Assembly (NCBI RefSeq): GCF_907164915.1
Contig: NC_061862.1
Location: 84,926,846-84,990,845, forward strand
Reading direction: 5' to 3'
DNA: 64,000 nucleotides
From: Impatiens glandulifera
Lineage: Eukaryota > Streptophyta > Magnoliopsida > Ericales > Balsaminaceae
Numbering within the stretch: position 1 is the first letter of the stretch; the number at the start of each line of letters is the position of its first letter. The notes under the pieces are model-generated. The model ran no database searches. It was not told the origin of the DNA and saw only the letters and a program-made list of their open reading frames with translations. A program made the position numbers and the translations under genes. Positions 1 to 64,000 of the stretch are shown here, piece by piece.

Positions 1-2
1 AG

Positions 3-91
3 AAAAACGGTGATGATAAAAATGATGCAGCCAACGTTGTTACAGAATCTGTCACTAATGCGTTACTTCTGTCTGTTGATAGCCACTGGAT
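3..91 (+). pseudogene. copia protease-region remnant with internal deletion
   Basis: The frame starting at position 3 reads ...TNALLLSVDSHW, the stretch that normally precedes the aspartic protease Asp-Ser/Thr-Gly motif. At about position 89 it jumps directly to the sequence before the GAG-pre-integrase domain, in a different frame (DIVGIGDIKLKMEN from 89). The catalytic Asp motif and its surroundings are therefore missing and the frame is shifted. This reading rests on the known order of copia pol; the flanking peptides are seen directly. Confidence 0.75.
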
Positions 92-928
92 ATTGTTGGC
101 ATTGGTGACATCAAATTGAAGATGGAAAATGGTTCTGTTTGGAAGATTAATAAGGTGAGACACATTCCAGGTTTAATGCGTAATCTGATTTCTGTTACAC
201 AACTTGATGAAGAAGGTCACAATTTCAGTTGTGGAAATGGTGCGTGGAAGGTGACTAAAGGAGAAATAGTTGTTGCTCGAGGTCACAAAACTGGAATGCT
301 ATACACGACTTCAACTTGTAGAGAATCAGTTGCTGCTTTAGTTGATGAGTCGAAGAATAGTGAACTGTGGCATTGCAGGTTGGGCCATATGAGCAAAAAA
401 GGGATGAAAATTCTTTTGAAGAATGGGCAGATTCTAGAACTGAAGTCTGTTGATTATCAGTTATGTGAAACCTGCATTCTTGGAAAACAGAAACGAGTGA
501 GTTTCTTAAAAACTGGGAAGGAGCTCAAGAAAGAAAGACTAGAGTTGGTACACACTGATGTGTGGGGACCTGCACCTGTTTCTTCTATTGGTGGATCATA
601 CTACTATGTGACTTTTATAGATGATTCAACCAGAAAAGTATGGGTTTACTTTATGAAGCACAAGTCTGAAGTATTTGCTATTTTCAAGAAGTGGAAGGCT
701 TTGGTTGAAAATGAAACAAATCAGAAAGTTAAGTGCTTGAGATCCGACAACGGAGGTGAATATATCAATTCAGATTTCAAAGAGTATTGTGCTGAGAATG
801 GGATCAGTATGGTGAAGACTGTTCCCCGAACGCCTCAAGAGAATGAAGTAGTTGAACGAATGAATCGAACACTTAACGAGCGTGCTAGAAGCATAAGATT
901 GTATGCAGGGCTGCCTAAAACCTTCTAG
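89..928 (+). pseudogene. copia GAG-pre-integrase and integrase core (broken)
   Basis: The zinc-binding HHCC domain is visible (HCRLGH ... CETC, translated from about 370-470). It is followed by an integrase core with the expected acidic residues: Asp in VHTDVWGP, Asp in RSDNGGEY, and Glu in NEVVERMN. The catalytic triad appears preserved. The frame ends at TAG 926-928 inside the PKTF stretch, where relatives usually have Trp, so it is probably a TGG to TAG change. The same frame continues beyond the stop. The first usable start is not biological, because the product would be cut from a polyprotein. Confidence 0.93.
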
Positions 929-1312
929 GCAGAAGCTATTAATACTGCTGCCTATTTAATAAACAGGGGACCCTCTATTTCTCTTGAATTCAGAATTCCT
1001 GAAGAATCTTGGAGCAATAAAAAGGTAAACCTTTCTTATTTGAAAGTGTTTGGTTGTTTATCATATGTTCATATTAATGAATGTGATAGGAGCAAGCTTG
1101 ATCCAAAGTCTAATAAATGTTTTTTCATTGGTTATGGTGATATCGATTTTGGTTATCGTTTCTGGGATAATCAAAATCGGAAGATCATTCGTAGCAGAAA
1201 TGTTATCTTCAATGAACAGGTTCTCTACAAAGATTGTGTTGGAAAGACATCAGATGGTGATTCTAAGTTGGAAGAGACTGGTACTGTCGATTTGAGAGAA
1301 TTTTCAGCTTAA
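929..1312 (+). pseudogene. copia integrase C-terminal part
   Basis: This continues the upstream integrase frame past the TAG. It reads EAINTAAYLINRGPS and then the conserved LKVFGCLSYVHI and CFFIGYGD stretches typical of the region after the copia integrase core. TAA at 1310-1312 is a second in-frame nonsense codon, after which the same frame continues into the reverse transcriptase. Seen directly: same reading frame (coordinate mod 3 = 2) on both sides of both stops. Confidence 0.9.
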
Positions 1313-2248
1313 TATATACCGGTTGTCGAAGAAGAACAATGTGTTGTTGAAGATGAAATTGTTGAGAACATGGCCCCAGAAGTAAATCAGAAAACACCGG
1401 TTATACAATTGAGAAGATCATCAAATAATCGAAAACCAGTTGATAGGTGGTCTCCATCTCTAAACTATATCTTGTTGACAGATAGAGGTGAACCTGAATG
1501 TTTTGAGGAAGCAATACAATCTAATGAATCAATTAAATGGGAGTCTTCTATGAAAGATGAGATGGATTCTTTGATGTTGAATCAGACTTGGGAGCTCACT
1601 GAGCTACCAAAAGGAAAGAAAGCACTTCACAACAAATGGATCTTCAGGATTAGAGAAGAACATGATAAAACCATGAGGTACAAGGCAAGGTTGGTTGTGA
1701 AAGGATTTCAACAGAAAGAAGGTATTGACTACAATGAAATCTTCTCTCCAGTAGTTAAATTGATGACAATCAGAACTATTTTGAGTTTGGTTGTGAAAGA
1801 AGACCTTCATCTTCAACAAATGGATGTCAAAACTGCTTTTCTTCATGGTGATTTAGATGAAGAGATTTATATGCGACAACCAGAAGGATTTGAAATCAAA
1901 GGAAAAGATGAGCTTGTATGTAAGCTTCAGAAGAGTCTGTATGGTTTGAAACAGGCTCCAAGACAATGGTACAAGAAGTTCGATAGTTTCATGAAAAGTA
2001 ACAATTTTCTAAGGTGTGAAGCTGATCATTGTTGTTATATCAAGAGATTTGATAAATCGTACATTATTCTGCTCCTCTACGTTGATGATATGTTGATTGC
2101 TGGAGCAAGCTTGTATGAGATTAACAAGCTCAAGAAAGAGTTGTCTGAAAAGTTTGCAATGAAAGATTTGGGTGTTGCTAAACAAATCATTGAAATGAGA
2201 ATTTCAGAGATGAAGAAGTTCTCAAGCTTTCACAAGAAGAATATGTGA
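1313..2248 (+). pseudogene. copia reverse transcriptase
   Basis: RT domain of copia type (RVT_2-like). It opens with the WELTELPKGKKAL and NKWIFRIR block, then MDVKTAFLHGDL carrying the first catalytic Asp, YGLKQAPRQWY, and the YVDD box in LLLYVDDMLIAG with the second and third catalytic Asp residues. All core motifs are present. The frame drops out near 2215 (coding resumes in another frame by 2245), so RT and RNase H are no longer joined. Confidence 0.95.
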
Positions 2249-3033
2249 AGAAAGTTCTTAGCAAGTTCAACTTGTATGATGCAAAACCAGTTACTACCCC
2301 CTTAGCTAGTCACTTTAGACTATCTAAAGATCAGTCGCCTTCAACAAATGAGGAGAAAAATTACATGGCCACTGTTTCGTATGCCTCTGTCATTGGTTGT
2401 ATTATGTATGAGATGGTTTGCACAAGACCAAACATAGCACATGCAGTGGGAGTTGTTAGCAGATTCATGAGCAACCCGGGTAGACAATATTGGGAGGCAG
2501 TAAAGTGGATACTACGATACTTAAGAGGAAGTACGGGTCTCGCTTTGTGTTTTCGAAAGTCTAATATGGGTTTAGAAGGATATGTTGATGCTGACAATGG
2601 TGGTGATGTTGATAGTAGGAAGAACACAACAGGGTACATTTATACTCTGGGAGGTTTTGCAATTAGTTGGGTATCAAAATTGCAGAAGATTGTTGCTCTT
2701 TCTAGTTGTGAAGCAGAGTATGTTGCTGTGACAGAAGCTGCTAAGGAGATGATGTGGTTACAACCCTTTTTGCGAGAATTGGGTCAAGACTACGAGGGAA
2801 GTGTGTTGCGATGCGACAGTCAGAGTGCCATTCATTTGGCAAAGAATCCTGTTTATCATGGTAGGACGAAGCATATACAGGTTCGTTATCATTTCATCCG
2901 GTCAGCTTTAGAAGATGGAGTATTAGCTTTTGAGAAGATTCCCGGGAGTGAGAATACAGCTGATATGTTGACGAAAGCTGTGACAAATGAGAAACTGAAG
3001 TTGTGTGCAACTTCAGTTGGTCTTCTTCGTTAA
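2245..3033 (+). pseudogene. copia connection and RNase H domain
   Basis: This is the C-terminal end of pol in the frame entered by the upstream frameshift. RNase H acidic residues are visible in YVDADNGG, CEAEYVA, RCDSQSA and ENTADMLTK, and the HGRTKHIQVRYHF block that ends copia pol is intact. The TAA near 3033 is the natural end of pol, about 60 bases before the LTR. Because this part is otherwise clean, the element looks moderately old rather than ancient. Confidence 0.95.
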
Positions 3034-3081
3034 GACACCGAATGGAAAGCCACTACCGATCGAGAGATGATGAAGTTAGTC

Positions 3082-3095
3082 TCCAAGTGGGAGAT
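3082..3095 (+). promoter_or_regulatory. polypurine tract of the copia element
   Basis: A purine-rich stretch (AAGTGGGAGAT) lies immediately before the TGTTGAG start of the 3' LTR, the standard position of the plus-strand primer in plant copia elements. Confidence 0.85.
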
Positions 3096-3465
3096 TGTTG
3101 AGTTATGGAGCCTACACTTATAATAAATTCTACATTGTTAATTAGAGTTTATTGGGTTTTCTTTTTTTGGTTTTGGGCTTGTGCCTGACCAAAGTTATTT
3201 AGGTTTATTACCTGAATGTTTACCCTATAAATATGTGATTATTAAGGGTTTACATTGGGGTTAGACAGAATTCTAAAGAGATAAAGTGTGAAGAAAAAAC
3301 TTTGTATTCCTTCTTCTTCTTCATAGTAAATCTGGTGGTGGCTGAAGTGGATGTAGCTCAATTTGAGTGAACCACTATAAATCTGTGTGTTCTTGTGTTC
3401 TTCTTTCTTGTGTTTTTACAGATTGTTTTCAAACAGGTCGGATTTGAGAGATACAAATCCTAACA
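3096..3465 (+). repeat. 3' LTR of the copia element
   Basis: It begins TGTTGAG directly after the polypurine tract and ends CCTAACA, giving the 5'-TG...CA-3' termini of an LTR about 370 bp long. It contains a TATA-like CTATAAATA at about 3225-3233. The pyrimidine stretch near 3307-3325 falls where the R/U5 region would be. The 5' LTR is outside the window, so the boundaries rest on the termini and the polypurine tract. Confidence 0.88.
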
Positions 3466-5219
3466 TTCAAGTCTATTCAACAGTATATTTGACATCAACT
3501 TTTGTTCATGTTCCCAATTAGAAAAGGAAAAAATTGATGATAGAGCTGAAAGATTGTCTTCATCATAGTTGGTAAAAATTCAAAATCTTTTAAATTGTAC
3601 AATACTCTCACATAAAGGAATATATGATTTAGAAGTTATGCATTATTTTTTTTTTTAGTTTTGAGATAAAGCAATTTCTTGGTATTAAGATAAAACAATA
3701 TAGACATAAAGTGTCATTTTTTAAGGGAGAGTAAAACAACAATCTCACCTACTTGAATCATAACTGGCATACAAATCAATATTTTCAAGATCATAGCCTT
3801 TGAGGAAGAAGGAAAAACTTTGGGAGTTTTACAATTGAGGTTTTTCATAAAGTAAATTAATACATTCCATAAAGGGATTGTGTCTTTAATTTAATTTGGA
3901 CTAAATTTGGATAGGACATTTAACGGAAATAATTTAATCCAATTATTTTAGGAGTTGTAATTCTTTGCTAGAAGTCAACTGCGATTAATGAGTTTAAACC
4001 TATAACTATAATAATTGGGTCATATGAGGTCATACTTAAAGTTGACAAATTGATTAAGTGGGAATAATTTCTAATTATTGTATATATTATATATTATTAA
4101 TAATTAGAAATATTATTTTATTGTTGATATAAAATAATCATTAATGATGAAATTAATTTCAAAAATTGATAATTATAAATATTATTTTATAGTTTTGTTT
4201 ATGAAATAAAACAATCATAAATGGTAATATTAATTAAGGAAACGAAAAGAAAAATATCAAAGATTGTCTTTTGATATTATAATAGGGAATGATTATAATT
4301 AGCAAATGAGAAAATCTCTCAGGAGGAGCCAATCTTTCATCTCTCTCATTTTAATCAATTAGAGTGAGAAATATTTTTCCGATAGAGAAATATTTTTTCG
4401 CTCTATTACACATTTTTTTTCCAAAAGACAATAAAATTGTGTTTGTTGTTCTCTCGTTTTAGCAATCGAAGACAACAAGATCTAAACGGACTTGTGTGGA
4501 CCGACTAGAGGAGCAACACCTAGGACTCTTATTTTTCCATACTGCAAGATCTACCGAGTTCACGCAATAAAGGTATAACTTAATGAATTATATTTTTAGT
4601 CGGTCGATTATGCATTAATATCCTGATTGGATATTTAGATTAGATTTTTTTCGCAACATATATCTAATAAACTTTTCAATATTTCAGGTCAGATTAAGAA
4701 TTTACTTTTGGTGTTGAATTAGTGTATACTACAAGTGTTTATTGTTTTATTTAATCTTTGTCTTATTATTTTCATATATATTATTTATTTTCTGTGAACA
4801 AATTGGAATTAAGAAGATACCAAAATTCATTTACACAGTCTCACATTTGAATAAATGTGCTCCACAATAAGATATTTCTTGTTATAAAAGTGACAAATTG
4901 GATCATCCATAACTCATTGGTTATTAAGCTTATTGGAGGTCTTCAGTATAATTAATTCATACTTTTTAAAGATAAGGATTGTTTAAAATAAACATCATCC
5001 GGAAAAGAATAACGCATTAAGTTAAAGTCGGGTCATGATTTTGGAGTCGACCAAATTTAACTCTAGCCTTCTTTTCCTTTGGAATATTTACTTTGTAAGG
5101 AATACACTTGTCCTTTTAAAACTCAATTGATTTTACATTTTTCACCTTCTAATGAGACCTTTAACTTGAGATATTTCCTTGCAAGAATGTAATATTCTTT
5201 TATCTGATGCCAAAATGAG
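3466..5219. other. AT-rich intergenic sequence, possible old LTR remnant
   Basis: No gene is seen. Around 4340-4600 the base composition becomes less AT-rich and includes a GC-richer block near 4470-4560, followed by a GTATAACTT-like tail. This resembles the end of a decayed LTR, but no matching partner, TG/CA termini or TSD was found. It is recorded as unresolved. Confidence 0.3.
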
Positions 5220-6349
5220 TCTATATTTGATATTAGATAGGCGAGAGAACTTTGGGCCTCAAACATCAAGAAATTATAATACTTCATTTTGGGCTTTATC
5301 CAGAAACTTAGTGGGCTTGGACTATTTGGTATAAGGCAGCTAGTGTAGGCCCGATAAGGGTAAGATTAATATTGAACACTAACTTTAAAAATATTACTAA
5401 GATTACGATTAAAAATATAAACATTTGAATAGAAATATTTTAGATAAAATTATTACTCAAATTTAATTAATTTTAGTGTGTAAATATTGAGTTAGATAAA
5501 AAAAATTAAACTTTTTCTTATATTTTCAAATTATATAAGAGAAAAACATTTGAATTATAGTTTTATTACATTATAGTTTGTATCATGTATTTGATTGCTT
5601 GTGTTTATTCTTTAGATAATCTTCAATATATTTAATAAGATAGAATTGTTTAATTTGTATGATAAACTTGTTATTTTTTCTCATGGTTTAAATGACATCT
5701 ATGATAAGTTTTGAAACTCTTGGTTAGTCACTAAAAATGTTACAAGGTAAGTTAATATGGATTTGTAGTAGGCTAGGTTGAGTGTATACACAAGTTGTTA
5801 TATTGATGGATGGTTTCTCTATTATGTTTGTCTAATGGCTTTTATACTCATTGTCAACAAAATTAATTAGTTTAAATATGGATGTCTCCACAATTTAGAA
5901 TTAGACATGAGTCTAATATGTGATGTGTCCCTAGCTCATATCATCTAGGAATATCGTCTTCTACAGCTGTTCCTACATAATTTGAGTGTAGAAAATTTCG
6001 GAAAGGTTATGGTGCATTATTCTCTTGAGGAGGAGCACCCAATACAATTGGATCTTCCACACATATCTTAGCTGAAGTCACTGAACACACTACAGTTGCA
6101 AAAAAATTTGACAACAACACAATTAGGAATTCTGTTAGGGATTATTAGGGGTGAGCATAATTTAGGTTTACCCAAACCCAACCCTAATCCAAACCCAAAA
6201 TATTAATTTGGGTTGGTTAATATGGGTTGGGTTGAGTTGAGTATGAGTTGAGTTTAATTTGGGTTGGGTTAGGGTTACCCAAATTACCTAAATTATATAA
6301 ATTTAATTTAATTCTCTATTATTAATCCAATATAAACTAATCTAATTTC

Positions 6350-6720
6350 TTTTTTTTTGGGAAAACAGCTTAGTGCCATTTCATTAAAAAAACCCAAAAG
6401 AGGGAAAAAATACAAAAGTTTAAGATCAGATCTAGACAATTTCTAGATTTGACAATGAAACAATAATTGAATTACAGACAATAACAATAATCAATTAGCG
6501 CCTACAACGTTTTTACTTTTATTCTACTTGTGACCTTCTCAAACGAAATATCCCATATATGGCAGAACTTTCTATTCTCTTCATTCCTTTCGATTCCTCT
6601 CTAGGATTGAATGAGTGCATTTCCATCTGAAGTTATATCTCTCCAAATATCTTCAGCGGTTCTACTTCTTCCACTGTAAGTTTTTGAATTTCTTTCTTTC
6701 CAGATATTGTAGATTACTGA
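6350..6720 (-). mobile_element. LINE 3' end (zinc-binding RT tail and 3' UTR)
   Basis: Its reverse complement aligns with 17,760-18,131: the end of the ORF2 coding tail (TCAGTAATCTACAATATC at the junction), the Gln/Asn codon-like CAACAATAA stretch, and a 3' end of AATGGCACTAAGCTG then TTTTCCC and poly(A). Only about 370 bp of the element are present, which is normal for 5'-truncated LINE copies. Confidence 0.88.
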
Positions 6721-6844
6721 TACCAACCCTAAGTTCCTGGGTTCGAGTCCGTCGGGCGGCAAGTTCTACGCCTGGTTAAATGATTAAGTGTGTTTGCGGG
6801 CTACATACTTAATCTGTTGTCCCATTTTAATCCCATACTATCCC
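6721..6844 (+). mobile_element. tRNA-derived SINE, 5'-truncated
   Basis: It contains a perfect tRNA-type B box GGTTCGAGTCC at 6740-6750 and then the family tail (ATGATTAAGTGTGTTTGCGG, GGCTACATACTTAAT, TTGTCCCATTTT). The same family occurs full-length on the minus strand at 14,217-14,335 and 14,336-14,470. The A box is missing here because the 5' end is fused to the LINE fragment. Confidence 0.85.
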
Positions 6845-6860
6845 AAACTAATCTAATTTC

Positions 6861-8190
6861 AACTTTAGGTCGAACATGTTTTTGATATGTTTAATACGTT
6901 TTTCACACATTTAATATGTTTTTCACACGTTTAACAAGTTTTTAATATTTTTAACAAGTTTTCACACTTATAACACGTTTTTCACACGTTTAATACGTTT
7001 TGGCACGTTTAACACGTTTTTGATATGTTTAACACGTTTTCACACTAATAACACATTTTTCACGTTTTTGTGACGTTTAACAAATTTTGACATGTTTAAT
7101 ACGTTTAACGTGTTTTAGACAAATTTAACACGTTTTTTTATGTTTTTGGCACGTTTAAGATGTTTTTAACATATTTAACACGTTAACACGTTTTTGATAA
7201 GTTTAACACGGTTTTCACGTTTTAGGCACGTTTAACACGTTTTTGACATTTTAACACGTTTTTGATATTTTTAACACGTTTTTGATATGTTTAACACGTT
7301 TTTCACATGTTTTTTACTTTTTGATATATTTAACACGTTTTTGACATATTTGACAAGTTAACATATTTTTCACATTTTTGACACGTTTAACACATTTTTA
7401 ACATGTTAAACACGTTTAACACATTTTTGGCTCATTTAACACATTAAACACGTTTGGTACGTTTAACACGTTATTCATGTTTTTGACACGTTTTTACATT
7501 TTTGGTACGTTTAACACATTTTTGACATTTTAACACGTTTAACACGTTTTTGCACAATTAACATATTTTTGACATGTTTAACATGTTTTTTTGGCATGTT
7601 AACATAATTTTATAAGTTTTAAAACATTTTGTCACGTTTTGGCATGTTTAACGCATTTTTCACGTTTTTCACATTTTTCACGTCAAACATGTGAAAAACA
7701 TATTAAACGTGTCAAAATGTGAGAAAAATGTTAAACGTGTCAAAATGTGCCAAAACGTGGAAAACATGAAAAATGTGTCAAAACTGCCAAAAACGTGAAA
7801 AAAATGTTAAACATGTTAAAAACATATTAAACGTGTCAAAAATGTGAAAAATGTGAAAAACGTGTCAAAACGTGTTAAACGTGCCAAAAACGTGAAAACG
7901 TGTCAAAATGTGTTAAATGTGTCATAATCGTGAAAAATGTGTCAAACGTGTAAAAAACGTGTTACACATATCAAAAACATGAAAAACGTGTTCAACTTGT
8001 CAAAATGTGTTAGATTTGCCAAAAACATGTTAAACGTGTTAAAAATATGTTAAACGTGTGGAAACGTATTAAACATGTCAAAAACGTGTTAAACATTTCA
8101 AAACGTGTCAAAAAAGTGAAAAATGTGGAAAACGTGTTAAAAATGTAAAAAACGTGTTAGACGAATAAAAATGTATCAAATGAGTCAAAT
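6861..8190. repeat. Degenerate inverted array of AACACGTTTTT motifs
   Basis: From 6870 to about 7680 the plus strand is a run of imperfect short units close to AACACGTTTTTGACATGTTT. From about 7685 to 8190 the units switch to the reverse complement (AAACGTGTCAAAAACGTG). The turn is at about 7680 (TTTTTCACGTCAAACATGTG). The two halves can pair into a long imperfect hairpin, centred inside the hAT. No reading frame is kept. Confidence 0.9.
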
Positions 8191-9102
8191 ACATATTAAA
8201 TAAAAAAATAAAATAATTTGGGTTACCCAACCCATACTCAACCCAACCCATACCCAACTCATATTAATAAATAATATAGGTTAAATTATAAGTTGGGTAA
8301 ATTTAATTTGAGTTGAATATGGGTTGGGTAATACGAGTTGGGTTTACCCGTTTGCTCACCCTAGGGATTGTAATCAGAAAACTATTCCGCCATTAGAGGA
8401 TAAATGAAGAAAACTCTTGAATTGTGTGGAGAAAAGTATTGAGCCATTAGAATTAGAATTTTATTAAATTATTTATATTATAAAGTATTTAAATTAAAAT
8501 TATTATTTGTAATGTTTATAATATAAACCATTGGTTCACAAGCTCTTGAAATAATAAGAAGAAAGTAATTATAACTAATAAATGCCCGACCAAGACAGTT
8601 AAAATCTATAACTAAAAAAATAAAATCAATTACACTTTTTTTTATACTAAATGTTAAGAAAACAAACAAATTATTATATAGATAGGAACTTGTATGATTT
8701 TCCCTTAAGCTCAATTTTTTAATTCAAATATTTTTAGTGAGTATTAAATTCGTTAAATTTGATTTGTTAGTTAATACTCTTATTATTTGAGCTATAAGCT
8801 AACCTAATAAATTTATAAAAATTAATTAATTATTTTCATTGATTTATATTCTCATATAAAACTTAATTTACCCTTTATAAATAAGAAATTTAATTCTAAC
8901 ATTTTAAATTATACAATTTTTGTGTAATAGCTTAAAAATTATTAAAGATAATGTAAACATTTATTAATTCAATACACAATGTTGTTGAAATTTAGAACGA
9001 TGAACATAAAATAAGTTAAATGACATAATAGGGATATTAAAATAGTTAAGTTAACTCTAATAGTTAAAACTTAGTATAAAGATATAAGAAACAGAAATAT
9101 TT

Positions 9103-9104
<2 letters not shown>

Positions 9105-9186
<82 letters not shown>
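9105..9186. repeat. (TA)n microsatellite, about 80 bp
   Basis: Uninterrupted TA dinucleotides. Copy C has a shorter TA run at the equivalent place (20,342-20,370), so the tract expanded differently in each paralogue. Confidence 0.97.
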
Positions 9187-9190
<4 letters not shown>

Positions 9191-9599
9191 AAAGATTACA
9201 AATTATGTTGTCAAGATAAAATGATTCCAGCTTATATAAAATGCCTAAGACTTGAGAAAAAAACAATTCTAAAAAAGTAAGATGATAAATGTGCCCCCTC
9301 TATGTACCCTTCTTTTTTCTCTCTTATATTGTTCATCATCAAATTGGCAATATAACCCATGCATGAAGACCATCGGATAAAATCATTAAAAGAATCACAT
9401 TTTCTTATATCATTTAACTTTCTCTCATTAAAAGTGACTTGTGACATACTCACAACTTGTTATTGCTTCCAAGACCTTTAAATGCAAAATTTCATGCTTC
9501 AATCGTATTTTTATGTATAAATATTTATATAAGTGGGATGCTAACATTGTGATATGATGTTAGATCGTTATTCTCGTCTAATAAAAGAGAATACTTATA

Positions 9600-11390
9600 G
9601 AAATAAAAAAAGAAAGGAAAATAGATAAATTTAAATAAATATGTGCACATATTTATTAGTTAAGCATTATAAAAATAAAGTAAAAGACATGTGAAAAACT
9701 ATAAATGAAAACTTTAGATTATGTAGATACTTCAAACACATAAGGTAATGTAATAAAAGTGCTTTTCAATTATTTTTTTTAAATATAAATTTGTACAAAA
9801 CTATTAACTGTTTATTAAGTTACATTGCAATTAATGAAATTCTTTCTAAAATTCTAATATATCATTTTTAAAAAAAATTATTGCTTCTTTCATAAGAAGA
9901 CAAATCATCACATATTTCAGCCTCTTTGAAACTTTATGAAAGCCTTAAACAAAGAAAATAATTTTTTAATAGTGATAGTAAAGTTTTGCACTCCAGTCAT
10001 CATGCCACTCAACAAGGGATATATGAGTTTCATTTTGACATTTTTAACATCTATTGCCTTTGGGATAATATTGATCAACTTTGTCTTCCACCAAAGATAT
10101 AGAGCATCTTCAAACAAACAAAAAAATGATAAGAATAAATCATATACTACTAACATGTGTAAATTAAAACACACATATCTTAACTTAAGTTATGTTCAAC
10201 TACCGTGACAATGAAATAATTTTTATATGTGACACATTGTTCTTGGTACTGCAAATGACCTCGAATACTCCTCAAAATAAAAATAATAATAATAATTTAT
10301 TTTGCAATTTTAAATATATCGATAAATGTTCGCTCCCATATACAATGTTTTTCATTGTATATTTGAAACATATGTAAGAAAAATCAAATGTGTTGTACAT
10401 AATCTAAATATACTTCATTATCAAGTTATAACATCAATTTACATGAGTTAATCAAACTACATTCTAACTTAAAAGCAAAGAAAAACTAAAAATAAACTCC
10501 AAATCAAAGATCTCAAAAGAATATAGTCACCTTGAAACTAACTTCTTTCACAATTGATAAAGGACATTGTTCTCGTCTCATCATAATTGACACCATTATA
10601 TAGTATTTACTTGTCCTTATTAAGTTTTGATTTACCAATCAAAAATTTCTTTCTTTTAGAACTATGTAAAATGTACTAATATGAAATACAATAATTTCAT
10701 GATGAAGATATATAAGAATACTTTTTAAAACAAGATGTGAAGACCAATATATTTGCTCATTAATGAGTTAATGGGAAATAATTTATAGTTAGATTAGCAA
10801 ATCAATTGATGATGTATATTCATTGGCATTAGTCATTAATTATGTATATAGTTTTAATTAATAGAATTTTGTCAACCAAACTCATTACCATAAGTATATG
10901 AGTTATACAATCTACAAGTGAGCTATTAAATTTTACAAAGATCAAAATAATATTAATTTTTGTCTTTTTAAGAAACAACATTATTTATTTATTTACATCT
11001 TAAAATACATCGTTTAAACACAAAACAACATAATACATAATAGGCATTCAAATATCAATTGAAACTCTATTTAAAAAGAGGTTAGTAGGTAACTATATAA
11101 TACCACCAAAAACAGTACAAATTCACTAAATCCAACAAAGACTTTATATACCTTCATTTGGTCAGGGTTATCTAAATATTGTTAAAATAATTCATTTTTT
11201 TTTTTAATTATCCATTCATCAACTACATCAATCAAACTTTAAATTATTTTTTTTATTATATATTAACAATTCTAAAATCTTTTTATTCAATAATTTAATT
11301 TGTCATCATTTAAATTCAAAACAAAATTATTTAAATAATTCAAATTAAAAAAACAAGTACATATAATAAAAATCAACGATAAATTATAAA
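9600..11390. other. AT-rich sequence, no gene recognised
   Basis: Part of duplicated segment A but poorly conserved in copy B. Overlapping open frames of 85-90 codons near 9917-10,208 on both strands are not supported by any recognised domain. The minus-strand frame reads ALYLWWKTKL in one place, too little to call a gene. Nothing else is seen. Confidence 0.4.
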
Positions 11391-11399
11391 TTCAATAAT

Positions 11400-11525
11400 T
11401 AAAGAGGGGCAGCTTTAGAGGATCAATAATTATTATGAACTAGTGAGGGCCAACTTTTGATTCAAAAGTAGAGCAACAAAGCGTCCCGACCGTCCCAATT
11501 ACTGACACGTGTATATATAAAACAA
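11400..11525. promoter_or_regulatory. Conserved duplicated block with G-box core and TATA-like run
   Basis: The block AACTAGTGAGGGCCAACTT, GAGCAACAAAGCGTCCC, then GACACGTGT (G-box core CACGTG) is followed by TATATATAAA. The same order recurs at 27,345-27,480 (CCACGTGT then a TATATA run), while surrounding sequence has diverged. This could be an old promoter or a transposon end; no downstream coding sequence is identified. Confidence 0.35.
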
Positions 11526-11989
11526 TAAACCAAAACTAATTAATTTAGTTAACCCAATATTTTAATATATTTTAAATAGTTAATAAATATTTATTATTTT
11601 AATTTATAATATTGTTGTAGTTGTATATTAATTTTGTTGCACATCAATAAATATTATATTGTTATAGTTAAATAAAAATAAAAAATATTATATAATTTTT
11701 GAAAAATATTATTAAATAAAAAAGTTTAATAAAAATAAATTAAAAAGTAAAAAAAAAAACAGTCATTATAAAAATAGAGGTAATGCTAGTTTATCATATT
11801 AAAAAAAAGATTTAAAAAAATATAAATATTGAATAAAATGTTGAAACAAATATGATTGAATAAGATATTTAAATAAAAATAAATTTAATATAATAAAAAA
11901 ATGAAAATAAAACAGTAATATAAATTAAACTAACTCAATTCAAATAAAAAATAAATGATTAGTGTTTTGATATATTAAGTTGAAATATT

Positions 11990-13100
11990 AGTATATGTAT
12001 ACAGTGTAGTCGGTATGGTATACCTTAGTTTTTTATTCATACATAAACTTTACTTAAAGTTTCGGTATAAAATAAATGCATACATTTATCTTATATTGAT
12101 TTCGATATATATTATTTTTTTATACTTTAATTTAGATACGGTATCAATATTATACTTTTATAACTAAAAAAATATATTAAATTAAAAAAAAACAATTCAA
12201 ATAAATCAAAAACAATACTTACAACTTTTCTTCGATTAGGAACTTTAAACATCGGTTGTGCTTCATGTAATAAGCTCATAAACCTATTTTCTTCGACAAC
12301 TTTAAATGACATTTCATCGATGATCACATATTCAGTCAATTTTATTTCACACATTTTTTGGTTAAAAGTATGTGAAACCAAAGCACTTTCTTGCCCCATC
12401 GTCTCGTTCGTCAATATAGTTTAACTTTTATCACATCTACAGACTATACTTATTTCATAGGGTGGACTCAACTTACATCTTTTTAATAAGTGGTTTTTCA
12501 ACCCACTAGTACTTCCAAAAATGGCTAGAATCTCAACTTGACAGTACTTGTATAACCCGATTGGTTGTATTCTTACATCAACCAATTCTCTTATTTTTTT
12601 TTTTCACAGTATTCTCAAAATATACTCTTACTATGTTTAGGAGTTACATGGAGTTTTGTTTTTGAAGTTGTTTTTACTCTCTTTCAAGTCGTATTTTGTA
12701 ATTGAGATAACTTGACAACATATTAAACTTCGTTACATATTTTTTGAAAAAAGAAAACAAACATTTTATAGTAAAATAAAATTAGTTTAATATTTTATAA
12801 AATAGAAGGTATATTGCATATATTACAATATAATTATATTTTGATTTGATTTGATTGGAAAAAATTATGATTATGTAATTAAATTAATATCAAATGTATT
12901 TATTTCCTTATAATATATATTTTTAAATTTATAAATATTATTTCGATATTTCGGTATACTTTGATATACCAAAATTTTGAAAATCTTATACTTTTATCTA
13001 AAAATAATTTCGGTATCGGTACTATACCTTACATTTTTTTCGGTATACCAAAAATATCGATATTTTCTATATATTGGCATTACAGTATTTTCGATATATC
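11990..13100 (-). mobile_element. Decayed hAT element with BED-finger transposase fragment
   Basis: Both sides of a hAT transposase fragment carry repeated GGTATACC/CGGTAT motifs (12,005-12,070 and 12,940-13,090), the kind of subterminal repeats that flank plant hAT transposase genes. Possible ends are ACAGTGTAGTCGG near 12,000 and, inverted, TACTGTAATGCC near 13,080. A matching TSD was not found, so the boundaries are approximate. Confidence 0.6.
12180..12590 (-). pseudogene. hAT transposase N-terminal fragment, BED zinc finger
   Basis: Reading the minus strand from about 12,580, the translation contains YKYCQVEILAIFGSTSG then LKNHLLKRCKLSP, a BED-type finger (C-x2-C ... H-x4-C). The first Cys is replaced by Tyr (TAC for TGC). 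After an in-frame TAA at 12,423-12,421 the frame continues with KLTEYVIIDEMSFKVVEE and PMFKVPNRRKV, the conserved stretch after the BED finger in plant hAT transposases of the RICESLEEPER type. The catalytic RNase H-like core and the C-terminal dimerisation domain are absent, so this is a short relic. Confidence 0.8.
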
Positions 13101-14205
13101 TATAATATGAGTAATTTTTCTCACTCATATATGTATAAGGTATATGCAAATAACTAAACCATTTTAAAAAAAAAAATATTAATGAAATTGCAAATTTACA
13201 GATATACCAACTTAATTTTTTTTTGTTTTATTTAATAAAAAAAAATTATTTAAAATTATTATAATGTTGGTATTTTTTATTTAATTAATTCTTTTTAATT
13301 AAAATTAGTTTTAAAATATGTCCAGTTTAAATTGTTAATATATACAATAAAATTTCTAAAAAAATATTATATTTGATAGATTCAATAAATCAAATATAAA
13401 GTTAAATTGTAGTGTCTAATAATCAAAGACCCATGTCAAAAATAAATAAATTATGGCACACAAAAGTAAAACAATGATACTAATTATAAATTTTAATAAA
13501 ACAAAATATATAATTATAATAAACATTATATAAGAACTTTTTATAATATATATATATATATATAGTATTAATATAATAAAGAAATGATTATAAATTAATA
13601 TGGACATCAGTAAAAAAACTAAATTAATAGAAAATATTTTTCATATCAATATACACGGCAACTGAAAAGAAAAATACTAATAAATTCATATTAGCTGAAA
13701 CAACCAATATTAATAATATATACATACTTAAAAAAATATTTCAAAATAATAATTCACCTAAATTAACACCTTAATAAAATATTATAAACCAATATAATTT
13801 TAAAATAAAAAAAGAGCCAACACCAAACAAACAAAGCCAATTAATTGATAATATCATAATTCATGTATGAAAATTTTGGACCCCATAAAGACGTGGGTCT
13901 ATATAACTGTAAAATTGAATTTAGTTATAATCCAAGATCGCCAATGTTGAATGATTACCATAACCTTTTTAATTTAAAACCACAAAACAAGTGCTATTAT
14001 AATGCAATTAGTATGTTGGGCCCGTTTAAACCTCTCATCGCCTTCAAATTGGCCCATCAAACACGACCATATTAATTTATTTAATTATTTCAAAACAATG
14101 CAATGTTGTATATTCTAAGATTTATATGTTGGATTTTTGTTTAATATATTTCATATTCCATAGCATACTTATTATCGCTAAAAGAAAAATAGATCTATTA
14201 AGGCT
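13101..14205. other. AT-rich sequence, no gene
   Basis: Mostly A/T homopolymer and TA runs (TA microsatellite at 13,548-13,564). Near 14,015-14,070 there are two GGCCC/GGCCCA motifs of the site-II type found in plant promoters, with no gene alongside. A 70-codon open frame at 13,863-14,075 has no recognisable domain and is not called. Confidence 0.4.
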
Positions 14206-14216
14206 TAATATTTATA

Positions 14217-14335
14217 CGGAACAACAGACAAATACACTTAATCAGGCGTAAAATTTATCGTCTAACGGACTCGAACCCAGGACCTTAGAGTTAATATTCA
14301 CCTCTTATTGCCATTAAGCTACAAGATTGAGATAA
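14217..14335 (-). mobile_element. tRNA-derived SINE, copy 1
   Basis: On the minus strand it has a tRNA-like A box TAGCTTAATGG (14,321-14,311) and a perfect B box GGTTCGAGTCC (14,278-14,268), about 33 bp apart, then the family tail. The internal RNA polymerase III promoter therefore looks complete. Flanking A/T sequence and possible TSD are discussed under the composite element. Confidence 0.85.
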
Positions 14336-14470
14336 AAAATGGGACAACGAATTAAGTATGTAGCCCGCAAACACACTTAATCATTTAAACATGCATAGAA
14401 CTTGCTGCCTGATGGCTCGAACCCAAGACGTTAGGGTGAGTATCCACATCTTATTGTCGTTAAGCTATAA
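14336..14470 (-). mobile_element. tRNA-derived SINE, copy 2
   Basis: Directly abuts copy 1 in the same orientation. The minus strand shows an A-box-like TAGCTTAACGA, a B box GGTTCGAGCC with a one-base change, and the tail GTGTTTGCGGGCTACATACT, then TTGTCCCATTTTTT. Its 5' end meets the LINE arm at about 14,471. Confidence 0.85.
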
Positions 14471-14471
14471 T

Positions 14472-14992
14472 AGGGATCAGGGGAGCAGGTGTTGGATTCA
14501 CCTATTACCCGATTAAGAGAGTTGACCAGACTTGTACCATCTATTGACAAAGAGGGAATTGCCCGTACTGCTGAAGCTACGATGTTTACAAAAGTCATAT
14601 TTAAAGTGGTCGATACAGACAGATTTGTGTTAGCGAAGCTTTTAACAATTTTACAGTACACATATGTTTAAAATTTGTAAAATTTCAAGAAAATTGATTT
14701 CCTGATATACTCCAATATTGACCGAGAATGGATCAATTGTTAATTGAGAGAGATCGACGAGTAGATTTAGTAAATTTCTGCGAAAAGACGACCTTTTCGA
14801 CCGAGAGATGAACGCACACGGCACACAAATTACACAGATGGCACAGTTTGCACGACAACGAACTGTGTGTGATTTCTTTACAACTGTGACCGAGGGTTTT
14901 TTCAACGACGATTACGACCGCGACAATATTGTCGGCATATCGTGGCACACACGACACACTGATCGCACAGTTCGCACTTCACTTAGGGTTTT
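14472..14992 (-). repeat. Left arm of LINE 5'-end inverted duplication
   Basis: The reverse complement of this arm aligns along its whole length with 15,107-15,634, including GTGTTGGATT, CTATTGACAAAGAGGGAATT and the CACACGGCACACA block. The arms are separated by about 115 bp. Transcription through both would give a hairpin RNA of about 520 bp. Confidence 0.9.
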
Positions 14993-15106
14993 GCCATGGG
15001 AAAGTTGCTCTTTAATAAACCCTTTTTAAATAAATGTCTAAAGATGCATAGAATTGAATTTATAATTACCATTGATTTTCATTATATGTCCTTGTTTTTT
15101 TAATTC

Positions 15107-15634
15107 TAAGTGAAGTGCGAACTGTGCGATCAATGTGCTATGTGCGTCGCGATATGCCGACAATATTGTCGCAGTCGTAATCGTTGTTGAAGAAACCCTC
15201 AGTCGTAGTCGTAAAGAAATCACACATTGTTCGTTGTTGTGCGAACTATGCCATCTGTGCGATCTGTGCAATCCCTGTGCCGTGTGTGCGTTCATCTCTC
15301 GGTCAGAAGGGTCGTCTTTTCGCAAAAATTTACTAAATCTCCTGGTTGATCTCTCTCGATTGATAATTGATACCATTCTTGGTCAAGACTATAGTACATC
15401 AGATAATAAATTTACTTGAAATTTTACAAATTTCAAACATATGTGTACTGTAAAGTTGTTAAAAGCTTCGTTGACACGAATTCATCAGTGTCGGTCACTT
15501 TAAATATGACTTTTGCAAATATCGTAGCTTCAGCAGTACGGGAAATTCCCTCTTTGTCAATAGATGGTACAAGCCCGACCAACTCTCTTAATCGCGCAAT
15601 GAATTAATCCAACACCTGTTCCTCTGATTCTAAG
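15107..15634 (+). repeat. Right arm of LINE 5'-end inverted duplication
   Basis: In the same orientation as the LINE that follows. It includes the GC-richer 5' UTR-like part (GTGCGAACTGTGCGATC) and the first open stretch of ORF1 from about 15,440 (VYCKVVKSF, TLNMTFANIVASA, PSLSIDGTSP). The left arm encodes the same peptide on the minus strand (14,661-14,431), which shows the duplication includes coding sequence. Confidence 0.9.
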
Positions 15635-17110
15635 ACAGGAAATTCGAATGCAACTAACCTCCACAAAGGCTCTGGAGAGAATCTCACGAATATCCTCCTT
15701 GAAAATCATATATCTCCAAAGCCAGGAGGAAAGGGTGGAGATCAGACTGACGTGAGAAAGAGCAATAATAATGATTTTATAGTCAACACGCCATTTATGT
15801 TTTCTATCAATCCCAATAACACTCATGAGATGAATGCAAATGATAATAGAACTGTTAGTGGAATACATGTTGATAGCCTAGATTGTGATAGTCTAGGACA
15901 AAATATAAGAAAAGATAGAGTAGTTTAGGAAAATAGTCTAAGAAATAAAAATGCACATGTTATTAACTCGAAATCCAATGAGAATCAAATTCAACTTGAG
16001 ATTATTGAGATACCTGACTCATATGAAGAAACGAGGAAAGTAATCCAGAAAGAATTGAAAAGAGAAAGAATTAATGTAGAAAATCTAGATGAAATAGGAA
16101 AAATGCAGAGAACGGTAGCGAAAACATTGGGTAAAGAAATAGACCCGAGGAAATGAATGGTCGGTTTTAATGAAAGGGCCAACCTAAAAGGGCTTAGAAA
16201 TCAGATAACAAATTTATTGATACTAGACAATAAATGCCAAATCATTTTAAGCAAAGAAAAAAGCCAACAGTACATAAAGCAGCTCAACTTGCATTACCTG
16301 CAAGACTGGAATTTCCTAAACAAAAGAGAAGTATGATACTATTGTGAGTCTGTTGAAACTTTGAGAGAGCTCTCTAAATTCTCCAAAACCAGAGTCTACT
16401 TCATAAAGAACAATTCTAATTGGAATATAGACCAGGTCTAGAAGAAAGTTGAAGAACAGAGAAAAACTCAAGGGAATGATCAGAAAATAGAGCAAAAGTA
16501 GTGTAAAGATAAACAAAAAAAATGGAAAAACTAGTGTAACGAGTAGAATGAACAACAGAAACAAAATGTAGGGCATAAGAACAAAGGGGAAACAAAAGTT
16601 GACAACCCAGTTCAAGAAAGGGGAATATTTTCCTTGGAACATTTAAGCCAAAGGTTGAAATTACTAGTTCCCCGTTTTAATTCAATCTACCCTAAGAAGT
16701 TGAGGAAAACTATATAAAGTTATGGAAGAATGACATAGTGGGCAACTTCATTGGAAGAAATAATGTGCCATTTCTAGTAACCAAAAAAACCCTAATGAAA
16801 CAATGGGGGAAAATGGTCTAGTAAAGGCAACATCAAACATTCATGACTTTTACTTTCTCAATTTCAAAGAAGGATCAGATCTTGAAAGTATTTTAATCAA
16901 CAAGCACACATTTGTTGGGAAGAACTGCATGAAACTCGAAAAATGGGCAGAAGGTATGAACAACTTCAGCAAGCCCAAAGAAACTACGCAAATCTGGTTC
17001 TAATTGTGCAACATCCCTCCCCACATGTATAACCCTAAAGCATTAAGTCACTTTGCGAGCCTATTGGAGAGTCCACTCTACATGGATCCAACTACATAAA
17101 AATGTGATCA
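15416..17110 (+). pseudogene. LINE ORF1 (gag-like, DUF4283 type), degenerate
   Basis: A series of same-family fragments interrupted by many stops. Recognisable pieces are NERANLKGLRNQI (16,170-16,210; paralogous NERTNLKGLRNQI near 29,690 on the minus strand), and LVKATSNIHDFYFLNFKE with KNCMKLEKWAEG (16,815-16,955), then NIPPHMYNPKALSHFASLL (17,010-17,070). These match the ORF1 of the LINE at 27,938-30,647, which carries a DUF4283-like RNA-binding region. The zinc knuckle is lost because the copy jumps to ORF2 sequence at about 17,100. Confidence 0.82.
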
Positions 17111-17860
17111 TATGAATTATGATAGGATGTGCATTGAGATACACCTGCGATCAAATATTATGGCATGATACTTGGCTGGATAATATTTTCATTATATTCA
17201 AAGAAGAAATGCAAGGATGCAGAGTTATAAGAGAATGCATCAAATACTCATTTAAAGACGTTTATGAAGGTAAATGTGATTCACTTCTAAGTCGTATTCC
17301 AGAATGTGATAGAATCCTAAACCTAATGAGGTAGAAGCAACTTAATGAAAGAAATGATGAAATATGTTGGAAAACAGAAAACAATGAGAAGTTCATTACA
17401 GAAAAGGCATAGAAAATGGTTAGAACAAGAGGTAGATTGACATAATGTGGTATGGTCTTCAAAGATTATTTCTCGTCACCAATTTATTCTTTGGCTTGTA
17501 TACAGGAAAATGTTGACAACAAAAGACAGAATTCGAAAATACATAAATATTTCTGATATCAATTGTGTCCTATGTTCGGGAGTGAAGAAAAACATAAACT
17601 ATTTATTTGAGGAATTTTATAATACAAATCTGGAGAAGGTATGCTGCAAACATGAGCATCATCAACTTTTCAGGAACATGGGAAGAAATCCAAGAGTGGA
17701 TGAAGAATAAAATAAAAAGAAGATCCTTCTATGTAAATATGTCGAAATGCTACTTTGGAGTAGTAATCTATAATATCTGAAAAGAAAGAAATTCAAGAAC
17801 TCAAAATGAAAGAAGTAGAACTATTGAAGATATTTAGGGAGATATAACTTCAGATGGAAA
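17111..17860 (+). pseudogene. LINE ORF2 C-terminal tail (zf-RVT region)
   Basis: ORF2 sequence resumes with QILWHDTWLDN (17,145-17,190) and SRIPECDRILNLMR, then VVWSSKIISRHQFILWL and the Cys-containing NCVLCSG segment. This is the zinc-binding domain found after the reverse transcriptase in plant L1-type LINEs; the LINE at 31,731-35,760 has the matching LVWSSKIISRHHITLWL. Endonuclease and RT are absent: ORF1 and the ORF2 tail meet at about 17,100, an internal deletion of several kb relative to a complete LINE. Multiple stops and frameshifts follow. Confidence 0.8.
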
Positions 17861-18134
17861 TGCACTTATTTAATCCTGGAGAGGAATCGAAAGGAATGAA
17901 GAAAATAGAAAGCTCTGTCAGATATGAGATATTTCGTTTGAGAAAGTCACAAGTAAAATTAAAGTAAAAACGCTATAGACGTTAATTGATTGTTGTTGTT
18001 GTCTATAATTCAATTCTTGTTTCATTATCAAATCTAAAAATTGTCTAGATCTAATCTTAAACTTTTGTATTTTTTCTCTCTTTTTTTAGTTTTTTTTTTA
18101 ATTAAATGACCCTTATTTTTTCTTAAAAAAAAAA
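17861..18134 (+). other. LINE 3' UTR and poly(A)
   Basis: Aligns with the reverse complement of 6350-6590. It ends with the T-rich stretch TTTTTTCTCTCTTTTTTTAG, AATTAAATGACCC, and an A-run at 18,125-18,134. Confidence 0.8.
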
Positions 18135-18145
18135 TAATATTTATA

Positions 18146-18577
18146 GAATGAAATTGGAATAATTAGAAGACAAATGCATAAATATTAGAAGACCATGATA
18201 TAATTTTAAAAGGATCAATGTATTTATTGATAATACAAAGATATCGTATCCATCTTATCTTGTTTCCATTGATTGACAATGCCATTGAATCGTGGCTTGA
18301 TCAGATCCACAAGCATTGTAGCCAGTCTTTCATTAAAATATTTTTAAAAATAAATCTAGAGAGAATTGTAGTTTATGTGTAAATTCACTTCTTTTTCTAT
18401 ATTTCAAACATAAAAACGATTTTATTATCTAAAAAAAACTGAAACGAATTATCTCAGTTGTGTATGCTTTTTATTTGATTATTGGACAATGAAATTAGAA
18501 TTGTGGCTTGGTTAGATACACAAAAATTCTGCGTATTCTAACATGAAAATCCTAATATTATCAAATGTAATTGGTCA
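18146..18577. other. AT-rich spacer, no gene seen
   Basis: Between the LINE poly(A) and the CACTA element. Two imperfect copies of a short motif containing ATTG/TGGCTTG..AGAT..CACAA occur near 18,280-18,310 and 18,490-18,530. Nothing coding. Confidence 0.5.
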
Positions 18578-19470
18578 CACTACAACAAAAATGACTTTCG
18601 GCGACGCTTAAAAAGACTTCTGCCAATCTTTAAAAGCGTCGCTAAAAACATTACCGACACTTATTCTTGCGTCGCCAGAAACAGTGTGGGCACAAGTTTT
18701 TACCACGCTTATTTAAGCGTCGGTACAAGCGTTGCCGAAAGGCAAAAGTTTTAACAACGCTTATTTAAGCGTTGGCAAAATTAAAAAAACGTCGCTAAAA
18801 GTCTATTTTATTTTTAAACTATTTTTTTAAAATTTATTTTTTTCTATTTTCATTTTAGATGTTATTTTTTTATCTCTACTATTATCACATTTTCCCTTCA
18901 TCTCTCAAGTACCCGATGAACATAACCCTAAACTCTTAGGGTGAACCCATAGTCCAGCACATTATAACTTTAAAAATACTTCAAAAACTAATGAACTCTC
19001 TCATATTTTATATACCAAAAACTTATTCTTTTTCTCCAATGTGGGATAAATGTCATATTAACACTTCAGAAACTATTGAACTCTCTCATATTTTACTTAT
19101 AATTAAATTTAAATAATAATTAAATAAAAGACATATATTAATAATACTATAAAAAGTTTAAAAATTATGTTATATAAAAAATATTAATTAAATTTTAATA
19201 TTAACAAAATTTTAAGTCAAATTTAATTTTAAAAAAATTAAAAAATTAAAATAAAATATTTACAAAGTTTAAAAATAAAACATAAAAATTATTAAAATTT
19301 AAAATATTTAAATTATAAGGTTTTAACAAAGTTACAAAGTTGGTATATAAAAAAAATAATGGTGGTGGTATAGATATAAAGGTTGACAAAAGTTTTTTTC
19401 TTTTAATTTTTACTCACGCTTAATATGAGTTGACATATAAGGGTCGCTGAAAGTATGTTTTGTTGTAGTG
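18578..19470. mobile_element. Non-autonomous CACTA (En/Spm) element
   Basis: The ends are CACTACAACAAAA (18,578-18,590) and its inverse TTTTGTTGTAGTG (19,458-19,470), with further homology inward (ACTTTCGGCGAC against ACTTTCAGCGACC). It is flanked by the 3-bp direct repeat TCA (18,575-18,577 and 19,471-19,473), the TSD length of CACTA elements. Subterminal AAGCGTCG/GCGTCGC motifs repeat in both orientations over 18,600-18,790. Length is 893 bp with no transposase. Confidence 0.95.
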
Positions 19471-19775
19471 TCATAACCAATTTCAAGACATCCCCATACA
19501 AAACTTGAAAACTTGTCCAATTGAGTTAAATGCAAAAGGTTGCACATTTAACCAAATAAAGGTGGATTTCTTGTTGTATTTATTGCTCCAAAAAATTATA
19601 GCCATTATTCTCAAAGTAATATTAATTAATAAAGTTTTTTTATAATCTTTTATTTAATTAGAATTCTAAAATCATTGTTAATAAAGTTTTTAAATAAAAT
19701 AGACATATTCATACAGTAAAATTTAGACAAAAAAAAAACTAACTAAAAAAATAAAATTAATCACACTTTTTATTA

Positions 19776-20280
19776 ACTTAAGCATTATTAAAAATATTGT
19801 GAATATTTATTAATTCAATACACAATGTTGTTGAAATTTAGAACTATTAACATACAATAAGTTAAATGTCAGAATAGGAATATTAAAATAGTTAAAAATA
19901 GCTTAAGCATTATTAAAAATATTGTGAACATTTATTAATTCAATACACAATGTTGTTGAAATTTAGAATTTAGAATGATTAAAATACAATGAGTTAAATG
20001 TCGTAATAGGGATATTAAAATAGTTAAGAATAACTTAAGCATTATTAAAGATATTGTGAACATTTATTAATTCAATACACAATGTTGTTGTTGAAATTTA
20101 GAACGACTAATATATAATAAGTTAAATGACATAATAGGAATATTAAAATAGTTAAGAATAACTTAAGTATTATTAAAGATATTTTGAACATTTATTAATT
20201 CAATATAAAATGTTATTAAAATTTTGACAATTAACATTCAATAAATTAAATGTCATCAGGATATTAAAATAGTTAAGAAT
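19776..20280. repeat. Tandem array, four copies of a ~127-bp unit
   Basis: Units start at about 19,776, 19,903, 20,031 and 20,159. Each runs from CTTAAGCATTATTAAA through CAATACACAATGTTGTTG to AATATTAAAATAGTTAAGAAT. Single diverged copies occur at about 8925-9050 and 25,300-25,400, at corresponding places in the two segmental copies, so the tandem expansion happened only here. Confidence 0.92.
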
Positions 20281-21944
20281 TCTAAAAGTTAAAACTTAAC
20301 ATAAAGATATAAAAGAAAAATAATAAAATTATAATTTGATATTATATATATATATATATAAATATATATATATAAGTTTTTTGAAAGATTAAAAATTATG
20401 TTGTCCGTAAAAATACACAAATTTAGTGCGAGCAATTCGTTGACAAAAAATAAGTACGTACTTTGTGTCTAGATTTCAAAAAAGATTGTGGAAGGCCTTG
20501 TTAAATCCGTAAAAATTGAGAGTGTACGTAAAATTATTGATTCGTTTTAAATTAATAAAATCTATAATTTCTTTAAAATTGTAAAAGTTTAATTTGATAA
20601 AAAAAAATAATAGTTATATTTTATTATTGTTTATATATAGCCAATTTTAAAATTTAAATATAAAATTAATTAAAAAAATAATAATAATAAGTAAATAACA
20701 CTATAAAATATTATACTTAAAAATTAATCATATTTATTTATTTTTTATTTTTTAAATATAACTTTTTTAAACGTAAAATCATATAAAATTGTAAAATCGA
20801 AATTGTTTATACACTAATAAAATCGCAAAATCTTATTATCGTAAATTTAATATCGTAAAAGTTTACTTATTTAAGAATTTACTTAAAATTAGACTCGTTA
20901 ATCTCATATAAAATCTTAAAATCTTAAGATTTTAATAATCAAGATTTTAACTGTATTGGTCTGCTAGTCTATTAGTGACAACATTAATTATAATTGGGAT
21001 TGAGAAAAAGACAATAAGATGTTGTTTTGATATTTTGTTGAGTTAAAATTTATTATAATTATGATTATTTATATTATAAAATATTTTAATTAAAATGATT
21101 GTTTAAATTAGTTAGACTCTTTCAAGTAGTACAAAATGAAATCTAACTATGATTAATTCTTATTTTATGATTGAAATTTAAACTATCTTGATAACTAATT
21201 TAAAAATATTTATTGTCTAAGGTTTCAACTAGGTTGTGTTTATCATATTTGAATTAGAGCTTATTTTGATTAATAAATTCATTTCCTTTTCAAATCAAAT
21301 TATATTCATTCTCATTCTCAATTCAATCTCACTAAAGAGGTAGCTGGATTTTTATATAAGTCTTGTCTAGCCAGCCGATTCAAGCATATTACGAATTTTG
21401 TATTACGATGACAAATTTATATTTCGTTATCTATATCATATTATTTATATTTTAACTGTATAATTATTGAACATCTTCTTTTCCTTCAGCATCAATATTC
21501 TTTATTGATTAGAGATAATTTTAAAAATACAATACAAACACACAATATCTAAATATGGATGAGACGAATGCGTAACAATATCGATGTTGCCTTAGTCTGC
21601 AATATTATTGTCTAGAAATAAAATAGAGTAGACGAGTCGTCGTTTGAAAATGAAGTTAAAGAAGTATCTCAAGAAAAATGTGAAAGTTTTGTCCGTAGTA
21701 TGATTTAGAAAAATGTGAAAGTTTTGTCTGTAGTATGATTTAGAAAAATAAAAAATAGATATACTGCGTATAAGATAAATTTGTGCATATTTTCAATACA
21801 AATTAACGGTTTTAAAACATTTAAATTGTTTTAGATATTTATGATATAAATTAAAATATATATATAAAAACAATTTTAAATGAAAATAAATGTATAAATG
21901 ATAAGTTAAAACAAGATTATAATATTTATATATAGTTAAGTCAA
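20281..21944. other. AT-rich sequence with a small 35-bp tandem duplication
   Basis: No gene is seen. A TA run lies at 20,342-20,370. A 35-bp unit (GAAAAATGTGAAAGTTTTGT...) is repeated twice at 21,673-21,742 with one difference. Confidence 0.7.
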
Positions 21945-22093
21945 TATTTGATATTAGATGAAATTTCCAGTAATGAATACTTTATTTTGGGCTTCATCTA
22001 AAAAGATAGTGGGCCTGGCCTATTTAGTATAATAAAGTTAGGCTGACAAGGTAGTTGGGTAGGGTTAAGAATTAAGATTAATTTTAATCACTA

Positions 22094-22139
<46 letters not shown>

Positions 22140-22140
<1 letters not shown>

Positions 22141-24190
22141 AAATTAATTACTTTCCCTAATTAAGTATTTTGTTCCACTAATGAAGAACATCTACTTGTC
22201 ATATATTTGATCATCATTTAGTTACTTTCCCATTGTAGGAAAACCTAAAATCTAGTGTAAGTACATTGAACCAACCAACATATAATGTATAAAATATATA
22301 TCTTTTTTTTTTACCATTTTAATTGGCTCAAATAAATTATTCAATTCAATGAATGAATTGACCACATTCTAAGTTACAATCTTTGCAATAGTCTTAAAAT
22401 TAATTTTCACTAAAAAATTTATTTAATGAAAGATGATTTTAAGTTTGATGCTAAGATCTTTCAAAATTAAATTCGAATAAAAAAAAATTATATATTGTAA
22501 AGTGTATATTTATATTTCAATACTTCTTTTTATTATTTTATATTCTAAAAATACATAGCTATGGTAATAAATATTTTAATTATTAGACTATTTTTATTTT
22601 AGTTAGAAATATGTAATATGAATAAAAATATTATTCAAATTTTGTAATATAATAATTTAGCATACATATTATATTTATGACTCTTTTTCAATTTAAAGTG
22701 TTTTAAGTGAAAATTAAAAATATTATTTTTGATCTATTATTATCACTTACATTATCATAGTGAGTTATTATTTAATTTATACTCAGAAATTTTATTTTGA
22801 ATAATGTATGATGGTATATATGTAATGATAATGAAATGATTTTTTTTTAAAATAAAACAAAGTAGATAAATCGTTGTTTTTTAAGAGTTGTTAGTTTTGT
22901 TTTTGTTTTAAAAATAAATCTTAATTTATTTAAAAAATGTTGATTAGTGGTGATTTTAAAGAAAATGTTTTTTTAGTAAGACTTAAAAGTATCAATATAT
23001 AATGATAATTTTTTTAAAATAACGAATATTTTAGTTAATAAAGTGATGTTGGATCCTGACAAGATTTAAAAGAAAAACCAACCAAATTCATTAAGGTAAC
23101 CATGTGGTAAAAGTCATCTTAAGATATCAAAAAAAATTAAGGATCGATTCCACCAAGAAGCGCTTTTAGTTGAAGTGGGGGTCAAGACTGTGGAGTGTCA
23201 TGTTAGTTCTCCTTAATTTTAAAAAAAAAATACACTCTTTCTTAGTTAGATTATAAAAAAATATCAATGACTTTGTTTGTTTGAAGAGTTATTTGAATAA
23301 CCTATCCTCTCATTTATCTCTTCTTCAATTAAATTAATTTATCAAGCAAAATATTAAATATTTTTTATTTATTTTTTACATAAATATTTTTATTTATTAA
23401 ATATTAATATTCTTAAAATTTTCACTAATAACTTAATTTTTCATAACTTCGTACCAACAAAATTATTTAAATAACCCAAATAAATTATTACAATGACTCA
23501 AATACAAAGCCTAAATTGTTCTATGAACATTGATTGATTGTGCCATTTTAAATATTATGAGAGGAAAAAAGAAGGGATAAGAATGTGACATTCAAACAAT
23601 GGCTAAAATAATTGAACGCATGAATCAAATGCTAACTTTGACAAACTTGATTCAAAAGGCCCTACGTTGCCTTTTAAAATCCATTTTTAAAGTCAGATTC
23701 TCAACTTTCACTCTTCAATTCTTTAGAAATTATTAGTTCATTTTTCTCTTGTGCAAAAACTTAATTCTTCCATTTATTCCAACATTTTATTTAACTTTAG
23801 TCATCAATTTTTATTTTTTATTTTTATTTTTTTACGGTAAAAATTTGACATTACCTCTTATTTCTTAAAAACATTATCTTTATTTGTTCGTTCTATCTAA
23901 AATTTTATCATTATTTATTTAAGTCCACCATAAAAAAATTTCAAGCCACCCCACTTACGAATTTTGAGTCAGTCCCTGACTTTAAGCCTTAAAATAAAAT
24001 GTTGAGAATTTTGTAAAAATGAATAATGTGTAGAATTAAATTTGATATATTATCAAATCATTCAAGTAGTTTAAGGCAAGAGTGATTACTAAAAGACAAA
24101 AAAAAAGTGTAATATTTTAGGTTAAGGGTATAAAAAAATTGTTATATTGATCGATTTTTCTATCTCAAATAAGTATGTCTAATCACTTTT
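22140..24190. other. AT-rich sequence, no gene
   Basis: Long A/T-rich runs without coding signal. A short less AT-rich patch at 23,040-23,220 (TGGATCCTGACAAG, GGATCGATTCCACC, AGTGGGGGTCAAGACTG) may be a transposon remnant but has no identified partner. Confidence 0.4.
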
Positions 24191-26099
24191 ACATTTATTG
24201 TATAGTTAACATGTTTGTCACTCTTTTCATTAATGAAAAAAAAATTCTCATTTAGTTGGTTGACAATCACTCCCGCTCACACAATTTTAGGGATAAAGTT
24301 CAAAAATATTATGATGCATTACTCATTTTACGAGGGTCCCAATACATATTCAACATATTCTAGTCTTTCTTCCCCGTCTACCACGACGATCACAAAATCT
24401 AGGTCATTGAACATGTGACACTACAGTTGCCCGAAAATTGACAACAATAATTAATTAGGTATTTTTTTGGGGATTGTGATAAAAAAATTATTGAGCCAAT
24501 AGAGGAGTGTCCTCGTCAAATAAAAGAAGAAAACAGTTAAATTATTGAGCACTGAACAACTTGGTCGCATAATATACCTCTATATTTGAAGAAAGAAGCT
24601 CACAAATGGATAAAAACAAATGCAAAACAAATTGTTATTAGCTACACTCATCAAGTTATTTTTTATGTTTAACAAACAAATATTTAAAAAGTAAAAAGTT
24701 AATTATAAAAAAAGAGAAGTAAGAACTATATAAATTTTGATAGTTTAATGAATTGTGATAAAAGGGATGGAAAGAAAATCTAAATTTACAAAAAAAGGAT
24801 ATCAAGATTTGTGAAAAGTGGAAGATTTGTGAAAAATTAGGTCCACTTTTAATTTAAAAATGACTCCAAAAATCATCCTCATTTCACTTTATATTGGTAC
24901 AATGTTCTTTTGATAGTTTATGATAATTATGAATATTTAATTTATTAGATTATTTGTATTGTAAATTATTTTTAATAAATCTAAAATTATTATTTATAAA
25001 GTTTAAAATATAAATAAATGGTTCACATATTATCGAAAAGTAAGAAGAAAACCAAGTAATTAAAAATTATAATTGGTTGACACAATTTAAGTGCATGATC
25101 TGCACTTTCATAATCCTAACTTTACTTTAAGGCGTGTTCTTAGTGCAATCTTATATATAAAATTCTTAAATTTTAACTATCCTAATAACTTTACAAAAAT
25201 AAATAAATTATTTTATAATGATTCATATTCCCATATAAACCTAATTTTTATCCTTTATCAATAAAATAAATATAGTTTAGCAACTTCTAGATTATAGAAT
25301 TTTGATGTTAACTTATGCATTATTAACTATATTGTGAACATTTATTCATTAATTGTGTTGAAATTGAGAAAAGATTTGTATATAATAAGTTAAATGTTAA
25401 ATAATTAAGTCAACTTAATATAAAGACATAAAAGAAAAAGTTACAATTAACTTTATTTTGATATGACAATTATATATTTTCAAAGATTACAAAATACATT
25501 GCCTCTTGAAATGATTCAATTTAAATGCCGAGTATTTACAAATTACAATTTGTTGACACAATATAAATGTGTGTTTCGTGTTGAGACGTGAAAACAACTA
25601 TCTCGCCCTCCTATTTTGTGAAAGTGTTCCTACTAGCATATGAGTGGTAATATTAATTGTAATGGAGACTTGGGAGAAATGAAATTCGAAAATATAACTT
25701 TAAATGTGCCCCTTCACTCTCTCGACTCCACCACTTTTAGACATTTAGAGTAATTTAAGAACAACCGATATTTATGAATCAATGGAGGCCCCCTCCCGTC
25801 TGGACCGGTCTTCTTTCTCTCCTATTTTGATAGGTCATCTCTCACATATAATGACAATTTGATATATGACCCATGAATGAAGGCCATTGGGTAAAAAGTA
25901 TATTAAGAGAATCACATTCTCCTCTATCTTTATGTCACTTAGCTTTCTTTAATTAGTAGTGACTTAAAAACATTGTTTGCAAGACTTTTAAATGCAAAAT
26001 TTCATATAAATATTTAATATTTATATAAGTAGAGTCTTAACTGTGTGTTAGGGTGTTAGACTCCTTACTCTAAATAATAGATATTATTGATAGAAAGAA

Positions 26100-27330
26100 G
26101 AAGAAAAATAAACAAATGATGACAAAAATGAAAATTGTATGATTATCTAAACTATTTATTTAGATATTATAAACACATCATTAAATACAACAATTTTTTA
26201 TATATATTTTTAAATAAATAAGTTTTAATTATTAATTTCTTTTGTTATATATTGACATCACCTATCTAATTGATGTTTTACCTTTTCAGGAAGAGAATAT
26301 ATAAAAGAAATAGGGGAAGACATGGATGAAGAGGATTGCCCTTAGTTTTGACTATCGATAATTTTTTTTTTATCTGTCTCTTAAAATATTTTAAGTTAAA
26401 TTTTAGTTATTTGTTTTAACATTTATTTTTGATATAATTATTTTTAAGCTTAAACACTTCATATTATTAAATGCAGATAGTTGTACGTGTGCTATGATTG
26501 AAAAACATGAGTTAAAAAAGATAAATATATTGAATGCTCAAACAATTAATGTAGTTTGGTATTTTGATTTTATGTTTTAAAATTTTGATTAGTAATAATG
26601 GTTTGATGTTTTGAACTATCATGTTTTGGAGTTTAAATAGTTATAATTGTTTTATATTTTCATTTTGAAATATCATGTTTAAATATTGAATAGGTATGGA
26701 AGTTCGATATTTTAATTTTGAAAATAAATTTTGGTTTGAGTTTTAATTTTAATTAGAGCTCGAGCTTGAGTTTAAAATTTTTATTTTAGTTCAAAATTTC
26801 TGAGTCGAGCCAAGTTTTAGGAAAATAGTCGAGTCGAGCACGAATTTATAAACGTTTGAGTCTAATTAATAAATACTAAATTGAGTCGAGTTCGAGTTCG
26901 AGCTTAAACTCAAGCGGATTTGAGCTCGGTTCATCTCAATTGCAACCCTACCTAAAACCAATCATCTTGAAATAGTTTGATCATGTTTTTCAATTAATCC
27001 TTCATCAATCATATGAATCAAATTTTAAATAATTTTGTTTAAATTTTTTATTATATATTAATATTTATGAAGTCTTTTAATTTAATAATTTAATTTTCAT
27101 CATTCAAATAAAAAAAATAGGACATATTAGTGAAAATAAATAGTAATAATTACAATTTCAGAATATCTGCATATTAATATGTATCTTGTGATGTAAAGAT
27201 TGGGTAGGTAAACAATAGACTACAGAAATGAATGTATTCAAGTTCATGCATTTGAGTCATCTAACAATTTACAAAATAAATAAAAAATATTAATTATACC
27301 GACATTTGTTTACAAAAAAAAAACTGAAGG
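26100..27330. other. AT-rich sequence, no gene
   Basis: Includes a stretch rich in GAGTCGAGC and GAGCTCGAGCTTGAG motifs (26,750-26,930), resembling subterminal repeats of a small DNA transposon. No ends or TSD were found. Confidence 0.4.
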
Positions 27331-27344
27331 GGCAATTTAGAGTA

Positions 27345-27480
27345 TCAATCATCATTATTATGAACCAGTGAGGGCCAACTTCTAATTTCATAAGTTAAGA
27401 GCAACAAAGCGTCCCAAGTCCCAACCTCCCCTATTACTGCCACGTGTGATTTCACACACTTGGCCCCTCCTTTTTCCATT
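27345..27480. promoter_or_regulatory. Second copy of the conserved G-box block
   Basis: Paralogue of 11,400-11,525: GAACCAGTGAGGGCCAACTT, GAGCAACAAAGCGTCCC, CCACGTGT, then a TATA-rich run at 27,490-27,515. Better conserved than its surroundings. Function unknown. Confidence 0.35.
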
Positions 27481-28138
27481 TACTGCTATAGTATATCTAC
27501 CTATATATTTTTACAAATTTGGCAATAATTTTAACTTATCACTTTTAAACGGTTTCAATTTTTTTTTTTAATTTTTATTTTTCATAAGAAAAAAATATTT
27601 TTGTTTAGTGAGTTATTAGTAAAATAATCTAGTTCTTTTTAAATAAATTAATAATTTTACATTCGTTTTTTCTATTTAACCATTAATCAATCAAAATTTT
27701 AACAAACAACGATTAATAATTGACTTGAATAAAAAAAAAGCAAACAAACAACCATCTTGAACAACAAATTATGTCAAAACAAAACAAAAAATGTGAAAGA
27801 AGATAAAAGTGAATGAACTAATGAGATTTGTTTTCAAATAGATCTGAAAATAAAAGGAATTGATACTTACAACATCTCCAATACATGCATACTATAAACA
27901 TAAGAATCATATCTAATATACTACCATTACAAATATTTTTTTTTTTTGGAAAACGGTTTAATACCATTTCATTAAAAAACCCAAAAGTGGGAGGAGCCAA
28001 TAATCAAAACTAGACAAACCCTAGTTTTGATTGTAAGATAACAAACAAAAGACTCAAAAGTTTCTGAATAGTGTCAGTCAAATCACATTACAAAACACAG
28101 ATTAAAATGAACAAAGACTACAATATAGTTATCACAAC

Positions 28139-29326
28139 CTATGTTGTCTCCATATCCGCCATTTGACCATATCGCCTTCTTCCACGTCCCAATTTTCTCG
28201 CGTTCTTCATGAAGGGAGATTGAATTGAAACAGATGATGATGTCTGTCCTCTCTTATTGTTTAATCTTCCTCTATATGAACTCGTACTAACATAATAAAA
28301 TGTATTCTTTTTCAGGATTTCAAGGTTTTTTTTAATACTTTTCTCTACTTCAGTTTTCTGTGTTTGAGGATCAACAGTCTTAGTTTCCTTCTCCTCTATT
28401 GTATCTATGCTTTCATCTTCTGCATCTTTCTCTTCCATGCATTTAGGTTTTCTTCCTGTTTCATTAATTTCCTTTCCTTTCTTACTTCCCTCTTCTTGAG
28501 TTTGATTTCCTTTTGTTCCTTCACCCAAATTCTGAACATCTTTCCCTTTGACATTGCTTTCTTTTGCTGCTTATTTTTCCACAACTGTTTCATTTGTACT
28601 AGGAACCTTTTGTTGATTGGCTTCTCCATTCTGTATTTGTTGTTCCTGGTTTGCTTTCTGGTTGGCCATTAATTTAGGACATCTCATTATAGAATGTTTA
28701 AAGGTATTGCAGTTCATGCATCTGTACAGTCGCCATTCATAGTGTATGTCCATCTTGATAGCATTTCCCTTTCGATCCACCACTGTAATTTTATCGGGGA
28801 GAACGCTTTTGGGTTGAACTTCAACGCTCATCCTAGCATATGTGAGATTTTCGCTTTCCTTGGTGATTTTGTCCATGTATAGCGAGTTTCCTAGAAGGCT
28901 AGCGAAATGGCTTAAGGCTTCCGCGTTGTACATGTGGGGAGGGATATTTCGCAACTTGAACCAGATTTGCACTATTTCTTTTGGAATATTGTCATAGCTC
29001 GTACCATCCTTCTATTTTTCGAGCTTCATGCATTCTTTCCCCACGTGTGTATGTCCTAACTTTAAAATTTTCTCAAGATTAGTCTCTTGATTGAATTTCA
29101 GGAAATACATGTCGTGACTGTTAGATGTGACCTTCATTAGACCTTCTTTTCCCCATTGCTTCATGAGTTCTTCCTTGGTGGTATCAAAAGTGACAGATTC
29201 TTTCCCAATATAATTACCCACTATCACCTGTTCCCATGATCGAACACATTTTTCTTCCACGTCTGATGGTAGCTTAAACTCAAAAGGATTTTCGAGTTTT
29301 TCTACCTTTGCTTTGAACGCACCCAA
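28139..29326 (-). pseudogene. LINE ORF1 C-terminal part: DUF4283-like region and CCHC zinc knuckle
   Basis: Minus-strand frame starting near 29,326. The N-terminal part reads SWEQVIVGNYIGK ... TKEELMKQWGKEGL ... DMYFLKFNQETNLEKIL, the DUF4283-type RNA-binding region of plant LINE ORF1. It continues with IWFKLRNIPPHMYNAEALS and a C-x2-C-x4-H-x4-C zinc knuckle (CMNCNTFKHSIMRC) at about 28,705-28,745. A long Lys/Glu-rich tail ends ...YGQMADMETT before a stop near 28,139. In-frame stops lie at about 29,012-29,014 and 28,571-28,573, but the frame is otherwise kept for nearly 1.2 kb. Expected role: nucleic-acid chaperone of the LINE RNP. Confidence 0.88.
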
Positions 29327-29565
29327 GAAAATCTGTCCATTTTCTGGGATTTTGTTTTCACTTTCGTTTGCTAAGTTTTGACCCTACTTTGTGTCTGGAT
29401 TCTTCTTCCAAACTTGATCAACCTGACAATTTGGGTTCTTCTTCAGAGTATAAACCTTTGTCTTGGTATATTTTTCCAACTCTTTCATTGTGTTGACGGA
29501 CCAACTAACAATAATGTCACACCTCTCTTTTTTTAGAAGGTTCCAATCTTAGAGGTAGAACATAT

Positions 29566-30363
29566 TTACCTGAATAGTGTGATTTGTTGAGCCCTTTCTT
29601 TGTTGAGAATCATTTCTCCAATTTTAGCTTGCATCAGCATCCTTAAAATTTGGTTTCTCAGCCCTTTGAGATTTGTCCTCTCATTAAAACTATCCCTCCA
29701 TTTGCCTTTTACATTCTCTTCGGTTTCCCCTATTTCCCCTACTTTCTTTTTTACTGCATTATTATGACATTTGTTTCCAACCCTGATTTCTTCCAGACCA
29801 TCACTATTTTCCTTTTGTTCCCCTGTACTTTCCTTCTTTTTGCTGGTCACATATGTTTTATTTTGTTTTCCTTTTTTCCTCTGTGACTTACCAATTTTAT
29901 CGGATTGATTCTAATTCCCAAAAGAATCAGTAACAAATTTATTTGAAATTTTTTGTTTATTTGGGAAATCAGTATGTATTTCATTTTTGCTCTTATCTCC
30001 GTTGACATTCATCTTAACAGAATTATCGAAGGCTATAGTGGAAGAAGGCATACCTGAAACTTTTCCAGAGTTGACATTTATGCTATTGCTCACGAATTAT
30101 GGGGTGCAATCTTTTCCTTCTTTAACTAGAGTATCTTTGTTTTTATGAGACGTAATGGGGTATGTGCCCCTATTTCCTTCCTGTTGATTATCTGCATCAT
30201 GGGCTTTGTTTGGGTGAGTGGAGCAAGAATTTGATACCTCATGTGTCTGTTTAAGATAATTGGTCAGGCTTGAGCAAAAGGTTGACAAAAATGAAAGATT
30301 TCCTATTGTAGAAGCTTTCATGTTTCTGATACGAAGTGACAAAAAGCAGACGAATTCAAACAA
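29566..30363 (-). pseudogene. LINE ORF1 N-terminal part
   Basis: A frame upstream of the DUF4283 part, opening at about 30,363 and passing stops near 30,097 and 29,911 before ending near 29,566. It is Lys/Asn/Ser-rich (KSNEEEE-like character, TSKKKESTGEQKENSD) and includes NERTNLKGLRNQI, shared with the LINE at 16,170. It probably joined the downstream part before a frameshift between 29,566 and 29,326. The order on the minus strand is 5' UTR, this part, then the RNA-binding part. Confidence 0.75.
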
Positions 30364-30364
30364 C

Positions 30365-30647
30365 GACGTTTATCGCGATGCATGATTAGAATGGTTGAAA
30401 CCCTAACGGCGCTTGTGAATGATCCAACCGGTGTTTCCACGACACTTCCAATCGTGGCGATCATGTCGTTTGTGTCGATCTTGACTTTGATTGTGCGGTA
30501 TTGACTGTGTCGCTCGTGCCACGACGAATACAACAAAGCGCGATCCGTACGATTGAAACCCTAGTAGCGCTTGCGAAATAGAGGATTCTGCGGCTATGTC
30601 GATCATGTCGTTTTTACGAATCGTGTTGTTCGTGACGATCGTGCCGT
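30365..30647 (-). promoter_or_regulatory. LINE 5' UTR with internal repeat
   Basis: GC-richer than anything nearby. On the plus strand GATTGAAACCCTAGTAGCGC (30,551-30,570) recurs as GGTTGAAACCCTAACGGCGC (30,392-30,411), about 160 bp apart, so the UTR contains two related monomers. By analogy with other LINEs it may hold the internal promoter; that is inference. Confidence 0.6.
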
Positions 30648-30664
30648 CTACCATTACAAATATT

Positions 30665-31173
30665 GAAGATATCTTGTAATCGTTATCTTAGCAAATATTT
30701 TAAGAAAAAATCATTCATATATTTTTTAAATCATGTCCACTATTAATAGAAAATGTTAAAACAAAATTTTAGGCCTATTATCTAATAAAAAAGTACTTTA
30801 CATTTTCTTTAAAAACATTTTTTTATACTTTTGCTTTAATTATCATAATGCTCCCTAGAGTTTAGGATCTAATTTTATCAATTGCTAGTTAATAAGTCTT
30901 ATATAAATTCCTCGCAAAATTTAAAAATTAACAGTTTAGTTAATATATTTATGTTTTTTTTGTTTCCTTATATTAAAACAATCCTCAATAATTGGTATGT
31001 TTAAAAAATTTAGCAAATATATAACAAGGCTAATAATTACCTTCAACATCAAATCATGCCAAAAAATAAAAAACGGTAAAACTAGATAACAAGTGAATGA
31101 ACTAATGAGATTTGTTTTTAAATATTTCAAGATCCAATTCATTCCAAATAGATCTAAAAATCAAAGGAATTGG
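30665..31173. other. AT-rich spacer with local duplication
   Basis: 31,040-31,170 repeats 27,730-27,870 (shared TGAATGAACTAATGAGATTT and AAAGGAATTG), on either side of the LINE. No gene. Confidence 0.6.
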
Positions 31174-31728
31174 CACTAGTAAGAAAATGTGTTATTAGTG
31201 ACGAAATTTAACGACAATATATAAAACCGCTGTTAATACCTTACATATAACTACGATATATAAAACCGTAACTAATATCTTATTTTTAACTACGGTATAT
31301 AAAACCACAGTTAGTCTTATCTTTAACTGAGGTATATATACAAATCAAAGTTAAAAGTCTTACCTTTATCTGCTGTATATAAAAACACCAGTTAAAAATA
31401 TTATATTTAACTGCGGTACATATAAACCAAATCTATATAAAATTATGAAACCAACTCTAATTTAATATTTTATACATTCAACAAATATAAATAGTCAGAT
31501 TTAAATTTAACCGAAATAATATTTTCATAATTAAATTTATATAAAAAACTACATTTGATTATCATATTTCTTATCATTTAACTACAAATTTTATTATTTC
31601 TTATCATTTAACTCCAAATTTTAATACTTTTAACTACGGTTTAAAGTTTTAAGACATGTAATTAAAAAAATTAATATTTAATTTCCTCATTTTTATTAAT
31701 AAATATATTATTCTAATATAATAAAATA
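31174..31728 (+). mobile_element. CACTA-like terminus with subterminal repeats
   Basis: It begins CACTAGTAAGAAAATG and continues with a series of TAACTACGGTATATAAAACC-like repeats of about 40 bp (31,205-31,420), a subterminal pattern also seen after CACTAGTAAAAATG at 59,637. The opposite end was not found; the LINE at 31,731 interrupts or truncates it. Confidence 0.55.
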
Positions 31729-32014
31729 AACATTTTTTTTGGGAAAACGATAAAATTGCCATTTCATTAAACACTTCAAAAATGGGAAAAACTGACATGA
31801 ATTTTTGGATCAAACTAGACAAACCCTGGTTAGATTTTAAAGAAAAAAAGGGTAATAAACAAATGAATACATACAAACTACAAATAACACAAGTGCACTA
31901 ACTCGCCTTATACAAACATAAATCAATGACCTTTACAAATATAATATCCCATTCTCGATAAAGCATCCAATTCTCCGGAGTGATAGGAATACGCCTCCAT
32001 GTATGTATTAGATG

Positions 32015-32554
32015 TTAGCCATCAAAGATGATATTGTTCCAAACTTGCACCTCGTTTCTCCTAGTCCTTAAGAAGACTCTAGCGTTTCTTTTCATCCATG
32101 TTTGATACACAACCGTCCCAAAGTAACACTTCATGACATTAATGAAAAGTGTGTTTCCCTTAGCCTTTCCAATCATGAATTCCTTGATTTTATTCCAATT
32201 AAGGGGAAAATTCAGCAAGCCCATAGTATTAGAAAACCACCTCCACAATTTAGCCCTAAAAGGGAAATAACTAAACAAATGAATTATATATTCTTTCTCC
32301 ATTGAACATGAAACACAACATGTACTTGGAATCGTCATATGCCTACTAATTCGATCCTTTTCCAAGAGCCGATTATAAAAAGCGAGCCATAGAGTAATAT
32401 GATGGCGCGAGATGATCTTAGAAGACCACACTAAGATAGTCCAGTCCACAATCTCCTCCCTCTCCCGAATAAACTCCCGCGCTATATTTGAATAAAAATT
32501 TTCACCATTCTCAATCATCCAATCCTGTAAATTTGTAGTATTATTAATATGCAA
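32015..32554 (-). pseudogene. LINE ORF2 zinc-binding (zf-RVT) domain
   Basis: Open for 179 codons. Reads LVWSSKIISRHHITLWL, then KDRISRH and STCCVSCSMEKEYIIHLF, the Cys-x2-Cys and His-containing zf-RVT motif, and later KCYFGTVVYQTWMKRNARVF at the ORF2 end. The natural stop TAA is at about 32,015. It is the cleanest section of this LINE and shows that the family has a complete ORF2 elsewhere. Confidence 0.88.
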
Positions 32555-33254
32555 TGCTTGATTGAAATTCTTAATTCTTATACATCCGGAATTCGCATAA
32601 AAATGTGTTACATTCCCCGTCTCTTATGTCTCTAACCATGGCAACAATACAGTCCCTCCTTATTCTAATACCTCCAAAATCTTCTTAAAGAACAATAGGC
32701 TAATTTTCAAACCAAAGATCATGCCAAAACAGGGTTCCCCTATCAACTTCCAACCGAATCTTATACATCATCATAACACTGTGTTTGAGATTTAGAATAT
32801 TCTTAAGTGAGAAGGCTATTCCTTATTTAATCTTGCTTGTCCATATACTAGTTTCTTTGCTCATAAACCTTGAATGCACCCTTTTAACCCATAAAGATTT
32901 CTATTTTTGTTCAATTGCTTTGTTCCACTCGATGCAGCTCTTCAATCCGATACCTCCCTCTTCTCTCGGATAACACAAATTAGTCTATTTTACATTTTAC
33001 CTCCTCTTCATTGGAGGAGGTAAAATAAAGTTTCTCAAAAGTTGTTCAACGTCTTTCATGACCTTCTTAAAGAGTACAGTTTGTTGAGACCAATAGCCCA
33101 CAATACCTATAATGACTTTCGTAACAAGCTCAATCCGACCCGCATATGATAATATTTTTATTGCTCATCCATTCATTGAGTTCTTTACCTTTTTGATGAG
33201 GGGTCTACAATGTGAAATATGCAATTGCCTAGCTGATAATGGAATCTCCAAGTT

Positions 33255-34306
33255 TCAAATAGGTAAAATGTCTTCTTTGATTCCTATAATGCCAAATATA
33301 CTCGCCTTTGTTTCCTCCTTCACACCACCATAGAAAGTCAAAATTTTTCCTTCATTAATGACCAAACATGTAAGGCTAGAGAAGATTGTTAATGCTTCAT
33401 TAATAGTGTAAATAGAGTCTACATCCGCATGTGCCATAATGAAAAGATCGTCCACAAAGTATATCTGTGTGATATCTTCCTCCCTACATTGTGGATGGTG
33501 AATGTTTAGAAGATTATTTCATATCATTTTTAAGATGCTCTCAAAGATCCCCATGATGAGAACAAAAAGGTATGAAGAGAGAGGATTCCCCTGTCTTACC
33601 CCGTTTTCTCCATTAAAAAACCCATCATGAATTCCGTTAACGTTAACAATGGAGTGAGGAGTTGAAATACACTGCCAAATCCAATCAATAATAATAATAA
33701 TCAGGAAACCTGAAACACTCAGAAATTCATGGATTATAGACCATTTAATTGAGTCAAAGGCGTTCTGAATGTCAAATTTAAAAGTCACCTGAGATGAAAT
33801 GAATTTCTTACCATAGCCTTTAAAAGTCCCTACATAAGAAGGATATTATGCGATATACTTATATCTGGAATAAAAGTAGATTGACCTAAACTAACAAGAT
33901 TAGGCATGATTGTTTTAATTCGTTTAGAAATAATTTTTGAAATGATCTTCTAAAGAACATTACAACATGAAATAGATCTAAAATCACGATTTTCCTCGGG
34001 TACAAGACATTTTGGGATCAAATTGAGCACCGTAACATTCCATTACTTGAGCATATTCCTATTTTCAAAGAACTCGAGGATGGCCTCACAAACCTCATGC
34101 CCGACCACCTCCCAATTCTCCTTAAAGAACATTGCATTAAACCCATCAAGACCCAGACTTTTGTCCTCACTCATATTGAACAATGCGTGTTTGATTTCCT
34201 CCTTGATGACAACCTCAATCATACGACGACTTTCCTCTACTGTGACTTTCTTCATGACAATCTGATTTAAAAAGTGAAACTGGCTTTTGACCTCTTTTAG
34301 TTCCAA
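33255..34306 (-). pseudogene. LINE ORF2 reverse transcriptase, fragmented
   Basis: Three frames in order. 34,306-34,043 has DKSLGLDGFNAMFFKENW, the fingers motif of LINE RT. 33,788-33,519 has KFDIQNAFDSIKW with the first catalytic Asp and NGVRQGNPLSSYLFVLIM. 33,465-33,255 has FVDDLFIMAH, the catalytic Asp pair box. So the active-site residues persist but the frame is broken at least twice. Enzyme role: target-primed reverse transcription of the LINE RNA. Confidence 0.9.
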
Positions 34307-34645
34307 TTAGCTCCCGAAAAAATCGAATAGCCTCACCAACTGTTGTCCTTGAACAAAAGCACCCTCACTTGTTTTGATTATATGAACACGATTTCTCAAG
34401 TTCCTTGCAGAACATTTTTTTGTAAAAGAATGAGGTATTTTTTTCACGAGGACATAACCAGTTTTCTATCGACTTCTGGTTTACATAGCTCTCTTCATGA
34501 GAAAAAAGATTACGAAATTTAGTTATAGACTCTTTTTCTTCTTGAATTAGCCTTTGGGATACCCATCACCAAGTACCACTTTCTAGATATTTTTAAGGTT
34601 CATTCTTGCTTCAGAAACTCTCGACGAGATGTTGATGAATTTTCT

Positions 34646-35513
34646 TCAATGAAAGCTTTGAAGTTGATTATTAAGAATTTTTAGTTTCTCACTAACTTGA
34701 AACATTCTCGATCCTCGAATCTGTTTAGACCACACATCTTTTAGAATAACCTTGAATTTATCACCTCTCATCCATAAATTAAAGAACTTAAATGGATTCT
34801 TGATTCTTTCCTCTTTTTCCCAAAACAACTTGATGGGGCAATGATCAAAAATCCCCAGATTAAGTACATGAATATGGCTTCTCAGAATTCTCACGCCCAA
34901 TCCTCATTGATTCATCCTATATCAATTGTGCTTTCCTTATCTCATCATTTCCTCGCGTGGCTAACCAAGTGAAAGAATTTTCTGAGTTGGTTGGTTCAGT
35001 ACATTTAGTATTACTAATACAATCGCTAAAGTCAATCATAGCCTGTTGATGTGTCTTTTTCCAAACTCTTCTCAAAGCCAAACTTGATAATATTGAAATC
35101 TCTCAAAATGGCCGATGATTTAGTAGAGTCAATTCATCTATTCAAGTCCCTCCACAATTACTTTCTAGTGCAATCAAAATTGTTACCATAGACCACAATA
35201 ACATGAATATTAGTCAACGCGAACTTACATGTGACATCCATCATGACAACCTATTCACTTGAAAACAAACTTTTGACCTCCACCAAATTAGTATTCCAAC
35301 CCACCCAAATTATACCGGTGTTGGCATTTGAATTATGAATAAGATCCCAATTTCCATTAAAACAGAGTGATTTGATTCTATCCACATTCCTCAATTTGAC
35401 ATTTGTTTCTAGAATTTCGAAAATCGTAATCTCGTGACTTTGAATAATCTCCTTGACCTCCTTGAATTAAGGGGGTCATTGAGACCTCTTATGTTCCACG
35501 TTGTGATTATCAT
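34646..35513 (-). pseudogene. LINE ORF2 endonuclease domain, decayed
   Basis: ORF2 begins at about 35,513 with MIITTWNIRGLNDPLNS, the N-terminal strand of AP-type endonucleases. Near 34,850 the translation has LGIFDHCPIKLFW, matching the S/T-D-H catalytic box with a Phe in the Ser position. Between these the frame is broken repeatedly. Nicking of target DNA would be the role of the intact domain. Confidence 0.8.
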
Positions 35514-35768
35514 GAATGCAAAAAATAATTAGGCTCTTTGCTGCCTTTTTCTCCTAGTCGAGTTCTATTCTTTATTTTCCTCTTTTTTTTCTTGCTGACT
35601 TATTTATAGTCAAATTTTCATCTTCCATTTCTATGTTTAATGTCTATTTGGAACCTTTTGAAAATTTCACTTGAAAATGTTTTCTTTTTGGTGAAATAAT
35701 TTACATCACTAGAGTTCTCCTCTTCTTCCTCATTAGATTTAGATTGTTCTTTTTTATCTACGGTTGTT

Positions 35769-35813
35769 TATAAATATTTACACAAACATGATAAAGATTT
35801 AATTTTCAATCAA

Positions 35814-35856
<43 letters not shown>

Positions 35857-36648
35857 GTGAATAAATTATTTATAATTGTATGATTGTAATTTTTTATACC
35901 AAAAAAATAAAGATATTTATATAATTGTTATTAAGGTAACAAATCAACTCATTTTTATGATATGTGTTATATATAAATATTAACTTATAAATTAGACTTT
36001 TATTAAAAATTAAATTCTTATTTTATAAATTAATTAGTGATAATTAGTCTATTATTTATTATGAGTTAAACAAATTATTTTTATTTAATTTAATTATCAG
36101 AGAGAAATAAAAAACAATTCTCTATATTATTAATAATTATATATCCAATAAATGAATATAAAATTTTAATATAATAAAATTTATATATTAAGGAAGGTAA
36201 TTTAACTTTTTTCTTTTTTTTAAAAAATAAATTCACATCACTTTAAGTATTATAGATAAACAATTTTTATAAAAGTAGGTTAAAAATAAAATTTATCCTC
36301 AAACAAATAATATATGAAAAAGTTTATCCTTAATAAAATAATATATGAATATTATTATTAATTATATTTCTTAAAATGGAGGTAAATTATATATATTTAT
36401 TTATTTAACATGAATATAATTAATATAATTGCGGTTAAATTTTTAATTGTAATATTTTTTTATATAAAAATTAACTAAGTAAATGTAGACTTTTGTATAA
36501 CTTATTTTATAAATTAATTAGTTAGGTATAAATTTACAATTTTATTATTGACATATTTATTTAGTAAGAAATTTTATTTCAAACAAATATTACTTTTTAG
36601 TATTATTTATAAAATTTATTTATAAAAATTATCAAACTAACTAAATTA
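35769..36648. repeat. AT-rich sequence, inverted copy of 62,230-63,060
   Basis: The reverse complement of 62,230-63,060 follows this stretch with the same order of features: TTTTCAATCAAA, (TA)n (35,819-35,853), ATGTGTTATATATAAAT, AACAATTCTCTATATTATT, CCAATAAATGAATATAAAATTT, and ATCAAACTAACT next to the MULE end. Indels are frequent. No coding. Confidence 0.82.
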
Positions 36649-36657
36649 TATAATATG
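36649..36657. repeat. 9-bp TSD of the giant MULE, left copy
   Basis: TATAATATG, identical to 59,381-59,389. The next bases CAAGCCGGAT start the TIR. Confidence 0.92.
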
Positions 36658-37250
36658 CAAGCCGGATATTCTGCTCCCGATTTCATTGTTCCTCGTTTTT
36701 ATTTTTTCCCGATTGCGGACCAATGAAATTACAGGAGCATTATTTTAATAATAAATCAAAGTTGGGTTGAAGGGAGGGAGAGAGTATCCAAAATCCGGTT
36801 TCTATCCGAGTTTATCTCAAATGCCGTTAACAGAATGTCTAGTTAACGTATGGAGTGAAGCTCCCTTCCCCAGGCTCCATTTCAAAATGAATGCAGATAT
36901 AAGTTTAGAGCGAAGCTCATTTTGCTCCAGGCACCATGTAATCACAGTGTATATAGATATGCGATACGGAGAGAAGTATACTTCACGTAGGAGCGATGTA
37001 AAGCGGAATGAAGAGATCCGACTTTCAGGGCGACCACACTTAGCGTTAAGTATTTTATTACCCTAACGCTGATGGAAAACCCCCAACACATCCATGAAAA
37101 GACAGTTTACCTATCATGTAAAAACATAAATTCACCAAAATTATTTATTTTTAAATTAGAAAAAAATTATAAAATTATACTAATCTAGAGTCTGGATCGA
37201 AGCATACTTCCCTTCAATTATTTTATATTCTTATAGAATCGGGCGAAACT
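36658..37250 (+). repeat. Left terminal inverted repeat of the MULE
   Basis: Inverted match to 58,790-59,380 along its whole length, including CCAATGAAATTACAGGAGCA, AAGTTGGGTTGAAGGGAGGG, CGTTAAC, GAATGCAGATATAAGTTTAG and the AAAACCCCCAACACATCC motif. It passes into the ~295-bp subterminal units without a sharp boundary. Several GAAGC/GCTTC motifs occur here. Confidence 0.93.
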
Positions 37251-37544
37251 TCCTTCGTGCAGGAGTCATGGAAGGCGGAACAAAGAGATCTGCCTTTCAG
37301 GGAGAACCATACTCAGCCTTAAGTATTTTCTTACCCTAACGCTCATGTAAAACCCCCAACACATCCATGAAAAGACAGTTTACCTATCATGTAAAAACAT
37401 TTACGAATTTATGTAAATACATAGATTCACCAAAATTATTTATTTTTGAATTAGAAAAAAATTATAAAATTATAATAATCTAGAGACTGGATCGAATCAT
37501 ACTTCGCTTCAATTATTTATTTTTATATAAAATGATTCCGCGAA
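37036..37544 (+). repeat. Subterminal ~295-bp units, left end
   Basis: Nearly two units containing AAAACCCCCAACACATCCAT, GACAGTTTACCTATCATG and GAAGCATACTTC. The same unit forms the array at 43,000-44,440 and, inverted, 58,130-59,090. Confidence 0.9.
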
Positions 37545-37985
37545 ACATCCTTCGCCCAGGAGCCATGTAAAACCGAATAAAGAGACGCTTTTTGAGCGGT
37601 TCTTCTATCGCCCGGGAGCCATGTAAAACCGAATGAAAATACGTTTTTCGAGCGGTGCTTCCATCACCCAGGAGCCATGTAAAATCGAATGAAGAGACGC
37701 TTTTAGGGCGGTGCTTCCATCACCCAGGAGCCATGTAAAACTGAATGAAGAGAGGCTTTTCGAGCGGTACTTGCATCGCCCATGAGCCATATAAAACTAA
37801 ATGAATAGACGCTTTTTGAGCGGTGCTTCCATCGCCCAGAAGCCATGTAAAACCGAATGAAGAGACGCTTTTCGAGCGGTGCTTTCATCGCCCAATGTAA
37901 AACAGAATGAAGAGACGCTTTTCGAGCGAATCTTCAATCGTCCATCCTCCATGTGAAACAGAATGAATAGATGCTTTTTCGTGAA
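37545..37985 (+). repeat. 56-bp minisatellite, eight copies
   Basis: Each unit contains AGCCATGTAAAACCGAATGA, AGAGACGCTTTT and GAGCGGTGCTTCCATCGCCC. Copies start close to 37,565, 37,619, 37,675, 37,731, 37,787, 37,843, 37,893 and 37,950. Open frames on the minus strand here only reflect the repeat. Confidence 0.93.
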
Positions 37986-38043
37986 GCATACTTCGTTTGA
38001 ATAGTTACTTAGCGATGTTTACTTCACTTGTATGAACAACTTT

Positions 38044-38198
38044 AATATATATAAACCCTAATATCATTATAATACTAAACACTTCCGTCCGATTACTCTC
38101 TCTCTCTCTCTTCCAGTGTCCTCCTCCTTTCACGGTGATTCGAATCTGACTCCTCCGTCTACCAGATCAGAAGGTTCGATCTTCACATCTCGACAATG
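38044..38198 (+). promoter_or_regulatory. Candidate promoter and leader of the left-end gene
   Basis: TATATATAAA near 38,046-38,055, a CT-repeat leader at 38,096-38,112 and an ATG at 38,196-38,198 that directly abuts a GTACGT splice-donor-like sequence. The first exon would encode only the start codon, as in ULP copy 1 (ATG followed by GTAAG at 48,742). Confidence 0.45.
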
Positions 38199-39337
38199 GT
38201 ACGTACACTATTTTGGTAATCTTTCCTTTTTCTTTTCGTTCATATTTAAGAAACCCTACTCCGACATTTTCACGTTGAATGAAAATCATTCGTATTTAGG
38301 AAAACGTACTTAGGGTTAGGGTTAGGATTTTTTTATATTATTTCTACGAAACCCTAGTTACTGATGTAATGAGAAATCATTTTTATATTAACAAAGCATA
38401 TTTTTTTTGATATGCAGGCAAGAAACAACGATATCATCCTAAACACTATAGGCAAAGAATGGATTTTTTGCCCAAATGCATTAACTAGTGAAGATACAGT
38501 ATTATTATTGACCTATAACCATTTTGTCCATATTATGTAAGTTTTCATTGAAACTACCATGTTTGTAATAGACAATATTATTGTTTTTACACAGCGGTTG
38601 ATGGTTCAACACGCTGACACTTGTGGTGCGATGGTGTCAATGAGGTGGAGAGACGACGTAACCCTTGTCATAGATCCAACTGATGCAAATGGTGGATGTT
38701 GTCGATCTATCAAATTATTAAAGGCAATAATGAACGAGAAATGGGTCCTCAAAATTGATTGAAAGACTCTATTTGTCTTAAATCAATATTTAATTTCACA
38801 TATAGGAAACTAAATACAAATGTTTTTTGTACAAGGATAAAATCATCTTTCGAATCAAAAACTTACGTTGACGAGGAACCGTACGAGGTTCAACAAGATT
38901 ATCATGGGACCTTGGGCGGTCCATGAGCTGGAAGACTGTGGTATTTGAACAATGTAAGTCACAACAGATTCCTCCTCTATATCTTAATTATTTTCCATGA
39001 TAACTGAAATTGTTTTGTTTGTTTTTCAGCTGCCGAAACTGTTCGACAGTTTCACTTTTATTTTTGCAGGTGAATTCATCCCAACTTATAAACATGATCT
39101 TATAGGGTTTGTAATTGTTGGAGGAGAACCATTAGAGAAATGGAGAATCCCTTTTATGAGCCCGAGGACGACAAAACTATAGTAGTATACGATGAGTCTC
39201 GGCACGATGTTAATGAATTCATTTGGATATTTGAGGCAGTGAATCCTTTGTCAGCATATTTGGATGAATATGGTGTTCCTCACACAAGATTGCTTAAATC
39301 TATTGATGCTTGTGATTTGCATCATTTGTTTACTTAG
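38196..39337 (+). pseudogene. Unrecognised multi-exon MULE cargo gene, disrupted
   Basis: I do not recognise this family. A plausible structure is the ATG at 38,196, an intron ending TATGCAG at 38,417, exon 38,418-38,536 (ARNNDIILNTIGKEWIFCP...), an intron GTAAGT...ACACAG to 38,594, and an exon reading MVQHADTCGAMVSMRWRDD ... KWVLKID, where TGA at 38,760-38,762 probably replaces Trp since KTLFVLNQYLISHI continues in frame. Later coding pieces are GEFIPTYKHDLIGFVIVGG (39,070-39,125) and KTIVVYDESRHDVNEF with a stop TAG at 39,335-39,337. Exons 2 and 3 do not join in frame and a frameshift lies near 39,170. Position just inside the TIR and ahead of the transposase suggests a gene belonging to the element. 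Confidence 0.45.
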
Positions 39338-40059
39338 ACCTGTAAGCTACTGAATATTTGTATTGGAATTTGTTTTATATATTTGTGATTTAGGATTTTG
39401 GTTCTTAGTATTGCAGTTTTAAACAGTATTCATTTTATATATGAACAATGGAATGAGTTTTTAATATGAAAATTACCAAATATTAAATCTTTGAACATGA
39501 AAGAATCATGTAATGTAAAGTATACGCACCTGTGGATTTACAAATCTCAATTAAATGTGAAACAACGCTATCCATGTTTTTCAATTGTCAAAAATTGTGA
39601 AGCAATCTTCGCTATCTGATCAAGGCTTGACATTGATTAAAATTAATTTATAATATTAATTTTATTTATTTTATTATTATAATTCAAAAATTATCAAGTC
39701 ACTTCACCCACCTAACACCATTAAATGCATCCATGCAGCCATGCCGGCTAGCGTTGTACGATTCTCTCTCTCTTCGGTGAAACAGTATATCAACTTTTCT
39801 TCGTCGGAATCGTCCATCCTTAAAGATTAATATCTTCAATAATCCAAATTTATAAATTATAATGTGGGAGTGACAATGGTAAACTATCATATTCTTTCTC
39901 AAGTTTTCTTCATATCGTTTTGTTTCTTTTTTGAAAACTTGACTAGAAATGTTATGTTCTTGTTAATTATCATGAAGGAATCCAAATGAACAAGAATGAT
40001 AATCATGATTTGAGGTATACTGTTGTGTTTGTTTTCTCTAATACTATAAGATGTTTCTA
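39338..40059. other. Spacer between the left-end gene and transposase
   Basis: A possible 3' UTR of the preceding gene followed by AT-rich sequence. It could contain a 5' exon of the transposase gene but none is recognisable. A minus-strand open frame at 39,699-39,902 is not supported. Confidence 0.4.
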
Positions 40060-40355
40060 TTCATATTTAAGTGAAGCGCTCTTCACTTATAGGATATTTC
40101 TATTCATATTGAAGTGAAGCGCTCTTCACTTATATTATATTTCTATTCATATTGAAGTGAAACGCTCTTCACTTATAGGATATCTGTAAATACTAGTGAA
40201 GTGAAGCGCTCTTCACTTATAGGATTTCTGTAAATACTAGTGAAGTGAAGCGCTCTTCACTTATAGGATTTCTGTAAATACTAGTGAAGTGAAGCGCTCT
40301 TCACACATATGATTTCTGTAAATACTAGTGAAGTGAAGAGCTCTTCACTTATATT
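40060..40355 (+). repeat. 44-bp tandem array, seven copies
   Basis: Units of GTGAAGCGCTCTTCACTTAT plus TTTCTGTAAATACTA-like filler, repeating at about 40,076, 40,119, 40,163, 40,206, 40,250, 40,294 and 40,338. Each holds a perfect or near-perfect dyad GTGAAG-CGCT-CTTCAC. It sits directly upstream of the transposase coding region. Confidence 0.94.
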
Positions 40356-40421
40356 TCATTCATTTTACAAGCATCTTTATATTTTGTTGAGATGAATGTT
40401 TATTTTCTCCACGTTCTATAA

Positions 40422-42782
40422 TTGACCAGCGAATCTGCGAGTTGTCGGTGTCAATTGAATTTCGATGAAAATGGCGAACCTTTGGAGGACATCGTAGCTA
40501 ACTTGATTCCACATTTAGGTCGGGAATTTGAGAGGGAAGAATATGCCTATAAATTCTATTTAGCATACGCTAAAATAATAGGATTTGGTATAAGGCGCAG
40601 TTCAAAACATGATGACAAAGATGGTTTTTTACTGTATAGAGTTTTTTGTTGTAGTGCACAGGGTGAAAGGGGTAAAGACAAACGGGATGTTTATGTGAAA
40701 CGTAGCCGTTCTTTAACGAGGTTCGATTGTGAAGAGAAATTGATGATAAAAAGGGAAGCAAATGGAAAGTTTGAAGTGGTAACTTTTATTAGTGAGCATT
40801 GTCATCCTCTTGCAAGTCCAAAGAAAACTCACCTATATATATGCCATAGGAATATTTCTGAAGCTGCAGACTTACACATTGAGATGACATATAATGTGAG
40901 AATTACTCTAAATGCATCTCATGCTCTAATGGCCAAAAAAATCGGTAGTAGGGATAATCTTGGTTTTATTCCTGAAGATTACAAAAATTACTTGCGATCA
41001 AAAAGATCCAGAGATTGTAATTTTGGGATACAAGGGTGTATTAGAGTATTTGCAGAAAAAGCAATCAAACGATCCAGTTTTTTTTAATGCTCCTCAACTT
41101 GATGTGGACGATTTGATAACGAATATTTTTTGGTGTGATTCCAACATGCGATGTGATTATTCATACTTCGGAGACGTTATTAGTTTCAACACGACCTACA
41201 AGAAGAATAAGGAAGGTCGTCCAGTTGCGCTTTTTGTAGGTGTGAATCATCACAAACAATCTATTATTTTTGTTGCAACTCTATTATACGATAAAATTGA
41301 TATTACTTTTGAATGGTTGTTTGAGACTTTCACCACAGCTATGCATGGGAAAAAACCGAAAACAATTCTTACATATCAAGACGCGGCCATGGCCAAGGCC
41401 TTAGCGTCTACATGGCCCGAAACAAATCATCGGCTCTATATTTGACACATATTTCAAAATGTAGCCGTACATCTAAGATCTGTGTTTCATAATTTCAGAG
41501 AATTTTCGAAGGATTTTTCTTCATGTATATATGATTTTGATGAAGAGGTAGAGTTTCTTAAAGCCTAGAATCAAATGTTGACAAACTATGGGCTTGAAAA
41601 CACCGACTAGTTGAAGCGTATGTTTAGCATTAGGCGAAAATGGGAATTAGTGTATGGACGACATACGTTTTGTGCTGATATGACGACAACAAAGAGAAGT
41701 GAGAGCATGAACAGTGTGTTGAAAAAGTATTTCTCCTACAAACACAAGTTCTTAGAATTTTTCAAACACTTCGAAAGACTAATTGACGAAAGAAGATATA
41801 ATGTGTTGAAGGCTGATTTCAAATCAATTACCAGCCAACCAAGTCTGAACTATCCAGTTTTGATCTTAAAGGATGCATACAATGTTTACATTTCAGAGAT
41901 ATTTAAGTGGTTTGAACAACAATGGTTTATGTCGCATGATTGTGGTGTAGAAATGTTAGAGGATGTCGACACAAAAAAAATATAAAGTAACCCCCACACT
42001 AGGAGATACCCTCATACAATTACAGTACACAAGAATGATGATAATATCGAGTGTAGCTATTGTAAATTTGAATTTGGAGGTATTTTGTGTGATCACATTC
42101 TAAAGATTTTTACGACGATTGACGTGTTGAAGATTCCTCCTGCGTTGATATTAAAGAGGTAGACAAGAACCGCTAAAGATGGATATTTTGGAACGGATCC
42201 ACTAGTGGACAACAGTAATGTTGATCCGAGTGAGCTTCAAAACATAAGATTCAGAGATTATTGTGGCTTGTCCACGCATTTATTTACAAAGTCAGCTGAA
42301 AGAGATGACACATATAGGAATGTGAAAGAAATTATTCTTAGCCAGTGTAAGTATGTGGATAAAAAATTACTGGAGGATACAAATATGCAAACTCCACCAG
42401 TTGTATCAGGTTCTGCTGAGGTTGCCCCCGCTCGAGAGAAAGGAATGAAAACTAAGATGACAACGAAGTCTGGTAAGAGAAGGAAAGGTGGACTAGAGAA
42501 GAATATAAGAGAAAGAAAAACAACAAGAAAAACAATGGTATCACCAATAAATCCGGTATGTAAATGATCGCTTAACTACTTTACTAATAATTGGGTTATT
42601 ACTCTTCATTTATTAACAACTTTTAAATTGATATACCATTTCAGCTATCAAATACAATGTCAACAATGACAACTACTCAATTCTCAACTCCTCAACAATG
42701 GGACGAAACTTTCAGCATGGACGCCGATACTCCTTTTACTGTTCTTTTGTCATCTCAACTCTCGAATTCCAGTTTCATGTGA
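40422..42782 (+). pseudogene. FAR1-type MULE transposase, inactivated
   Basis: N-terminal FAR1/WRKY-GCM1 zinc-finger domain (about residues 30-130): FEREEYAYKFYLAYAKIIGF, Cys in FCCSAQG and TRFDCEE, His pair in EHCHPL. After a frameshift near 41,012 comes the MULE catalytic domain: YSYFGDVISFNTTYKKN, where the Asp of the usual FDTTY is Asn; FEWLFETF; ILTYQDAAM, where the usual TDQD has Tyr. Then SESMNSVLKKYF and a SWIM-like CSYCKFEFGGILCDH (near 42,055-42,100). Stops at 41,443, 41,566, 41,608 and 42,160 fall where relatives carry Trp; another is at 41,983. A last intron (GTATGT at 42,556 to TTTCAG at 42,645) joins a final exon ending at TGA 42,780-42,782. The start is uncertain: the reading frame may enter from an upstream exon at a CAG acceptor near 40,430. 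Confidence 0.9.
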
Positions 42783-42989
42783 AAGTTGAAATATATTTGT
42801 TTGTAAGTTTGAGTTGAAACCATTATATGCATGGGGGTTGATGTAAAACAATGAACAAATTAATGATTTAATAAAAACCTATTGATCAGGTCATGTGAAC
42901 CCTTAATTTTTACGTTTGCCTCTATAAAACCATGAACTCCGTTAAGAAAGTACATATTACATATGTTATTCCTTGAAGTTCATGGAAAA

Positions 42990-44440
42990 CCTCCAAGACA
43001 TCCATGTAAGATTATTTGTAAAGCGGGCGAAGCATACTTCACTTCAATTACTTTATATTCTTATAGAATCGGGCGAAACTTTCTTCGCGTAGAATCCATG
43101 TAAAACGGAATGAAGAGATCCGCCTATCAGGACGAACCACACTTAGCTTAAGTATTTTCTTACCCTTACGCTGATGAAAAACCCCCAACACAACCATGAA
43201 AAGACTGTTTACCTAACATGTAAAAACATTTACTCATATATGGAAACACAAAAATTCACCAAAATTATTTATTTTAAAATTAGAAAAAAATTAAAAAATT
43301 ATACTAAGCAAAGGACGAGATCGAAGCATACTTTGCTTCAATTAATTTATATTCTTATAGAATCATGTGAAACTTCCTTCGACCAGAAGGCATAATGAAG
43401 AGATCCTCCTATCAGGGCGAACCACACTTAGCCTTAAGTATTTTCTTACCCTGACGCTGATGGAAAACCCCCAACACAACCATGAAAAGACAGTTTACCT
43501 AACATATAAAAATATTTACTCATGTATGGAAACACAAAAAATTCACCAAAGTTATTTATTTTTAAATTAGAAAAAAAAATTAAAAAATTATACCAAGCAA
43601 AGGACGAGATCGAAGCATACTTCGCTTCAATTACTTTATATTCTTATAGAATAATGTGAAACTTCCTTCGATCAGAAGACATGGAAGGCAAATGAAGAGA
43701 CCCGCCTATCAGGGCGAACCACACTTAGCCTTAAGTATTTTCTTACCCTGACGCTGATGGAAAACCCCCAACACAACCATGAAAAGACAGTTTACCTAAC
43801 ATGTAAAAACATTTATTAATGTATGGAAACACAAAAATTCACCAAAATTATTTATTTTCAAATTAGAAAAAAAAATTAAAAAATTATACTAAGCAAAGTA
43901 CGAGATCGAAGCATACTTTGCTTCAATTACTTTATATTCTTATAGAATCATGCGAAACTTCCTTCGATCAGAAGACATGGAAGGCAAATGAAGAGATCCT
44001 CCTATCAGGGCGAACTACACTTAGCCTTAAGTATTTTCTGACCCTGACGCTGATGGAAAACCCCTAACACAACCATGAAAAGACAGTTTACCTAACATGT
44101 AAAAACATTTACTCGTGTATGGAAACACAAAAATTCACAAAAATTATTTATTTTTAAATTAGAAAAAAATTATAAAATTATAGTAAGCAAAAGACGGGAT
44201 CGAAGCATACTTTGTTTCAATTGCTTTATATTCTTATAGAATCGTGCGAAACTTCCTTCGCTCAGAAGACATGCAAGGAGGAATTAAGTGATTCGTCTAT
44301 CAGGGCGAACCACACTTAGGGTTAAGTATTTTCTTACCCTGACGCTGATGGAAAACCCCAAACACAACAATGAAAAGACAATTTACCTAACATGTACAAA
44401 CATTTACTCATGTATGGAAACACATAAATTCACCAAAATT
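42990..44440 (+). repeat. ~293-bp tandem array, five units
   Basis: The GAAGCATACTT motif recurs at about 43,030, 43,321, 43,612, 43,906 and 44,200. Each unit also has CAGGGCGAACCACACTTAG, CTGATGGAAAACCCC and GACAGTTTACCTAACATG. It is the same unit as in the terminal regions, in the left-end orientation, but there is no TIR tip here. Open frames at 43,174 and 43,367 are repeat artefacts. Confidence 0.93.
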
Positions 44441-44499
44441 ATTTAATCATTAATTTATGTTTTAATAAAAGAAGTAAAATATAATAAATAAATTTAAAA

Positions 44500-44900
44500 A
44501 CAGAATATGTGAAGCTATCATCGTTCATTTTTTGAAAAGCTCATCCGTGCGAAGCCAGCATCATTTTTTTAAAAGCTCATCCGTGCGAAACTAGCATCGT
44601 TTATTTTTTAAAAGCTCAATCGTGCGAAACTGAAACTAGCTTCGTTTATGAAATTATAAAATCAACTTTGCGAAGTTAACTTCATTAAATTTTTAATTTC
44701 CGTGAAGTTGAAAGCACTTCATTTCTGTGAAGGATTATTTGGAGCGAAGATTCCCTCTCCTAAACAATATTTTTCATGAAAAACCTCCCGAACATCTGTG
44801 AAGGATTATTTGGAGAAAAGATTCCCTCTCTTGAACAATGTTTTTCATGAAAAACATCCAGAACATCCATGAAAACACATTTAAACTTCATTGTTCAAAC
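44500..44900 (+). repeat. GAAGC..ATCG repeats, inverted copy of 57,830-58,080
   Basis: About four units of GTGCGAAACTAGCATCG plus TTTATTTTTTAAAAGCTCAT, then GTGAAGTTGAAAGCACTTCA and TTTCTGTGAAGGATTATTT. The same order appears inverted at 57,830-58,080, beside the right-end array. Confidence 0.9.
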
Positions 44901-45037
44901 ATTCGTTCTAATAAGTGAAATAACTTAAGTAACAAAACTCACATTTATACTTAAATAATCTATACACATTTTCATTCATATACAATGTCAACTTAAATTA
45001 TTTTAAAATTTTAATTTCACAATCTGTATACATTTTC

Positions 45038-48000
45038 AAATTGATCCACTGATCCATTTCTGGCAGTCCTCGTAGACGGTTCCCCTTATTTTGTTTAGAT
45101 CCGACCCAATGATACGCCACATGTACATCATCCTCAAGGAATTTATGGGTGAGTGCCGTGTGTTTTTATCGCAGAAGCCAGGTCTCCAACCCTTGATTTT
45201 ACCTTCATATGTCTCCATGTGTCTCATGTAGTAAACCCCGCAATCAGTGAAATTATTGCTATCCTGTCATGATAATTCCAAACATTTCATTGCAAACTTG
45301 GAGAACTTTGCACCAAGAACGGGGTCTACTTCGTCCATAAATCATGTAAGTTAATAATCCTGGTACATAATGAACAACATTATGTAATGTACAATAACCA
45401 AAAAATTTTGGCGACTAAACATGATGAAAAGCGAAGTTCAGTGTATTACAAAAAGGAGGACATTCTTATATCTTATCTCGTAGGGCGATTCTATCACCTC
45501 CCTGTTGTCAATTATTTGAATTTCCTTTTCTATGAAGTTATAGAAAACCAAATAAAAATGGCCCTGATCAATGATTGGGAAAAACATCTGCAAATATAAT
45601 TAAAGCATATAAGATTTCATAGAGGTGTACATGCTATTAAATGATATGACAACGACAGATTTACTTACAAGGTCCGCTTTCAAGTAGTCTACTTTTTTCA
45701 TCTTGAAATTCTTACATTCATTATAGAACCTCGAATCGAATGCTTATTTAAAATCATTCCCATTTACATGAAAAGCCTGTTTACAACATAGTCTGTATTA
45801 TAACACTAATAACTTCATTGATAAACAATAGTGTTAGTACAACTTACGGTGATCACAGTTGTGAAGAACATATTATTGTGTGGGGGTTTTACTTTTCTAC
45901 TACAAATGTCGTTCAACATATACGACAAGGATAATCATACTGTCTACCTAGTGATCAATAGCCAAGGATAACATGTCCGCGCGCGTCAGGTGGATAGTTA
46001 GTGTATCAGTAAAAAATAACATTGCACTGTAGAAGACAATAAAACATGTTTGAGAATGAGGTAGAAAGTACATATGAAATAAGAATGTGGAGGAAACATT
46101 ACGTTTGGTCTAGTCCCTTATCATATACGAAACCCACAATTATCTTCTGCTTATTTGATATATTCTTGACCTTCCTAAATATGTTATCGAGATAGGGGGT
46201 TTTCAATACGGGGGGAAATTGTAATCCATGAAGCCAGTCGCACATTCGCTTATCATTATTTGGTAGAAGAGGCAATGTAGGTTCAAGTGGCGGTGGTAGA
46301 ATAGAGATGCATTCTTCTTCATTTTTTACTATCGACAAGAGAGGAGATGCATGGTTGGTTTCGGTGTTGATAATCTCGCTTAACCAATCGGTTTTCAAAT
46401 TTCGGGGACATTTTCCTGCCAAATTGAAGGAATTTGATGGACCAGGATCTATTTGTGGAAAAATTAAGGTTGGAGAAATTGGGATGCTGTTGGCTTCGAC
46501 TATGGTGGTAATGATGATGTTGTTGGCTTCGACTGTGGTGGTAATGATGTTGTTGCTGGCTTCGGCTGTGGTGGTAATGATGTTGTTGTTGTTATCGACT
46601 GTGGGAATGTTGATGTTGTTGTTAGCATTGGTTGTGGGAGTGTTGATGTCATTGTTTACTTCGACTATAGGAGTGTTGATGTTGTTGTTGGCATCAACTG
46701 TGGGAGTGTTGATGCCGTTGTTTGCTTCGGCTGTAGGAGGATGTTCTTGTTCTCTTGGTTGGCAATGTTTTGTCTCATCTAAGCTCCTTGCCCAGTCTTC
46801 CCTCAGGATTGGATGGTAGCTGACGACCGTGGAAAGTGGCTCAAAAGTAGATTGTACAATTTCTATTGCGTTAACACAGTGTACCTCATTTAGAATTTTA
46901 GATGCTTGTGCCAAAACTTCTGCAGCTGCAACAACCTTACTCAAACATGAGACAAGAGTGGATGTGTAGTCACTCGTAGGATGCTCAGTCCGAAGCTCCA
47001 CAGTCCGAGGCTTCTCAATTTTGTCATTTAGAGGCTACTCATTATGAGTCTTAACATTTTGGTCTAGTGGAGACTTCTCAGTATGAGGCAACTCAGTCTT
47101 TGGATTGTCAACCCCAGCTTCTTCTGGAGGAGGCTGCACATTTTGGTCATTCGGAATGGCTATGCGAGCAATGACCCTACCACGTCCAATTCCCCCATGG
47201 GAAGCCTCATAACCAACCCTGTCGTACATCTTCTTGTCGTTCAAGCATCCCCAAATAGGGAAATTTCTTAAGATCTTACTGTTTACCTTGTACTCAACAA
47301 CCCGGTCCAAGTAGCAGAACTGATACATTAGCATTAAAAAATATATATTACGTTAAAGTAACTGCAAAATTATGAAGCTAGAACCTACTACATATAATAT
47401 TCTACACTCACCAGAAGAAACGTTAGTGGTCCATGGAAATATGATGTCTTGTTTTCTTCCCACTTAAAAACACTTTCAACATGACCGTCTAAAGTAAACT
47501 TGCACCTATTGTAATCTTTAATTTTAGATACATCTTGCAGGGATTTCAATATTTTGAAAAAATATAAAAAAACACAGAGGATAAAATCATTTTAGATGAC
47601 AGCCAGAGTAAGAAAATACATAATTATTGTTAGGTAGTTTGGGTATACCTACACTATGGATTTTGGGAAGTCCACAAAAAAACTGGATACAACAAACACA
47701 ACGAAGTCAATCTTGAAGTTACTGTCTCCGCTGTATTTTGTAGAATTTTCTTCGGCATTTTATTGGTGAAATGACCTCCACTATTCTTGAATCCCCATCT
47801 CCTTCTCTAGTCCCTGAGATTTTCCTTGTACTCCTGGTCGTCCGAGCAAATTCCAACACACTCTACGATTTCTAATTCCCCTCTAGAGATGTTCAATACA
47901 CATTGAACATCCTCTTCATCTATCTGAATCTCCTCTCCACTATGTAGGACGATGCTCCTCCTTATGGGATTGAAGAGACTCACAATGCATCGTGAGAATT

Positions 48001-48742
48001 CCAGTGGGCACTTTGATATACCCAGTGAAAGAAGTGAACCAAATCCTATGTCCCTCACAACATCCTTTTATTCTTCGCATAACTTGTTAAACTGTTTCTC
48101 AATAAGTTCTTCATTAGCAGTTGTCGCCAGTATGCCCAATGGTGTCGAGGGAGTACTTGATGCCTCGACTTTTCTTTTCTTTTGTTTAACCCTACATTAA
48201 CATGTGTAATACGTTTAGAAAAAACAATCGATGAACTACATACTCAGAAAATCAAGCAAATATGAACATTTTCTAATTTTGTTCTCCAACCGAGATTAAC
48301 AAGAAGAATCAAGACACACAAATTCTATTATATCCATAATGAGCTAGGTCATATGAGAAATAATGTACTACACATAGATAAAAGATAAAGTATCAATCAT
48401 AGGTAACTTGTATCCATACTATCAGTCTAGACTTGTAAGTTAAGAATACCACATAGATTATAGTGTGTAATATTGAAATTAAAGATAAATAAACACTTCT
48501 AAAGGCATTTATAATTACATACAATCGATGACCTACATACTCAGAAATCAAGCAAATATGAACATTTTCTAACATTAGTATAATTACCTTAGTGTTTTAA
48601 CTTCAGTCGTCGATTCAGTATATGGAACTAATTGTTTATCCGAATCCTGATTCTAAAATGATAGATTCACCTTTAGATTCAATCGAATAAAAATAAGAAA
48701 ACAAAAAGACCAGCACTTGAAACCGTAAACCCTTCTTACCAT
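45038..48742 (-). pseudogene. ULP1-like (peptidase C48) gene, copy 1, disrupted
   Basis: Minus strand. ATG at 48,742 abuts a GTAAG donor; a later exon has an NLS-like KQKKRKV and DIGFGSLLSLGISKCPLEF (near 48,000), then FKIDFVVFVVSSFF (47,730) and SKIKDYNRCKFTL, the N-terminal region shared by plant transposon ULP-like proteins. The middle holds eight 11-residue Asn-rich repeats (NNNINTPTVDA, 46,490-46,740). The C48 core has His in HFYLVF (45,558-45,560), Asp in IIDN (45,507-45,509) and Cys in DCGVYYMRHMETYEG (45,240-45,242). Stops include TAA at 48,070-48,068. Intact relatives would be SUMO-type proteases; here the frame is broken many times. Confidence 0.85.
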
Positions 48743-48940
48743 TTTTGCAACAACAGAAGATCGAATTTGGAAGAGAAAAACCTTCAACGGCGAACGAACG
48801 AAGACAACGGAGGTAGGCGAACGAGCAGAGAAGAGTAACCCTCCTTACTTAGAGTGAATGGATTTACGTTCGGCCAATTATGTTTTTAAAATAATGCGTT
48901 TGTGGGTTTACATGAACTTTAGATTGAAAGAAGCAAGCTT
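48743..48940 (-). promoter_or_regulatory. 5' leader region of ULP copy 1
   Basis: A GC-richer stretch upstream of the ATG (GAACGAACGAAGACAACGG), probably the 5' UTR. No TATA box was identified with confidence. Confidence 0.35.
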
Positions 48941-50170
48941 CGCTCAGGAATTATTATATTTGTAAAATAAAAGAACTTCGAATAGGGGAAGAAAGCTTCA
49001 CTCATAAATTATTATATTTGTAAAATAAAAGAAGCTCGAATAGGGGAAGAAAGCTTCATTTGTTACCGCTCGATTAAGTGAAGCAAGCTTCCCTCAGGAA
49101 TTATTTTATATACTTCAATATTGCGGATTGACAATTGATTAGATGGTAGTAGTTGGAATTGACATAAAGTACACATTTCACTATTTCCCACACTTTTTAT
49201 TTATAATATAAAAATGTATTTCTCTTTAATCAATGTATATCCGTACAGATACTGTAGTACACATGTCTGCTGAAGGGACAACACAACTTTTGGAAATCTC
49301 CAAATTTTGGCGCTTCACAAGCTAGCTATCAATGATGACATCGATGAAATTTAGGTTATTTATAAGTTCATATTGCTTCAATGAAATTATATATATATAA
49401 TTAATCCATTAATGCAGATTGACCGTTGATGGGATGGTAGCAGTTAAATAATAGATGAGTCAAAAGGACTGCAGACTTGTCCGCCGATGTGATAATTCAA
49501 CACGAGAGTGAACGTAATATTAATATGTTTCTTTTCTATTTTATAAAATAGGGGCTTCAAATCTTTCCAACCCAAATGAAAATTTTCAGCATGAGTATTG
49601 TGAATGTGTTGCTTAAGATATTTTGTTCAGATCTACTCTGTGGGAGATTCTCTGTGGTGGAAAACTTGTTCAATGAAGATGAAGAGTGTCTAGTTGTGGT
49701 AGAAAACATCTTCAGTTACTACGACATCTTCCTAGTTGAAGTTGAAACTACCGACCAAATGAAGATCATTCATGTCCACCGCTGGTGGGAAGAGCCAGCT
49801 TTAGGAGATTCCTTGGGATGGAAAACATCTCAAGAGATATCTCTACAAGTGGAAAACATCTGAAGAGATATCTCACCAGGTGTATTTCTGAAACCTTGTA
49901 ATACAGATGACTATTGTTATAATGTAGAACTGTGTTTATGAAACATTGTAATGCAGATGACTATTGTTACAATGTAGAATTGTTTATCAAACGTAGTTGT
50001 AATGGAAAGGAGTTCATCCATTCCGATAATAATAATAACAATAATTGTCATATATATTTTAATTCGGATTTAATTATGTCTATTATAAAATAATGAATAA
50101 AAAGGAAGGAATATATATATTTTAAATTGACAATTGAAGCAATATTTGTTCCCTAAAAACATTGTAAAAT
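48941..50170. other. Spacer with GAAGCAAGCTTCGCT repeats and an unrecognised ORF
   Basis: Three copies of a ~50-bp unit with GAAGCAAGCTTC at 48,945-49,110. The motif GATTGACMRTTGATKRGATG occurs near 49,128 and 49,416. A 95-codon plus-strand frame (49,576-49,863) contains two similar GGAAAACATCT segments (repeat-like) and matches no domain I know, so it is not called as a gene. Confidence 0.5.
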
Positions 50171-51790
50171 GTATTTAACAAACGATGAAAGCTTCGTTCT
50201 ATATAAGACTTGTCAACGGTAACTATGAAGAGAAGCAAGCTTAGTTTTTTGTTTTTTCATGAATGCTAAGGGGTTTTTCATGAATTCATTTATGGGTTTT
50301 ACATGAATGCATCAGGGATCTTTTTTCAATATATTGTACACAAAAACACAAATGTTTAATATAAATTTATTACTATTATAATAATTTAATAATAAAAAAA
50401 TATATAATTATTTCATTTATGAGAATTATGTCACATCAAAAGAGTCATATGTACTGATTACTCATCCTTCGAGGTTAAAATAATCATCACAAAAAGTGAA
50501 GAAGGCTTTGTTTACTTATTGTCAACTCTCAGTAACAAGCGATGAAAGCTTCGTTCTATATAAGACTTGTCAACAGTAACTATGAAGCGAAGAAAGCTTA
50601 GTTCTTTGTTTTTTCATGAATGCATAAGGGGTTTTTCATTAATTCATTTATGGGTTTTATATTATTGCATCAGAGATTTTTTTCAATATATTGTACGCAA
50701 AAACACAAATGTTTAATATAAATTTATTACTATTATAATAATTTAATAATAATAAAAAAATGAAAATATAATTATTTCATTTATGAGGATTATGTCACTT
50801 CAACATAGTCATACGTACTGATTACTCGTCCTTTGAGGTTAAAATAGTCATCACAAAAAGTGAAGCAAGCTTCGTTTACTTATTGTCAACTCTCAGTAAC
50901 AGGCGATGAAAGCTTCGTTCTATATAAGACTTGTCAGCAGTAACTATGAAGTGAATCAAGCTTAGTTCTTTGTATTTTCATGAATGCATAAGGGGTTTTT
51001 CATGAATTAATTTATGGGTTTTACATGAATGCTTCATAGATTTTTTTTCAATATATTGTACACAAAAACACAAATGTTTAATTTAAATTTATTACTATTA
51101 TAATAATTTAATAATAATAAAAAAATGAAAATATAATTATTTCATTTATGAGGATTATGTCACTTTATCAGAGTCATATGTACTGATTACTCGTCCTCCA
51201 AGATTAAAATAATCATCACAAAAGTGAAACAAGCTTCGTTTTCTTATTTTCAAGTCTCAGTAACAAGTGAGGAAAACTTCGTTCTATATAAGACTTGTCA
51301 ACGGTAACTATGAAGCGAAGCAAGCTTAGTTCTTTGTTTTTTCATGAATGCATAAGGGATTTTTCATTAATTCATTTATGGGTTTTACATGAATGCATCA
51401 GGGATTTTTTTGTCAATATATTGTACACAAAACACAAATGTTTAATATAAATTTATTACTATTATAATAATTTAATAATAATAATAAAATGAAAATATAA
51501 TTATTTCATTTATGAGGATTGAAGGTTGATGGGATTATGTCACTTCAATATAGTCATACGTACTAATTACTCGTCCTCCGAGGTTAAAATAATCATCACG
51601 AAAAGTGAAGCAAGCTTCGTTTGCTTATTGTCAACTCTCAGTAACAAGCGAAGCATGCTCCCTGTAATAAATTGATAATAAAGCGATGAAATCTTAGTTC
51701 TATATAAGACTTGTCAACGGTAACTATGAAGCGAAGCAAGCTTAGTTCTTTGTTTTTTCATGAATGTATAAGGGGTCTTTCATGAATTGT
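50170..51790 (+). repeat. ~360-bp tandem array, five units
   Basis: GCGATGAAAGCTTCGTTCTA followed by TATAAGACTTGTCAACGG recurs at about 50,183, 50,541, 50,905, 51,270 and 51,685. Each unit also contains GAAGCAAGCTTMGTT, TTTTTCATGAATGCATAAGG and a TTATTACTATTATAATAA stretch. The last spacing is about 50 bp longer. Confidence 0.94.
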
Positions 51791-51984
51791 ATAATTGTTT
51801 TTACATTATAGTCTGAAAAGAAAATGATAATGATTCAAAGTGTAACTTGACAACAATTTATTTGCATTCATTTGGGTACACAAAAATACAAAAAGATTTC
51901 ATAATCGTTATAGAAAATTATACAGATGAAGCAACCAAACAACAGTTTAAAAGCTACAACTTGTACATAATAAATGAAGCCCTA

Positions 51985-53131
51985 ATCTGTACCAGTGCTT
52001 GACTCGTCATTCAGTCCTGTCATTGATACGACTTCTTGTTCGACGATGAGTGGAATGTATAACTGACATTCTTCGTTCACAGCATTGATCCATCGATTGG
52101 GGAATGAAATTGTTAGAGAAAGCTCCATTATTGATGTGTACTCGAGGTAAAGATCAAGAGAAATCAGCATCAAATCTGCCGGAGGATTGAGTGCATTCGA
52201 AGGTAGGGGATTCCGTAGGCCAAATTATTGATATATGATAGTTGTGCAGTAGGAGGTAGATCCCTCTAGGCCCAACACAATGATGAATGGAGAACCCCTC
52301 ATCTCGTACATCATTTGACTAAAGAGATACCACAGAACAATGAACTAAATTGGGTGAATATTAGAAATATAATTCTCAAGCACGATTCTAGCGATCCTTT
52401 GCAACTATATATTTGCAAAGGAAGGGTAAGGAATTGAAGGACGGAGAAACCAATGCAATTTGTCTAACAACCAGAGGTAAAGAACCAAAGGTGATCCACG
52501 GCGGGAATATTTATTTGGGTCTGAAATAAATTCGTTGAGATCAAGGAGTGTCTCAGCGAGTACAAGGCCACCCAAACATGGGGTATTTCCCATCAGTGCA
52601 GGAACTACCTCCAGGAGCCTATCCGAAGGTCGTAGTCCTTCACCCGGACACAAAAAAATGAGCAAGAACCACAAGCATGATTAGTTTGCTTTGTGTGTGG
52701 CTGATGGTCTTTTCAACTCCATGGACACGCCAAATGTAATCGTCTATTTGTGTCATATTGAGAAATCCATGTTGGAGGGTAATTAATATAGCATCAAACA
52801 TTGTACAACCATAGAAGTTATGGCAAGTTTCGAATGCAAAATGAGGTTCAAGATTGATAGACAAAACAATGAGTGTAAGACTCCCACACCTAAGGATTGA
52901 AGCGAAGTCCTCAATCGTCAGGCATATGTGTATGTCACTAATGACAAAAGAACAAGTGTCCGTATTCTATCTACTTTGCATGTAGGCCATCAGACTGTCG
53001 TGAACATTTATTCTGATGAGAGGTATAATATCATCTACATGATAAACACCAAAAGGGATAGGGTCATCGTTGATCAGACTTAAGTATCGCTCCAACTATT
53101 GTTGTGATAAAACCGACATCTCTAGCTCCAT
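51985..53131 (-). pseudogene. Aminotransferase-like plant mobile domain (PMD) gene, disrupted
   Basis: Minus strand from ATG at 53,131. The translation has DIHICLTIEDFASILRCG (near 52,930), matching the start of the plant mobile domain (the LTLEDV..LLG-like motif), then FETCHNFYGC, and after a frameshift near 52,640-52,670 GLRPSDRLLEVVPALMGN, CLGGLVLAETLLDL and GSPLVLYLWLLDKLHWF, the hydrophobic WLL motif typical of PMD proteins. Stops occur at codon 12 (TAG) and after MAYMQSR. The tail near 52,000-52,170 may be the C-terminus. PMD genes are known both as host silencing factors and as cargo of plant transposons; here it lies inside the MULE. Confidence 0.65.
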
Positions 53132-53379
53132 CTCTTCCTCCTAAGTATCTCACTAAATGAATAAATGAGGTAGCAACAGCCGATAAAGACTTTGGAGGGA
53201 GAGAGTCAAAACAGAAAGAGAGAGAGAGAGACTAAATAGATGATGACACTAGCTCTCACTACAGGAATAGGCGAAATGAATCAAATTATAGCGCCCTGTA
53301 CTTTAGTTATAATTTATTTTTCATTCATGTATTAACATTTTTACATGAAAGGACCAATATGAACTTAAAAACATAACTT

Positions 53380-54145
53380 GTGAAGCTATCTTCGTTTATG
53401 ATATTATAAACTCAACCTTGTGAAGCTAGATTCGTTTATGAAATTGTAAACAGAAATTATGAAGCTAGATTCGTTTATGATATTATAAACTCAAACTTGT
53501 GAAGCTAGATTCGTTTATGAAATTGAAAACAGAACTTGTGAAGGTTGCTTCATTTATGAATTTAAGAACAGAATTTGTGAAGCTTTCTTCGTTTATGAAT
53601 TTATAAACAGAACTTGTGAATCTTTCTTCGTTTATGAATTTATAATCACGGGACCTTTCGAAGCTAGCTTCGTTTATGAATTTATAAACAAAACTTGTGT
53701 AGCTAGCTTCATTTATGATATTATAAACTCAAAAGCTATCTTCGTTTATAAAAATGAAAACAGAACTTGTGATGGTTGCTTCGTTTATGAATTTAAGAAT
53801 AGAATTTGTGAAGCTTTCTTCGTTTATGAATTTATAAACAGAACTTGTGAGTCTTTCTTTGTTTATGAATTTATAATCACGGGACTTTTCGAAGCTAGCT
53901 TCATTTATGAATTTATAAATAGAACTCGTGTAGCTAGCTTCGTTTATGATATTATATATTAAAAGGCTAGCTTCGTTTATAAAATTGAAAACAGAACTTG
54001 TGATGGGTGCTTCGTTTAAGAATTTAAGAACAGAATTTGTGAAGCTTGTTTCGTTTATGAATTTAATAATAGAAATTGTGAAGCTTTCTTCGTTTATGAA
54101 TTTATAATCACGGAACCTTTTGAAGCTAGCTTCGTTAATTTTTCA
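53380..54145 (+). repeat. ~40-bp array with higher-order repeat
   Basis: About 19 units of GAAGCTAGCTTCGTTTATGA plus ATTTATAAACAGAACTTGT. A second-order period of roughly 225 bp is visible: the series GGTTGCTTC, GAAGCTTTCTTCG, TTTATAATCACGGGAC, GTGTAGCTAGCTTC recurs from about 53,540, 53,770 and 54,000. No coding frame is kept. Confidence 0.93.
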
Positions 54146-54414
54146 ATACCTTTGTCCGGTTATTATGATTAAAAATATGGGTACAAGAAGAGCAAAATGT
54201 GAAATATAATCAATTAAAGTTTTCTATTATAAACATAAATAAATTATAAGTGCATAATGTGAAAGTACACTAATTAAAATTTATTTACATACGACTCGAA
54301 AGATTTCTTAATCTAATTGTCTTCTTTATGTTTAACTTATTGACTTTGTGGTCTGACATAAGAATTCGATATAAATATTTCATCCTCGGTGTACTGATAG
54401 CTTCTTCAACATTC

Positions 54415-57400
54415 AAAACAACAAAAGAAAGTATAAGAAAATATATAAAAAATTGTCATAGACTAACATGCATTTAACACTTACATTGTCGCTATTGAAG
54501 TCAATATCCCACTTCTTCGTCTCTCCTCTATATGTTTCCATATGTCTAAATAAATATATACCACAGTCGACTTTGTTTGTACTATATTCCCACTTCAACT
54601 TTGGAGCCATTTTTTTCATCTTATGAATTTTTTCAGCTAATCCGAATAGGCCTATACTTACCAAGAAAGCCCCAAAATTCATAATGTGCCGACTCAAATT
54701 GGTATACTTCTCCAGAAGTTTAACACTCTTAGGAAGTCCGGCGTTGTCTAATACTTGGATTTTTGAAAGAGACATATTGACACATACAAGGAAGTAATGC
54801 TTTTCATGGAGGACCTGTAGGAATATCTATAAAAAGAATACAAACATGAATTATTTGATATCATTGCATATATATAAGTATAAACAAAATTCGTTAATTG
54901 GAATGGTTCATAACATACTAGGTCAGCGTTTGTTATGTGTCTTCTTTGAGGAAACAAACAAACGCTTCATAATCAAATTGCATACTAACCTAGAAATTAA
55001 TTCTAAAGTATCAAATTCATGAACATTGAGTAATACATAGCACAAAACCAAGTGAAGAGAACTTACATATGATATTATGGAAAAACAAATTATTCGTTTT
55101 TCATGCCTTGCAAACCTATTAAACTTGAATTGCAAATAAATGGCCCAAGCGTCCACCACTTCGCTCGCAACTTCTGCTTCATCTTTCATTGTTTGCAATT
55201 GTGCATGGGTTATATTACCTGGAAACCCTTCGTACAGTACCTCCCTGCAAAAATAGATTCATTTAGAACATAACTACTTTAATATTTAAAATTTATAAAA
55301 GCATGATTCACTTACGTTTCATCAAGGTCTTCATAAAACACATAATCGGCCCATCTTTGTTCCTTGTTCGTTATTTTATTCAACTTCTGCGCAATGACTT
55401 GCATGTAGGGGGATTGAAGGTACACCAGAATTTTTGAGATCTTCCTCTTCGGATGGTCTCTAATGTTGACGCGTCCCCCTGATCTTCATCTTCAAAAGAT
55501 TCATCAGCAGCTTCGGAATCTTCGGTTTCCTAACCCTCATTTTTCCGTTGAACAACGGGAGGATCGGGAGATTCTTCATTGTGCTCATCTGCTGTATCCT
55601 CACGGGGTGAACTATTCATTTTCAACTTGTCACTCTTTATAGTGTCCCCAAGTACCTCCTTTGGATCAGGAGGATCTTCATTGTGCTCTTCTGATGCATC
55701 CTCAGGGGGGACTATTTATTGTCAACTCCACACTCTCTAAAGTGTCCCCAAGTCCCTCCTTTAGATCAGGAGGATCTTCATTGTGCTCTTTTACTACATC
55801 CTCACGAGGGGACTATTCGTTTTCAACCCCCGCACTCTCTAAAGTGTCCCCAAGTCCCTCCTTTGGATCAGGAGGATCTTCATTGTGATCATATGCTGCA
55901 TCCTCACGGGGGGACTATTCATTTTCAACACGACACTCTTTAAAGTGTCTCCAAGTACCTCCTTTGGATCAGGAGGATCTTCCCTACTTACACAAACCTC
56001 ACCATTATTCACTTTCAAGTGTTTCAGGAACATTTTAGACTTTGTTAGTTTCAGGTAACCGGCCTTAAAAATAGTCTTGGGATCGATGTTGCGTTTCTCG
56101 AACTCGTCTGATAGGCAATTCAACTGTTCTGCCATATCTTTAAAAGTTTGTATGACTTTGGATGTTAACATCTGTAGATTTTAAAAAGCATAATTGATTA
56201 GTCTAAAAAACAAGAAAGTATAGGAAAATGTGAGTCAATTTCTTATTTCAATATACCTTGTCATTGTCTTCCGGTAATTCCAATAAATTAACTAGAATTT
56301 CATGTTCTTCATCTGTTAGGCGTGCCCTTGCCCTGCCCAGCCTAAAACCACCTGCGCGAGCTTCTAACGTGGTAATCTCTAACAATGTGGTGTCATCCCA
56401 GCAAGAGATATTGGTACAGACCTTTCATAAGAATGACATACACCATCGACAAAAAACATCGTCTATGTAGCAAATCTGAACCAAAGGAATGGGAAACATT
56501 TAAGTGAATATTAAATATCTATAAATCATATACAAGAAAGAAATTATTTACCAATAATAAGGTTAAAGGTCCATCAAAATATGGTATTTTGTCTTGTTTA
56601 TCTTTTTTTTGCCAACTTGCCACACTTTCAACCAATCTTTGTAGTGTGAATGAGCACCAGTTCAGATTCTTTATGTTATCAACATCCATTAAGGATTTGA
56701 GAATTTTCCACCAGATTTAATATAATACATGGGTAAGTATTTACAAATACAAATAGATATATAATAGATATGAAAAAAATGATTACATGGCTCGTGAATT
56801 TTGAACTGGACATAAAAAACTCGAGACAACAAAGACTACAAAGTCCATTTTGAAATTATTATCTGCACTTGTGTTACTTAATATTTTGGGTATCATAGAA
56901 AGTGTTTCAGGAGATGAAGTTGATTCTTCCCCGATCAAATCTGACCTTCCAGTCCCTCATGAAATTAAAATACTTAGGGTCATTATTCTTGTCCGCCCCA
57001 GCGACCTCAACTATGTTCATTGGCCCTCTCATGAGGTTTAACACAGAATGGATAAGGTCTTCATTGATAAGGATCTCATCACCGTTGGCCAATATGAGAG
57101 AGGTCTTCTCGAGCTCGAAACATCTGACTACGAGTTTTGAAAAATGACTAGGGCAATTAGAGAAACCCAATGTAAGAAGAGAACTGAACCCGATTTCCTT
57201 CACAGCTTCCTTCTATTCTACGCTCAATTTAGGAATCATGTGAAAAAGGCCATGAGGGGATGATCTTGTTAGAAATGCTACTTTCATTTTTTTTTTGATG
57301 ATTTTGGGGGGAGGTGGTGAATCTTCATCGACGGGTGTAGCTGTAGCAATATCATTAGCTTCCACAGCAACATTAAAAATTGATTCATTATTCGATGACT

Positions 57401-57753
57401 CCGTCTTCGTATTTCTCTTCCTCTTCCTTTCATATGTATTCAAGTAAAGCCTCCAACGAATTATTTTCAGTGAGATAACAAAAATCAGTATTTTACAAAA
57501 GATATGGAATAAACGGGTGTAATATTAATCAAAAATATATAAACACAATATGATTAACCTACCACTCTAGTTTATTGATGAGATTGTCGTTGGATACAGG
57601 ATTGGGGGCGGTTTCGTTTATGTTGTTACAAACCGCCATAACGATCTCTCGGGAGTCGGAAGTAACCACTTGCATGTTGTTGGCTTCGTTTTGTGACATT
57701 TTCACAAAAAATGATTGTGGAATAGAATAAACTTCTAGGGTTTCAGAGTTCAT
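54415..57753 (-). pseudogene. ULP1-like (peptidase C48) gene, copy 2, disrupted
   Basis: Minus strand. ATG at 57,753 opens MNSETLEVYSIPQSFF; an exon with the NLS ERKRKRNTK follows, then KEIGFSSLLTLGFSNCPSHF (57,200), FKMDFVVFVVSSFLCP (56,830) and DNIKNLNWCSFTLQRLVES (56,680). The middle carries a ~100-bp tandem repeat (55,640-55,980) encoding PPDPKEVLGDTL-like units. The C48 core has His in KHYFLVCVN (54,796), Asp in QVLDN (54,747) and Cys in DCGIYLFRHMETYRG (54,564). A stop TAG at 57,215-57,213 lies at the same place as in copy 1. It is the right-end gene, reading inward from the TIR. Confidence 0.87.
55640..55985 (-). repeat. ~100-bp tandem repeat in ULP copy 2
   Basis: AGTGTCCCCAAGTCCCTCC with GATCAGGAGGATCTTC recurs at about 55,641, 55,741, 55,843 and 55,944. 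Units are not multiples of three throughout, so they shift the frame. Confidence 0.9.
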
Positions 57754-57829
57754 ACAAAGATTATCGCTGGGAGAAAGAGAGAGAGAATGTGAATAGTTTC
57801 TTATGAAAGTTAAGAGTGGGATTTGTAGC

Positions 57830-58080
57830 GGGACAAATATAAACAATCCTTCACAGAAATGAAGCGATTTCAACTTCACAGAAATTAAAATTTTAATAAA
57901 GTTAGCTTCGCAAGGTTGATTTTATAATTTCATAAAACAAGCTAGTTTCGCAGGTTGAGCTTTAAAAAAAATTAACGATGCTAGTTTCGCACGATTGAGC
58001 TTTTAAAAAAATAAACAATGCTGGCTTCGCATGGATAAGCTTTTAAAAAAATAAACGATGCTAGCTTCACAGATTCTGTT
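57830..58080 (-). repeat. Right-side copy of the GAAGC..ATCG repeats
   Basis: Inverted copy of 44,500-44,760 with matching order of motifs (TTCACAGAAATGAAGC, TTGCGAAGCTAAC inverted, GATGCTAGTTTCGCACG). It joins ULP copy 2's 5' side to the right-end array. Confidence 0.9.
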
Positions 58081-58129
58081 TTTAAATTTATTTATTATAT
58101 TTTACATCTTTTATTAAAACATACAATAA

Positions 58130-59090
58130 TGATTAAATATTTTATTTTCTAATTTAAAAATAAATAATTTTGGTGAATTTATGTGTTTACATGCATGAGT
58201 AAATGTGTTTACATGTTAGGTAAACTGTCTTTTCATGGATGTGTTGGGGGGTTTTCTATCAGCGTTAAGGTAAGAAAATACTTATGGCTAAGTGTGTTTC
58301 GCCCTAAAAGGCGGATCTCTTCATTCCGTTATACATGGATCCTGAGCGAAGGAAGTTTCACACGATTCTATTAAAATATAAAGTAATTGAAGCGAAGTAT
58401 GCTTCGATCCTGTCATTTGTTTAGTATAATTTTTTGTTTTTTTCTAATTTAAAAATAAATAGTTTTGGTGAATTTATGTGTTTACAGTAAATGTTTTTAC
58501 ATAGGAATATAAAGTAATTGAAGCGATGTATGCTTCGATCCCGTCATTTGCTTAGTATAATTTTTTAATTTTTTTCAAATTTAAAAATAAATAATTTTAG
58601 TGAATTTATGTGTTTACATGCATGAGTAAATGTTTTTACATGTTAGGTAAACTGTCTTTTCATGGATGTGCTAGGGTTTTCCATCAGCGTTAGGGTAAGA
58701 AAATACTTAAGACTAAGTGTGGTTCTCCCTGAAAGGCAGATCTCTTCATTTCGCCTTACATGTCTTCTAAGAGAAGGATGTTTTGCACGATTCTATAAGA
58801 ATATAAAGTAATTGAAGCGAAGTATGCTTCAATCCCGTCCTTTGCTTAGTATAATTTTTTTAATTTTTTCTAATTTAAAAATAAATAATTTTGGTGAATT
58901 TATGTGGTTACATGCATGAGTAAATGTTTTTACATGTTAGGTAAACTGTCTTTTCATAGATGTGTTGGGGGTTTTCCATCAGCGTCAGGGTAAAAAAATA
59001 CTTAAGGCTATGTGTGGTTCGCCCTGAAAGGCGGATCTCTTCATTTCGCATTACATCGCTCCTGCGCGAAGTATACTTCTCTCTGTATCT
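58130..59090 (-). repeat. Subterminal ~295-bp units, right end
   Basis: Inverted units like those at 37,036-37,544 and 42,990-44,440, with GAAGCGAAGTATGCTTCG near 58,390, 58,520, 58,815 and a variant near 59,070. One unit is shortened (58,430-58,520). Confidence 0.9.
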
Positions 59091-59380
59091 CATATCTATA
59101 TATACTGTGATTACATGGCGCCTGGAGTGAAATGAGCTTCGCTCTAAACTTATATCTGCATTCTTTTTGAATTGGAGCCTGGGGGAAGGGAGCTTCACTC
59201 TATACGTTAACAAGACATTCCGTTAACGACGTTTGAGGTAAACCCGGATAGAAATTCGGGTTCTGGATACTCTCTCCCTCCCTTCAACCCAACTTTGATT
59301 TATTATTAAAATAATGCTCCTACAACTTCATTGGTCCACAACAGGGGAACACTGAAATCGGGAGCAGAAGATCCGGCTTG
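58790..59380 (-). repeat. Right terminal inverted repeat of the MULE
   Basis: Inverted match to 36,658-37,250, ending ATCCGGCTTG at 59,380. The TIRs differ by scattered substitutions and small indels, so the insertion is not very recent. Confidence 0.93.
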
Positions 59381-59389
59381 TATAATATG
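59381..59389. repeat. 9-bp TSD of the giant MULE, right copy
   Basis: TATAATATG, identical to the left copy. The paralogous empty site holds the sequence once (62,222-62,230, minus strand). Confidence 0.92.
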
Positions 59390-59636
59390 TTCATACTTAG
59401 AGATTAGGCTAATATTAATATTTTATATTTTATAAAAATAATATTATGAGTTTAATAATTTAAAATTAACTATACTAATGTATCAGTTTTAATATTATTG
59501 TATATAATTTTATAAAATTTATAGTTATATATGGATAAAATAAAATTATATCTCTAATGTTTTATATTAAATTAAAAAAAAATTATTATAGTAAAAATTA
59601 TTAATTTAGTTGAAACAAATATAATGTAATAAATAT

Positions 59637-60240
59637 CACTAGTAAAAATGTAATATTTAAAGGTGGTTTTAACCGCTGTTAAAGTATATTTTTCCATAGT
59701 TAAAATTATTAACTACGGTTTAAATACCGTAGTCAACCGCCGTTAAAAGTTCAGTCGTTAAAAAAATAATAATCAATAAGGGCAGAAAAAATACCGCAGT
59801 TAATAGTTTTCAATAATAAATTAATAAACCGTAGTTAATAGCATATAACTACGGTTTTAAAATCGTAGTTAAAGACATATTTATCAATAAGGGCGGTAAA
59901 CTTACCGTAGTTAATAGTCTCTAATTGTAGTAATTTTACCGCCCTTATTAAGTAACATTATTTTAACGACAAAACTTTTAACTACGGTTGATTGCGGTAA
60001 AATTACCGTAGTAAATAATTTTTAACTGCAATTTTATAAACCGTAGTTAGAGACTATTAACCACGGTAATTTTATCACCCTTAGTTAATAGTCTTTAACT
60101 ACGGTTTATAAAACCGTCGTTATAGACTATTAACTACAGTATTTTTATCGCCTTTATTGATGAATGATTTTAATAGAAAAACTTTTAACTACGCTAAATT
60201 TAGCGTAGTTAATGCTATAATCTAGAAAATAAACATTAAA
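59637..60240 (+). mobile_element. CACTA-like terminus with palindromic subterminal repeats
   Basis: It begins CACTAGTAAAAATG and carries about ten copies of AACTACGGTTTTAAAACCGTAG-type motifs in both orientations, cut here to TACGGT/ACCGTA cores. The inverted empty-site paralogue lacks it: homology with the 61,700 region stops at 59,636. The other terminus was not found, so the element may be truncated or extend to an unrecognised end. Confidence 0.6.
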
Positions 60241-61320
60241 ACTTATATTTTTGAAAAAAATATAAAATCATTCAACAAAATATTTATACTATATAAATAA
60301 CACAAAATAATTTATTATTATTGTAAAAAAGTATAATTACATTAAAATATTATTACAATAAAATTGGATTATATTTAAATATAAAATAATAAAAGGTGCT
60401 TATTAACATCTGCTAAACTCTTCAAAACCTATAAACTTTATTCTCAACTTGTTAAAACCTATAGATAAATAACAACCGAATTATAATTTATAATTTAACA
60501 ATTATAACTATTTTAAATAATTTTTATAAAAAAAATAATCATTCAATCCCTATAAATTTAACTATTTAATAAATAATTTCACAACCAAATAATATCATAA
60601 TAATGAGCATAAATTTTTATGTTTATACACATAAATATAAATATTCAAGAACATTACATCATAAAATAAACATCATTTTAAACTTGAAATAAATTATCAT
60701 TTTATACATAAAATCTCAACATATCTTCTCATTATGTGATCCACGATAAAAGAATATTCATTGATTTTACTCAAATTGTTATATTAGTAAAAAAAAACAA
60801 AAGATTCATCATAAAAGAAATCATCTTATTGATTTGGAGTTCTTGGGCCTTCAAAATTTGAATCAACATCTTTGTTATCTCACATATTTCAAATTGATTA
60901 TATATAATTATTTAATTTAATATTTCAAAATATGCAAGTATGAAAGGTTTGAGAATAAGCGTTAAGAGTGTGAGGGTAGGTGAGGTGAGAGAAGTAATGG
61001 AATGAGGGAAGTAATGCAATTAGGAGGTGATGAAGGTGAAATGAAGATGTAATGAAAGGCGAGAGAGGTAAGATGAATAGGTAATGAAGAATGTGGAAGT
61101 AAAGGGAGGAAACCTCTTTATCGAGCTTTAAAAGTAAAAATATATAAGTATAAATTTGAAATCATTTGATTTGTGGTAATAAAATTACAATTAATAAAAA
61201 CAAATTATATTTAAATTTTTTTTTGACTAAATATTGAAAATTAGTATATAATTAAAATTTTAATTATATATATATATATAATTAAAATTTTAATTATATA
61301 TATATATATTTATTGTATTA
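60241..61320. other. AT-rich sequence with a purine-rich block
   Basis: No gene. The block 60,950-61,130 is strongly purine-rich on the plus strand (GTGAGGGTAGGTGAGGTGAG ...), unlike the rest of the region. It may be interior of the CACTA-like element. Confidence 0.5.
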
Positions 61321-62899
61321 GTTAAATTTATTAATAATTATTCATTCACTTTACTCTTTTAATTAAATAAAAATTTATTTAACTTTAAATAAATTAGTTA
61401 TACTATTTCAATGAGTAGACTAATTTATTTAATAATTAATTTAAAAAATTAGTTTATATTAAAAAAATTAATGAGTACTAATTCATTACTAATTAATTTT
61501 AAAAAATAATTCATATTAAAATATTAAATTTACTAGGTCATATTTATATATAACACATTTCTAAAAAATGGTCATTATTAATTTTTAAATTCTTTATTAC
61601 TTATCTATGTCTTTATTTTGTTTAAACCTTTATAATTTTGTAAACAAGTTTCAATTTATATCCTATAAATTAAAATGTCATGATTTGTATATTATTTTTA
61701 TTCTTAGAATTATGTATATTATGAAGTTAAAATTGATATATGACTTTTATAAAATTATATATATATATTAATTTTTTATATATTATATTAAATCAATATA
61801 TTTATTATAATAATAATTAGTTTTTATTACAATATATTTATTTCAATTAAATTAATAAATTGTACTACATTGAATTTTTTAAATTTAAAGATATAATTTT
61901 ATTTTATCCACATATAACTATAAATTTTATAAAATAATGTACATTAATATTAAAATTGATATATAGTTACAAATTTTTTTATACATATACAAATCTAACA
62001 ATACATTTTTAACTTCGAACATTAGACATTAGGACTTTTGACTATTTTTATAAATCTTACATGATACCAAGAATTATAAATACATTATTGAGTTATAAGT
62101 TAAAATTTTGTAAATATAGTTAACTTTAAATTATTAAATTGATAATCTTATTTTTATAAAATATAAAATATAAATATTTGTTCAATTTATGAATTATCAT
62201 ATATTATATTTTAAGTATGAACATATTATATTGATTAGATTTAGATAGACTCTTTATATGAATGCATCAAATATTAAGTTCAGTTAGTTTGATATATTTT
62301 TATAGATAAATTTTATAAATAATACTAAAAATTAAAATTTGTTGAAAATAAAATTTATACTAAATAAATATGTCAATAAAAAATTGTAGTTTAATACATA
62401 ACTAATTAATTTATAAAATAAGTTCATACCAAAATCTACCTTTACTTAGTTTGTTGATTAAGGATAAAATTTATTTTTAACTTACTTTTATAAAAAAAAA
62501 TATTTATATTTTATACTTCAATGTGGATTTATTTTCAAAAATAAAAAATTACCACCTTAATATATAAGTTTTATTATATTAAAATTTTATATTCATTTAT
62601 TGAATATACAATTATCAATAATATAGAGAATTGTTTTTTTTTATCATAATTCTTTCTCATAATTAAATACAAATAATAGTTTTTTAACTCATAATTATTT
62701 AAAAGACTAATTAATCACTAATTAATTTATAAAATAAAATTTTAATTAATAACAAAAAGTCTTATTTGTAAGTTATTATTTATATATAACACATATCCTA
62801 AAAACTAGGTTATTTGTTACATTAATAACCACTATACAAACATTTTTATTTTTTTATTATTAAAAATTACATTAATATAATTGTAAATAATTTGTTCAC

Positions 62900-62976
<77 letters not shown>

Positions 62977-63060
62977 TAATAATATTTATATATTTTGATT
63001 GAAAATAATCTTTTTATTATTTTTATATAAACATTTATAATACATAATTTTTTATACACT
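61320..63060 (-). repeat. Inverted paralogue of the MULE insertion site (empty site)
   Basis: On the minus strand this follows the left flank of the MULE (35,769-36,648) and then its right flank (59,390-59,636) without the 22.7-kb element between. Around 62,222-62,230 the TSD sequence occurs once. After that TTCATACTTA and later TATTTTATAAAATTTATAGTT, GGATAAAATAAAATTATATC match the right flank. A (TA)n tract lies at 62,895-62,969. Confidence 0.83.
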
Positions 63061-63605
63061 ATTACCTCTTTTAACTTATATTCCAATTAAAATAGTTAAA
63101 ATTAGGAATTTAAAACCTATAAATATTCTAAAATCATGTATATTATAAGTTAATTTATTTTCAACTAACTTTTATATATAAATTATTATTATATAATATA
63201 TTAAATATATTTTATTTAGTTTTACAATTATTATTATATATAATATTTTTCATATATTTTTTAAAATAATTTAATATTTTAATTATAAAATGTTTATTTA
63301 TTTTATAACGACAATTTTATTAATTATTATTTTCTATATTTACTTATATTATAAATAATTTTTTTATTTTATATCTAAATTTTATTTATTACAATTATTA
63401 ATAATATTTAAATTTAATAAATGTAATTTACAGTTTATATTATAATTAAAATTTTAGATTTTAATTAAAATTACATTAATTATTAAATAATAACGGTATA
63501 GTATTAATTTATAATATTAAATAATATTATTTATAATATAAGTAAATATAAAAAATAATAATAATAATTTTAAATTCATATTACACAGATTATACTTCAT
63601 TATTT

Positions 63606-63647
<42 letters not shown>

Positions 63648-64000
63648 CACTAAATTATAAACCATACTACTTATACAATTTTTTATAATTCATATATATC
63701 AAACATCACTAATAACTTATACTACCCTATATTATTTATACATAAATATAATTTACACTTTTATACAACTTATACTCTATATTATTTGTACTATGTATCA
63801 AATAATACTTTTAATTGTGATTTTATATATAATAGTTAAAATAATGTATTTTATATAAATATTGAACAGTAAAATAATTTTTATATATTATCAAATAATA
63901 TGTTTATTTTTATATATATTTATATTATAAATATATTTTATTTGGAGAGTCAATTTTATATATTTTAAAGAACAATTTTAGAATAATTATTAGTAAATAA
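63061..64000. other. AT-rich sequence, no gene
   Basis: Extremely A/T-rich with a TA run at 63,610-63,643. Nothing recognisable. Confidence 0.7.

Follow-up and report, generated by a model that had tools for sequence, protein, structure and literature searches.

A dyad motif shared by the terminal repeats and several tandem arrays of a large, degenerate ULP-carrying Mutator-like element in Impatiens glandulifera

A Mutator-like element (MULE) of 22,723 bp occupies positions 36658-59380 of the window, by which we mean the whole 64,000-nucleotide stretch of Impatiens glandulifera DNA that was analysed. The target site duplication (TSD) TATAATATG is present as a perfect 9-bp copy on the left (36649-36657) and on the right (59381-59389), and the tips of both terminal inverted repeats (TIRs) read CAAGCCGGAT. 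The original prediction, that such TSDs and matching tips delimit one element, is borne out: in self-comparison the TIRs align at 84% over 967 columns (36598-37532 against 59443-58495), an alignment that extends about 60 bp beyond the tips, and 286 of the outermost 312 positions are identical (92% over about 310 bp). The outer part of the left TIR (36658-37585, plus strand), which includes about two units of a ~296-bp TIR array, matches 58495-59380 in inverted orientation at 84%, while the right TIR (57841-59380, minus strand), an inverted match to the left one, is about 1.5 kb long including its array. Self-comparison identifies array C (43028-44740, plus strand, 296-bp unit) as the inner continuation of the left TIR, its stretch 44097-44740 matching 58502-57841, inverted, at 83%. 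Beyond the element, at 61823-62747 on the minus strand, the other arm of an inverted repeat provides a paralogous empty site. Flanks joined with one TSD align across the junction to the reverse complement of 61751-62700, apart from some small gaps next to it. The left arm matches at 89% (E 3.7e-58) and the right arm, 59411-59474, at 92% (E 1.3e-19). Because this nearby site aligns through the junction, the element entered as one piece. An Rfam search gave 0 matches.

The genes of the element all point inward, as had been proposed, with gene D and the transposase on the plus strand and the other three on the minus strand. The transposase (40422-42567) is indeed of the FAR1 type, with Pfam matches to the MULE domain PF10551 (E 9e-19) and the FAR1 domain PF03101 (E 2.9e-19) and a SWIM-like CxC...CxH motif recognised by eye. 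The 9-bp TSD together with the MULE domain places the element in the Mutator superfamily, the FAR1 DNA-binding and MULE domains together place it among the FAR1/Jittery-type MULEs, and we take the transposase to be related to Jittery. Its reading frame is broken by nonsense codons at 41443, 41566, 41608 and 42160, by a frameshift near 41040 and by another frame change near 41980, the last two placed by eye. Gene D (38100-39337) belongs to no recognised family: its pieces and composites match no Pfam family above cut-off and a protein search returned 0 of 16 candidates at E<=10. Pieces of it are present in eight of the nine other copies for which the left part was fetched, the exception being a 1.1-kb copy.

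Two of the minus-strand genes, ULP-L (45039-48742) and ULP-R (54288-57699), each comprise an N-terminal domain, a tandem peptide repeat and a Cys protease motif. The claim that they are ULP1-like paralogues stands, since 80 of 164 residues are identical across three exons, with the qualification that the Pfam match to Peptidase_C48 comes from a stop-free relative alone (E 6.8e-8, 33 bits against a cut-off of 20.7): the window's own ULP exons have no C48 match, and its ULP pieces and composites match no Pfam family above cut-off. The first exon of ULP-L is read as UTR plus an ATG at 48742-48740, with an inferred splice. The coding repeats differ in length, being 33 bp repeated 7.6 times in ULP-L (46488-46739, minus strand) and 102 bp repeated 4.2 times in ULP-R (55561-55982, minus strand); the ULP of a sister family holds a 60-bp repeat. 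Both genes are broken, ULP-L by nonsense codons at 48070-48068 and 47809-47807 and a frameshift near 47730, and ULP-R by a nonsense codon at 57215-57213 and frame changes near 56920 and in the repeat (frame changes in both placed by eye). A protein search with the ULP-L composite gave three of 7792 candidates at E<=10. Of captured host-gene fragments, the hallmark of Pack-MULEs, the sole hint is a short REM-like match at 48676-48596 to P0001, probably a chimeric gene model, and capture of a host REM (B3) gene by ULP-L was considered and set aside. Sequence searches of the PDB found nothing relevant for a ULP-R piece or for protein P0002, and weak ULP2/SENP7 matches only for the sister ULP (E 0.034-0.33); an AlphaFold model of the ULP-R exon was set aside at a pLDDT of 45.

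The remaining gene (51985-53231, minus strand) had been labelled a plant-mobile-domain (PMD) gene, and this label is not supported. PF10536 is absent at E<=10 both from the pieces in the window and from a stop-free 393-aa relative, for which the best Pfam match is DUF7745, below cut-off (E 6.5e-4, 19.3 bits, cut-off 26). We therefore describe the 'PMD' gene as weakly DUF7745-like, by way of that relative. In the window its pieces and composites match no Pfam family above cut-off, a protein search with the composite returned 0 of 1302 candidates at E<=10, and the frame is broken by a nonsense codon at 52969-52967 and a frameshift near 52643 (by eye).

Two further copies with TIRs at their ends, 25.3 and 29.7 kb long, repeat the order gene D(+), FAR1-type transposase(+), ULP(-), 'PMD'(-), ULP(-), the 25.3-kb copy having a perfect TSD, and the description of one large MULE with a transposase, two ULP1 paralogues and a further gene of no known family is upheld. 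Six other two-ended copies have three perfect TSDs among them, with C8 agreeing at 8/9 and C5 at 8/9 by eye. The window element is a degenerate member of a Mutator-like family with TIRs, in which the long form measures about 21-30 kb, and its cargo genes are ancestral, because two other copies have the same gene order. The reading of the element as a composite, with TIRs from two elements or cargo genes inserted separately, draws on the splitting of the left TIR by a ~5.5-kb block containing gene D and the transposase. The recurrence of the gene order in TIR-bounded copies contradicts both versions, nested insertion included, and we reject them as very improbable: copies C5 and C1 share the order and have homologous, array C-like dyad contexts after the transposase; self-comparison finds no inverted-repeat pair around the block; the 11-bp word at both its borders belongs to array homology and so makes no convincing TSD; and the empty site accommodates the element whole.

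Decay of the window copy, in which no fewer than four of the five genes are broken, was missed in the original prediction. The genes were probably lost later, through stop codons that resemble G:C to A:T decay. Median dN/dS between copies is 0.30-0.79 for the D, TP_FAR1, TP_C, ULP and PMD pieces, 1.03 for TP_MULE and 1.52 for PMD2, and these values therefore give no clean signal.

Both TIRs and several unrelated tandem arrays have in common a 12-bp dyad, GAAG-N4-CTTC (extended form YGAAG-N4-CTTCR). The element contains 32 of them, where 0.27 would be expected, and 41 kb of flank contains none, its tandem arrays included. Among all combinations of 4-mer half-site and spacing of 0-12 this is the commonest in the element; in eight shuffled elements the maxima were 3-5 for half-sites with at least two G/C. 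A position weight matrix (PWM) finds 80 sites at a score of at least 8 in the element and 0 in the flank, though it was derived from the same sites that it scored. Dyad sites lie 5' of each gene, where the gene starts are themselves inferred. In the region 37548-38025, upstream of gene D, dyads at 37983 and 38014 follow array A (56-bp unit); array A itself, like the 50-bp array at 49881-49992, lacks sites at PWM>=9. The FAR1 exon is preceded, at 39599-40353, by array B (44-bp unit, seven sites at PWM>=9) and a dyad at 39599, and upstream of ULP-L (48930-49091) array E (58-bp unit) and the next site together hold four dyads. Each 364-bp unit of array F (50176-51806) contains three positions that resemble the dyad, some of which are degenerate, and array D (53358-54139), which lies between the 3' end of ULP-R and the 5' end of 'PMD', has a site at PWM>=9 in 17 of its 20 copies of a 39-bp unit. 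That one dyad runs across several arrays had escaped the original prediction.

Taking one unit per array family, GAAGC occurs 16 times where 2.1 would be expected (z 9.2, compared with a null z of 6.5 at most). It is present in seven of nine array families, a figure that some k-mer equalled in 11 of 300 shuffles, which counts against the proposal made below. Outside the dyads, 33 of 36 region pairs have no similarity at E<=0.01, by a test that is not very sensitive, because it missed the pair of array D and D-left, homologous in self-comparison. At 28 other TIR loci we counted 97 dyads inside (50.2 kb) and one outside (39.9 kb), with at least one inside at 27 of the 28. The dyad is concentrated in the TIRs and several tandem arrays and is nearly absent outside the element. 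At the one place of the sister family that was read, L061, the half-sites are kept, the array unit has diverged and six of seven dyads have the spacer ATAT. Strong purifying selection on the half-sites within the family was looked for, and the signal is weak: copies differ at 7.6% of half-site positions (110/1448), 9.1% of spacers (66/724) and 9.4% of flanks (1070/11417). Comparison of the copies with the window gives a wider gap (3.9% for half-sites, 8.3% for flanks), but the sites were chosen in the window. Over all 20 copies of array D the majority fractions are 0.91 for half-sites, 0.75 for spacers and 0.86 for the rest.

What the dyads do can be approached through several readings. They might be putative binding sites of the FAR1-type transposase, with arrays across the element aiding synapsis or autoregulation, and the TNPA sites of En/Spm offer a parallel for transposase-bound repeats. 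Their presence in both TIRs and inside nearly all of the other TIR loci agrees with this, as does the block of seven directly upstream of the FAR1 exon, but the outermost dyads (36857 and 59185) are set back from the tips by about 185-200 bp, and the majority are found deep within the element, including 5' of other genes. In copy C6, which has lost its left tip, 15 dyads are present although a transposase match was not found, an observation that speaks of past inheritance only. We consider transposase binding unlikely. A host transcription factor, its sites recruited as promoter elements, would account for dyads 5' of the gene starts; we know of no plant factor whose site is recognisable in the dyad, and their near absence from host flank, over the 41 kb here and the 39.9 kb at other loci, makes recruitment of this kind distinctly improbable. 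The dyads might, finally, bind no protein and have arisen incidentally, as short palindromes whose tendency to cause slippage or foldback would seed minisatellites. Half-sites that within the family are weakly more conserved than their flanks fit such an origin, while one main spacing with a variable spacer sequence and identical half-sites in unrelated units, the half-sites kept at L061, and flank arrays devoid of the dyad all argue against it, and we rank it last among these alternatives.

The reading that we favour, to which we give an even chance, is that the dyads are putative docking sites of a dimeric regulator encoded by the element. Tandem duplication would have multiplied the predicted sites, and binding of the regulator would open and activate the genes and ends of the element, as VANC does on VANDAL. 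The binder may, with less certainty, be a ULP protein, whose variable middle of tandem peptide repeats recalls VANC; the likeness is drawn because dyad arrays occur here together with tandem peptide repeats in both ULP proteins. According to PMC5735166, the short motif to which VANC binds is enriched where non-coding VANDAL DNA is tandemly repeated, and peptide motifs in tandem array are common among VANC proteins. The Arabidopsis VANDAL/VANC system, in the accounts of PMC5735166 and PMC10398659, thus resembles the window element as a MULE that encodes a protein with variable tandem peptide repeats (here the 33-bp and 102-bp coding repeats, and 60 bp in the sister ULP) and whose family-specific short motif is piled up in non-coding tandem arrays. 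The two differ in that VANDAL TIRs are degenerate and those of the window element long, in the FAR1-type transposase of the latter, and in the motif, which for VANC21 is not palindromic and here is a dyad. DUF1985, the VANC domain, was found neither in the window composites at E<=1 nor in P0001-P0003 or the sister ORFs at E<=10. A further mark of the VANC/VANDAL system is that its protein brings about a sequence-specific loss of methylation.

KAONASHI/KI-MULEs and the ULP-MULEs of melon, rice and grapevine likewise have a ULP Cys-protease gene opposite the transposase (PMC2528002), a source that for grapevine also places ULP genes in TIR-MULEs and Jittery-like MULEs and whose Table 4 lists a longest grapevine MULE of 17.7 kb. 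KI-MULEs, however, are non-TIR, and the window family has long TIRs, two ULP paralogues, the DUF7745-like gene and gene D. Jittery-like, FAR1-type MULEs share the FAR1 and MULE domains, whereas the window family is 23-30 kb long, with five genes and dyad arrays. For MULEs with a captured PMD, the authors of PMC5418596 speculate that PMD serves anti-silencing of the transposon; in those elements PMD forms a fusion with the transposase, and the gene in the window is without a Pfam PMD match. A separate lineage of ULP-carrying MULE, as first suggested, is plausible because of the long TIRs and FAR1-type transposase, unlike Arabidopsis KI-MULEs.

We suggest more tentatively, and with rather less confidence than attaches to the docking sites, that the family may represent a second, independently built system of sequence-specific anti-silencing or self-activation outside VANDAL, in which a ULP-type protein, helped by the DUF7745-like protein and D, would bind a palindromic operator across the element, the sister family having changed spacer and array unit and not the half-sites. 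A 2026 review describes the role of the ULP1 domain in such transposons as unknown (PMC13317346). Here the dyad is element-specific and can be counted, the same genome contains relatives whose ULP and DUF7745-like frames are long and open, and the spacer differs in a sister family, which makes it directly testable whether the dyad is recognised, and silencing lifted, by ULP or by a different protein of the cargo. The answer would also reveal whether anti-silencing of the sequence-specific kind has a single origin or several.

The element occupies positions 36658-59380 of the window (22,723 bp) and carries the target-site duplication (TSD) TATAATATG on both sides, at 36649-36657 and 59381-59389. 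Its terminal inverted repeats (TIRs) are 84% identical over about 0.95 kb, in an aligned stretch that extends some 60 bp beyond the tips, and 286 of 312 positions are identical in their outermost 310 bp or so. The inner limit of the right TIR is at 57841; the left TIR is split by a block of about 5.5 kb, which holds gene D (a gene of no recognised family) and the transposase, and resumes at 43028-44740. With one copy of the TSD between them, the joined flanks align to 61751-62700, in reverse complement, across the junction. The site belongs to an older inverted repeat, of which one arm (35765-36648 with 59390-59633) holds the element and the other (61823-63044) is without it. Since the match of the joined flanks runs through the junction, the neighbouring arm represents the site without the element, and this empty site is strong sequence evidence that the element is the product of one insertion. 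The original prediction of a single element bounded by perfect 9-bp TSDs is thereby borne out, as is its inward gene layout. Elsewhere in the window are a remnant of a Copia-like polyprotein (83-3033, plus strand), recognised from ORFs only, and ORFs resembling those of a non-LTR retrotransposon (28139-33845, minus strand), recognised by eye only.

Gene D (38.1-39.3 kb) and the transposase, which has FAR1 and MULE domains, are on the plus strand; the ULP1-type protease genes ULP-L (48.7-45.0 kb) and ULP-R (57.7-54.3 kb) and, between them, a DUF7745-like gene (53.2-52.0 kb; the 'PMD' gene of the prediction) are on the minus strand. No homologue of gene D was found at E≤10 among 16 candidates. 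ULP-L and ULP-R are identical at 80 of 164 positions over three exons, with saturation of synonymous sites. Nonsense codons and frameshifts, the frame changes being located by eye, break the transposase, both ULP genes and the DUF7745-like gene in the window copy. Most of the stops stand where related proteins encode W or Q, which is what G:C to A:T decay would produce; in the case of the transposase, the comparison was with proteins that we take to be its relatives. One aligned codon is a stop in both of the diverged ULP paralogues (48070-48068 and 57215-57213) and is Q in a sister copy and in P0001, an annotated Impatiens glandulifera protein. P0001 is modelled as 'B3 domain-containing protein REM20-like' and its end is the ULP N-terminal sequence of the element family (compared with 48676-47993); a chimeric gene model or the exonisation of a transposon probably accounts for this.

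A 12-bp dyad, GAAG-N4-CTTC, recurs in the units of the 39-, 44-, 58-, 296- and 364-bp tandem arrays and in both TIRs, with single sites beside array A (56-bp unit) and upstream of the transposase, and sites are found 5' of each gene of the element. The element contains 32 dyads, against 0.27 expected from a first-order shuffle, and the 41 kb of flank contains none. Among all combinations of 4-mer half-sites with spacings of 0-12 the dyad is the commonest, occurring in 10 of 16 position groups, while the maxima in eight shuffled elements were 3-5 sites (half-sites containing two or more G/C). Other spacings of the same half-sites stay close to background, the exception being 9 (17 sites), which in the TIR units looks like the dyad with an overlapping third half-site. 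At a PWM score of 8 the element has 80 sites and the flank has none; this count is partly circular, the PWM being built from these dyads. Of the 78 sites scoring at least 9, 71 have CG or TG at the left border and 61 have CG or CA at the right, as CpG decay would produce, although the border positions are part of the PWM. This threshold is reached by no site in array A or in a 50-bp array at 49881-49992. Once dyads were excluded, 33 of 36 region pairs lacked similarity at E≤0.01; the test also missed a known homologous pair (array D, of 39-bp units, and D-left), so the arrays are best termed largely, not provably, unrelated. A large degenerate AACACGTTTTT-type array at 6873-8156, which switches to its reverse complement near 7683, contains no GAAG-N4-CTTC dyads.

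A search of the host genome with the left TIR gave at least 40 matches, including the window's two ends (40 scored of 531 candidates). Among the copies fetched, six besides that of the window have both TIR ends, and they measure 29.7, 25.3, 21.0, 15.4, 8.8 and 1.1 kb, the 21.0-kb copy having lost its left tip. The TSDs are perfect in the 25.3-, 15.4- and 1.1-kb copies and match at 8 of 9 positions in the 8.8-kb copy and, as read by eye, in the 29.7-kb copy. The suggested check for copies with the same gene order found two, the 29.7- and 25.3-kb copies, which keep all five genes, as pieces, in the window's order; in the former, two parts of the ULP-R N-terminal exon stand about 5 kb apart, apparently owing to a later insertion. 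Gene D, ULP-R and two DUF7745-like stretches are present in the 21-kb copy, in which no transposase match was found; the 15.4-kb copy has gene D and the transposase, and the 8.8-kb copy has these and the ULP-R N-terminal exon. Gene D is the most constant gene of the family, with pieces in eight of the nine other copies of which the left part was fetched, the exception being the 1.1-kb copy, in which no piece of the five genes was found.

The dyad accompanies these copies. Without the window's two, the 30 TIR loci of the left-TIR search leave 28, several being paired ends of one copy; together they have 97 dyads inside (50.2 kb) against one outside (39.9 kb), and 27 of them have at least one inside. 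In the six other copies 112 of 113 dyads stand in contexts homologous to those of the window; they are inherited features of the family, not 113 independent events.

For each of the ULP-R N-terminal and DUF7745-like exons the matches number at least 150, the scored candidates being 150 of 1613 and 150 of 557, respectively. Among the matches listed, many of the weaker ones, at about 61-66% and 71-75% identity respectively, contain long frames that are free of stops and fall into recurring lengths. ULP and DUF7745-like genes are found time and again on the same strand at a distance of about 4.4 kb (for example C1:21155551 and 21160090; C4:3771947 and 3776325; C9:2217739 and 2213395), from which we infer that one or more sister families were amplified recently. 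The detail comes from the single place read, L061, which has a C48 domain, a stop-free DUF7745-like frame of 393 amino acids and a TIR match. Its array between the ULP and DUF7745-like genes holds six dyads, GAAG-ATAT-CTTC, and has distant homology to array D (65%); relative to the element the half-sites are conserved and the spacer has changed, as has much of the unit.

ULP genes are already reported in MULEs, including TIR-MULEs and Jittery-like MULEs (PMC2528002); no description of the Impatiens family or its dyad appeared among the matches listed (titles and abstract openings, subscription papers and preprints aside). The closest worked-out system is that of VANC, which is encoded by VANDAL elements, binds a short motif that tandem repetition has multiplied in their non-coding DNA, and lifts silencing (PMC5735166; PMC10398659). 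Tandem peptide repeats are described as frequent in VANC proteins (PMC5735166), and a 2026 review notes that the VANC gene of some VANDALs encodes a ULP1 domain, whose role there it gives as unknown (PMC13317346). The element is similar in that its ULP proteins have tandem peptide repeats and its arrays an element-specific motif; it differs in that this motif is palindromic, whereas that of VANC is directional.

What the sequences establish is the anatomy of the element, the motif and its confinement to the element. By analogy we infer that the dyad is bound, and the identity of the binder and the effect of binding would follow the same model. Against this proposal, the motif is a palindrome, no DUF1985, the VANC domain, was found in the family's proteins, two arrays are without the dyad, and divergence between copies is barely lower in the half-sites (7.6%) than in their flanks (9.4%), which the decayed state of the copies may explain. 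The TIRs also contain dyads, and these could be used by the transposase. It is the ULP proteins with peptide repeats, together with an arrayed, element-specific motif and sites 5' of each gene, that lead us to propose a dimeric regulator: the element would encode this putative protein, which would bind the dyad and, so bound, would keep the element active.
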